Part shown: in pieces, positions 1 to 64,000 of the stretch
Position numbering within the stretch: position 1 is the first letter of the stretch
How the letters are laid out: each line of letters starts with the position of its first letter
NCBI RefSeq assembly: GCF_947623445.1
Contig: NC_135243.1
Coordinates: forward strand, 8,992,501 to 9,056,500
From: Clavelina lepadiformis
Lineage: Eukaryota > Chordata > Ascidiacea > Aplousobranchia > Clavelinidae
Reading direction: 5' to 3'
Length of the DNA: 64,000 nucleotides
The notes under the pieces: generated by a model
The model's input: only the letters and a program-made list of their open reading frames with translations
Told to the model about the DNA's origin: nothing
Databases searched by the model: none
Made by a program: the position numbers and the translations under genes

Positions 1-1804
1 CAAAGATAAAGCGAGTCCAAAACTTCTTCATTACATATATGTTTTTTCTTATCGATTATATACATGTGTGAAACTGTATATCTATATATATATATATAAG
101 TGTTTGTGGGATTTACTCAGTCTGTCTACGTAAGTGTGTGTCACCAACCGTAAAGGCTTTTTAACGGCGGGGTCCAGAGACGCCAAATTTTCACACAACC
201 GATAACTGGAAAGATTATAACGCTTGCGGATCCAGCATGAAAACTGGCCTTAAAGTTATTGAACTTTTTCCTATTAATGACGTATGTTGGATCGATTTTG
301 ACAATAAAAAACTTGTAACACTGCAAGACATTCTTTTTTCCAACTAGAGTATGTAATCGCTTTTTGTTTAACTACAGCAGCAAGCTAGGAAATCAAACAA
401 ATAGGAGCCTTACTCCAGCCAGCAAAGAAAAACGAGCAAGCAAGCATTATTGCGTCCTTTCAAATTTCAAATGTCTTGTTTTTGTGACATCACAATTCCA
501 GTCCAACATCACCTAATATGCAACATATAGGTTCGGACTAGGTAGTTGTGAATGTGGGGTGTGTAGGTGAATTCAACTACACAACGATATAGCCTACCTC
601 GAGACAGCGCTTAACAACAACAAAAAGTGTTGGAAATAAACAAGCCAAGGTCATACTTCAAGGTTTATGGTTGGGCTTTAAATTTTCTGAAGCGTCCATT
701 TCGCCAAACAAACAGGCACATTTTGTGGTCTGTTATTAAAGATTGGCGGTTTAGTGGGGACAGTTGACAGCGTACCACCGACATTACTTTAGTACAGCGG
801 ATGAACATACAACAAGCTGTATGTGGAGCAGGGCAAACCAAAATAAATACAATAAAACAAATCTTTATAGCAAAAGAAAGGTGCCATCCAGCAAATGGCT
901 GGCAATCAAGTATCATATATAAATCTATTGTTTTTTTAACAGAATAAACGTATATTTTGCTCTTGTTGTGTCTGTGACTACAAGACAAAGAGTTTGAATA
1001 TACTCAATTCATATGTCATATTCTAAAAACAAGCATTCTTTTACCTTCTAACAAAGATATCAATTAATTAGTTATTAATCACTCAAATCAATGCAACTGC
1101 AATACAACAGACTGGATCTATTCCAAGCAAATACACTACAGCCAGAACGCAAACATTCTGATTCCAGATGTTTCAAAAAAAAAACTACAGTATACTCATT
1201 CTCAACGCGAAAAACTTCTTTGATAAATACTTGTTTTTCTTTTATGCATCGGCTGACATTAAACTTTCCCTAGTACGTGGGAATTTTTCCTGAAGTGAAA
1301 GTTCTTTTTACCTTGGCTTATGAATAGCAGCAATAAATTTGACTACAAAGACCACAATGAAAAGTGCTGTAAAATAAGAATTTGTCAGAGTAGGTTCATT
1401 TACAGTTAGGTATATGTCATGTGCTAACTGTACCTGAAAGTGACCTGTGTGGGTACAAAGAGCCAATCACTTGAAGACAGCCCTACATACTCACAGTGCA
1501 GCTGCAATCAATTAGTTAAAATTTAACAACTACGTGAAACTTTACAGGCAATAATAGTCTACTGGCTAAATGGCCATGTAAGATAAGGTTCAAATATATA
1601 GTTATTTTGTGTCAGCTTTATTGCAGCTCTGGTCTGGATACAGGAGTGGTTGCGTTAGTGAAACAAAATGCTATGTGCAGGGGTGGCTCTTGTATATGTT
1701 TGAAGAGGCTGTTCCATTTGTCGAAAGTTTTGGATATGGGGATTCCCCAAGAAATGGTAATTTTGCCAGGTTTACTTTGCTACTATTTCTATTACTATTA
1801 TTAC
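1..1804. other. Non-coding stretch, nothing recognised
   Basis: I see no exon with recognisable protein content on either strand. A short TA/TATC microsatellite sits near 77-98. The open frames here are short and have low-complexity or random composition. The last 60 bases before the hAT relic are a TTA/CTA-rich simple repeat (about 1779-1810), which may mark the rearranged 5' edge of that element. Confidence 0.5.
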
Positions 1805-2260
1805 TATTTCCAAATCAGCGTTTGTTTTCGTCTTTGTGCACTGACATGGATTCGGATTATCAAGCTCTGCTGCTGCACACGGAAGTGCGATGGCTGTCAC
1901 GAGGTCGTGTCCTAAAGCGAGTTTGTGGTTTGCCGGAGGAGATTGCTATCTTCCTGAAGCAACAGAACTATGTAGGATTAGCCGAGAAGTTTTGGCAAGA
2001 AGATTTCAACGCAAAAGTTGCTGACCTTGCCGATATATTTGACTTTCTGAATTCTCTAAATTTATCTATGCAAGGCAATTGTTTTGCAATTGTTTGCAAA
2101 GGCAATTGTTTTAAGGTGATTGATCATGCCACCAAAGTTTCTGCTTACCACAAAAAACTCATACTCTGGAAAAGTTATGTCACTAGAGATGAGTACAATA
2201 TGTTTCCTGAGCTAACGCAATATATTTGTGGCAAGGAAGTTGATATCAAGCAAACTATAA

Positions 2261-3891
2261 CACCGTGTAACACGATTTTTGTTCCCGGGTTCTAATTGAT
2301 ATTTCCTGATCTCTCTCACCTAGAAACTTCCAAAAATCAATATAGTTCATTCCAAACATTGATTTTGTGGTTAGGAGAGTAATTTTTTGAATTTGCTGGT
2401 ATGTGCAATATTGTGCATGGTTATACTGACTTACCCTATAGGAAATGGATATTTACCAAACTGTCTTTGATCGCTGTAAGTCCTTTCTTAATCGCTTGGC
2501 ATCGACTAAGAAGTTATATTCTATCAATGTATTTACTAAATATTCTGACGCGTTAGTCGTAGGCTATCGATTGCTTTTCCGCAAAGCAAATTACAGCCAA
2601 CTTTTGGCTATTTTTCTGTCTGGCAAAGGGTTAATTCTGAGTTTGCATAATAACAGGTAACGAATTAGATTTTTTGTTATTAAAATCAAATCACAAAGCA
2701 CAGGCATTTGGTACATGGGAATTTGCACATAAATGTATTAACTGTATCCGAATCAATACCATCATTAAATGTTAAATGCAAAACTAAATAAATATTTCAG
2801 GCTAAAACAGTTCAAGTATAAAATCAGTTAAAAATGGGATGTTTTGCGGGATTTTCTTTTGTACTCTACATCACTTTCCCGCATCAAGGCCCAGACATAA
2901 TCGCCCATCATGCTTTCATTATATTGCCCTTGGTATCTCCTTTCAAAATCTTTTATGTCTTGATGGAATCGCTCCCCTTGTTCTTCTGAATAAGCTCCCA
3001 TATTGTCTTTAAACTCGTCCAAGTGAGCATCAAGCATATGTACTTTCATGGACATTCTGCACCCCATGTTTCCATACGACTTTACCTAATTGGCAACGAG
3101 TTCGGCATAGTTATCTTCCTTGTTATTGCCCAAGAACCACATCTGCAAAGCTATCCCAAGCCTTCTTTTCAACATCATTAAGCATTTGGATAAAATCATT
3201 CGACTTGAGAATCTTTTTAATTTGTGGGCCAATAAATAAACCAGCTTTTACTTTAGCTTCTGATAGTTCAGGAAACAAGTTCTTGAGAAACTGGAATGCG
3301 TCACCACCTTTATCCAATGCTTTCACAAATTGCTTTATAAGCCCAAGTTTTACGTGAAGGGGAGGCATAAGCACTTTGTTTGGGTTAATCAACCGAGTTT
3401 GCTTTACGTTTTTCTCTCCAACAACAAATTCGTTTCGTTTTGGCCATATTTGCTTTTTGTAGTGTTCTGTGGTAGCCCTACTATCCCAAAGGCAAAGGTG
3501 GCAAGGATACTTGGTGAACCCCCCTTGCATACCCATCAAAAACGCTACCATTTTAAAGTCCCCAATTACTTCCCAGTTATATTGATCGTACTTTAAAACA
3601 TTCAACAAAGTCTTAATATTCTCATAGTTTTCTTTCAGGTGGACTAAATGAGCAAATATTGCAGAGTATATTAACATTTAAAAGTGATTAACATCCATCT
3701 TGGATGCTCTTTAGCCATATCTTTGATATCTTTTCTCAAAAATATTGCGATTTTAGAATTTCAGTGTCTAAACCACAAAAACAAAGTTTATATGAAATAA
3801 AGTTGATTTTCGACACTTACTGGTCCTAAGCAATAGGGAAAAATCGATTAGAACCTGGGAACAAAAAAATTTTTTTTTTTGTTACATTGTG
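2261..3891 (-). mobile_element. CACTA-like (CMC superfamily, Chapaev-like) DNA transposon nested in the hAT relic
   Basis: The ends are inverted repeats: the left begins CACCGTGTAACACG, and the right read inward begins CACAATGTAACA. Both continue into a matching TTTGTTCCCRGGTTCTAAT block. A 3-bp TAA flanks both sides (2258-2260 and 3892-3894) as the target duplication. The interior encodes, on the minus strand, a decayed transposase related to the one in the element at 46140. CAC-starting ends with a 3-bp duplication fit EnSpm/CACTA and Chapaev3 elements. The family name is inferred from these ends plus protein motifs, not from a database match. Length 1631 bp. The element interrupts the hAT transposase, so it is the younger of the two. 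Confidence 0.75.
2828..3677 (-). pseudogene. Decayed transposase of the CACTA-like element
   Basis: Two open pieces in different frames, 3123-3677 and 2828-3067, together resemble one protein. Read N to C they show DFKM (likely first catalytic Asp), a CHLCLWDSR block with CxxC, the block PPLHVKLGLIKQFVKAL, GPQIKK, NMGCRMSMKVHMLDAHLD with HxxxxH, and SEEQGERFHQDI. The break between the pieces follows VVLGQ and is a frameshift or small indel. From memory, the same block order occurs in uncharacterised proteins that are repetitive in Hydra, aphid and spider genomes. The N-terminal part of the transposase is not visible. Divergence from the 46372-47303 copy is large, so the two derive from different lineages of the family. 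Confidence 0.7.
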
Positions 3892-4545
3892 TAATTTGAC
3901 ACTTGGAACAACTTGCCCAAAAGTTTGTGCACTACTATGGTGAATCTCTAACACCTAATAGCCAAAATGATTGGAAAATTGATCTATTTGCTGAAAAGGA
4001 CCTGCCTCAACTTCCCATCCATGTAGCAGAACAGTTTATGGATATGACGACAGAAGCAGCAAATCGTATTTCTTTTGCGTCCTTCAAAGACAAATACCCC
4101 AAATATTCTGCAAATATCCACTTTTGGGCTTCCATGCACAAAGTGTATCTCATAGTTTCAAAATTTGTGATTCAAAAACTGATTCCATTTGCAACAACTT
4201 GGCTTTGTGAGACTGGATGTAGCGCCATGTGTGCATTGAAAACTAAACAGCGAAACCGGCTCGAAGTTGAAGCCGATATGCGGCTATGCTTAAGTAAAAT
4301 AAGCCTCGATTTCAAAAACTCACTGACAGCAAGCAAGCACAGTTATCTCATTAGTGTGATATATGAAGTGATTTGATAAACATATTATTTTCAGAAAAAG
4401 TTGCTGCTTTTGAAGTGCTGTGTGTTTGCAACGCAATCTTGTGTAACTTTTAAAATCTTACGACAATTTACTTGGGTCGCAAGATTTTACAAATCTGAAT
4501 TTTTTCAAAAAATGGGTCGCCTTAAAAACGTGTTGGGAACCACTG

Positions 4546-6212
4546 CTCTAAACTTTATATAGGCTAGGCCTACTCGTGTTCTGGTGTTCAGCCAATGTTT
4601 CATTATCCCGTTGCACAGGGTTATGAAGCAAACTAATGTTGTATTTGCTTCCAATATGGCTGGTGGTGACCACAGCCTGACAGTATTAGCTAGGCTATCG
4701 GTATACATGACATAATTGACGTCTTTCTAGAAGCACATTGAAAATAATCTTAAAATGCATGCCACTTGCAGAAGTGTTAGCTCCTTGTTTGTATCTTTAG
4801 GCTAGTATTAAATGATGCATATATCAACTCCCAGCATGAATTGAGAATTTTTGCAAGCACTTGATTAAGATGAGTTCATTAAACGTGAATCTGTGACATC
4901 ATAAAGCTGTAATGCAGGTTAACTCTTTAAATTCTTACAATAAACTTTGCATAATGCTGTAATGCTATAATCAAAAACTAAAAGTAAACCTGGCAAATTA
5001 TTGTTTGAAAATAAACATTTCTTTAATTTACTTGCAAAAGATACATAACTGGAATAAAAAACCAAAAGACATGATTTATTGATTCCTACATAGTTACTTA
5101 CTTGAGCACTGAGCAATGCTGCAGTCAGTGCGGTGGTCATGTCTTATTAAACGTTTAAAATCGGATCAACACGCATAGAAATCATTGCCCAATCAAAATG
5201 CGGGAACATGAGTAAACAAACATTAAATACGTCAATAAAGGCAAGCGCGTATAAGGCTTCTATGGGTAAGTGGCGCTTTAGCTTAATAGCTAACTGCTAA
5301 TGCATCATAGTTCCTGAGTTTATGTAAATGATAGTCCTACAGCTATAAAATAGTCTACACTGTGATCTAATATACAAAAAATTTATTGTTGACTTCATTT
5401 TGATTTAATTTTTTCATTTCTCTCTCGTTCTCTTTTCATATTGACAGAATGACGACATCGACAGAGAATCATGTTAACGTGTAACATTTTATAGTGATAT
5501 ACTGTAGTAAATTGATTCGCACTTACAATTAGAAGCTGGTGCAGACTTTGGATTACACTGCATTGAGTTTTGCAGAAAAAGGGCAGCCGCCAAACAGGAA
5601 TCATAACGGTTAATCGGCAAGGTTTTCATTAGGTGTTAATCAGACAATGTTACGTTGTTGGCTCATTGCAAACTGACAAAGTTTTATTTGAACTAAATGT
5701 TAGGCTTGAAATTCAAAATGTCTAGTAATAGGGCTGCAATAACGGTAGGTTTCTAAATAATAGGTCATTGGCTAGCAATCTTACATATTAGGCTGAGAAT
5801 TATTAAGAAACTTGAAATATACTATCAATGAGACTTAACTGTTAAATGCACTAAGAATCAGCCAAAATTCGAATTCATCAAACAACTGCACTAATTCGAA
5901 GCCTTTTGAACTAAGAATAAGGCATTATTTTTTGCAGTGTGATGGGGATATCCCTCAGAAATTGATAACGTAGGCTGGCAATTTTTTGTAAAGTCACTTC
6001 TTTTTGACCTAAAAGTACGATGACGTTATAGTGACATCATATTTTGATAACTTGATGGTGGTTGTACACTTCCATACTAGACTCATACATTTGGGCAGCA
6101 GGAAGCCTTAATACAAATTAAATGCACCATGATGGTTATGCACTTCTACATTAAATTATTCTATGTGCTGAACTGCAGAACTAACAAAAGACTGTACGGG
6201 TAGGCCTAGGCA
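4546..6212. other. Intergenic, upstream of iduronidase
   Basis: No recognisable coding sequence, RNA gene or transposon end was seen between the hAT 3' terminus and the iduronidase start. It should contain the promoter and 5' leader of the iduronidase gene, but no TATA box or other core element stands out. Confidence 0.4.
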
Positions 6213-8141
6213 ATGCAGATTTCTGGTGTCCACATGACATGCTTTTTGTGTCTGCTTTTGAATGTAAATGTTGTAAGTTTGGTTGATGCCGAAATTAGGT
6301 ATTTTGATGTGTTCACAAAACAACAAACTGGAATTCTCAATCACTTCTGGGAGAGCACTGGGCTTTGTCCACCACTACCTCATAGTAATGCTGCAAAGTA
6401 TTTTCTCTCAGATGACATAAAGCAAAACTTTCTACTTATAGCTTCAGTGCCACACAATGGAATAAAACAAATTCGTATGCATTGGCTTCTAGAGCTAATC
6501 AATAAGAAAGGTGTGGATTATGATTTTTCCAACCTTGACAAGCTTCTTCAACTCCTAGAGGCTAACCAGTTAAAACCTGGATTTGAATTAATGGGAAACC
6601 CTTCTGGTTATTTCAAAAATTTTGATAACATGAATGAAATAGTTGAATTCAAGAAACTGGTTGAAGCATTAGCAAAAAGGTATATTAATATGTTTGGGGA
6701 ATATTATGTCTCAACTTGGAACTTTGAGACTTGGAATGAACCAGATAATCATGATTTTGACTCATTGAAAATAAGCACAGAAGGATTTTTAAAGTATTAT
6801 GATGCTTGTTCAGAGGGTCTTAGAGAATCCAGCAAAGCATTGATTTTCGGTGGACCTGGTGGATCCTGCCGGGTAAAAAAGCGTGATAAAATTTGTTGGG
6901 CTCTTTTTCATCATTGTTTAAATGGAACTAATTATATAACTGGTGCGAAGGGTAGCCGCATTGATTATATTGCCATTCACGAAAAAGGTAGAGGTCAATC
7001 ACAGACTATCATCAATGACGAGTTAGAGACGTTGTCCCAAATTGAGAATGATGTGAAGCTGTTGATGTCAACTCCATTGTACAATGATGAAGCTGATCCT
7101 CTAGTGGGTTGGAGCCATCCACAATGGTGGCGGAGTGATGTAACTTATGCTGCAATCATTGTAAAGATAATTTCTCAACATCAGCATCAAATCATAGCAA
7201 ATAAATCTCGTAGTTACATGCAGTATAGCTTGCTCAGTAATGACAATGCATTTTTGAATTATTATCCTCACTTTTTCACACAGCGAACATTAAATGCACG
7301 ATTTCAGATGAACTTGACGAATCCAAAATATGTGCATTTTGTAAGAAAACCGGTACTGACAGTAATGGGCTTGTTATCCAAACTGGGTCATGTCCACCTA
7401 AACATGAGTGATCCAGGCGATACAATAGGAGGAATTTCCTCTTTCTGTTCTCCACCAGCTTGTCTCTCTCTTGAAATGTCAACGATTCTATACAACAGCG
7501 TTGATACTCAGCCCACCACAGGAAAAAGCATTGTCCAACTTAGATATCATGATATACTAAATGCCAGCATAGTACAAGATATCAATGGCAGAAGAGCTGT
7601 TTTGAATAATGTTCTAGGTGTCACATGCAGCATGGACAATATGTACACGAATCCCTATTGGCATTGGTGGAACTCGGGATCACCTTCTTTTCCAACAACA
7701 GAGTTGTTCAAACTTTTGCATAAAAATGAAGGTCCAGTTTGCACAGATCCTACAGAACCATATTTCAATGAAGATGGGCTGCTTATAACTAACCTTACAC
7801 TGCCTTTACCTGGTGTTGCTTTGCACCACATATGCTGGAAACCTGATAGGAATTTGTTTGAACCAACAAAACTGCAAGTGCATAATATTACGTCTGGACA
7901 AGTGTTGATTACCTGGCAAGATTCTTACATTAGAAGTAAGTGTATTAAGACTTATGTTGTGGAATTTGCAGGAGCATCCCATCCAGACAATTTTGTCACA
8001 ATCAACAATTATAAAGTTATTTTCAATTCTTTTGTATTTATAAACGAAATTGAAGGAGTGCATGGCCAGTACCGGGTAAGGGCACAAGATTTCTGGGATA
8101 GATATGGTGTAGTATCGAATACTTTTACATACGGAATATGA
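6213..8141 (+). CDS. IDUA: Alpha-L-iduronidase (glycoside hydrolase family 39), intronless
   Basis: The 642-residue product matches vertebrate alpha-L-iduronidase (human 653 residues) from end to end. This lysosomal enzyme removes terminal iduronic acid from dermatan and heparan sulfate. The first ATG starts a hydrophobic leader (about residues 8-26, FLCLLLNVNVVSLV) that fits a signal peptide for the secretory/lysosomal route. The acid/base glutamate is E176 in WNFETWNEPD and the nucleophile is E293 in YNDEADPLVGW, both in the conserved human contexts. The stretch ALLSNDNAFL..YHP-like (here LLSNDNAFLNYYPHF) and the C-terminal fibronectin-III-like domain (QVLITWQDSYIRSKC onward, to about residue 635) are also present. 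The whole reading frame is in one exon with no visible break, whereas the human gene has 14 exons. It could be a working retrogene or a gene that lost its introns. No poly-A tract or flanking target duplication proves retroposition. Identity is very sure; the reason for lacking introns is open. Confidence 0.96.
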   Translation: MQISGVHMTCFLCLLLNVNVVSLVDAEIRYFDVFTKQQTGILNHFWESTGLCPPLPHSNAAKYFLSDDIKQNFLLIASVPHNGIKQIRMHWLLELINKKGVDYDFSNLDKLLQLLEANQLKPGFELMGNPSGYFKNFDNMNEIVEFKKLVEALAKRYINMFGEYYVSTWNFETWNEPDNHDFDSLKISTEGFLKYYDACSEGLRESSKALIFGGPGGSCRVKKRDKICWALFHHCLNGTNYITGAKGSRIDYIAIHEKGRGQSQTIINDELETLSQIENDVKLLMSTPLYNDEADPLVGWSHPQWWRSDVTYAAIIVKIISQHQHQIIANKSRSYMQYSLLSNDNAFLNYYPHFFTQRTLNARFQMNLTNPKYVHFVRKPVLTVMGLLSKLGHVHLNMSDPGDTIGGISSFCSPPACLSLEMSTILYNSVDTQPTTGKSIVQLRYHDILNASIVQDINGRRAVLNNVLGVTCSMDNMYTNPYWHWWNSGSPSFPTTELFKLLHKNEGPVCTDPTEPYFNEDGLLITNLTLPLPGVALHHICWKPDRNLFEPTKLQVHNITSGQVLITWQDSYIRSKCIKTYVVEFAGASHPDNFVTINNYKVIFNSFVFINEIEGVHGQYRVRAQDFWDRYGVVSNTFTYGI

Positions 8142-8954
8142 CTGCAGTCATGCTGTGAAGCATTTAACTCTTGTGCAATAACTTTCATGAAATATGAATT
8201 CATCGGTTTAGAAATTTTCTATTGCTGTTCAATTCTCTTATCTTTAGTTCAAACAAATGCAGTGCTTCTTAAGGTGTTGTTCAAGGTGGTCTAATTGTAA
8301 AAATGAAAAATAATCACAACCTGCATAGGTTTATTTGAACACCATCGCAAATGTGGCATGATGCATCCTTGAGTGTAACTGTTGACCTTTGTGTTGTTTT
8401 GATTTAATATGATTTCATATTCAACATACATTTCGTTGCATGGTGTCGTTCTTCATCACTGTATATCTTTTTTATAAAGTTGCATCATGTTAGCATTATT
8501 ATTGTTTTGGCATTATTATTGGCATTTTTTAGCATTGTTATTGTTTCATTATTATTATTATTCTCATTTATTAAATATTAATCAAATTACTAGCAGTGAA
8601 AAACTAGTGTTGGTCTAGTAATTTTTGCAAATTTCAGTTCTCCAAGGCGTTTCTGAAGAGCATCAGTTAATCTTTGCGTCCAACAGCAAAGCGCAAACAA
8701 ACAACAAATGAAAATTTTAAACTGAACTATAAAACGCTCTGGCGCGATCTAGTGCCCAGAAACGTGAAAACCTGGAAATGTCACTTTGTAGAGTGTAGAC
8801 TTTCAGTATGCAATACATAAAAATCCATGTATGAACTTGAGCGTTTGAAATTAAATTAGCTATTTACCAAAGTAAGCGGTAAGCTGCTATGCCATGTGTT
8901 TCACGATTTCAGAAAAGTTAAACACGTTTCATTGACTTTATCTTGCGATAAATA
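8142..8954. other. Iduronidase 3' flank with ATT-rich microsatellite
   Basis: Probable 3' UTR followed by intergenic DNA. An ATT/GCATT simple repeat runs about 8490-8575. A possible ATTAAA poly-A hexamer occurs at its end (about 8570), but nothing confirms its use. Confidence 0.4.
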
Positions 8955-9554
8955 CAGTCGACTCCGCTTAATTCGGACACTTTGGTTCCGCTCACTTTTG
9001 GCCGAATTAAGCGGAGAAACGGCTTTGTCCGAATTAAGCGGAAAATCAATTGTTCGTTTCATGGCCATGCATAAAGGCAAAAGATGCATTTAAAATACTG
9101 TACTGTTGCGTAATAAATGAATTGCAGCTGCGCTATACTGCAGTAACTGGCACTGATCGCATAAAACGTCTTCGTTTACTTTAGTGAGCAATTTCACTTT
9201 TTGTGCTAAACTTTTCTGTACAATTTTGTCCTACAAGATGGACGCAATTGTACCGAAGTAAAAGCGACTATGAAGCTGGCACGGCCTTATATGAGTTCAT
9301 TGTCGATTGTTACTGCATCGATCGTCATTGTTTCACCATAATCACTCATAATGCAATTGAATCTTGTCTTAAAACGAACGAAGTACTGTTTATTGTATCA
9401 TAATTCATAACCTAACGATGGAATTGCGAACCTGTGTCCGAATTAACAGGAGTTTTTTACGTTCAATTTTTACTTTTGTTCCGTTCCCGAGCATTTTGGC
9501 CGAATAAAGCGGTTGTCCGGGTTATCCGGTGTCCGAATTAAGCGGAATCGACTG
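8955..9554. mobile_element. Tc1/mariner (pogo/Tigger-like) MITE, 600 bp
   Basis: The left end CAGTCGACTCCGC and the right end read inward CAGTCGATTCCGC form inverted repeats about 26 bp long with one mismatch. Each is followed by TTAATTCGGACAC. A TA dinucleotide lies on both sides (8953-8954 and 9555-9556), the expected Tc1/mariner target duplication. Sub-terminal copies of CCGAATTAAGCGG recur at both ends (for example 9002-9014, 9030-9042 and 9495-9510). No transposase is encoded, so the element is non-autonomous. Confidence 0.85.
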
Positions 9555-10247
9555 TATAAAGAAAGGTGTGTTGCCCAGCATATCTCAAATCTGCCAGCGA
9601 ACAAGTTGAGCTTGGTGCTACGCAAGCGTTTGTACACGTGCAAGCAACAGCGAATCGAACAGGCGAAACGAACCTTGGGACGAGTTAATTACAAGGAGTT
9701 GGCGGATGCAAAAGTTAGTCGGTGTTGCTGCGGACAACCTTAAAAAGAAAAATAACGAATTACCCAAAGCCAAATACAAATGATAGAAAGCTAAATTACG
9801 CAATCAATTGTTTCGATAAACAATGCTGTATTGAAGTTTTGGCAGACGTTAGAATTCCGAAGTTTGTAGAGAACTGCCTGCTTTCTCAAAATACTTTTTT
9901 TCGGATGACAGTATATTCTGACTAAATTCGATCTTTCTGCCTTACATTGCACTACACGAATTCCTACGTAGTTGCGAAAAATAGAATGAACAACGAATTT
10001 ATTGGTATCGATGTTTGGTATAATCGACGGGGCCGAAAGGCGCCTGCAAAAATACAAGTCTTTTTAAATTATTATTTTTAGCTATTAAATATGTTGACAT
10101 CGTAGCGCCTGCTTCTCAAGCTGTTTGTGAAACAAATGTTGCACCATGGTTGACCTGATATTGTCAATGTATCTACAATCATAATTTTGTGGTGGTCGCC
10201 AGCCTTTTTAGTCGTTGTTTTTGTTTTACGTCTTTATGGAATGTAAT
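9555..10247. other. Intergenic; one unassigned open stretch
   Basis: The stretch 9560-9743 (plus) has a fairly protein-like composition (HISNLPANKLSLVLRKRL and KRTLGRVNYKELADAK), but I do not recognise it and it has no clear splice context. It could be an old coding fragment beside the MITE. Nothing else stands out. Confidence 0.3.
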
Positions 10248-10413
10248 CAGTGGTGGGATACTGGGATTCAAGTATTTTAACATCCGGTTCTCTCACTAGC
10301 AGCTTGTCATATTGAACCGGGGCCGATATACACATAGGCCTATACTTACGCTTGCTAACAACCGGTTCGCGGAGGTCATTAAAATTCCTTGAACCGGCTG
10401 AATCCCACCACTG
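10248..10413. mobile_element. hAT MITE, 166 bp, with perfect 8-bp target duplication
   Basis: It starts CAGTGGTGGGAT and ends ATCCCACCACTG, an inverted repeat of about 12 bp, with an inner CCGGTTC/GAACCGG pair. AATGTAAT occurs immediately on both sides (10240-10247 and 10414-10421) as an exact 8-bp duplication. Both the CAG-type terminus and the 8-bp duplication are hAT hallmarks. The perfect duplication suggests a fairly recent insertion. Confidence 0.88.
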
Positions 10414-12085
10414 AATGTAATTTACACTAAGTGGCGAAAATTTCAGTTGAATCTATTTCAGTATTATTCGTTATTTTAAACGCAGTTAGATTTTGATTAA
10501 CGTTTTAAAGGAAACCCCATAACTATGACTGCGCGTGGTTGCAACGTTTTGTTAAATCATTTGTCGATAACGTACTAAGTTAGCATTATGTCATAGTAAC
10601 CAGTAACCACTATATAGTGTTGATATTCTGTATAAATTAACATGTATTGTCAACTTTTTAAGGTTAAAAAGTGTCATCGTTTTTTTAAATATTTCTTGAA
10701 GTTTCCTTGTGAAGAAATTGAGCTCTTAACGTAGTAATATAGCTTGCGCAATCTCCTAGGCAAGTTTATGACATCATCAACAACACCAAAAAACTCGCCC
10801 CTCCAGATATATTATCTGGCTACGCCCCTGAGCTCATGTGAAGTTCCACGTCAAAGTAGCAATAAAAAATGTGATCAACTGTTTATCAAGGCAGTACTTT
10901 ATACTACAGTGCTACTACCACCAAAAATGAGACTCAATTTACTATTATAATAGTTAGGCCTATAGTAGATAATAATTAATTATTACCAACATCAAATGAT
11001 ATTTCTTCAATCTACATAATATTAACAAACTTTAAACTTAAAATACGTAGATTAATTTAAAATTATTATTATCTATTTGATTTCATATACACAAAAGCGG
11101 AAAATGTTTGTAGGATGTTTTCAACTTTCGTATCAACAACCATTTGAAAAATATCCTCGCAACAAAGTATCCCCGTTACAAGGACCTATGAAATGCAAAG
11201 TAGACCAAATTATAAAAACTAAATGTTGGTAGTAGCCGGTATACAAGATGCAATTTCGACGGCAGTCGAAATGTATTGAATGCCGCACGTTTAATCGCGC
11301 TAAAGCAAACACGTTTATTGTGTATTTATTTTCTATTACAGCATGCAATAAAAGGTCTTGTGACTGGATGTGTCCGATGTACATGAACACAATGTGCCGC
11401 GTTGCGATCAGTGTACTGCCAGTCAGCCACCACTAATAGTTTGTTTGTTCGAGCAAAACAACTATATTTCATACCAAATTACAAGCTCTGTATCAGGGTA
11501 AAAATTTAAAGGACGTAAAAAATGCATAATCATGCAATGCAAATTTTGGCACGATATTTATGAAATTAAACGTAATTGCACAGTAAGTTGTGTATAAAAA
11601 TAAGGAACAGATTTGTCTGAAGACACATTGTTATAAATGTGCAATAAAAGTGTGCATTGAATAGGAAATATAGACTATTAAACATTCGGGAAAAATCATA
11701 TACGTTGTAAAAAACGTATATTTCGAGGTACAAAAAACTTGTAAATATACAAGTCAACTGAACATTATAGTGCAAAAAGAACAAAACTATACTACAGTGC
11801 AAACTAGGAGTAACGAAACTAAAATAGCAACACTACATTTTAAAAGTACAAAATTACACCATTTAAAATTACAGTGATAAAAATATTCAATTTACAGTTT
11901 TACAGAAATTAAATTGGCACCAAAGAGGAATGCAAACTTGTTCCTTCAAATCTTTACAGATTCATGTACAAGACACCTTTTAAAAAATTCTATACACAAT
12001 GCAACTTAAGTTCCAAGTTTTGTTATAATGAAAAGTTATATAATAAAAATGCTTGTATATTAGACGAAAAAAATCATCGCCTTTG
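10414..12085. other. Intergenic, downstream of the CCDC102A-like gene
   Basis: AT-rich DNA with no recognised gene, RNA or element end. The region just below 12086 should contain the 3' UTR of the minus-strand coiled-coil gene. Confidence 0.4.
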
Positions 12086-16487
<4,402 letters not shown>

Positions 16488-17527
16488 ACTGCAATAATTT
16501 CTAACCTTAAATTTTACTAGAAATGAACATCATCTAGAGTCTAGACACACATACACACAGTAAGTTGTAAAAGCACGATCACAGAGCAATCAAGAACCAT
16601 GTAACCAGAAAAAAAAACATGACAATATAATTGTGTTACTGTGTTAGTTTTAAATGTATCAAGCTACCAGCAGAATACACAAAAATTGACCTTGTATATA
16701 TATATATATATATATAATAAATTAGCTTGTAAACAAACCACACATTTCAATATGTTTTTGAAAGTGGCTATCAACAAAACATTTTCATGTTATTATGGTA
16801 TCAGAAATTTGTACATGACCTATAATTTGAAGCAATCCGAGCGAAGAATTCATCGACACTTTTAAGATGAAGATATATAAACTGGCCATATTCATAAAAG
16901 TACCAGAATATCCATTTGAGACGTTTAGACACATGCAAAAAGATATATATATATTATTCATCAGAAATTTTAACCAGTGATTTTGGCATACAACAGCAAA
17001 AAATTAACATGAGCATGTTCCAAGTTGGCAATGTCATTATATTGAACAACAGCAGATCATTCATCTACAAAATGTTCAATGATAATAATCAATAACAGAT
17101 TTTCCACAAATTATGAGACATTAAATTTTGGCATCATGTGCGACAATTCTACGAAAAAACGTTTATATTACACAGGCCATGTGTTCAGAAATTACAAAAT
17201 ATTTGCTGACAAAAACAAATTTTACTGAATAACTTGGAAAAAGTACATGGACTTGGATGAACTTAAACAAGCTTAACTGCAAACAAATAAACATATTCTT
17301 TCGCGAAGATAAAAATTAAGCAGAACTATCAGTCAAAAACAGTAAAAGATTAACAATGGAGGTTTATACAAATATGAGAAAACATTGCACATAACGTGTT
17401 TGAATACATATCATACATGTGAAAATTTCCATTATCACAAGTCAAGATGCATGTCAATCTGATCAACAGAACATAAATTCTACTATATCTTCCTTCTACG
17501 TAGTCTATGTGATATAGAAAGCGTTGC
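16488..17527. other. Intergenic between two minus-strand genes, with a TA microsatellite
   Basis: It holds the CCDC102A-like 5' flank and the V-ATPase C 3' flank. A TA run of about 22 bp lies at 16695-16716. No RNA gene or transposon terminus was seen. Confidence 0.4.
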
Positions 17528-18679
17528 TTATTGATGCTCAAACTCCAAGACCATGCGAAAAAACACATATGGAAAATATTCTTGCATTCCTAAAGAAAGA
17601 CCAGGCATAGAATCTTCTTCAGTAACAGTTAAGCCGGTGCTATCCAAGTTACAATAAAGTGTGTTAAGGGTATCACGAAGTCGTTTCTGTTGTTTTTTCT
17701 GAGGCTGCAGGACTGCGGCTTGGAAGTTAACTGGAAGTCCATACCTAAGAACGGACTCGACAAAAACCAAAAGAGCCTTTATGTGGACCCATGCAATGAA
17801 TACCTCACTGAAGCTAACCTTTAGCCAACGTAACAATGGGCCGAGAATTCGCTTCTTTTCAGACATGAGCTTATTGATCTGGTCTTTATCACTATGCACA
17901 TCCTGTTCCTTGTACTCGAAATCACGAACAAAATACTTGTTACGATTGCAATTGTACTTGAATTCTTCTAACACTTTCTTGAAAATTGTGACACCCCATA
18001 AGCCATACTCTTCATCTTGGTAAATTAGTCGAGCTGATTTTGGTACAACAAACTCTGTAAGGGTCTCGTACTTCTTTTCCCATTCATCTGCAAGATGGAG
18101 AGGAACTGCAACAAGTAGGGTCTGCAAATACTCAGAATCAAGGACAAAATCTTCCCTTTTCACAACTTGGCCTAAGTTTCGCATCAAAAGACTTCCAGTA
18201 GCTTTTCGCTCCATATTTTGCAAGTTAGTTTTTATGTTGTTGTATGACTGTGATTTTGTTCGCAAATCACCATCAACCTGAGTGAGACTTTTGGAAATGA
18301 TGTCGCATAAGTTGCCCAGAGATTGTTTAACAGGATACTTTGCTAAATTCCACTGGAAATGGTGCAAGTAATTTGTTAGCGTCATATCACCAGCTTTTAA
18401 CAGAGAAGAAAGCCTATCACGCTGATCTTCAAGTACATCACCCATGTAATTAGCAACTTTCTTGCACACAGTTTCGGCAAATGTATCAATCTTTCCGAGA
18501 TCATTTGAAAGTCCAATTAATGAATCCAAAGTTCCGACTTTTAATTCAGGAATATGAAATTTATAATTATGAGAAAGGACATTATTCCCTCCTTGTCCAG
18601 ATGTTGCCTTGTTTAGTCGATCCCATGCTTGTTGAGCTGTTTTTTCGCCTGGAACACTGATTATCCAGTACTCAGACAT
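17528..18679 (-). CDS. ATP6V1C1: V-type proton ATPase subunit C, intronless
   Basis: The 383-residue product aligns over its full length with animal V-ATPase subunit C (human C1, 382 residues). Subunit C is the V1 stalk component that clamps peripheral stators and controls V1-V0 assembly. Matching landmarks include MSEYWIISVPGEKT at the start, KYPVKQSLGNLCDIISK, DDFVLDSEYL-like (here EDFVLDSEYLQTLL), LLRWLKVSFSEVFIAWVH and ESVLRYGLPVNFQA near the C terminus. The first in-frame ATG is at 18679; the preceding open codons contain no ATG. No introns interrupt the frame. The 5' portion, from 18231 upward, is the left end of the large duplication, so a broken second copy exists at 34137-34588. I chose C1 as the generic animal orthologue; C1 and C2 cannot be told apart here. 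Confidence 0.96.
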   Translation of the reverse strand: MSEYWIISVPGEKTAQQAWDRLNKATSGQGGNNVLSHNYKFHIPELKVGTLDSLIGLSNDLGKIDTFAETVCKKVANYMGDVLEDQRDRLSSLLKAGDMTLTNYLHHFQWNLAKYPVKQSLGNLCDIISKSLTQVDGDLRTKSQSYNNIKTNLQNMERKATGSLLMRNLGQVVKREDFVLDSEYLQTLLVAVPLHLADEWEKKYETLTEFVVPKSARLIYQDEEYGLWGVTIFKKVLEEFKYNCNRNKYFVRDFEYKEQDVHSDKDQINKLMSEKKRILGPLLRWLKVSFSEVFIAWVHIKALLVFVESVLRYGLPVNFQAAVLQPQKKQQKRLRDTLNTLYCNLDSTGLTVTEEDSMPGLSLGMQEYFPYVFFRMVLEFEHQ

Positions 18680-19319
18680 ACCGTAATGCAAATACTAGTA
18701 TTTTGCTTAATCTAAATATAGAATTTTTAAATCCCAAGGCTATATTAATCACTAACAATTTTTCAACTAGAAACAGCGATATTATGAATGTAACTTTAGA
18801 AGGGCTAAGCTGCATTTTACATTCCAAGTGGTTGCAGTAAGCGCCATTAACGCAAACTGACATGCTTTGAACTTATATTTAGAAGAAAGATTTAGGTTTA
18901 GTTTACCTTATGATGTAACAACATATAAGCTAAGTTAACAAGGAACTTAACACAGAGCAAATAAATAATGTAAAAGCCGAAGTTAGTCTTTCCATAGAAA
19001 ATTTTTAAAACTAACATAATGGCCTATAAGTTAACAAGAAACGATAATGAGCAACCTCAAAACTACGAGCTTTTAACAGCAGCATGCAGTCTAAAGAAAG
19101 TGAGAAATATGGAGGATAAAAAGTGGAACAAAATTATTGATGCCATTTATGTGCAGGCCATCTGAACTGGAAAGTGCGACAGCTTTTCACAAAAAATCGT
19201 GTGTGCAAAGAACAGTGGCAAAGTATGACAGTTTTCATCAAACTGTGCAACTAGTGTGCTTCGCAGCCAGTGTGCTTCGCGGGGTTTGTGGTAGTCCAGG
19301 TGCGGCCTTTTATAATAGA
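18680..19319. other. V-ATPase C upstream region, duplicated in copy B
   Basis: Probable promoter and 5' leader of V-ATPase C. It is nearly identical at 34589-35229. No core promoter motif is obvious. Confidence 0.35.
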
Positions 19320-19500
19320 AAACCGAGAAAAAAGAAGTGTTTATTAGAGATATCAATCTTCTCCCGGTATGCAATGCCGTTTCGACCAAAAAATCTCAGG
19401 TTTGCTCTTGCCATGCTTCCTGCGTCCTCCTCCAGTCTGGTCGTTAACCATTACGCCACCGCATTGCGTTTTTCTCACCCAACGCCGGTGAAATAGTCAC
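19320..19500 (-). repeat. Possible tRNA-derived SINE head (copy A)
   Basis: On the minus strand, TGGCGTAATGG (19448-19458) resembles a pol III A box, and GGTCGAAACGG (19377-19387) resembles a B box (consensus GGTTCRANNCC). About 60 bases separate them, longer than in a typical tRNA. The leading GCGGTGGCGTAATGGTTAA looks like a tRNA 5' half. A second copy lies at the equivalent place in copy B. There is no recognised SINE tail, so the call is tentative. Confidence 0.4.
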
Positions 19501-20468
19501 TTCTAATTACTAATTACTTGTAATTAGGCTACAGCAAAGCTCGTACCTCGTGCATGATATATGGACTAGGTTTACAAAACGCTAATTTTATCTTTAAATA
19601 TTTGATAAATTTTAAGAATTTTAACGTTGTATAACGAACTTTTCTTGGTAACGATTCGTTAGTTTCAAGCATAGAATATCACTTTTTGTCAAATTCGTTA
19701 CAGAAATGAACCAACCCTGCGCCTGCTTGTTCTTTATAGCCGCAGACTTGCTTGTCAATACCAAACAACCGTATGCTATAGATCATACAACTCAAATCAA
19801 CAAGATCAAATACTAGTAAACTTAGCCCAAGAGAAACAATAGATGTTGAAAGCTAAATAATAGAAACTGATTGAGTTTTTCTAAATACTGCAGTATTATT
19901 ATAGCGTTCGCTATGCAACAATTAAAACAAATTGAAATATTTTCCATTACATTTTACCTAATTTTTCAATTTAGTGAACTATTTTCATACTGTAGCCAAC
20001 TTAGTCACATGAAAATAAATAGAAATCTGACAAGTTTTGGTAAAAAAGAGAATATTTTAAGATATCTATTTATGTTTCAAATTGACAATCAGTTTCTAAG
20101 CTGGTTTCTGTTCAGTTTATCATAGATCCGTTTTTATTGCATGCCAGAATTGTATTGAAATCTTTCTTCTTGGATTGAAGAAAGTCTTTACACTATTTGA
20201 TTCTATCGGGATTGAGTTAACTAGCTTGTTCGTGGTAACTTGATAAGGTTGGAGCGATAACGTCTACAAAGTGATTGAATAAGTAATCCAGTAAACGTTA
20301 ATTTCAATAATTTTATTCGATTTTCAATCAGCTTTTTTAGGTTATTGTGACGAATAAGATGAATAATTACGTCAAAACCCGGGATTATTCGATAAAATTA
20401 ATCAATTTTTCTAAGATTTTGGTGTGTTTTGATGAATAAATCGATTAATTTTCATTCACCTTCTAGAG

Positions 20469-20923
20469 CAGCGGTTCCCAAACTGGATTCCGCGGATCAA
20501 TTGGGGTCCGTAAAGAAGTTTCAGAGGGTCCGCAATGAGAATTAGTCTTTAAAGCTTTAAAGCAGTTTCAGAGGGAGGATATAGTACACGACAGAAAACC
20601 AAACCAAACATTGATGAGTTAATTGCAGCAAAACAAGTGCACCCATCCCATTAAACGCTTATCGTATTTGATAGTTTTTGCTTTTTCTTTCATTTGTGTG
20701 GTTTTTACAATTTTCCTATACCATTCTTTGATTTTTATATAGGGCCACGAAATATCAAAATAATTTCAAAGTAGGCCTATCCATTCTGTGATTTTTATAG
20801 GGCCACGAAATATCAAAATAATTGCAAATGGTTCATTCTTTGATTTTTACAGGGCCACGAAATATCAAAATAATTGCAAAGGGTTCGCCAGGCAAAATTT
20901 TTAGAAAAGTTTAGGAACCGCTA
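20469..20923. mobile_element. hAT MITE (copy A, uninterrupted)
   Basis: The left end CAGCGGTTCCCAAACT pairs with the right end, which read inward gives TAGCGGTTCCTAAACT. Flanks TTCTAGAG and TTCTAAAG form an 8-bp duplication with one mismatch. The interior holds three tandem units of about 50-60 bp around GGGCCACGAAATATCAAAAT (20721-20883). The same insertion is present in copy B, so it predates the duplication. No coding capacity. Confidence 0.88.
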
Positions 20924-22410
20924 TTCTAAAGCTTAGGTGATTACTTCTAGGACGTCAAAATCCAATAACTAATCGGACAAGTGGTATATTTAACTCCAAA
21001 ACAACACCTAAAATTGCTACATTATCTTCGTAATAAAATGAAATGTATTAACTGTACTTTAACTACGACAGGTTATACATATATCACGCCTAGAGAACTC
21101 TGTGTAGCAATTTAAAATTATTGTAGAATGTAGGTAAAGATCTGTCAACCGAAACCTGCCTAATAGTTTTGCAATTACAATTCATATTTTTGCCGTGCAC
21201 GTTGTTTTACATTTACATTATTATGAAGCGTCAATGACATTGTTTGCTACAATATATGATGCTTGATTGACAGTGCAGTCTGTTGGAATGTTGGAAAGCA
21301 AATATTTATTGTTGGCCATATAGTTACGATTAAATTCAAATCTACCTGGGATAAAAGTTAATCGTTACATATGGCTGGGAAATGGATTACAAATTGATTT
21401 AACAGCAAACTTATTACAAATAAATCGATTATTTTTCGCTTCGGTACCCTGCAAAACAAATATACAATCGTTTACCATGCCTTTGATGCCAAAACAACCA
21501 AATAATCAACCGAGTATTAAATTCGTATTCTAAATTTATTCGAATCAAATTCAGTTAGCAATAAAACGCTTACGATTGACAATTGCAATCTATTACGAAT
21601 AAGGATTACGATTACGCATACATTTTTATTACCCGGTTTGAATTATTCTTGCGCTGGAATAAGGAAAAACCCCTCCCCGAATAAATGTGTTCCATGGTAT
21701 CGATGTTTTGTTTGAATTGTCAAAAAATTAACTTTTTTGCTTATACTGACTGTCGGAAAACGTATAGGCTATTACCTACAAATGATATCTGATCTCAACT
21801 AAATTTTGACGTTTGCAAACTAACAGTTAACTCGGTAGTTTGATATTATGACAAACTGTTTCAAATCATACAACAACTACGTCAAAGGTACATACAAGAA
21901 AAGTCACCAGCTATGTGCTACATATCATTGTATTTATCAAGCTGTAATAAACATTTTATTTGAAAGAGCTTAAAGTAAAAGTAAAGAATTAAAAGCAATT
22001 TTGTGATATTGTGAAATGCAGATAATTGGTTACATCCACATAGAAAGACGCATTTTCTGAGTGTAATGTATCTCAAAAATAGTTCAAAATCAAAACAATA
22101 TCACTTGTAAGTTCTAAACCGTTTAGCAAACTCCGAAAAAAAAATATTTTTATGATTGCAGTGTTGAAACATCATAAACGATATCACAGAATTGTTGTAA
22201 ATGTAAGCATACTGAAAAAACACAACCATAGGACACCGCATCAGAATAACAGCAAGTTTTAGACGCATTTGGTGAAGGTTAAAAACTGTGTCTGGTGTGC
22301 TGTCGATAAACATATTGAGCCCAAGTGGTGTGTAAAAGTGGCCTAAAACATAGCAATAACTCAATACAAATTTGCACCGGTTCATGGTTTAATAGTTTGA
22401 TAATTATGAT
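20924..22410. other. Non-coding, downstream of TSP1-VWA gene A
   Basis: No gene was recognised. It is shared with copy B (38784-40274) at high identity. It should hold the 3' UTR of the minus-strand gene; an ATTAAA hexamer on the minus strand lies about 20 bases past the stop codon. Confidence 0.35.
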
Positions 22411-25400
22411 TTAACACGAGTTCAAGAGTTCGCCCCACGTAGGAATTGGACAAGATTCATCACGAACATGGTTATAAAGGTCTCTAACAAACTCTTCTCC
22501 TTCTTGCCAAGAATTAAGAAAAAACTGCTCAAAACAGCGGTGTCCCGTATCCAAGTCCTACAATCACCACACATAAAGCGGTTTAAATTAACAACAAGAA
22601 AGTGAACAAACAGAAAATAATTTAACGTTAAAATTAAACAAAATTGCAATAAAAAAATTTTAATTAAGTTTTATTATAAAATCTACAAATAAAACCTATG
22701 CCCACATCAGATTAAGTTTATAGAAATAACTTATTTCAAACATCCCACACCTTGATTTTGCTTTTGCAACCTTGATAATTATCCAGGAATATAACCATAA
22801 TTTCAATGTCTTCACTCACGTACTTATCTCGTACTCTTTTCAAATCACCAGGGCCATTTGCACACCTTGCAGTTAAATGTAGTTATGTTATGGCCAAATT
22901 TAAACTTGAAAAATGCGTTTTGAGATGATATTACTAAACGTTCCTTGGTACATTAAGGCTCTTTGTACGGCCTTACGCTTACCGCTAATTTATTAACTAT
23001 AGTTAATATAATATATAATGTATACTTATTCGACAATGAAATCCGCAAGTTTCTCGAGAAAAGCTTTAAAAAATTTAAACTTTTCCATAACTTGCTTCAC
23101 GAATTAATGCCATATTTTAGAAGTGTGTTAGTGTGTAAACCACAGATATCATAACACTATTATACCAATTTGTTACCTAACTTACTTCTCATAAATTCAA
23201 GGCTTACAAGTTTTCTAACGGTGTGTTAAACTTTATTGAAGCTGTTAGTCATGTAATAGTTATAGTTAACCAGCAGGTTACAAAATGTTCAATATAAAAC
23301 CTCTGAGCGTTTTGTTGGTATCTCATGGCCAGATTTAGTAATTAAAATAGGATCGCTATTCAAAAAATTAAAACCAATAAACCACATTGTACAGTAATTT
23401 CATCACAAAATAGAACTTGTTATTGATGTAATGATTTGCAACCATCAAGCTCATACTTGAAGCTGTTATAAAAACTAAAGTATTAATTGTATTTATTCTT
23501 ACCCGTCAGTGATTAACATCAGCAGCTTTTTTACGTCTGAACTTCCATGTCGGGCTCCACGACTTGTGTCTTTAAACGTCAACAAGGCTTTGTTCATTGC
23601 ATCAACCATGTTAGTTCCTCCGGAAGCTCGGATCCTATTTTGACAATGCTTTGAGTGGAATATTTTTGTTTTACGTTCATAAGCTTATACATTATTTTTA
23701 AGCCAGTACTCCTCTCTCTTAAGGATACGTGGTTACAGGTCTATTATGAAAAAAGTTCAATCATGTTTTGACTTGCAAATTTTCATGGTGTTGATTTAAC
23801 AAAGATAAAGGTTATTTTCTTCTTATCCGGATTAAAACCTGCTTATTGAAGATTTATTTCAAGTGGGTGAGAAGCGAAGTGAGGCCATTTTTCATGCCCG
23901 TCTTTAGGTATGCTTTGCAAAGATCTGTATCTGTATATCTGTATCTTTGCAAAGCATACCTAAAGACGGGCATGAAAAATGGCCTCACTTCGCTTCTCAC
24001 CCACTTGAATGTGATTTCAGTGAACATCGAACAGACAGCTTATAGGACATCGACCCGCCACTCTACTGCTCCGTGAGGTGCGGGTACATAGCCGACAAAA
24101 GGTTACAACAACGTCAAATATTCTTTATGACTTTGTCATAAATGCGTTCAACTGTTATATTCACTTGATATGTTTGGTTTTCAGCTTCTACTAAATTTAA
24201 ACTGGTATATCGGCTTTCTTACGTATATTGATGAAGGCCTATGTACTTACCGTAGATTTTGAATTTCGCTTTCAAGATTTATTTGCCCTCTTCCCGGGCT
24301 GCCATCGAATTGGTTGAAATTGAAATGGACTTGGTAAGTGTTTTCAAACGTCGCGACAGCAATTCTTGTTCGATCCAAATGTACTCCAATGCCATTGCAA
24401 ATAGCTAAAATTAATTGAATTGAATCAACGATTGACGCACAGTGTATATGTATAATTAATTTCGATACAAACCTCGCACAACCGCAGCTGCAATATCCTT
24501 AACGGTTTCCATGTGACTGCCAATGCTACCACTTTTGTCCATCAATATTATCATATCTCTTCTCAGTTCTAACTGAAATGATATGCTTGAATGAGAAACT
24601 TTTTGTTATAATGACATTATAATTGGCAAAAGTTCCGGTAAAATAAACCGCACCTATTAATTTTGATTTGCAAATCAACGAGATAACTCACTGTTTGACG
24701 TCGCAAACGTTGCAAAGTGTCTTCCAAAACCACGGATCTTTTCTTTCTCCCAAAACCACCGCAGCCTCCGAACGCTACCAGTTTCCAATCTTCATCAGTG
24801 GCCTCTTGTAGTGGTAGAGAACTAGTCTCCAATGATCTTGAAAAACTTGTATCCACTGGTCGTAATGTACGTTTGGATCGCTGGTGATTAGGTGACTTGA
24901 CACGTATGGCCAAACATTGTTGTCCAGAGGCAGATATGTCAACATCAACCCTAGTTCCAGGTGGTAATTGTCTATTTTTTCCGGGCGAGACAGATGCGCT
25001 GGATGGCGCAGAAAACACCCCGGAAAATGACTCATAAAACAAATCAGCTGTAGTGGGAACAGGAGGTGAGCAGCCTGCGACAAGATGTATCTTTAGTATC
25101 TATATATAAATGTATCATTTTTTTACACAAAAGCACATGCGCAAAGGGGGTCAAAACCTTCCACAGAGAGTAAAGCAAAATGTACAAAAGAACGGCAGTC
25201 AAAGTATGACATCAAAACATGACTTTTTCCCCGTGTCCTTGTCCAAGAAGAGGCGTAGCCAACGCACGGCAGGCCTAGCTTGTATTTCGAGGCCTAAAGC
25301 TTGAGTTTTTATTTCGAGTTTTGGTTCAGTCAAGCATGAAAAAGTTGAAAAAAATTTTTTCACCAACTGTATTGCGGTACGCCACAAAGCAACTGATAGA

Positions 25401-26165
25401 TCATAGTTAGGTTCACTATGCAGCAATTATCAATGCATTAAAAAGTTGAAATCTTGTGATTCATTATTTTATTTCATTAGGTAGATTACACTGTTATTGT
25501 AACCAAATTATTAAGAAACCACTTTGCTAGTGCAGCTAATACTCCAAAGCTTGTGGCATGTGCCTTCATTTACTTGGTAAACTAAGCGGAGAGATGCCCC
25601 CAGGTAATTTAAACACTCCTTCGTGTCACTTTTCATGTTTATTGGGATGATAATATCCATTTGCTGATCTCTTGGTTTTTAGCTAATGCTTACTCCACTT
25701 AACAATAGGATTAACCAAAGGATTCCTCCTCGGCTAATACACTGCAGTTTTAAAAATATGTTCAAGCTTTACTTTGTGTTTGGAAAATTTCTGTGTTTTC
25801 TGGACACGGTTTTCCGCCATTACGAGGCTGGGTTAGTTGCCTGGTTCTAGTTTGAGAGTAACTCCCTCGTACACTTTTGCACTTCCCCCAGGAACCGAAT
25901 GGCGTGATCGTGCAGTCTCCTGTTGTACAACGTCAATTTATTAGTATAACTTATAAATGTGCATATTTTACTATATTGTTGTAATTAAAGAAAACATTAT
26001 GTCTTGATATGCTATAGACATGCACTTGCATGATACGTTATAATTTATAGCCACTTAGAGACTGATATACTTACGTTTTCTGTTCTTTAAGAAAAATCCT
26101 TCAGATAAAGCTAAACATGCAACAAGGAATATTTTCAAAAGTGTGAAAAAGATTGTTAGCTTCAT
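22411..26165 (-). CDS. Secreted TSP1-VWA protein, copy A (422 aa, eight exons)
   Basis: Exons: 26165-26075, 25919-25773, 25074-24692, 24572-24473, 24404-24251, 23634-23503, 22865-22751, 22557-22411; all junctions GT-AG and in phase. Residues 1-23 form a signal peptide (MKLTIFFTLLKIFLVACLAL). Residues 31-81 are a TSP1 repeat (CTITPFGSWGKC, RNGGKPC). The linker 82-190 is Ser/Pro/Thr-rich with a furin-like RKKR at 189-192. Residues 208-422 form a VWA domain with the MIDAS residues in D219-K-S221-G-S223, T299 in GGTN and D335 in ITDG. Cysteines cluster after the VWA core. It is probably secreted, cleaved between the two halves, and able to bind a ligand through a metal ion. I cannot name an orthologue; TSP1 plus VWA also occurs in apicomplexan TRAP, but with different order and no homology implied. 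Copy B and the plus-strand gene at 53793 are paralogues. Confidence 0.88.
23858..24009. repeat. Perfect 67-bp inverted repeat in an intron of gene A
   Basis: Arms 23858-23924 and 23943-24009 are exact reverse complements over 67 bases, around an 18-base spacer made of CTGTAT-type repeats. It lies in the intron between the second and third VWA exons. Copy B has only one, diverged, arm at the same place (about 42154-42220). Confidence 0.95.
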
Positions 26166-26429
26166 TTCTATATATCTTAAAACGTTTACAGTTTTAAAAA
26201 TACTGAAAATCTATGACAAATTAATAAAAAAACTATATAAAAAGATCAATGTTAAAAGTTTTAGGAAAAAGATTTTTAAGAGACTGTCTTTTTGGTCTCA
26301 ACATCAGTTTTGCTTTATTACTAAACAGTAAACACTAAATACCGTCGAAACAGTTATACACATTACATACCGAAAAACAAAAAATTACTTGTTTACAATT
26401 TACACGGGGACAACTCTGTTTTTGGTAGC

Positions 26430-26703
26430 GGTTCCCAGAGCCTGCTGAAACAATCTACATTCTACATCAAGACGTGCGTGATACGTGAAATCTTATCTCT
26501 TTCAAACAAGGGCTAAACAAACATTTTTTCCGCTATGCTTTTGTGTTTTAGCATTTTAAATCCTAATTTTATTGTAATGTTTTGCTGCTTTTAGTCTTTT
26601 GTATTTTGTAAATTACTTGTAGGTTTTATCTGTTGACTGTAAAGCAACTTTGAGAGTATTTTCATCGCTATAAAAATGTTTATTATTATCACTATTATTA
26701 TGC
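26430..26703 (+). mobile_element. LINE (CR1/L2-like) 3' end relic (copy A)
   Basis: The stretch ends in a tail typical of CR1/L2 LINEs: a TGTAAAGCAACTTTGAGAG block, then CTATAAAAATG and a short TTA/TAT microsatellite (26681-26703). Just before it, SLSNKG and HFFRYAF-like codons recall the end of ORF2. Only the 3' few hundred bases remain. Shared with copy B. Confidence 0.6.
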
Positions 26704-27926
26704 AACGTTGGTGCTTTTGATTCGGCTTGGCTTCACTAGAAAGGCTATAGAAGACAGTCTTAGGTGCTAACGGCGCAGCTGCAATTATTTATTTATGATT
26801 TAACAATTGCAATTTAAAACTCTTTGCAGACGTTACTTATATTAGATTGTAATGGTCGAGATGTCAGGGTTTTATTCGGTGTTTTGGGCTAGTTGTATTC
26901 AATTACGAACACTTTATCACATCAAACTGCACTACCTATACAAACTAACAGATATAACACAATATTCATAAAAAGCTCTTTGTTTGTTAACAGAAAATCA
27001 TTAGAAAACCAAGCAGCAATTTTTAAGTTACAGGGACGCAATTTAAATTTCTTAAAGGTAGTTTGCATACAAATTAAACTACTTTATAGCATAAGTACTG
27101 TATAAAAAGAGTGCAAAACCAGAACCTACAGCTCACTCATTACGAAAGACAACTGCATCTAAAACTGCCAATGAAAAGTTTCATGTTTATTTTATATCGC
27201 CTCTAAAGTATCACCTGTATAAAACATTGTCTTATTACGAGATGTTAGGGATTATATAACTTTAGCAATGGCGGCCATTAAAGTTTGTAACTGCGAATCA
27301 CGCTTTGCTTGCTTTTGCTTAAATACAACTTTTTAATGCTTAGGGCATTTCGAAATTGACGTCACTATGGTCAGCCCACCAGTTACGAAAAGTGTTTTTA
27401 GCTTTATTGCCCAAATCCATTTTCTTGAAAGTTAATCAGATGCATATAAAACTGCAAGGTTTAGAAAACTTGTATAGCTGTTTTACCTTATTGTAGTTTT
27501 TAAGCAAAAGTAAAAACATTTTTTTCACTAAACATGTAAAGGGCATTTCCAGATTTCTTTCTGGACTGAACTTAATTTAAAGCTTGCAATTTTACGACAA
27601 ACAAAGTTGTCATTAAAATAAACAAGATATACTTCGCTGATGTACTTTTGATTAAGAACGGTTGAGAAAATTCAATTCTTGGTAACATAATGCTCAGTAG
27701 CTGATTACCCTAAAGTGCTAAACGTATATCTTGGGCCCGAGGTGTCAGATTGAGTTTACCTTGCGTTGCCGCTCGCGGTGCCACCAAGTTATCACATTCA
27801 TTGGTCGAGGTTTTCGGTAATTTTTATTACAACCGTCCTTTTTGACCGCAAATGAACTGTTTGTTCGTTGCAGTTTATACTGTATTGTGACATGCGTAGC
27901 AGTGCAGTGATTTTTATCGGAATGTA
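26704..27926. other. Non-coding, right part of duplication copy A
   Basis: Upstream DNA of TSP1-VWA gene A. No gene or element end was recognised. It is shared with copy B but with more small indels than the gene-containing part. Confidence 0.35.
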
Positions 27927-28002
27927 CAGGATGTTCACAGAGTTTTCAGACAATCAATATTCATCATTTTTGAAATTGTCTGAAAACTTCATGAACTCCC
28001 TG
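27927..28002. mobile_element. 76-bp foldback MITE (copy A)
   Basis: CAGGATGTTCACAGAG at the left and CTTCATGAACTCCCTG at the right are imperfect inverted repeats. They extend about 30 bases inward to a shared TTTTCAGACAAT core, with a loop of about 20 bases. TA lies on both sides, as in Tc1/mariner insertions. The element is at the same place in copy B (47980-48054). Confidence 0.65.
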
Positions 28003-28446
28003 TATGTCAAACAGAGTTCATTTTCAAAACAACAAGTGATCTTTATAGCGTTTTCAATCTACTGCGCGACAATCAGAAGATGTATGAGGCGAATATTCAT
28101 CCTTGTAAAAATTTGGAAAGATTTGTCCGACGTCAGGGTAATTTTTGGCTTAAAGGTTTGTTTCATAAGCTTGTAAGCAAGTTTTACGCAAGCCATGAAA
28201 TCTTTAGCAAACGACTAATATATTAGTTCAGAAAACCACTGGATTTCCATTGACCTTTCCATTAACGTTAAAAACGACATAATGAGCCAACGGCTGGTAT
28301 TTTAAAAGTATAGATAACAAAAAAACAGAAAAATATTTTCATTAAAACTATAATTGACATTTCAAAGGTTTGGTTTCCTGAAATTAGTTTAAAACTTGTG
28401 GTTTAGCATTCAGCCATGGAGGAGAAACATGAGTTCGTACAAGAAA

Positions 28447-28631
28447 GGTAACTAGAAATGTCGGGTTTTCTAAAACAAATCGAGTTGTTTGCGAAAACTA
28501 AAGGTAGCTAGAAATGTCGGGTTTTCCAAAACAAATCGAATTGTTTGCGAAAACTAAAGGTAGCTAGAAATGTCGGGTTTTCCAAAACAAATCGGGTTGT
28601 TTGCGAAAACTAAAGGCAACCAGAGATGTCG
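28447..28631. repeat. 56-bp tandem repeat, 3.3 units
   Basis: Units begin at 28447, 28503, 28559 and 28615 (partial). Each starts GGTARCTAGAAATGTCGGG and ends GCGAAAACTAAA. Units differ by one to three bases. The array starts about 20 bases beyond the right edge of duplication copy A. Confidence 0.95.
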
Positions 28632-28829
28632 AAATCCTGATAATTTGTGGTGAAAATTAGAAGTTGACCTGTACCAAGGTGAAAAAAATAAAGAAAAACA
28701 AAATGTAACAGTAGTTGATATAGAGTAGATAGTGTAATTACGATCCTGAAAAGAAACCTTAATAGCGTAGTATTTGTTGAATATGGTGTTTTGTACGTAT
28801 AGTTTCAGCACATGATTCTAGATTCTAGA

Positions 28830-29309
28830 GTCCAGGGGTGTCAAACTCAATCGAACCAGGGGCCAAAACACAAAACTTATTTAATGCCGCGGGCCGTAAG
28901 GATAAAACTTGATTGAACGTTTCGTGACACGAGTACATAAATTGGAACAGGCAGCGAAAAAACACAAAATTTTTGATGTTATTGACGATTTTTGATTGGG
29001 CTATTTTTGATTATTCTTCTCTTACATCATTATGTTTCATTCATCTCCTTGCAAAATCATTAAAGAATTAACAAACAATAAAGAAAAAGCAGCCCAGATT
29101 ACAAGCGTTAAAATAAATCGATTTATTCTATCGTATGATGAGGCAACTGCTGTGCTGCTGTATTGTGCGATTTGTTATAATATTGTTTCTTGCTTGAAAA
29201 AAGTAAGTTATACTGTACAATGATCTCGCGGGCCGGAAATAGTTCAATGTATAAAATAGCATTGCGGGCCAAGTTTTATTGTAAAGCGGGCCGGGAGTTT
29301 GACACGTAT
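28830..29309. mobile_element. hAT MITE, about 480 bp, flanked by ATTCTAGA
   Basis: The left end contains CAGGGGTGTCAAACTC and the right end GAGTTTGACAC, an inverted repeat typical of hAT-Charlie MITEs; the last bases of the right end have decayed. ATTCTAGA occurs at 28822-28829 and 29310-29317 as an 8-bp duplication. Inside, GCGGGCC is repeated near both ends. No transposase. Confidence 0.75.
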
Positions 29310-29839
29310 ATTCTAGAATCTAGAGGGATGAAGCGAAGACAATTAGACTAGTCTTTATGAAGGGAAAGGAGCAATAGCTATTGCCAAAGCGCTTCGAAAG
29401 GATTATTATTGCGGTTCAAGTCAGTGCTGAAACACAGCATGAAAAAAGTAATTACTTGCCAATGCCAAACCAGTGCAAAAAGAATAATAACAAGGGATTC
29501 CTTTCCATAGCGAAGTGTGCTGATCGCAGCAAATTCAAGTATTAGTAATTTATAGTGAAGTTAGATGACTCTTGTGATACTTTACCTTAGTTGGAATCGT
29601 GATAAGATGAATGCTTAGACGATTGTATGTAAAAAAACGTAAAGTATGTATGTAAAGTAAGATTGTAAGATTGTATGTAAGAGAACCTGTATCCAATTAT
29701 ATGCATTGGTTCGTTTGTATATTATTTGTGGAGATATGGTGGTGAGAATAATCAAGAAGCAACGAACTTTTTGTATTCCATTGCGATTAAGTTTCATCGT
29801 TTATCGAGATAGTAGTAATTTAAGTTATCTCTTTATTAA

Positions 29840-32322
29840 ATGCAAACGGATCACCTTACCGCGGATTTCCCAGATCTAGAAAGTAGTGGGAGGTTGTTGA
29901 GACAAGTTAGAGACCCACCAGGACAACGAAGTCATTACATTCCACCCGGTAGGTTGGAAAATCATGTTTGAGAACCAAGTTCCAGAGAAACGTAGGTTTT
30001 GATTACGTCACAATCCTATTTCTGTTACTGCAGGTGATCCAGCACGCGAGACCTATCGCCTTTCAACTTTCAAACTATTACCCCGAGAAGTTCAGGTCGA
30101 TGTTCGAAAGTTGGCTTCTTCTGGTTTTTATTTCACTGGTTTTAAAGACCAAGTGCTTCAAGTAAGTTCTTGTTCTTTTAAAATAATACTGTAAAAAAAT
30201 TATTTAACTAGAGACTTGGATACGTAAAATACCGGACTTAATTTCTAATCAAACCAATACGTTAAAACAAGTTGCGTGAATAAATTTACGTTCAAGAACA
30301 CCATAATAAAATAAATCTCAACTTAATTCCAGTTCCTTAATTCCAGAAGTCGAAGATGACACGAAGTTACTCCGATGGCATAGATCTAATTGTGACATCA
30401 TCAACGGAACGGATACAAGAAACAAACCAATCGGTTAGTTACGGCGAAGATTTAAATTGTGTTTGTAAGAAAAAAAAGATAAGTATTGAATCAATCTAAA
30501 ATATATTATCTATAATACCAACAAAACGTAAAGATGGATCGATGCTTAATACGTCTCAAAAGCGTTAATTAACGAACTAATTCTTGATTCATTTTGTAGT
30601 ATCATTAAGCGCCACGTTAATTTGCCTTACTATAAGTTACTACCGTTTATGCTGTCATAATAGACCGAATTACGTGGGTGATTAGCGATTGCCTGTTCAT
30701 ATGACGTTACATCAACTGCATTGTAAATATTGGTAAATTCTAGATTCCATTATTCGTCAATTCGAGCTTACGCCATCCCATGGCTATCGATACGCGACAA
30801 GATCAGCAACACGAACTCCAACATCCGGGAATCCACAGGCTTCAGAAGATCAAAGAAGACCAATCACAGCAGGAAAAGTCATTACAAATGGCATTGGCAT
30901 CACATCAAATTCACTAAACGCTACGCCGATAACAGTGTTTCAAACAGCTACATTTAGAAATTCTTCGTGCTCCACCCCTCCACCTAGTGTGGTTGCGTCA
31001 ACCATGGCGAACTCACGTAGAAATCTTGCAGCTAATTTGGGGAACATGAACTTGTTTCCATGTTCGAATCCGGTGAATCCCCACATGAAGAGCGAGAAAT
31101 CTCATCTTCAAACTTTCCTTGATCACTCATCGTCGTGGCCTGCTCATAGGATTCGCGCAACTCCCAGACAAATTGCAAACGCAGGAATGTATTACTTGGG
31201 TTAGTGGATCTGATAAAGTAATGGCTCATATTTTCAAGCTTAGGTCTCATGCATGACACATAAAAAAAATGTGGTAAGTTCTATTATTACAAAGTCAAAT
31301 ATTCTCCAGGTGTAAGAGATCGAGCGAAATGTTGGTATTGCAACGGAGGATTACAAAATTGGGAGAGAGATGACGATCCATGGGAAGAGCACGCCAAGTG
31401 GTTTCCAATGTAAGTTAAATTTTGCGTCTCAATGAAAGGATTTCTCAGATTTGGCTTTTTATGATTTCTATGTTTAACAAACTTCTATCTTTTGTCCGCA
31501 GGTGCGAGTTCATTCTTCAACAAAAAGGTCCTGATTATGTTCATTGAATCGTTTCTCGATTCCCTAATCTAAGAAGACCGATAATTCGGAATCCAGCAAA
31601 TCCAATACAACTCAGGAATGTTCAATCAGGACCAATGTAAGCTTCGTGAAGTCATTTTCTTGATTGTAATCTTGGTTTGTTATTTTTTATAATCTATTTA
31701 CTTATTTAGTTTACATAACGGACATCGAAATAGTGGTCCTGAAATCATCGATCCAGGAGAAGAGGTAAGATCCCTAGAGAGGAAAGTAGATGAGGAGATG
31801 TCTTCATCTGAGTTGGTGGAACAAGCAAAATTAATGGGTTTCGATGAGAGAATGATAAAAACTGCTTTCAAAAGGTGAAATTTTGTAACTGTTTTATGTT
31901 TTTGTCAAGAAAGTCGTCCTATTTTTTTTTAATTTTTATTACATTAAATTTATTAATTAATTTGAAAACCGATCTTTCTACAGGAAATACGAAGCCACTG
32001 GTAATGGATTTTCAAGGCTTGAAATCCTCGTTGAGCCTATTTTTTTGATGGAGGAAGAATCTGCTTCCAATAGATCTGAAGAAGAAGGATCAGCATCAGC
32101 AACAAATAAAGCAACTCCTTCAACATCATCCAGCAATCTATCTACAACATCCGGACTTCAAGAGATTCGTCGTTTACAGGAGGAAAGAATGTGTAAAGTT
32201 TATGGCAATGTTGTGCGACTGTTGTGCTTATTCCATGCGGACATATTGCTTGTTGTGTTGGTTGCGCTGAAAACGCATCGACTTGTCCCATTTGTCGTTT
32301 GCGAATTCGAGAAAAAGTCTGA
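29840..32322 (+). pseudogene. Inhibitor-of-apoptosis (BIR-BIR-UBA-RING) gene, decayed
   Basis: Exons by eye: 29840-29948, 30034-30161, about 30347-30433, 30744-31199, 31310-31409, 31502-31636, 31710-31874, 31984-32322. The first BIR is split (RLSTFKLLP..VRKLASSGFYFTGFKDQV, then HRSNCDIINGTDTRNKPI), but the CxxC-bearing middle is absent and the frame does not carry across. The second BIR is complete: [50 protein letters not shown]. An in-frame TGA (31545-31547) follows GPDYVH where the family continues RIVSRFPNLRRPI. A UBA-like helix bundle (VEQAKLMGFDERMIKTAFKRKY) follows. The RING has its second Cys replaced by Tyr (CKVYGN), then a frameshift before VLIPCGHIACCVGCAENAS and TCPICRLRIREKV. Such proteins are caspase-binding E3 ligases (XIAP/cIAP class). 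Several independent lesions argue for a pseudogene; an assembly error is unlikely to explain all of them. Confidence 0.85.
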
Positions 32323-34136
32323 TCTTTTATTGTTTAAAGCAAAGTTTGTGGAATTTAAGTACCACTTTCGTAAGTTATTTTCTTTCTTTTTTAATTACAT
32401 TTCAATGTGAACGATTTTAGAAGATCTTAATTTTATTTTTAAATTTATTATTATATAAGACTATATGATGAATTTATTAACATACGTTTCGCAATACATT
32501 TTCTGTGCTTATTTGAAATTGTGTTTCGCTTTCCTGCTTTTAGGATTATAGTTTACAGTAATTAGCAATAATCTATTAAGGAATCAGATGGATTCTTTTG
32601 AAATTTAAGTCAACGCCGCGCGCTGATGATTTTAAGTTAAGTGTGAACCATATTTAGAGCGCCAACTTGCGTTATCCTTACAGTTGATTCAGGTACAAAA
32701 ATCATCGCTGGCTGGCAGTACGACAACATCCAAAACTTTTCAATTGAAGTCGGAAACACTGAAATTGCCTGAGCTACTGCATGGAATTACCCCGCCCATA
32801 TCTACCACAAGTTTTTTTTTTTGGTAAATAACAAAATTGTAAGTGGGCTGCTTTTTGCGTTAACAAGACATTGTAGGAATTTCAACATGAAGTTGTTTAC
32901 ATGGTAAATTGTTCAATTCATGAAATGTGGTTATCGGCATAAGAAATTTACAAAAAATTTTCTGTTTTTGGCCTTCATTGTGACCTAGGTCAAGGTTATG
33001 GCTTGATAACATTCTGCTGCTGTTGTTTTCGTTGCGCCTTAGCCTACTAAAGTCAAAAGTGTAGATCATAGGAGTTTAGCCTATGTCCAATTAGGCGTCA
33101 TGGAAAGAAATTAGGAACGTGAAGCTTCGTAACTGAATAAATTAAGATTGTTATAAACATTAAAAATCCGAAAGCCCAATCTCTTGCACCCGTAAAGTTA
33201 CGGTACATACCACCTATTGGTCATGGCTTCAAACCAAAGTGTTGCTTAGTATTATTTTCTTGCACGCGTGGCACGTGATTTACTCGTACTTCTACTGAAA
33301 GAAATGAGTCAACAGTATAATTGGTGACAAGGTATAGCGCAGAAATAATTTCTGTTTTCGAAAGGCCACATTTCCTTCGAAAAAAATTATACAGCAAATA
33401 ATTTTCGCAAAAAGATCATCACATATTCAAATAAGATATCCACGGTCGTTGATCGATGTGAAAGCGCAGTGCTGAAAAAAGACTTTATTGGCAGTTACCA
33501 ATGCTACAAATTTCATAAGCTGCCGACTTACGAAAACCTTTTTACCATTCTCTAAGTGATTACAAAAGACAAATTGAATGTTTTTCAGCTTGTTGTGTTT
33601 GTCTTTGTAAAACATTGCTTTTAACTCTTTCTGTATTTTTTTGTTGAAACATCATTAATTAGGTACATATCATGACAAGTAAAGATTAAATTTCATTTGA
33701 TCCAAATCAACCTGATTGTTATTAGTCTGAAATTCCAAATAGAATGTTTGGCGCTGGACGTTTCACGGTTGCCTTGATGAAAAATACCTTTTGTAACATT
33801 TCAGCGAAATCTGTTGCAAAAACGTCGACTCGATTCCTAAAATCGTGCGTTGATTATAACAATGTTTCTTGCGCTGAAACCAGGAAAGTAATCCTGTGAC
33901 AGACATACATGATTAATGTATAATAGGCGACTGGAAAAGTTTGGCATGAATGATCTTTATCAAACTGCTCGTGAAATGTAATAGGCATGGTCAAGCTTTC
34001 AAGGAAATCCCTGAAAAACAAACTTATGTCCACGAACCGTCTAATTGCTACATTCAAACGTTAATGATGTAATACGGTTGTCGCAGGTGACGCGCATACA
34101 AGTGATTTTCGTATGCAGCAGAATAGCCGCTTGCTT
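32323..34136. other. Non-coding spacer left of duplication copy B
   Basis: No recognised gene. A short open stretch after an AG at about 32682-32780 (IDSGTKIIAGWQYDNIQ) looks mildly protein-like but has no known match or partner exon. The rest is AT-rich intergenic DNA. Confidence 0.35.
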
Positions 34137-34588
34137 GTTTTTATGTTGTTGTATGACTGTGATTTTGTTCGCAAATCACCATCAACCTGAGTGAGACTTT
34201 TGGAAATGATGTCGCATAAGTTGCTAAGAGATTGTTTAACAGGATACTTTGCTAAATTCCACTGGAAATGGTGCAAGTAATTTGTTAGCGTCATATCACC
34301 AGCTTTTAACAGAGAAGAAAGCCTATCACGCTGATCTTCAAGTACATCACCCATGTAATTAGCAACTTTCTTGCACACAGTTTCTGCAAATGTATCAATC
34401 TTTCCGAGATCGTTTGAAAGTCCAATTAATGAATCCAAAGTTCCGACTTTTAATTCAGGAATATGAAATTTATAATTATGAGAAAGGACATTATTCGCTC
34501 CTTGTCCAGACGTTGCCTTGTTTAGTCGATCCCATGCTTGTTGAGCTGTTTTTTCTCCTGGAACACTGATTATCCAGTACTCAGATAT
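34137..34588 (-). pseudogene. V-ATPase subunit C fragment (first ~150 codons)
   Basis: The sequence copies the N-terminal part of the V-ATPase C gene at 17528-18679 almost exactly, up to the peptide KSQSYNNIKT, and then runs into unrelated DNA at the duplication edge. The start codon has changed: ATG of the parent (minus strand, 18679) is ATA here (34588-34586), and no nearby in-frame ATG replaces it. Without about 60 percent of the protein, including the C-terminal LLRWLKVSF and RYGLPVNFQA blocks, it cannot make subunit C. Its upstream region is intact, so a transcript is possible. Confidence 0.93.
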
Positions 34589-35229
34589 ACCGTAATGCAA
34601 ATACTAGTATTTTGCTTAACCTAAATATTGAATTTTTAAACCCATAGGCTATATTAATCACTAACAATTTGTCTACTAGAAACAGCGATATTATGAATGT
34701 AACTTTAGAAGGGCTAAGCTGCATTTTACATTCCAAGTGGTTGCAGTAAGCGCCATTAACGCAAACTGACATGCTTTGAACTTATATTTAGATTATTTAG
34801 AAGAAAGATTTAGGTTTAGTTTACCTTATGATGTAACAACATATAAGCTAAGTTAACAAGGAACTTAACACAGAGCAAATAAATAATGTAAAAGCCGAAG
34901 TTAGTCTTTCCATAGAAAATTTAGACTAACATAATGGCCTATAAGTTAATAAGAAACGATAATGAGCAACCTCAAAATTACGATCTTTTAACAGCAGCAT
35001 GCAGTCTAAAGAAAGTGAGAAATATGGAGGATAAAAAGTGGAACGAAATTATTGATGCCATTTATGTGCAGGCCAACTGAACTGAACCATCACAAAAAAT
35101 CGTGTGTGCACAGAACAGTGGCAAAGTTTTCATCAAACTGTGCAACTAGTGCAAGGAAGCAGCCAGTGTGCTTCGCGGGGTTTGTGGTAGTGCAGGTGCG
35201 GCCTTTTATAATGGAAAACCGAGAAAGAA
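34589..35229. other. Duplicated V-ATPase C upstream region
   Basis: Copy of 18680-19319 with small indels, now serving no complete gene. Confidence 0.5.
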
Positions 35230-35395
35230 GAAGTGTTTATTAGAGATATCAATCTTCTCCCGGTATGCAATGCCGTTTCGACCAAAAAATCTCAGGTTTG
35301 CTCTTGCCATGCTTCCTGCGTCCTCATCCAGTCTGGTCGTTAACCATTACGCCACCGCATTGCGTTTTTCTCACCCAACGCCGGTGAAATAGTCA
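35230..35395 (-). repeat. Possible tRNA-derived SINE head (copy B)
   Basis: Equivalent of 19320-19500, with A-box-like (35344-35354) and B-box-like (35272-35282) motifs conserved. It came with the segmental duplication and is not an independent insertion. Confidence 0.4.
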
Positions 35396-36558
35396 CTTCT
35401 AATTACTAATTAGGCTACAGCAAAGCTCGTACCTCGTGCATGATATATGGACTAGGTTTACAAAACGCTAATTTTATCTTTTAATATTCGATAAATTTTA
35501 AGAATTTTAACGTTGTATAACGAACTTTTCTTGGTAACGATTCGTTAGTTTCAAGCATAGAATATCACTTTTTGTCAAATTCGTTACAGAAATGAACCAA
35601 CCCTGCGCCTGCTTGTTCTTTATAGCCGCAGACTTGCTTGTCAATACCAAACAACCGTATGCTATAGATCATACAACTCAAATCAACAAGATCAAATACT
35701 AGTAAACTTAGCCCAAGAGAAACAATAGATGTTGAACGCTAAATAATTGAAACTGATTGAGTTTTTCTAAATACTGCAGTATTATTATAGCGTTCGCTAT
35801 GCTACAGTTAAAACAAATTGAAATATTTTCCATTACATTTTACGTAATTTTTCAATTTAGTGAACTATTTTCATACTGGGTCACTTAGTCACATGAAAAT
35901 AAATAGAAATCTGACAAGTTTTGGTAAAAAAGAAAATAATTTTAAGATATCTATTTATGTTTCAAATTGACAATCAGTTTCTAAGCTGGTTTCTGTTCAG
36001 TTTATCATAGATCCGTTTTTATTGCATGCCAGAATTGTATTGAAATCTTTCTTCTTGGATTGAAGAAAGTCTTTACACTATTTGATTCTGTCGGGATTGA
36101 GTTAACTAGCTTGTTCGTGGTAACTTGATAAGGTTGGAGCGATAACGTCTACAAAGTGATTGAATAAGTAATCCAGTAAACGTTAATTTCAATAATTTTA
36201 TTTTCAATTTATTTTCAATACTGATTTTCAATCAGCTTTTTTAGGTTATTGTGACGAATAAGATGAATAATTACTTCAAAACCCGGGATTATTCAATAAA
36301 ATTAATAAATTTTTCTAAGATTTTGGTGTGTTTTGATGAATAAATCGATTAATTTTCATACACCTTCTAGAGCAGCGGTTCCCAAACTGGATTCCGCGGA
36401 TCAATTGGGGTCCGTAAAGAAGTTTCAGAGGGTCCGCAATGAGAATTAGTCTTTAAAGCTTTAAAGCAGTTTCAGAGGGAGGATATAGTACACGACAAAA
36501 AACCAAACCAAACATTGATGAGTTAATTGCACCAAAACAAGTGCACCCATCCCATTAA

Positions 36559-38568
36559 CCCTTTGCGGTCCAATTTATTTTTACCGTTTCGGTCAGTCTA
36601 GGTCCAATTTTTTTTTATTGCATTTTTGGGTAGTTTTTCATGTGTAGAGTACGGATGTGAAATTTTTTTGGCGAAATTTTTTTTAGTTTTTTTTTTTTTA
36701 GCGTTTTTAAAAGTGCTATTTTTCGCAGTTTTTTGCATTTTTTTCAATTTTTTGCATCATGTATTTTCTAGACAAAAGGTATCACATATTTCAAACAGTA
36801 CTGACGTTTATTGAAACACAAATGCAGTTTGTTTACAAGTAAAATTAACACACTCTTATCACACTGTTGAAATTTTCTGGTGAACTCCTGTATGACGCCT
36901 GGACTTTGGTCAGTCTTTGTAGGTGACTTGGGTGTGATATTTTTTGAAGCATTCTCCTGGATGAAGACCAGGTTTTCTTTGGCATGTTTCACAAAAGAAT
37001 AAGGTGGTTTTCCTTTGTTCTTTGGTGTTGCAAACCATGCAATTCTTTGTGTGACCTCTTGCTCCTTTTTTGATGAAATGTGGTGATTTGTTGAGGCGCT
37101 CAGCAGAATCGCTTTCACTTGGCCTTCCTCGTTTCGGTTTCCTGTTGCGGACGTCTCCTATTAGTTGCACAATCACCTTGTTTCTATATTGTAGTTGTCT
37201 TGAATCTCTAAGGTGTTGCATCTCCTTGTAAACCAAGAATGAGTTAACCATGCATACTTCAACCAACCAGAAAAATAGCTTTCTCCACCACCGCAGCGTT
37301 TTTCGTGTGAAGGAGTATGATGCGCAGTAATGATCAGAACGATCAACTGCGCCCATGTTAGCTGTGTAATCACGGATTACATCAGGTTTCTCTACATCTT
37401 CCTGCCTCCCATTTCGCCAACGACTGTGGGGTGCAGTGTCCACATTGTGCCAGGTGCTGAGCATCAGTATCAAGCGTCTATCTTGCCATCCAAGTGTTAG
37501 AATATTTTCTGGATGACGGTATGCTTTCAACTGTAAATTTTTCAATCGCAAACGCTTTACTTCAGTGGGTAGTCCAACCCTATTCTTCTGGATAGTTCCA
37601 GTAAGGTGGATTTTATTCTGAAGCAGTTCTTTTGCTAGAGTGTAGCTTGTATAAAACCGGTCTGTATATATATGATAACCACTTGCTCTGACTTTTGACA
37701 GCAGCTTGCCAACTAAATGCATCACGATCCTCGATGTAAACGGCAGATCTTGACGCGACAAATTTTCTTTAATTCAGGCAAAGTTAAATCTTGCCAACCA
37801 TACCATACAGAAGTCTTTACAAATCTTTTTTTCTGTAGTCGTATTGTTGCATATGCATTTGTTGCCACCAAAATTTCCATAAATATTTCATCCGACATAA
37901 AATTTTGAAAATATTCCAATTCTGTTTCTGGGATCTTTTCCAAGTTTGGTCCCACATCAGTAGCTGTAAATGGGTGATGAGGAAAATCACTGTCATTATC
38001 ATGCCATACTCTCCATCCATTAGAGTCTACAACATCATTAGAGGTAGATCCATCACTGTCTGAGTGCTCATCAGGATCAGAGCTCCCATCATAACTCATT
38101 TCCATATCTGAATCAGAAAAATCACTCTCTTCATCAACCTCCATGTCTGAATTATTTTCATCTTCAGAATCAAGCATTTCAAGTACATCATTAGCACTAA
38201 ACCTTCTAGCAGCCATTTTACTATAAACAATCCAATACTATTTACTACAACTCTCGTCTGTAAGGTAGTAATAAAATACAATAACAAGCAAAATTCATTA
38301 TAGCTGAGTGCAAGAAATGCCCTTGCCTAGCCCAGTTTTACTAACTGGTTTCCAGTTCCAAATTCACTTCAACTTAACAAAAGTCAGGGTAAAACCCTAA
38401 TAAATACCATCTACTGTGTTCCAAAATCGATAATAAATGTTGTAACATTCTTAGAATGTAGGTAGACCCGTAAAAACCGCTGTACACAAAAGTCATCCTA
38501 GGGATGTAGGTGGACAGCATTACATAATTTTGTTTATCATCCCAGGGATGTAGGTGGACCGCAAAGGG
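36559..38568 (-). mobile_element. piggyBac-type DNA transposon, 2010 bp
   Basis: TTAA flanks both ends (36555-36558 and 38569-38572). The terminal inverted repeat is CCCTTTGCGGTCCA, exact at both ends. Copy A shows the pre-insertion site CCCATTAAACGC. Sub-terminal GATGTAGGTGGAC motifs repeat near the right end (about 38455-38558), likely transposase binding sites. The minus strand encodes a transposase with an internal deletion. Ends look intact, so a helper transposase could in principle act on it. The insertion followed the segmental duplication and is therefore young. Confidence 0.95.
36910..38216 (-). pseudogene. piggyBac transposase with internal deletion
   Basis: The N-terminal part (38216-37722, 164 codons) has an acidic head (EDENNSDMEVDEESDFSDSD) and the start of the DDE_Tnp_1_7 fold (MSDEIFMEILVATNAYATI, then WQDLTLPELKK). 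The C-terminal part resumes in another frame at about 37761 with SRQDLPFTSRIVMHLVGKLL, followed by YHIYTDRFYTS (second catalytic Asp) and NMGAVDRSDHY (third Asp). The last 45 residues form the cysteine-rich zinc domain (CMVCNTKEQ, FFCETC, HPGECFKKYH). The segment that normally carries the first catalytic Asp and the DEsM/FKGR region is missing, and the junction is out of frame. The total is about 440 codons versus roughly 580-600 for the family. It is inactive but little decayed, so the deletion is probably recent. Confidence 0.9.
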
Positions 38569-38783
38569 TTAAACGCTTATCGTATTTGATAGTTTTTGCT
38601 TTTTCTTTCATTTGTGTGGTTTTTACAATTTTCCTATACCATTCTTTGATTTTTATATAGGGCCACGAAATATCAAAATAATCTCAAAGGATCCATTCTT
38701 TGATTTTTACAGGGCCACGAAATATCAAAATAATTGCAAAGGGTTCGCCAGGCAAAATTTTTAGAAAAGTTTAGGAACCGCTA

Positions 38784-40274
38784 TTCTAAAGCTTAGGTGA
38801 TTACTTCTAGGACGTCAAAATCCAATAACTAATCGGACAAGTGGTATATTTAACTCCAAAACAACACCTAAAATTGCTACATTATCTTCGAAATAAAATG
38901 AAATGTATTAACTGTACTTTAACTACGACAGGTTATACATATATCACACCTAGAGAACTCTGTGTAACAATTTAAAATTATTGTAGAATGTAGGTAAAGA
39001 TCTATCAACCGAAACCTGCCTAATAGTTTTGCAATTACAATTCATATTTTTGCAGTGCACGTTGTTTTACATTTACATTATTATGAAGCGTCAATGACAT
39101 TGTTCGCTACAGTATATGATGCTTGATTGACAGTACAGTCTGTCGGAATGTTGGAAAGCAAATATTTATTGTTGGCCATATAGTTACGATTAAATTCAAA
39201 TCTACCTGGGATAAAAGTTAATCGTTACATATGGCTGGGAAATGGATTACAAATTGATTTAACAGCAAACTTATTACAAATAAATCGATTATTTTTCGCT
39301 TCGGTACCCTGCAAACAAATATACAATCGTTTACCATGCCTTTGATGCCAAAACAACCAAATAATCAACCGAGTATTAAATTCGTATTCTAAATTTATTC
39401 GAATCAAATTCAGTTACCAATAAAACGCTTACGATTGACAATTGCAATCTATTACGAATAAGGACTACGATTACCCATAGGCTACATTTTTATTACCCGG
39501 TTTGAATTATTCTTGCGCTGGAATAAGGAAAAACCCCTCCCCGAATAAATGTGTTCCATGGTATCGATGTTTTGTTTGAATTGTCAAAAAATTAACTTTT
39601 TTGCTTATACTGACTGTCGGAAAACGTATAGGCTATTACCTACAAATGATATCTGATCTCAACTAAATTTTGACGTTTGCAAACTAACAGTTAACTCGGT
39701 AGTTTGATATTATGACAAACTGTTTCAAATCATACAACAACTACGTCAAAGGTACATACAAGAAAAGTCACCAGCTATGTGCTACGTATCATTGTATTTA
39801 TCAAGCTGTAATAAACATTTTATTTGAAAGAGCTTAAAGTAAAAGTAAAGAATTAAAAGCAATTTTGTGATATTGTGAAATGCAGATAATTGGTTACATC
39901 CACATAGAAAGACGCATTTTCTGAGTGTAATGTATCTCAAAAATAGTTCAAAATCAAAACAATATCACTTGTAAGTTCTAAACCGTTTAGCAAACTCCGA
40001 AAGAAAAATATTTTTATGATTGCAGTGTTGAAATATCATAAACGATATCACAGAATTGTTGTAAATGTAAGCATACTGAAAAAACACAACCATAGGACAC
40101 CGCATCAGAATAACAGCAAGTTTTAGACGCATTTGGTGAAGGTTAAAAACTGTGTCTGGTGTGCTGTCGAGAAACATATTGAGTCCAAGTGGTGTGTAAA
40201 AGTGGCCTAAAACATAGCAATAACTCAATACAAATTTGCACCGGTTCATGGTTTAATAGTTTGATAATTATGAT
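38784..40274. other. Non-coding, downstream of TSP1-VWA gene B
   Basis: Copy of 20924-22410 with few differences. No recognised gene. Confidence 0.4.
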
Positions 40275-43200
40275 TTAACACGAGTTCAAGAGTTCGCCCC
40301 ACGTAGGAATTGGACAAGATTCATCACGAACATGGTTATAAAGGTCTCTAACAAACTCTTCTCCTTCTTGCCAAGAGTTAAGAAAAAACTGCTCAAAACA
40401 GCGGTGTCCCGTATCCAAGTCCTACAATCACCACACATAAAGCGGTTTAAATTAACAACAAGAAAGTGAACAAACAGAAAATAATTTAACGTTAAAATTT
40501 AACAAAATCGCAATAAAAAATTTTTAATTAAGTTTTATTATAAAATGTACAAATAAAACTTATGCTCACATCAGATTAAGTTTATAGAAATAACTTATTT
40601 CAAACATCTCACACCTTGATTATGCTTTTGCAATCTTGATCATCATTCAGGAATATAACCATAATTTCAATGTCTTCACTCACGTACTTATCTCGTACTC
40701 TCTTCAAATCACCAGGGCCATTTGCGCACCTTGCAGTTAAATGTAGTTATGTTATGGCCAAATTTAAACTTGGACAATTCGTTTTGAGATGATATTACTT
40801 AACGTTCCTTGGTACATTATGGCTCTTTATATGGCTTTACGCTTCCCGCTAATTTATTAACTATAATGTATACTTATTCGACAATGAAATCCGCAAGTTT
40901 CTCGAGAAAAGCTTTAAAAAATTTAAACTTTTCCATAACTTGCTTCACGAATTAGTGCCATATTTTAGAAGTGTGTTAGTGTGTAAACCATAGATATCAT
41001 AACACTATTATGCCAATTTGTTACCTAACTTACTTCTCATAAATTCAAGGCTTACAAGTTTTCTAACGGTGTGTTAAACTTTGTTGAAGCTGTTAGTCAT
41101 GTAATAATTATAGTTAACCAGCAGGTTACAAAATCTTCAATATAAAACCTCTGAACGTTTTGTTGGTATCTCATGGCCAGATTTAGTAATTGAAGTAGGA
41201 TTGCCATTCGAAAAATCAAAAACAATAAACCACATTGTACAGTAATTTCATCACAAAATAGAACTTGTTATTGCTGTAATGATTTGATACCATCAAGCAC
41301 ATACTTGAAGCTGTTATATAAACAAAAGTATTAATCGTATTTATTCTTACCCGTCAGTGATTAACATCAGCAGCTTTTTTACGTCTGAATTTCCATGTCG
41401 GGCTCCACGACTTGTGTCTTTAAATGTCAACAAGGCTTTGTTCATTGCATCAACCATGTGAGTTCCTCCCCAAGCTCGGATCCTATTTTGACAATGCTTT
41501 GTGAGGAATATTTTTGTTTTACGTTCATAAACTTATACATTATTTTTAAGCCAGTACTCCTCTCTCTTAAGGGTCTGTAGTACCATTTTGAGCTGTTTTG
41601 AAACAGCAACACGGCGATTGTGACGAAGGTCTTATGCAAGACGTCACTATGGAAAACGTATAAATGGTTCCGGTCCAGTGCGCATGTGACCTTAATTTGT
41701 GATGGTTTGTTGTTGTTATGGCGTTTGCTGAGTGTAGGTTCAGGATAAATTTGACATTTTGTGTTGGTTCAAAATTAAGGATTTTTGGCTGATTTTTTTG
41801 AAAAATGTAAGGAAAAAAGTTGTTTAAAAGTTGAAGCATTTGGTGTGAGAATTCCAGATAGGAGAATTTGCTCAAAATACTGCATTAAGTTCTTTTATCC
41901 TACATCTCGGCGGATACAAAAACTCAGCGAGGTGACCGGGCTTGTTTAGTAGCAAATTCAAATATGTTACTTTGCATTGTTTAAGATAAGGCTCCGGATG
42001 GGCCTACAGTCCCTTAAGGATACATGGTTACAGGTTTATTATGAAAAAAGTTCAATCATGTTTTGATTGGCAAATTTTGATGGTGTTAATTTAACAAAGA
42101 TGAAGGTTATTTTCTTCTTATCCGGATTAAAACCTGCTTATTGAAGATTTAATTTAAGTGAGCGGAAAGCGAAGTGAAACCATTTTTTATGCCTGTCTTT
42201 AGGTATGCTTTGCAAAGATACAGCCGTGCTGTGATTTCAGTGAACACCGAACCGATAGCCTATAGGACATCGACCCGCCACTCTACTGCTCCGTGAGGTA
42301 CGGGTACATAGCCGACAAAAGGTTACAACAACGTCAAATATTCTTTATGGCTTTGTCATAAATACGTTCAACTGTTATATTCACTTGATATGTTTGGTTT
42401 TCAGCTACTACTAAATTTAAACTGGTATATCGGCTTTCTTACGTATATTGATGAAGGCCTATGTACTTACCTTAGATTTTTAATTTCGCTTTCAAGATTT
42501 ATTTGCCCTCTTCCCGGGCTGCCATCGAATTGGTTGAAATTGAAATGGACTTGGTAAGTGTTTTCAAACGTCGCGACAGCAATTCTTGTTCGATCCAAAT
42601 GTACTCCAATGCCATTGCAAATAGCTAAAATTAATTGAATTGAATCAACGATTGACGCACAGTGTATATGAATAATTAATTTCGATACAAACCTCGCACA
42701 ACCCCAGCTGCAATATCCTTAACGGTTTCCATGTGACTGCCAATGCTACCACTTTTGTCCATCAATATTATCATATCTCTTCTCAGCTCTAACTGAAATG
42801 ATATGCTTGAATGAGAAAATTTTTGCTAAAATGACATTATACTTGGCAAAAGTTCTGGTAACATAAACCGCACCTATTAATTATGATTTGCAAATCAACG
42901 AGATAACTCACTGTTTGACGTCGCAAACGTTGCAAAGTGTCTTCCAAAACCACGGATCGTTTCTTTCTCCCAAAACCACCGCAGCCTCCGATCGCTACTA
43001 GTTTCCAATCATCAGTGATCTCTTCATCAGTGGCCTCTTCATCAGTGGTCTCTTGTAGTGGTAGAGAACTAGTCTCCAATGATCTTGCAAAACTTGTATC
43101 CACTGGTCGTAAAAGACTTGTATCCACTGGTCGTAAAAGACTTGTATCCAATGGTCGTAATGTACGTTTGGATCGCTGGTGATTAGGTGACTTGACACGT

Positions 43201-44464
43201 ATGGCCAAACATTGTTGTCCAGAGGCAGATATGTCAACATCAACCCTAGTTCCAGGTGGTAATTGTCTATTATTTCCGGGCGAGACAGATACGCTGGATG
43301 GCGCAGAAAACACCCCGGAAAATGACTCAAAAAACAAATCAGCTGTAGTAGGAACAGGAGGTGAACAGCCTGCGACAAGATGTATCTTTAGTATCTATAT
43401 ATAGATGTATCATTTTTTTACATAAAAGCACATGCGCAAAGGGGGCTCAAAACCTTCCACAGAGAGTAAAGCAAAATGTACAAAAGAACGGCAGTCAAAG
43501 TATGACATCAAAACATGACTCTTTCCCCGTGTCCTTGTCCAAGAAGAGGCGTAGCCAACGCATGGCAGGCCTAGCTTGTATTTCGAGGCCTAAAGCTTGA
43601 GTTTTTATTTCCAATTTTGGTTCAGTCAAGCATGAAAACGTTGAAAAAATTTTTTTCACCGGCTGTATTGCGGTATGCCACAAAGCAACTGATAGATCAT
43701 AGTTAGGTTCACAATGCAGCAATTATAATCAATGCGTTAAAAAGCTGAAATCTTGTGATTCATTATTTTATTTCATTAGGTAGATTACACTGTTATTGTA
43801 ACCAAATTATTAAGAAACCACTTTGCTAGTGCAGCTAATGCTCCAAAGCTTGTGACATGCGCCTTCATTTACTTGGTAAACTAAGCGGAGAGATGCCCCC
43901 AGGTAATTTAAACACTCCTTCGTGTCACTTTTCATGTTTATTGGGATGATAATATCCATTTGCTGATCTCTTGGTTTTTAGCTAATGCTTACTCCACTTA
44001 ACAATAGGATTAACCAAAGGATTCCTCCTCGGCTAATACACTGCAGTTTTAAAAATATGTTCAAGTTTTACTTTGTGTTTGGAAAAGTTCGGTGTTTTTT
44101 GGACACGGTTTTCCGCCATTTCGAGGCTGGGTTAGTTGCCTGGTTCTAGTTTGAGAGTAACTCCCTCGTACACTTTTGCACTTCCCCCAGGAACCGAATG
44201 GCGTGATCGTGCAGTCTCCTGTTGTACAACGTCAATTTATTAGTATAACTTATAAATGTGCATATTTTACTATATTGTTGTAATTAAAGAAAACATTATG
44301 TCTTGATATGCTATAGACATGCACTTGCATGATACGTTATAATTTATAGCTACTTAGAGACTGATATACTTACTTTTTCTGTTCTTTAAGAAAAACCCTT
44401 CAGATAAAGCTAAACATGCAACAAGGAATATTTTCAAAAGTGTGAAAAAGATTGTTAGCTTCAT
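40275..44464 (-). CDS. Secreted TSP1-VWA protein, copy B (447 aa, eight exons)
   Basis: Exons: 44464-44374, 44218-44072, 43369-42912, 42792-42693, 42624-42471, 41482-41351, 40729-40615, 40421-40275; frame open and splice sites kept. Same domain order as copy A: signal peptide, TSP1, linker with RKKR furin-like site, VWA with DKSGS, GGT and ITDG MIDAS motifs. The linker exon is 75 bp longer. An 8-residue unit (LRPVDTSL) occurs three times instead of once, and an acidic ATDEE-type unit is also repeated. The last exon differs from copy A by one silent change. By contrast the GGTN loop reads WGGTH, and the segment after VIFL reads NDDQDCKSIIK instead of DNYQGCKSKIK. A 443-bp MITE sits in the intron between the second and third VWA exons. 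Both copies look functional; ligand and expression site are unknown. Confidence 0.88.
41571..42013. mobile_element. TTAA MITE (piggyBac-like), 443 bp, in an intron of gene B
   Basis: TTAA flanks both sides (41567-41570 and 42014-42017). The ends GGGTCTGTAG and, read inward from the right, GGGACTGTAG are inverted repeats with one mismatch. Copy A has the empty site CTCTCTTAAGGATAC. No coding capacity. The TTAA duplication points to piggyBac-class mobilisation, but its ends differ from the 36559 element, so another family moved it. Confidence 0.88.
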
Positions 44465-44729
44465 TTCTATATATCTTAAAACGTTTACAGTTTTAAAAAT
44501 ACTGAAAATCTATGACAAATTAATAAAAAAACTATATAAAAAGATCAATGTTAAAAGTTTTAGGAAAAAGATTTTTAAGAGACTGTCTTTTTGGTCTCAA
44601 CATCAGTTTTGCTTTATTACTAAACAGTAAACACTAAATACCGTCGAAACAGTTATACACATTACATACCGAAAAACAAAAAATTACTTGTTTACAATTT
44701 ACACGGGGACAACTCTGTTTTTGGTAGCG

Positions 44730-44988
44730 GTTCCCAGAGCCTGCTGAAACAATCTACATCAAGACGTGCGTGATACGTGAAATCTTATCTCTTTCAAACA
44801 AGGGCTAAACAAACATTTTTTCCGCTATGCTTTTGTGTTTTAGCATTTTAAATCCTAATTTTATTGTAATGTTTTGCTGCTTTTAGTCTTTTGTATTTTG
44901 TAAATTACTTGTAGGTTTTATCTTTTGACTGTAAAGCGCCTTTGACAGTATTTTTATCGCTATAAAAATGTTTATTATTATTATAATG
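44730..44988 (+). mobile_element. LINE (CR1/L2-like) 3' end relic (copy B)
   Basis: Copy of the relic at 26430-26703. Here the tail reads TGTAAAGCGCCTTTGACAG and then CTATAAAAATG plus a TTA repeat, even closer to the usual CR1/L2 3' end. Confidence 0.6.
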
Positions 44989-46139
44989 CAACGTTGGTAC
45001 TTTCGATTCGACTTGGCTTCACTAGAAAGGCTATAGAAGACAGTCTTAGGCGCTAACGGCGCAGCTGCAATTATTTATTTATGATTTAACAATTGCAATT
45101 TAAAACTCTTTGCAGACTTTACTTATATTAGACTATAATGGTCGAGATGTCAGGGTTCTATTGGGTGTTTTGGGCTAGTTGTATTCAATTACGAACACTT
45201 TATCACATCAAACTGCACTAGATTCAGAAAACTGCATTCAGAAAACCAAACAGCAAATTTTAAGTTACAGAGACGCAATTTGCATTTGTTCAAGGTAGTT
45301 TGCATACAAGTTAAACTACTTTATAGTAGTACTGTATAAAAAGAGTGCAAAACCAGAACCTACAGCTCACTCATTACGAAAGACAACTGCATCTAAAACT
45401 GCCAATGAAAAGTTTCATGTTTCTCTTAAATCGCCTCTAAAGTATCACCAAAATGAAACGTTGCCTTATTACGAGATGTTAGAGATTATATAACTTTAGC
45501 AATTGCGGCGATAAAAGTTTGTAACTGCGAATCCCACTTTGCTTGCATTTGCTTAAATATAATTTTTTAATGCTTAGGGCATTTCGAAATTGACGTCACA
45601 ATTGTCAGTGTACCAGTTACGAAAAATGTTTTTAGCTTATTGCCTTAATCCATTTTCTTGAAAGTTAATCAGATGCATATAAACCTGCAAGATTTAGAAA
45701 ACTTGTATAGCTGGTTCACCTTGTTGTAGTTTTTAAGCAAAAGTAAAAACATTTTTTCACTGAACATGTAAAGGGCATTTCCAGATTTCTTTCTGGACTG
45801 AACTTAATTTAAACCTTGCAATTTTACGACAAACAAAGTTGTCATTAAAATCAACAAGAAATACTTCGCTGATGTACTTTTGATTAAGAACGGTTGAAAA
45901 AATTCAATTCTTGGTAACATGATGCTCAGTAGCTGATTGCCCCAAACGTATATATTGGGCCCGCTCGCGATGCCACCAATTCATCACATTCGTTGATCGA
46001 GGTTTTCGGTAATTGTTTTTACAACTGTCATTTATGTTTGTGTCACAAAGGAATGGCACCACTCCTACTGACCGCATATAACTGGTTTGTTCGTTGCAGT
46101 TTATACAGTATTGTGACATGTGTAGCAGTGCAATGATTG
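44989..46139. other. Non-coding, right part of duplication copy B
   Basis: Matches 26704-27910 with several small indels (for instance near 45225-45260 and 45950-46080). No recognised gene. Confidence 0.35.
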
Positions 46140-47963
46140 CACTACGTAACACAATTTTTGTTTGGCTACATTTTTTAATGCCCCTTTATGTATTTTTGTG
46201 TGCTGAGTTCAAAAATCCAGTTAGTTTTTTCGTACCATCGTTACTTTTTGAGATATTCAAATTTTGATATAGCTGTAAGTACAGCAAATCGTGTTCTACT
46301 CTTGCAGTAGATTTTAGCTCCACATCAAGGTTCTGTTTGGTTTATTAAACGCAAAAACAAGTTTAAAAACGTTAGTAAGGAAGGCTTGAAGATAAATGTA
46401 ACATAGTTTTGTCAAACAGTAAGAGTCGTTCAAAAATGTACTTTTGAGAGAGTTTTTTTTTATGACTACTCCTGTCTTGCCTTACTAAAGACCAAATGTA
46501 GTTTCCCATCATTACACTATCCCAGCGGCCTTTATATCGTTTTTCCATTGGCTCAATATCCTGATGAAGTCTCTCACCGTGCTCCTCACTGAAGTCACCT
46601 AGATTTTCTTGAAAAAAATCCAGATGCGAACATAAAAAATGAAGTTTGACAGACATGCGACAACCCATGTTTTGGTAACTTTTGATAAGTTTCTCCACCA
46701 ACTCTTTGTAATTTTTGTCCCTTTTATTTCCCAAAAATCCATCAACCACACCTCGAAATGCTTGCCACGCTTCTTTTTCTGTTTTATTCATTTTTTCTTC
46801 CAAGCTTTTACACTTTAACATTGTGTTTATCTGAGGACCAACAAATATTCCTCCTTTTATTTTGGCAAGTGATAGTCTGGGAAACATTGAACGGATTTCT
46901 TGAAAAACTTGTCCTTGAAAATCCAAAGCTTTGACAAACTGTTTTACCAGACCTAATTTGATATGAAGTGGAGGCAGTAAAACTATTTCCCGGCTTACAA
47001 GAGGTTCCCTAATAACGTTGTACATTCCTGGGTTTAGTTTTTCCCGTGTCGGCCATTAATTTTCTCATAGTGCTCACCGTCAGCTCTACTATTCCACAAG
47101 CACAGAAAGCAAGAGTATTTTGTGTAACCACCCTGCAGACCAAGCAAAACTCCCAACATTTTAAAGTCATCACAAACATACCACTTAAACTGAGTGTAAT
47201 TTATTTTAATGAGCAGTTGCTTGACGTTTTCATAATCTTCTTTCATCTGTAAGGAATAAGCAAGTGGAATTGATGGGTATATGTTGCCATTGTGAAGTAA
47301 CATTGCTTTAAGACTTTTGGTAGAACTGTCAATGAAACGCCGCTACTGAGTAGGATCATGATCTATTCCAACAGCACAAAACAGGCCTTTCCACATCTTT
47401 GCAATAGCAAAGGTCTTCAAAAATGTCAAAGTAGACAGAAAACTCCAAGTGCCTATTCCTGTGGGGTAGGCAGTACTCTTACTTAAATTGTTTCACTCTC
47501 TACTAGACATTTTGATTTCTACTATTTAAAAGATGAACTGAATCTAAGATTTACACAATACTTAACTGTACAAAATGTAATTATATGGCATACTTCTCTC
47601 TGTAAACACAAAACATGACTTTCTAATGAGACTATACTGAATTTAACATAAATAGATAAAATGAAAACTGAGATAAGAAATAAAAGCACATTCGTCTGCA
47701 TTTCAAACTCCCACTCCCATTCACTTTCTCAAGTAAATAGGACGCCCATTTACAACATGATAGTGCTGACAGACACAGATCATAACCGCATAAAATACCT
47801 ACAGTTAATGGAAAATCACAAAAAACGGAAATTTTTGTATTTTGAAAACGATCGATGATAGAAAAAAACTGATAGCATTTTTGAAATCAGCGCTTGAAAA
47901 TCATACAGATACACTTAATAAATGTAGCCAAACAAAAATTTTTTTGAATTTTGTTACGTAGTG
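46140..47963 (-). mobile_element. CACTA-like (CMC superfamily, Chapaev-like) DNA transposon, 1824 bp
   Basis: The left end is CACTACGTAACA, and the right end read inward is CACTACGTAACA. The similarity continues over about 35 bases through TTTTTGTTTGGCTACAT. TTG occurs on both sides (46137-46139 and 47964-47966); copy A shows the site without the element, so the duplication is 3 bp. The minus strand encodes a two-piece transposase related to the one at 2828-3677. CACTA ends plus a 3-bp duplication fit the EnSpm/CACTA-Chapaev3 group. It post-dates the segmental duplication. Confidence 0.85.
46372..47303 (-). pseudogene. Transposase of the CACTA-like element, frameshifted
   Basis: Pieces 47303-47034 and 47025-46372 are in different frames and together cover the C-terminal half of the transposase. 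Motifs in order: DDFKMLGVLLGLQGGYTKYS, CFLCLWNSR (CxxC), PPLHIKLGLVKQFVKALD, GPQINTML, NMGCRMSVKLHFLCSHLDFF (HxxxxH), and SEEHGERLHQDI with a likely catalytic Glu. The break follows the HYEKINGRHG block and removes the short linker the other copy retains (PKRNEFVVGEKNV). No N-terminal domain is visible upstream within the element, so the copy is both frameshifted and internally reduced. Confidence 0.8.
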
Positions 47964-47979
47964 TTGTTATCGGAAAATA

Positions 47980-48054
47980 CAGGATGTTCACAGAGTTTTC
48001 AGACAATCAATATTCATCATTTTTAAATTGTCTAAAGACTTCGTGGACTCCCTG
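47980..48054. mobile_element. 75-bp foldback MITE (copy B)
   Basis: Equivalent of 27927-28002, with a few substitutions in the right arm. It lies only 16 bases from the right end of the CACTA-like element. Confidence 0.6.
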
Positions 48055-48478
48055 TATATCAAACAGGGTTCATTTTCAAAACAGCAAGTGATCTTTAGAG
48101 CGTTTTCAATCTAATGCGCGACAATCAGAAGATGTATGAGGCGAATATTCATCCTTGTAAAAATTTGGAAAGATTTGTCCGACGTCAGGGTAATTTTTGG
48201 CTTAAAGGTTTGTTTCATAAGCTTGTAAGTAGATCTTACGCAAGCCATGTAATCTTAAGTAAACGACTAATATATTAGTTCAGAAAACCACGGGATTTCC
48301 ATTGACCTTTCCATTAATGTCAAAAACGACATAATGAGCCGACGGCTGGTATTTTAAAAGTATAGATAACAAGAAAACAGAAAAATATTTTCAGTAAAAC
48401 TATAATTGACATTTAAAAGGTTTGCTTTCCTGAAATTAGTTTAAAACTTGTGGTTTAGCATTCAGCCAAGGAAGAGAA

Positions 48479-50339
48479 AGAAGAAATTGGGTATTTATCA
48501 AAAATGTGTCTTGAGAAGTACACTTCGGAGAAAAAATAAAGTTCACTGATGTTTGGATGACGTATTAGTTGAACTATAAAGGTCAATAAGGTCATGTCAT
48601 CATTGTATAATATCCGTATAATGGCTGATTACGGTCAATGGAATGCATACACACTCTACATTTAACATTAAAGGACCCACAGCCTTCTCGTTGGAAAATT
48701 CCCTCTGCCAAAAAAATTTCTGCTTAATTCCTGAATTGTGTGACAGTACATTTGTGTAATGTTAAAACATACTGTCAAATGTTACACATTCATAAAAAAT
48801 ATTCGATTTCTTTGCTTATCAATGCAGTTAAAAGAACGATTACATAGCTTGAATGAAGAATGTTTGCCTGGTTAGATATAATTAAGAAAGCAACCATTTC
48901 ACCGTATGTATACATTATGCAGCACGTTGTTAAATATAAAATGGTATGAGATATGCTTATAAGTATAAATATGTTAGAAAAATGGATATAAAAATTTAAT
49001 TTTAGCTGTTTTGGTTTTAATTCGAGTTAGTTTACAGATAAGAAGTTTGAGTTACTATGTTATAATATCTAAGTCATGTTAACAAGAAACTGTGAAAAGT
49101 ATAGCTGTAGTGAAAAGTACCAAAATAGCTGGTCCAGTGAATAATATTGACAGTCAATATTGTTTGTCAAAATTCACCAAACGTAATTGGAGTAATCGTA
49201 AACAGTTAAAGCAATTTTTTTAAAGGTTAGACTTGTAAATGTTCGTTCTTTTAAGTTATTATGGCTGGAATAAAAATAGAGATTTTATTTCGCTGGAAAG
49301 TGGTATGGGCTGCCATGTTATGGAGATATTTGAGATGTCAAAATTGACCGAATCTATAAACGATCGAGTGTGAAGTGTAACATGACTAAACACTTCATTA
49401 AGGCTTAGATACACTTATAACGGAACTATACCTACAAAATATGTAAACTCAAAGTAAGATTATTATAACAGCAAATATAGTAAGCTCAGCTACAAGTTTG
49501 AAGTAATTAATTAAAAGGAACACTTCGTTTACCGAGTTTAAGCGCACTTTGCCTTTCACAATAGTAACATGATTGAGGCACAAAGAAACACACAATGCAA
49601 ATACGTAAGAGCAGAAGCACGATAGAGAGCTAAAACCGTAACAGAGTAAAAGTAAAAAGTTAAAATAATTACTGACTATAGTTTTTCCTACACACGTATG
49701 AGCTGCCCTAGCGCGAAAGGCTAAATCGACAATTAAAGGGCATTATAACCTGACCGGTATCGTTTTGCTCGTTTTGTGAACACTTGGAATCTCGAAGCAC
49801 CCCCGCCGTGAAAAAGCTTTTCCAGTTTGTCATTGACTCACGAACTGAGTGTGTAAATCCAAGATGTAGCCTACTGTACTGTAAAACCTTACAGACAGTG
49901 ACTGATTATGGTATATCATAGTAAACACATAATTCACTTATTACATAAAATCGTGTTAAAATCTTGTTTATTCATGCAACGACGTAAGCATATAGATTGA
50001 AGTGAATAGCTTCCAGCTAGGTAAACCTTTTTAAGTCATTTCAAATATATCTTTGTAAATAGGTAACTTTAAGCAAGGTTGAGATCATACTCAAATTCAA
50101 ATTTACAGTGTTTATTGACATCCTTAGGCAATTGGTGATTATATGGTCAAACACATGTAACAACAAATATTAGGTGATGGTATCTTTTTGTTTTTAAAGC
50201 AGGATAACCTTGTTTTGCTGCTATTACTACACCAGAGCAAATGCTATGAGATTATTGTTATTATAAAACTGTTGCGTATGTTTCATTTCTCTATCGATCA
50301 GTAGGTCAGTGGAAAAACCAGAAATAAAAATAAACATGT
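48479..50339. other. Non-coding stretch, nothing recognised
   Basis: AT-rich DNA right of the duplication. No coding match, RNA gene or transposon terminus was found on either strand. Confidence 0.45.
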
Positions 50340-50640
50340 TTTTGAAACGTATTAATAAAGGAATCGATTTGTATAAATTTGAAACTTTGATTAGTTTAAA
50401 GGCGTTTTGTAAAACGGCAGAGCGCCCCTCACTAGAATTTATAAAATCCTTCCTTCCTTCCATTCCTTCCTTCCTTCTTCTTTCTTCCTTCTGCCTTCCC
50501 TTCTATAGTAAATCCTTAACCCAACAAACTATTCGATACACGGGACCAACAATTTGGAATTTTCTGCCTAATGATTTGAAACGTTTGCAGAATAAGACAA
50601 CTTTTTTATAAAAAATTGAAAAGTTATTTTGCTTCATCAT
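50340..50640 (+). mobile_element. LINE ORF2 C-terminal relic with CTTC microsatellite
   Basis: Codons from about 50515 read LTQQTIRYTGPTIWNFLPND, the usual C-terminal block of CR1/Jockey/L2 reverse-transcriptase ORFs (IRYxGPxIWNxLP), followed out of frame by KKLKSYF. A CCTT/CTTC microsatellite (50448-50500) interrupts the coding just before it. Only this tail remains; the reverse transcriptase core is not visible. Confidence 0.7.
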
Positions 50641-53600
50641 CACAGTTGCATGATACTATGTGACAATTGTAATTATGCACGGTGTAAATCTGCATTCCAG
50701 CAGACCAGCACCAAGCACTTTCATATATTTTATTGTGCTATAGGCCTACACTTTTTTTTCTTTTTATTATGTATATATTTTCAATTGTATTTTCCATTTA
50801 CTAAAATGGATGTTTACTGGCTTTAATCACATTCTGTTATTAAGTGTAGGCAACATTTGGTAATACTGGAACTGTAATCATATTGACGAGGTTTCACTGA
50901 TTTTTTAAAAACACACTCACTTGTTGTATCTTTCTTTTAACTTCAAAATACTTAAAGCTCTCCTCAACCACATGCCACCAAATTGGTTGTTGCCAAACTC
51001 TAGACATAGGCAGTAAGCATCAAGCATGCGTACGACAAATACCTTTTGATAAAGTACTTTGACAAGATGATGGTATTGAAAATTTCGAATCGGATTAAGA
51101 AATTTATACGTCAGTCAGTTTATTTAGTAACTTGTAAATTTTCAACACTCATTACACAACTATTCGGATATTTACTGCAAATACTGCAGATCGCTTTTAC
51201 ATATTTTCGAGATATAAGAGTGGAATCAATTACTGAATTGAAAGTCACCACCAGCACCACTCAAGTCTTCAGCTTCGGACCAAGAGGAGTTACCTTTCAG
51301 CACTACCATCTATTAGACAGCATTGGCATCTTTTTCCGTACATCATTGTCGATGTACCAGAGAGGGTTCCATCTTGCAACGAGCATTATTGTTATCACAT
51401 ATTCCAAAGATTATTATCATTGGTGTGCATTCTTGCTATACAAACTCGGGCTAATTAACAACGCCCTTCCTTAGTGCTATGGCCACCAGAAACCGGGCTC
51501 TTGCCCGAGATGCTTTTTTTACAGTGAGTTTCTTTTCCCATCCGCTGATGTACAGCACCGAAACAATTTTAATTCATGAGTTGCTTAAACACACCACCTG
51601 CTCGACTGCTTAATGTTTGCTTTTTCAACTTATGTTTTAGGGATTTAATTAATTATTATAGGGTTAGTGGCCGTGCTAGTTGTTACTAGTAATTATTAAC
51701 GTTAATTTTCTTGCGCACGTTTTAAACCTTTTCAGCTTTGTCACTTTTTCCTGTTCATTGGCCCATGTTAGTAACAATTGGCTTGATTTTTCGTCCCCAC
51801 CACGCTTTTAGCGAAAGATAAAATGATGGATTGATTTATTTCATCTTCATGAGGAGTTTTATAGAAGAAGAAAAATGAAATTGCTCTCTTTGAAAAATAT
51901 TATTTGCAAAAACAAATTATTTGTTACACAATTTATCAAATTTAAAAGCGCTGAGCTCACGATGAAAACTACTTTGACCGTAGAGCGTAGCAGAGTGTAT
52001 AGATTTTGCCAAGAATGATAACTTGCAGGGCAGGGACATGCTATATCCTTCAAGCTATGTACTTTTTACTTTATTAATAGTGCTGAACAATCGCCAAGTG
52101 ATTGTGTTCACGTAACCCATGGAAGTGGTTAGCTGGGCTATATAACGAAAATAGGAAGCGGCACTTGACAGCTCATAACATTTTCACTTATCGTGGGTGT
52201 AAAATACGCCAGTCGTTAGCGACGGCTGGGGCGAAAGCCTGCACAGGATCTATGTCACCACGATTCGCTGACTCGTTCCTGAACTTGGCTATTTCCTTTG
52301 CTGTAACAAGCCGATTGAAAAAGGGGATGATGTATTTTTCACGACGAAAAGAAACACTGACAAAACAACAAGGTTTTTAAATATTGGCTTCTCCAGCAGT
52401 AACAAAAGGCCACTGAACTCAAGTCCACTTCCAAAACAAAACTGAGCAACTAGATTTGCGTCATTAATGAGCGGAAGCGGTGAACACGCAGCACATATAA
52501 AGGGAGGTGATCGAAAATAATTCAAAAAGCGCAGGACTCATATGTAGTGTACTCGAAAACGGGGAGGATAGAATTTAACATTGGGTTTGAATTCGAAGTT
52601 TGTTAATACGACCAACAATCGGAAATCAATAGGAAACAATTTAGTCCCTCTGTAAAAAAATCTTTAGTAGGCCTACTGGCCAAACAAACACGAGTTTTGC
52701 TATTGAGGAAGGTGACGTAATGTTATATTGGTGAAAATCTGATCTTTTCATGGGCAAGTTAAATCCGTATTGTTTCGAAAACATAGTTTCTCCGCAACTG
52801 AAACGGAAATAAACATGGTCAACTTTTGGTAAACATTTTCAACTCGAAAAATTATATATAACAGATCGTAAAATCTCCTCAACAATCTAGTAACCTACTG
52901 TACTGTACAACGTTGTACGTTAAGCTTACATTGAAAGGGAACGATGAAAATGAAACAAACAAACTAGGTTTGTAGCGCAGTATAGCCTATTTTTGAGTAA
53001 AATAATATTTCCAGCTTTAAAGAAAAGATTGGTAAGTGGTCAAAATATAAATACAGTTGGGCACCATAGAAGTTGTAATACTCCAGCTTAGCACTTTGAA
53101 TGATTTAATACATACGTTAACAATCTGGGGTAATTGTACCGAATGGGAGTACGACATTAGAAGTCGAGGGACACGAAATATACTTTAATTTTTTTCTTGA
53201 CTTGTTTACAATTGTAAGAATTTGATTTGGACATTATAAAGATATGAAGAATGTTCATAAGAAACAAAAAATACTACGGCCAACAAGAAAGATTGGGAAC
53301 CAAAGATTTAATACAATAAGAATTAAGGAATAACGTAAATAATAAATTAGTATGCTTAACTATGGATGTTACTAAGTAGTTCAAATAACATTTTGGCAAT
53401 AAGTTATATCAAATTTAACATGCCCTCAGCATATAAGAATTTTATGTTAAGAAAGTCGTTCTGGTTAACTTTTTCCATTATAGCGCGGTGAATACTGTAA
53501 ACTACCATTGCGGTTGACTTTGAGCGCCTCATTATATAAATTGTATACTCACATCGATTACTGTGGCTTCGGCTTGCTTCGCTCAGTATATGTCTGAAAA

Positions 53601-53792
53601 GAAAAGACAGAAAAGTATGGCAACGTTGCTGCTAATTTTGACGTCACATTATACAAAAACAAGATGCACGACTCCCGTGCTCAGCTAAAGTATAAACTGA
53701 ATTGTTCGTGTGGCCAACAAGATATAATTATGGTATTGGTATTTTATTGGTAATATCGGAAATGTATTTTACAGGAATATTTCAGCAGAATA
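50641..53792. other. Long stretch without a recognised gene
   Basis: A 142-codon open frame at 51046-51474 has no recognised domain and an irregular composition, so I do not call it. No element ends were identified. The final 300 bases should hold the promoter and leader of the TSP1-VWA gene that starts at 53793. Confidence 0.4.
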
Positions 53793-56700
53793 ATGAAACT
53801 ACTGCTAATTAATGCTGTTGCATTTGCATTTATATGGTCACAGGGCCATTTTGCAAAAGGAGTGCTCTTCCAAAGACGACCAAGTTAGTGCACAAATATA
53901 CTACTTTTATTACTATTATTTGTTAGTGATTTAGAGAGGCAAACAAATCTTCTTGTTTTGCGGAACTTAGTTTAACAAAGGTTTATCAAACTCTCACGTC
54001 GCAGCCCAAACCATTGGAACGAACCTATCAATTTTTAAATATTGTCACCAACTCGATCTAGCTTCATTCGAACGTTTACATTATTTTTGCCGAATAAAAC
54101 AAAGGCATATTTATTGTCCTAATGAGAAACATTTTTTCAAAAAAATACAAAGATTTATCTTTATAGTATAATTTGCTGGCAATCGTTAGCAAGCTACTTC
54201 TTTTTAAGCGCTTAGTTTGGCTATAGCTCTAATGCTGCTTGCAGGTGCTTTCTGATGTACACACATATTATTATACATTGATGGTCAGACTATTATACAT
54301 ACGTAGCTTATATAGGGATGTGTTGAACCTAAAGGTCCTGCACTAAGGTCGCTATTTTGAAGTGTTCTAATGCACGAACCCGAATTGTTTTCAATTTTCC
54401 ACAATCCCGGTATTTAGGTTATATATTTTTCAAGTTAAATCTCTCTAGAATATCATCCGCGAATATTATGCTAATTAAATAATAAGTTATAGATCATACA
54501 ATTTTTAATTAACAGGGGACTGCACAGTCACGAATTGGGGAAGATGGTCAAAATGTGTGAGAAACGATCTGGGCTCCTTCACTCAAACTCAAATCCGTTT
54601 CATGGCCCGAGCAAGGAATGGCGGTCGGCCTTGCGATCCAAACACTCAACTTGCAAAAACACAAAGTGAAAGCTTGTGATGCGAGAAAAAAATAATACTG
54701 TTGAAATTATTTGTACTTAAAATTAGACAAAAGTAACCTATAATTTCTACAACACTTGTAAATTTCGTTTAAATTCTATGACGTACAGGCTTAGCCAATA
54801 AATCAGTTTATTACGCTTGCAATATAACTGATATGGTTAATTTTAACATGTGAAGGCTGTCAACAAAGAGTGACCAGTACAACTGTTGGACAACTCTTTC
54901 GTTCAGCATTGTCATCCGGCCAAGCTAGCCCTACGGAAACAGATGCCGCCGCATATTTGCCTCTGGATACTTCGTATCTGTCCAAACATCCTGGACTGAC
55001 ATCCCAAGTGAACAAAGACGTTGATCGAAGTAGAATGGAGAACGATTTAGTTTCAGAAGCAATATCAGAATCGGGAAAGTTTTGTGACGTCATTAGAAGT
55101 CCATCAGGTTCGATTATTGCGTCAGGCAATTGCCAAACAACCCGTAGAAGACAGAGAAGAGAAGTAGATGTGTCGGCTGCTGCTCAGTTTTTAAGAAGAG
55201 TTCGGCGCACAACGGTACTTTTTTACTCACAACTTACGTTTTTAGATGAAGTAAATCATACCTTCAAGGCAACATACTTTAAGCTTTCTTACCTCTTGAT
55301 AGGAAACAGCAAGGGATATGGTGATTCTTCTCGATAAAAGCGGAAGTATTGGCAACCACATGCAAACTATAAAAGACATTGGAGCTGCCGTTGTACATGG
55401 TAGGTAGAAAAAATGCTTTACTTCTTTGAAGTTAAAAGACTTAATCGATAAACAAATCGCTTTCTTTCGAAAAATAGTGTTTAAAAAACGATTGACAAAG
55501 CAAAATCGTTAGGAAAATGACCTTCATTGTAAGTATTGCTGACCTTAGTTTAGCTTTGTCGGGAAACTAGACCATATTTTTAACTAAAGTTAGTAAATTT
55601 ATTAGTAATATTGTATTCGGGTTCGCCATTGTTGGTATTCGTGTTCGGCCGAATCTTCCATAAAGGCGATATTCGGCGAATCTATTCGGGTTCGTATCGG
55701 CCCATCCCTAACAAATAATACGTTCTGCTTTAGCTTTATGCAACAACGTTGACATTGGTCGAGATCGAACAAGAGTTGGGGTTGCGTCATTCGACACGAC
55801 GTACCAAGTTCATGTCAGATTTAATCAATTTCTGTCATCGATTGCAAAATGGCAACTGGAAAATGTAATCGAACGTTTGAAGTAAGTGGATATAACAATA
55901 GAAAACGCTTTATTTTAACATTATAACACCTGGGGCTGCATTCGGTGTTCATCGTTTTTCGTAATCGTAATAGGTCGAATTTTGTGCAATCCGATTAAGG
56001 ACGAGTTAAAATGCTAAGAAAATAAAAACTGTGCTCTTACTCTGGAACAAAAAGCGCTCATAAAAGGGATCAAAACGCTTTGAAGCTTCCAACCATCTAC
56101 AAAAAGAGCATACTTATCCTTTGTAAGCCTTAACAGCTTTCTATATTCGTTGTAAGTCCAACGCCACTTTTCAGTAATTTTATTGGGTTATTTTTAAGCG
56201 GTATATTCAATGCCAAATGCACGGTACGAGTGCACACAATGACTGTAGTGGTGAGATTGGTGCAAGAATACGATTTCTTTGTTACATTATAAACATCTTA
56301 AGGTTACCGACTGTGAATATCTTAACGACGAGAGTCTCTTCAAGTGTGAAAACTATCCTGTTTATGATCTGGTTGTTTACACAATACAGTGAATAAAGCC
56401 ACCGTGACGTCATTCGGTCATAACTTTTGATGCAAATATGTTGAAGTGAGCCGCCAGCATCTATCACACTTATAGCTCTATTTAGTATGTGATAAATATA
56501 GCCTTATAAAGATTGGTGGTGCTGTAGTTATAACTTGCAGTTGAGCAAGGCGATCACACCATCAAGTTATAAAGTTGCAGCACGTGGTTGATTGTAATTT
56601 CTGGTCTATTGATGAGTCTCCAAGGTCGTGCGAACTTTTCACACTCAGAAAGTTCCGCTGTTCGTGCAGATTTATTCTTGTCTGATTGCAGAGATTTCTC

Positions 56701-58929
56701 AGCTGTCACTTCAGGTCACATTGTTCAATTCGCTTACACGATTAGTTTTGTGTTGAATCCTGTACAACTGTCGCTAGTTGCTGTCTAATTGTCTTGGTAT
56801 CGATTAGCAAAATTGTTCTTTCGATTTACCTTGATTATATTGTTTCTTCATTGGTTAAACTTGGTGAAACGCAACATTGTGTCGAGACAACTAAAATGAC
56901 AACGTCTTCTCGACTGGGTCTTTGCAGAATACTAATGATAATGAACACATTGGGCGTTAATCCATAGCAATTAGTAGATACGCCAATTAGCACAGGAAAA
57001 CACGTCGTAAGGAAATAAATACAAGAGCGACATTTCCACTGCCTTGTAAAATTTACTGTTAATTACAAACAAGTTTTTTTTCAGCACATAGTTTGATTAG
57101 GCATACAAGTATTGGCGATGACGCTGTTTGACATTTTTGCTGGTTATGGTTAATTAACAAAAAAGTAGTAACAAGAGGTCAAGAGCCCTCCAAAAGCAAA
57201 TTGAGCAGGAAAAGTAACAAAGTGCATTGGAAAGTGTCGTCGCTGTTGACAAATCGAGAAATATGAGTTAAATGAAATATGTACGATTGTACGCGCAAAA
57301 TGCAAAGTGCGATGCTTATCAAACCTAATCAAATGCAACCATTTATTTCGGTACAAACCTTATTTCCATTATGTGCTATTATTAGCAGTTGTTTTTGTAG
57401 AATCTGTTATAAAAAAGCAGTGCAAAGATATGAAAGAGCATCAAGGCAGTGCAAACAATTATTCGTACCGTTTTTAGAAAACTAGCCACATCCTTTACGT
57501 CAGTGTGCGTTTCGTTGTAACAATTACTGTACGTTCGTGAAAGATCGATCACACAATTTGTGTCCATCAAATAGTTACAGTTCATACAACCCATTATACT
57601 TACATATACCAGCACGTATTATTCTCTAGACCAGGGTTTCTCAAAAGGGGTCATGGGGTCGTTGTCCTGGGGCCACGAACAGATGCCTCACAAGTGTGCT
57701 ATAGTGTGGTAGTAGGGGAAGACGAGGCAATGTGTGAGGTAGTACGTAGGAGTAGAGGAAGACGTTGGACACGAGTTTCCCACATTTGTGTGCTTTTGCT
57801 TGCTGCTACCAACACGCATTATACTTTACAGTCTAGATTCTAGAGCAGACGCAGTGTACGGTATAACGGCAAGGGCATGGCGCTTACATTCAAACTACTT
57901 TGTTTTTTTATTATGACGTCACACGTTTGTGCTCGAATACTCATAAACGTAAAATTTGAGCTCCCATAAACTCGATCGTAGTTTATATTTCCACAACCTT
58001 AAAAGCACAAGCAAACGTGTCTGGACACCGCAGGAATTAGAGGAATGTTTTATCACAATAAGCGTTACTATTTATCCCATTACATGTTATTTCATAGCGG
58101 CGTGAGTATAAAGCTTTAAACTTAAGCAAATAACACCAGGCTTTGTGAACAGCATTCCAGCTTCGGGTAACACTCACCTGGCAACCGCAATGAGAAGTGC
58201 TGCACACTTCTTGAATGACATCAGCAAGGGTGCAAGGGTTGGAAACCCTAACGTAGAAAAATTGCTTGTTTTGATCACAGATGGGTGAGTTATTAGCAAA
58301 ACAATTTACAAAAGGTTTAGATTTAATTGGTAATACGTTTCATTGAATTTGAGATGCTAGCATGATAAAAAATTTTTACGTTAACCATTATATAATCTAA
58401 ACCACAATTTTTAAATACCGGTTAGATTTATAAATAAACCTGTGCCTTGAAAAAAATGTGCATTTACAGTAAAAGTTAAAAAGTTCAACTTACAGATGCG
58501 CAAATGGACCCGGAGCTCTTAAGAGCGTTATGGACAAATACAAAGCCGATAAAATCGGCATAATTGCCATTTATATTGGCCGAATGGAAGGTGGATGTTA
58601 TGAGAAAATTATGGTACGCTGTTATAACTTTGATGACAATTGTATGGACAATGCGAATGTCCTCGTACTTTAGATTTCAATTTTATTGTAGCCTTGTGAA
58701 GTTATAGTATAACTATATCTTAACGATTGTTTTATTTGCTCTAGCTTCTTTAAACAGCTTTATAAAAGTTGTTTCTTATTTTCTATAGGACTTGCACACG
58801 GGTAGGAGATGCTTTGAGCAGTTTTTCCTTGAGTCATGGGATTTTGCTCAAAATAATTTTATCAATACTATTTATGACGAAAACTGCGTAGCTGAATCAT
58901 GGGCGGACATGTTGGACAGTTGCACATAA
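53793..58929 (+). CDS. Secreted TSP1-VWA protein, third paralogue (411 aa, eight exons)
   Basis: Exons: 53793-53883, 54516-54665, 54856-55214, 55303-55399, 55734-55881, 58153-58284, 58496-58613, 58789-58929; phases match those of the minus-strand copies at every junction. Residues 1-22 are a signal peptide (MKLLLINAVAFAFIWSQG). A TSP1 repeat follows (CTVTNWGRWSKC with the full WxxW, then RNGGRPC). The linker is polar, without the LRPVDTS repeat, and ends with a strong furin-like RRRQRR at 177-182. The VWA domain begins near 201 with MIDAS residues D211, S213, S215 (DKSGS), a Thr in SGNTH, and ITDG. Cysteines after the VWA core match those of the copies (GGC, RRCFEQFF, NCVAESW, SC). The fifth intron is 2.3 kb and carries transposon debris. 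It is clearly homologous but much diverged, so the split is older than the A/B duplication. Ligand unknown. Confidence 0.9.
55600..55712. mobile_element. Fragment of a TTCGGG-repeat MITE in intron 4
   Basis: TATTCGGGTTCG occurs at about 55615 and 55683, with related GTATTCGTGTTCGG and GATATTCGGCGAATC in between. The stretch ends TATCGGCCCATCCCTA, which read on the other strand begins TAGGGATGGGCCGATA, a start typical of several hAT-type MITEs. The other end is missing or decayed. Confidence 0.4.
57632..57830. mobile_element. Probable hAT-type element fragment in intron 5
   Basis: It starts CAGGGTTTCTCAAAAGGGGTC next to CTCTAGAC, a Charlie-like terminus beside a TCTAGA target. The right end is uncertain: GTCTAGAT near 57831 could be a mutated duplication, but no inverted repeat pairs with the left end. 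Flanking ACCAGCACGTATTAT and ACCAACACGCATTAT resemble each other. Confidence 0.3.
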
Positions 58930-58934
58930 ACCCT

Positions 58935-58940
58935 AATAAA
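58935..58940 (+). promoter_or_regulatory. Likely poly-A signal of the third TSP1-VWA gene
   Basis: AATAAA lies six bases past the TAA stop codon. If used, it would give a very short 3' UTR. Confidence 0.6.
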
Positions 58941-59699
58941 GATATCGCAAAAAAACTATAATATATTCAACTTTCATTTAAATGGTCATTTCATTAAATG
59001 GTCAATGTTCATTTCATTGCATGGTTTATATAGTGATTTGTGGTTTGTTCGCTTGTATCGTGATTGTATTTTATTAAACACATTCAACTTAAACTAAAAC
59101 AATTATGTTTTGAATATTTGTTGGGGAATATCCCTTGTAGGTATGCCGTCAAAAATATTGAAGTTACAACTAGATAGTGCAAGCCTTCTCTCGGCCGTGT
59201 AGAGTGTAATGTGGGCCCGTGCAAAAATAAGGTAATTCTGAAGTACTTAATTCATCAACCGTCAGCTGCCACTTGCCATCACTGTTAATTTACTCACTGT
59301 AGAGGAATTTGCACGTTGAAATCAGATAAAACGTCAAAAGTTTTCTTTCGAAATTGATTCGTTATTGCAAACTAAACTTCTTTGGCTATGCGGTTACTAA
59401 CTTAGCGTAAATATTTCAAAAAAAAGGTAGTTTTAAAAACAGTGAGGGAAATCTATGTAAAGTATTGAAGGGGACAGCAACAGAAGCAGAAAAATAAAAA
59501 TGTGATCTGGTAAGTTTATTACAAGATAAACCGAGCCAAACACAAGAGAGGAAACATAAAAATGAGAATCACGATGAACTGTAACACGCGTGGCACTTTC
59601 AATAGACATCAAATACTGTGGTAACAGTATAATATAGAGACCTCACTACACCCACTTTTGTAGCTAATCAGTAACACGATTTAAAACTATGAGAAACGG
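58941..59699. other. Intergenic, nothing recognised
   Basis: Short direct repeats of CATTTCATTAAATGGTCA-type sequence occur at 58984-59030. Otherwise no feature was seen. Confidence 0.4.
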
Positions 59700-60570
59700 A
59701 TCTACAAATCAAGACGGTTAGGAGGTTTCACCATTTTTCCAGAGCGCGTTGTTTTAATATTAGAATTACTAGAAGTGGAATACATTCGATAGGTACGGGT
59801 ATAACATCATTGCGATTACGACGATAATTTTGCCCGTCACAGGACACAACATAAGAACGCGGTTGTTGTAGAAATGACTTTACACGACAGGGTTTTATGC
59901 GATTTTCCGAGTCAATCCACACATAAGTCTCAACGGCCGGGCTCTACAGCGGTTTCTTGCACGATGACGCTTGTCAAAGTAGTGTTTTTGTCATGCCTTA
60001 ATGTCCTTTTCAACAGTTCGATATTCTTCTAAGTACTTCTTCCACGGTGGTACTAACTCATAACATTGGAATTGTCGTCCGAAGCTTCCTTCCCATAAGC
60101 AGTTGAGATGGAGTGAGATCGAATTCAAGAGGCGTCGATCGGTTGCCAAGTAAGTCTCACTCTCTTTCACTCTCTGCACTGCGCCCTCTCCCCTTCACCG
60201 TTGCTTCCAAGAAAGCAAGTGCTGCTCGTGGTATGTTTGAAGCCGAATCTGTCAGAATAATCAGTAAACACAAAAGAATTAAATGAGGCCCATTATTATC
60301 TGAGACTAATTCTTCCTAGGTATACCACGGCGAGCAAAGATTGATTGCAGGTGGTTGTTGACTATGTTGGCACTGAATGATAGTTTCAGTGTTTTCTTTA
60401 TTAGTCCGGTTAAATCGGAGCACTAGGAAACTTCTGGATGTTTTTTCCATCTTAAGTTATGGTTAATTACAGCTATGACGGCAAACATCTGGAAAAAGCA
60501 ACCAGTAATGTCCACTCACACGGCGTTAATTCTTACGTCATATTGACAGTGCAAGCCTATTTTTTATATG
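59700..60570 (-). mobile_element. Ty3/gypsy-type LTR retrotransposon relic (integrase region), broken
   Basis: Short stretches on the minus strand resemble parts of a Ty3/gypsy integrase: the end of the catalytic core, the segment just after it, and the C-terminal chromatin/DNA-binding tail. No LTRs, gag or reverse transcriptase are visible in the flanks, so only an internal fragment of the element survives. It carries several breaks and is clearly inactive. It looks old. Start and end are approximate. Confidence 0.65.
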
Positions 60571-63500
60571 ATATAACGCTAATCATTCACTACCCTTCCA
60601 CATTTCTTTACCAACTGTGACAACAGTTGAATAATTCACAGTGAGTGTACAAAAGATACCTATAACTTTCGCAAGCATAAGCTTGTTTCTTCAGGTGTAC
60701 TAAGAATTTGATTTCTGATTTGTTAGTAAACCAAAAGGAGCAAACTTATGCTTGCGAAAACTCGTGTAGAAAAATCAAAAATAAACTTAACATTCAGAGT
60801 GCCAACCTATATTATTTTTTTTACAACCTTATATTTTATTTTAAGGATAACTAAGTCACACTTCAGGCAGCGAACAGATATACACAGAATTTCAAGCTTT
60901 TTTTATTAGTAACGATGAAACAAGAATTTCCATTAAATTGGGAAAAAATGAATTTATATTTCATATCTCATAATTAAGATGTTAAATTTAGGGTAATCAG
61001 AAGTTCAGAACTGACTGCTATGGTTAGCTGGTGGATTTCTAACCCACGCTCGCACAAAAATATGAAAGTTTTAGTTTCAAAGCCGCAATGCAATACAACT
61101 TAACGTAAATGATACGAGTGCATTTTCATTTGTTAACTGCCTATTAATGTTAGGCTACAGTATCTTGCTAAAACCTGTAGAAAGCACGTAATTAGGTTAT
61201 AAGTTAATTGAAGTTATATGCATATAGCTTCAACAAATAATGCTTGCTGCGAAAAGAAAAAACGAACATTGACATTACTGGTTAGCTAGTAATATTTACC
61301 GCGTTAGGCTAAGTACATTTTGCATATGATGTTGGGCCTTCATTTTCTAATGAAGTGAAAATTTGGACCATCGTAATAAAAGTTTGCCGACCATTGCACA
61401 AGGATCGCAGACAGCTAGGCGATACAGCGGTAGTGTAGTCTTAGCAGATTAAATTTACCATGTTATCACGATGACTAAGTGTTTTAAAGACCTGAATACT
61501 TATGCAAATTATTTTCATCATAGTAGCAAGAACTGTGGCGAATTAAGCGAATTACTCCGCTCATAGTAACCAAGAATGGTGGCGAGTTATGCGAATAGAC
61601 GAGTTAGGCGAAGACGGTTTAGCCGAACTTGATACTACAGAAAACAAGCTTTCCTCTGGAACCATGCGATTGGCGGCGACTTAGGCGATTTCTACTGTTG
61701 TTTTACCCGATAACCATATTCAATTACATTAAATCACTATCTCGTTCAAACACAAATAAAAAAGATAATACAAATATTAAAATTTTCGGTTTATTTGAAA
61801 AGCAGTTTAATAACGTTGAAAAATCATTAGGCTAGCACTTGGGAACAAGATTTTTGCATTCCGCAGGCTCAATGAAGCATTTGACAACATGGATCCACTA
61901 TCCAACTGTGGCCTTTGCCGACCAGCTGAGGGTTTGTGTGTCCTAGTAAAGAGGTTTCCTTGGTATTTATGCACAGTAGTAAAGTACACAAAAATAACAA
62001 CATGTTTTACTTTTAACAAAGAACAACTAGGCCTACTTGTCCAGAAAAACATAGCCGCTGCAGGGTGTGGGCTAAAATAGTGAAAAGTTTCGTTAAACTA
62101 CGTGCTGACCTGCTCCTTCTACTGGCGAGCCCCAAGTGCAGCAGGAATCATCAAATTGATTAATTCTTGTTCATAAAAATCTATGGTAACCTTGGCCATG
62201 GATGTGTAACAAGTTATTTACAATAAAGTGCAGCCACCATTAAAAAGCGATGTAAAACTTTAGTTCAGTAAGGCATTTCGGTTGCACATAGCTGACACAG
62301 CAGAGTAAGGTATGACAGTAAGTTATATAACCACTAGAGGGCCCGCCATCTCCAGGATGGCAAAATTAAAAATTCTACAGTATTAAAAATGCTAAAACTC
62401 CCCACTCACTAAAATCGGTCCGTCGGAATACGCAAGCTTTTATAAAAAAAAATAAGCCTCTAGGTGCGTGGTTTGGTTGTCAAATCTTTACTTGCTTGAC
62501 ATACAGCTGTCAAGCAGTCCTGTATGGCGAAATGAAAATAAAACGTATGCAGTATGTAAAAGCAATAATAGAATAACGTAGCACCTTAAAGGTTAATTTT
62601 AATTTCTATCAACTCTGGCAAGCTTAAATTTGCTTTTTCAGGTGCCTATGCAATAGGCCTAGGCCTATGTTGCTATGTGAAATTTTCCCATGCCTTAATC
62701 GTATTCTTATGTTAGACGAAATGATTGTTTTTTCAGAAACCTTTACATTATAGGACGTAAGGTTTTTCAATTGAATTTTCATCCACAACTGTACAGGAAA
62801 TTGTTTTGTGACCTGGGAAATGCTACCAAATTTCACGTTTGGGTATTCTTTATGTATTAAACACGCTGGCAAGCGTGTTAATGTAGGACCGCACTTTGAT
62901 ATGTTTTTGGATGTATATTTAGATGTATTTCATGACGCTTTTTGGGTGTAATTTAAGACGTATTCCACCTGTATTGTTGCGGCCACTCTTGTACAAAATG
63001 TGTGATTGCGTGTTTGGTATTAATAATTTATTGATATGCCACTTGTGGCTCCTTTTATTGTGTTTAGTAAGTTTGTACACACATACACGGTTCACGTCTT
63101 TACTTATAACCCTCCCTTCTCAAGCGTGATACTATTTCATACTGGAATATGGCAAAAAAACAAATATCACTATTTTCCGTTACTTACCCAAAGTCAAAAG
63201 TGGAGTTTTTGGTCTAAAAACACACATTTCTCACTTTTTCATGCCAATTTCTATCAAAGTTTTGCGCACGACCTGGAACTTGGAAACGCGCAAATTGCTA
63301 GGGAATTCCCAGGCTAAAAAAACAACACCATGCTGCCGTTTTATAGGTTGAAACAGGTTTTGTAAACCCTACCTGTAAGAACGAAGCAGAAGACGAAGTC
63401 CAAAACTACAGAATGTGCCGACAACTGCACTCTATGCGAGAAATCCACTGATGCAAAAGCCGCTGCTTAAAATGTATTCTTGAAGAATGTGCAGACGTTA

Positions 63501-64000
63501 TATATACCAACTTTTACTTCTGTGATAATTGTGGTAACATTAAATTTTAATGATTGTTGTTTGCCAGTGATTGCTATTTGCCTTGTAATTGCATCGAATT
63601 TGATGTGAATTCTTTTACACTAACCTGATTAAAATCTCTTCATTGAATTGTTTGGAATTTTTAGGCTTTATATCAAGGTAATCCTGTCACGGGATTATTT
63701 TTATGCACCTGTTTTGTAGACACCACATTATATACCGTCTTTTCTTTGCATTGTGTTGTTTTTATGCATGTTCACGGTCTGCCGTATTTTACTTGTTTAT
63801 GTTCTTTTACTTGTTCTTGTACACCTGTTTTTATCAAATCTCTTGTGACGTCTCACGTAGTTACCCCAAAGGCTAAATTAGTATCGTGTTTTACGTTCCA
63901 CGTTGATTCCTTCATCGCGTGGAATTTGTTTGGTGTAGTACTGTGCGCGGCTGGGCGACGGTTGTCGGCAGTTACGTTTTGGGTTTTAGTGAGAGATGAT
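60571..64000. other. Non-coding right end of the window
   Basis: No gene was recognised. It contains an imperfect inverted repeat around GCAAGCATAAG (60668-60760) and a patch of degenerate GGCGA-TTA-GCGA repeats (about 61535-61690). Open frames near 63000-63300 are low-complexity and unassigned. The end of the window may be cut inside an intergenic region or a long intron. Confidence 0.4.

Follow-up and report, generated by a model that had tools for sequence, protein, structure and literature searches.

What does the ascidian Clavelina lepadiformis make from three genes that share an exon pattern and place a TSP1-like module, then runs of basic residues, ahead of a VWA domain: a single adhesive chain, or a precursor from which the VWA domain is cut free? 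The genes lie within a 64,000-nucleotide stretch of DNA (the window) and belong to a larger family in the same genome. With moderate confidence we favor the second answer, in which this family of about 16 genes would encode tunicate secreted proproteins, and cleavage by a convertase would free an autonomous MIDAS-VWA module.

Gene A is found at positions 22411..26165 on the minus strand and is modelled with eight exons (26165-26075, 25919-25773, 25074-24692, 24572-24473, 24404-24251, 23634-23503, 22865-22751, and 22557-22411). Exon models and Pfam matches describe a 422-aa protein comprising a signal-type leader, a TSP1 module, a linker with basic sites, a VWA domain and a cysteine tail. Gene B (40275..44464, minus strand, 447 aa) has the same domain order in eight exons (44464-44374, 44218-44072, 43369-42912, 42792-42693, 42624-42471, 41482-41351, 40729-40615, and 40421-40275). 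Gene C (53793..58929, plus strand, 411 aa) also has eight exons (53793-53883, 54516-54665, 54856-55214, 55303-55399, 55734-55881, 58153-58284, 58496-58613, and 58789-58929). All 21 modelled introns have GT-AG borders, and intron phases 1,1,0,1,2,2,0 are common to the three exon models. A sequence-only reading of the window had reported three eight-exon genes with identical phases, and its starts and stops agree with ours to the base. Its signal peptides also appear to be present, in that a hydrophobic stretch lies behind each start Met; this was judged by eye, hence our term signal-type N-terminus. The last cysteine of each window chain is only 0-1 residues from the C-terminus, and inspection by eye found no hydrophobic stretch after the VWA domain in these chains. 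A search of the whole window against Rfam gave no match. Among 20 other window ORFs compared with Pfam, five have a match at E<=0.01 and 15 do not. An exon of a bacterial-type cellulose synthase is present in the same intron-rich animal genome, which supports a tunicate origin. GH6 had no match in this genome, but it had none in 14 controls either and so carries no information, and mitochondrial COX1 had no match where 8 controls did, perhaps because the assembly lacks the organelle.

Genes A and B are recent duplicates, and gene C is an older paralogue. The segment containing gene A (18228..28427) is duplicated at 34137-48479, around gene B, in four aligned blocks of 91-95% identity, counting blocks of at least 250 bases. 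The A and B proteins are 95.7% identical (dN 0.019, dS 0.053), and A and C are 49% identical (dN 0.51, with a saturated dS of 3.5), values that point to constraint on the coding sequence. Short tandem repeats with 15-bp and 24-bp units occupy positions 43009..43160 (minus strand) in exon 3 of gene B, where its linker exceeds that of gene A in length.

The three window genes had been taken for the whole family, but the genome contains 16 such genes, spread over four places, and two fragments as well. Besides A, B, and C, there is a second cluster of eight genes (g1-g8), a third of four more distant relatives (h1-h4), and one further gene. Complete reading frames, opening with a signal-type start and closing with a stop, were modelled for A, B, C, g1, g3, g4, g5, g6, g7, and g8, and g2 is a broken copy. 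Recent tandem copies include A/B and g2/g3/g6. Members of the third cluster appear to carry Thr-rich or short W-x-C stretches in place of TSP1, and Pfam found no TSP1 match in the single third-cluster protein scanned. The individual domains are ordinary, but their arrangement is without a match to a named family in the libraries searched. Among the matches listed, no named family with the order TSP1-linker-VWA appears in Pfam, in PDB, or in the literature extracts (the sequence-only reading could not place the genes in a named family either), and extracts of the open PMC literature contain no such tunicate family among the matches listed.

The Pfam VWA model is matched over its cut-off in all three window genes (E 7e-19, 6e-18, and 2e-20) and in the single third-cluster protein scanned, and all six aligned family members match it at E<=0.1. 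A complete MIDAS had been claimed for the window genes, and the residues D-x-S-x-S, T, and D are indeed present in all three. They are present in 13 of 15 members of a larger family alignment, the two exceptions being g4 and g5, in which Ser replaces the MIDAS Thr. The motif reads DKSGS at 24525..24539 in gene A (minus strand, where the VWA begins in exon 4), at 42745..42759 in gene B (minus strand), and at 55333..55347 in gene C (plus strand). A conserved cysteine-rich tail does follow in A, B, and C, but some of it probably still belongs to the VWA fold, as the end of that domain, because the Pfam match stops at profile position 139-155 of 174 in these genes and reaches 167 in a third-cluster relative. 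The cysteines of the VWA and tail together are even in number (6 or 8) in 15 of 15 members counted.

In exon 2 of gene A (25773..25919, minus strand), a spondin-like TSP1 matches PF19028, and a family profile weakly matches F-spondin (1vex, E 0.055); corresponding exons are found at 44072..44218 in gene B (minus strand) and, with WxxW, at 54516..54665 in gene C (plus strand). All three window genes match this Pfam TSP1_spondin model (E 2e-8, 2e-8, and 2e-4 for A, B, and C) with bit scores under its 41-bit cut-off, and six of six aligned members match at E<=0.1. No other spondin domain appears in the Pfam results for the window genes and aligned members. A usual TSP1 repeat has six cysteines in three disulfides, whereas the TSP1 region has four in all nine TSP1-bearing members (A, B, C, g1, g2, g3, g6, g7, and g8); in A and B, the WxxW motif is also missing its first Trp. 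Next comes a linker with two cysteines in 13 of 13 linker-bearing members, in most of which they form the motif C-x-x-[ILV]...G-x-[VI]...G-x-C. When the TSP1 and linker of g6 were compared with PDB, there was one match, at E 0.29.

Basic motifs occur at two places between the TSP1 and the VWA. Site 1 is RKKR at 24737..24748 in gene A and at 42957..42968 in gene B (both minus strand), and RRRQRR at 55143..55160 in gene C (plus strand). The sequence-only reading ended the linker at these motifs, which are present, but the linker continues for 13 residues (A and B) or 16 residues (C) to site 2. Site 2 is RLRR at 24698..24709 in gene A, two codons from the end of exon 3, RLRR at 42918..42929 in gene B (both minus strand), and RVRR at 55197..55208 in gene C (plus strand). 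The site originally singled out is the less conserved of the two: site 1 conforms strictly to RX[KR]R in seven of the nine TSP1-bearing members (g7 has VSKR and g8 IRKR), and site 2, as R[LVF]RR at the exon 3 end directly before the VWA, is found in nine of nine. In the third cluster, exon 3 ends in RRKR (h1 and h3), RKKR (h2), or RSKR (h4). MAFFT placed this single site against site 1, not site 2; by its exon-end position and spacing, we judge it to be the counterpart of site 2. The last Arg lies 13-15 residues from the MIDAS Asp for site 2, 17-19 for h1-h4, and 27-32 for strict site 1.

These motifs could also remain uncut. The proteins might be single-chain matrix components, in which the basic runs bind acidic glycans or act as a spacer and the TSP1 and VWA are jointly adhesive, a reading that we consider unlikely but still credible. 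TSP1 modules can bind glycosaminoglycans, and site 1 is degenerate in two of nine members. Moreover, shuffled segments yield one RX[KR]R or more at a probability of 0.04-0.55 per gene and the linkers have many basic residues, so the site in any single gene is unremarkable. The motif also occurs elsewhere: A and B have RSKR at residue 145, and g4 and g5 have RVKR within the VWA. Only the conserved position of the site counts as evidence, and the paralogues are not independent of each other. Against the single-chain reading, exon 3 closes with a strict R-X-[KR]-R, separating the N-terminal part from the VWA, in all 13 modelled members that have a linker, while the residues flanking the motif diverge. 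Among six aligned N-terminal halves, four of the 24 invariant columns are arginines from the two sites.

A further argument against an uncut chain comes from g4 and g5, which are modelled as a leader joined in phase to the VWA exon and which thus begin their VWA at the exon-3-end boundary. In a midpoint-rooted tree of VWA sequences, g4/g5 group with g1, g2, g3, and g6 (95/91), beside g7/g8 and separate from A, B, and C. This nesting, together with the N-terminal part found in every other modelled gene, suggests that g4 and g5 lost that part. However, a larger tree including h1-h4 has no firm branching among the 11 TSP1-cluster genes, the g4/g5 nesting included. Because their leader exon is a prediction with an acceptor poor in pyrimidines, g4 and g5 could instead be truncated copies.

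The proposal of secreted proproteins is consistent with the exon structure and the order of domains, the MIDAS residues, the conserved position of the site, the even number of cysteines where they were counted, and the VWA-only paralogue models. The N-terminal part would vary, being a spondin-like TSP1 for two clusters and a Thr-rich or W-x-C stretch for the third, and would be followed by the two-cysteine motif, a convertase-type site, and the VWA. During secretion, a furin-type convertase would cut at the basic site adjoining the VWA; members of the TSP1 clusters may be cut additionally 13-18 residues upstream. The metal of the MIDAS would let the released VWA chain bind an acidic residue of its ligand, and the TSP1 or Thr-rich part would anchor or target the protein in matrix or mucus. 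Secretion, cleavage, metal binding, the nature of the ligand, and a role in matrix or mucosal adhesion are all predicted from these sequence features. The sequence-only reading was right about the secreted-type N-terminus, the TSP1 and VWA, the MIDAS, and the basic sites between them, and wrong about the number of genes and the choice of site. Its suggestion that cleavage separates the VWA appears stronger, because of the two VWA-only paralogue models and the even VWA-side cysteines in 15 of 15 members.

More speculatively, the family might be a tunicate-specific delivery arrangement, which we put forward tentatively as a rather unlikely extension. One proteolytic boundary would join interchangeable N-terminal carriers (TSP1, a Thr-rich stalk, or none) to the same free MIDAS-VWA, and the twin sites would excise a peptide of 13-18 residues. 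If so, this peptide, with its conserved basic end, could act as a pro-segment or signal.

Known proteins share parts of this architecture. Alignments of the family VWA to PDB include A-domains of collagen VI, PTMP1, integrin I, and TRAP/MIC2. The best matches are integrin I, collagen VI, and mussel PTMP1, which have the MIDAS in common with the family but not its extra cysteines within and behind the VWA, and we know of no integrin I, collagen VI, or PTMP1 protein in which a TSP1 and basic site precede a single VWA. The apicomplexan TRAP/MIC2 proteins share the VWA/TSP combination, but their VWA stands ahead of the repeat, whereas the family has TSP1 first. Spondin-type TSP1 modules such as that of F-spondin resemble the family module, which differs in having four cysteines. 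Extracts of PMC9019593 describe TRAP/MIC2 as joining a MIDAS VWA to a thrombospondin repeat, and the TRAP family as integral membrane proteins with a cytoplasmic tail; membership is ruled out on architecture, in that our chains end 0-1 residues past the last cysteine. Hemicentins, too, are secreted matrix proteins with both a VWA and TSP1, but according to extracts of PMC10381214 and PMC3707829 they have an N-terminal VWA followed by about fifty Ig modules, TSP1, G2F, and EGF, in more than 5000 aa. A lineage-restricted mixture of TSP1 and VWA in extracts of PMC4890752 differs, by its description, in having three VWA domains, successive TSP1 repeats, and two F5/F8 type C domains.

The ascidian vwa1 genes of Ciona and Boltenia are likewise tunicate and named for a VWA domain, a likeness of name. 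Our genes might accordingly encode settlement adhesives of the larval papillae, kin to these genes that are active around metamorphosis, which we consider quite doubtful. Extracts of PMC4109947 place Ciona vwa1c in papillae under ERK regulation and have Boltenia vwa1 switched on as larvae gain competence; those of PMC12472103 note that marine adhesives repeatedly contain VWA domains, and those of PMC3204972 that vWA/thrombospondin proteins are elevated before settlement in coral larvae. However, the text of PMC4109947 contains neither "thrombospondin" nor "TSP", and the papilla-marker paper PMC10962819 names TSP1 a single time, alongside a protease domain, and its main text has neither "VWA" nor "von Willebrand".

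Tandem, still-duplicating clusters could alternatively represent a diversifying immune or self-recognition repertoire, to which the 16 genes in four places, recent tandem copies, the broken g2, the pair of fragments, and the shifting linker repeats lend some appeal. This reading is improbable, since dN/dS in seven pairs is 0.17-0.53 for the whole protein and 0.12-0.43 for the VWA, values that leave a positively selected repertoire unsupported. Ratios above 1 are confined to individual exons in which few changes occurred (linker of g2/g3, 1.04, and g2/g6, 1.19; TSP1 of g7/g8, 2.21). Finally, although hemicentins combine VWA and TSP1 (extracts of PMC10381214), it is very improbable that these are exons of a larger hemicentin- or collagen-like gene taken out of context: the modelled copies open with a hydrophobic-leader exon and stop in frame once exon 8 is complete, the exon set is repeated in two clusters, and tblastn (E<=0.01) finds no family exons in the 10 kb flanking the window on each side. 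On these grounds we reject membership in a larger known gene, and hemicentin membership is ruled out by the C-terminal VWA, the stop behind it, and the lack of an Ig match in Pfam.

With these corrections, the gene count rises about fivefold over the first estimate, and the better-conserved candidate cut site lies elsewhere than the one first named. VWA-MIDAS domains are a main adhesive tool among animals, and evolution appears to have handled the one in this family as a secreted unit that can be detached and fitted to different carriers. If this is true, the family would offer a compact example, from the vertebrates' sister group, of how tandem duplication enlarges a set of matrix or mucosal adhesion proteins while the boundary for cleavage stays conserved.

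Genes A (26165-22411, minus strand), B (44464-40275, minus strand) and C (53793-58929, plus strand) encode predicted proteins of 422, 447 and 411 amino acids, respectively. Their exon models were built by hand on GT-AG borders, and each comprises eight exons with phases 1,1,0,1,2,2,0. The positions agree exactly with those of the sequence-only reading, which had also proposed the eight exons and their common phases. Of the two domains that it named, the VWA scores over the Pfam cut-off in all three proteins; the TSP1, which is spondin-like, is matched in each with a score under the cut-off. The intervening linker has no credible Pfam match.

Identity is 95.7% between A and B (dN 0.019, dS 0.053) and falls to 49% between A and C, where synonymous sites are saturated. 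A and B are held by a segmental duplication (18.2-28.4 kb versus 34.1-48.5 kb) that aligns in four blocks of 91-95% identity. The longer linker of B contains 24-bp and 15-bp repeats. A perfect inverted repeat occupies 23858-24009 in intron 5 of A, with arms of 67 nt separated by 18 nt; in B the two arms align to a single shared stretch near 42150-42220, so the sequence is single-copy there. DDE_Tnp_1_7-type (piggyBac-like) transposase frames with a zinc finger (36913-38237, minus strand) sit at a break in the alignment of the two copies (36558 to 38569), so the element was probably inserted into the B copy. The duplicated segment starts (18228) within an intronless V-ATPase subunit C frame (17531-18694, minus strand, 388 aa, Pfam E 1e-142), which may be a retrocopy. 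A second, partial frame for this subunit lies at 34064-34603 (minus strand, 180 aa). The window also includes a GH39/alpha-L-iduronidase-like sequence that is open in one frame throughout (6210-8138, plus strand, 643 aa; Pfam E 4e-92, plus a C-terminal domain).

What had been described as a three-gene family has at least 16 genes in the whole assembly (209 Mb, 95 contigs; the window is C4:8992501-9056500), a lower bound at the sensitivity of the searches. Queries with A (60 matches at E<=1) and with g6 (72 matches at E<=0.5) found a second cluster at C1:24.395-24.456 Mb, where splice-site modelling gives eight genes, g1-g8. Six of these (g1, g2, g3, g6, g7 and g8) have the full plan of leader, TSP1, linker with basic sites, MIDAS-bearing VWA and cysteine tail, with the same phases as A, B and C. 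The g7 and g8 models require a GC rather than GT donor at intron 7 (C1:24445787 and 24455773). The g2 gene (C1:24399863-24402384) is complete except for an in-frame TAG in exon 4, and is either a broken copy of recent origin or a polymorphic null. At least two exon fragments lie between second-cluster genes among the matches listed (at least 22 bits). A third cluster, reached via weak matches, comprises four genes, h1-h4 (C1:10.626-10.643 Mb), whose VWA introns equal those of other members in position and phase. Read by eye, their N-terminal part is Thr-rich, or short with W-x-C, and Pfam did not find TSP1 in the one third-cluster protein scanned. Searching with h4 (30 matches at E<=0.1) revealed a further gene at C6:15.698 Mb, recognised from open frames that comprise VWA exons, RRRRS and a linker comparable to those of the other members. 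VWA exon matches in the assembly number at least 159, with 150 of the 321 first-look candidates scored, and other close-set groups occur, for example at C2:26.10 Mb and C5:9.27 Mb. The assembly also contains a 309-aa frame for a bacterial-type cellulose synthase, which carries TED and QRSRW and matches the bacterial enzyme in PDB at E 7e-22. Among animals, only tunicates produce cellulose directly (PMC10334666), so the genome is taken as a tunicate's.

The nine TSP1-bearing members (A, B, C and the six full-plan genes) have two basic convertase-type sites before the VWA. The site proposed earlier is present as site 1 (RKKR in A and B, RRRQRR in C), and is strictly RX[KR]R in seven of nine (VSKR in g7, IRKR in g8). 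Site 2 (RLRR, RVRR or RFRR), 13-18 residues further downstream at the end of exon 3, occurs in all nine. The last Arg precedes the MIDAS Asp by 27-32 residues for strict site 1 and by 13-15 for site 2. Each of h1-h4 has one site at the exon 3 end (RRKR, RKKR, RRKR and RSKR), 17-19 residues from the Asp. Exon end and spacing suggest that it is the counterpart of site 2; this stays a judgement, because MAFFT aligned it with site 1. RX[KR]R in one gene is no evidence, since shuffled basic segments contain at least one with probability 0.04-0.55 per gene, and the motif occurs elsewhere (RSKR at residue 145 of A and B, RVKR within the VWA of g4 and g5). The evidence for the putative sites is their position, kept across diverged paralogues, with the caveat that these share ancestry.

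Each TSP1 in these nine members has four cysteines, the linker two in all 13 linker-bearing members, and the VWA plus tail six in A, B and C and eight in the other 12 of the 15 proteins counted (for h1-h4, linker and VWA side, with the remaining N-terminal part outside the count). Thus, no disulfide need cross the cut in the nine. The extra pair sits in SCIV and C-x-C-F in second-cluster members but in STC and CANC in third-cluster members, as expected if disulfides were gained in pairs. In g4 and g5, a modelled leader exon joins the VWA exon directly by a phase 1 splice, and the MIDAS is kept with Ser in place of Thr. A tree of the VWA places the two with genes of the second cluster, although the larger tree leaves those forks open. 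If the leader exon is real, they would be the best sequence argument for an autonomous secreted VWA.

As in the sequence-only reading, no named family with the order leader, TSP1, basic site, VWA and tail was found, here among the Pfam and PDB matches and the open-access papers searched, with tunicate proteomes outside the comparison. TSP1 and VWA co-occur in hemicentins (PMC10381214, PMC3707829), TRAP proteins (PMC9019593) and a coral skeletal protein (PMC4890752), but in a number, order or context unlike the family's.

For seven pairs (A/B, g2/g3, g2/g6, g3/g6, g7/g8, g4/g5 and g1/g6), dN/dS is 0.17-0.53 over the whole protein and 0.12-0.43 over the VWA. Exon-level ratios exceed 1 in the linker of g2/g3 (1.04) and g2/g6 (1.19) and in the TSP1 of g7/g8 (2.21), with few changes each; four were incomputable because there was no synonymous change. 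Constraint is evident in the VWA and weaker in the linker; an adhesive or structural role therefore fits better than a hypervariable recognition repertoire.

The nearest solved VWA domains, those of collagen VI alpha 3, mussel PTMP1, integrin alpha-X/M/1/2 and, with weaker matches, TRAP/MIC2, are matrix and adhesion A-domains. A role in settlement adhesion is no more than a lead, prompted by ascidian vwa1c, a candidate relative that is expressed in papillae and is an ERK target around metamorphosis (PMC4109947). The most likely reading, held with moderate confidence, is convertase-released MIDAS adhesion: a convertase cut would release the MIDAS-bearing VWA, which would then adhere in matrix or mucus.
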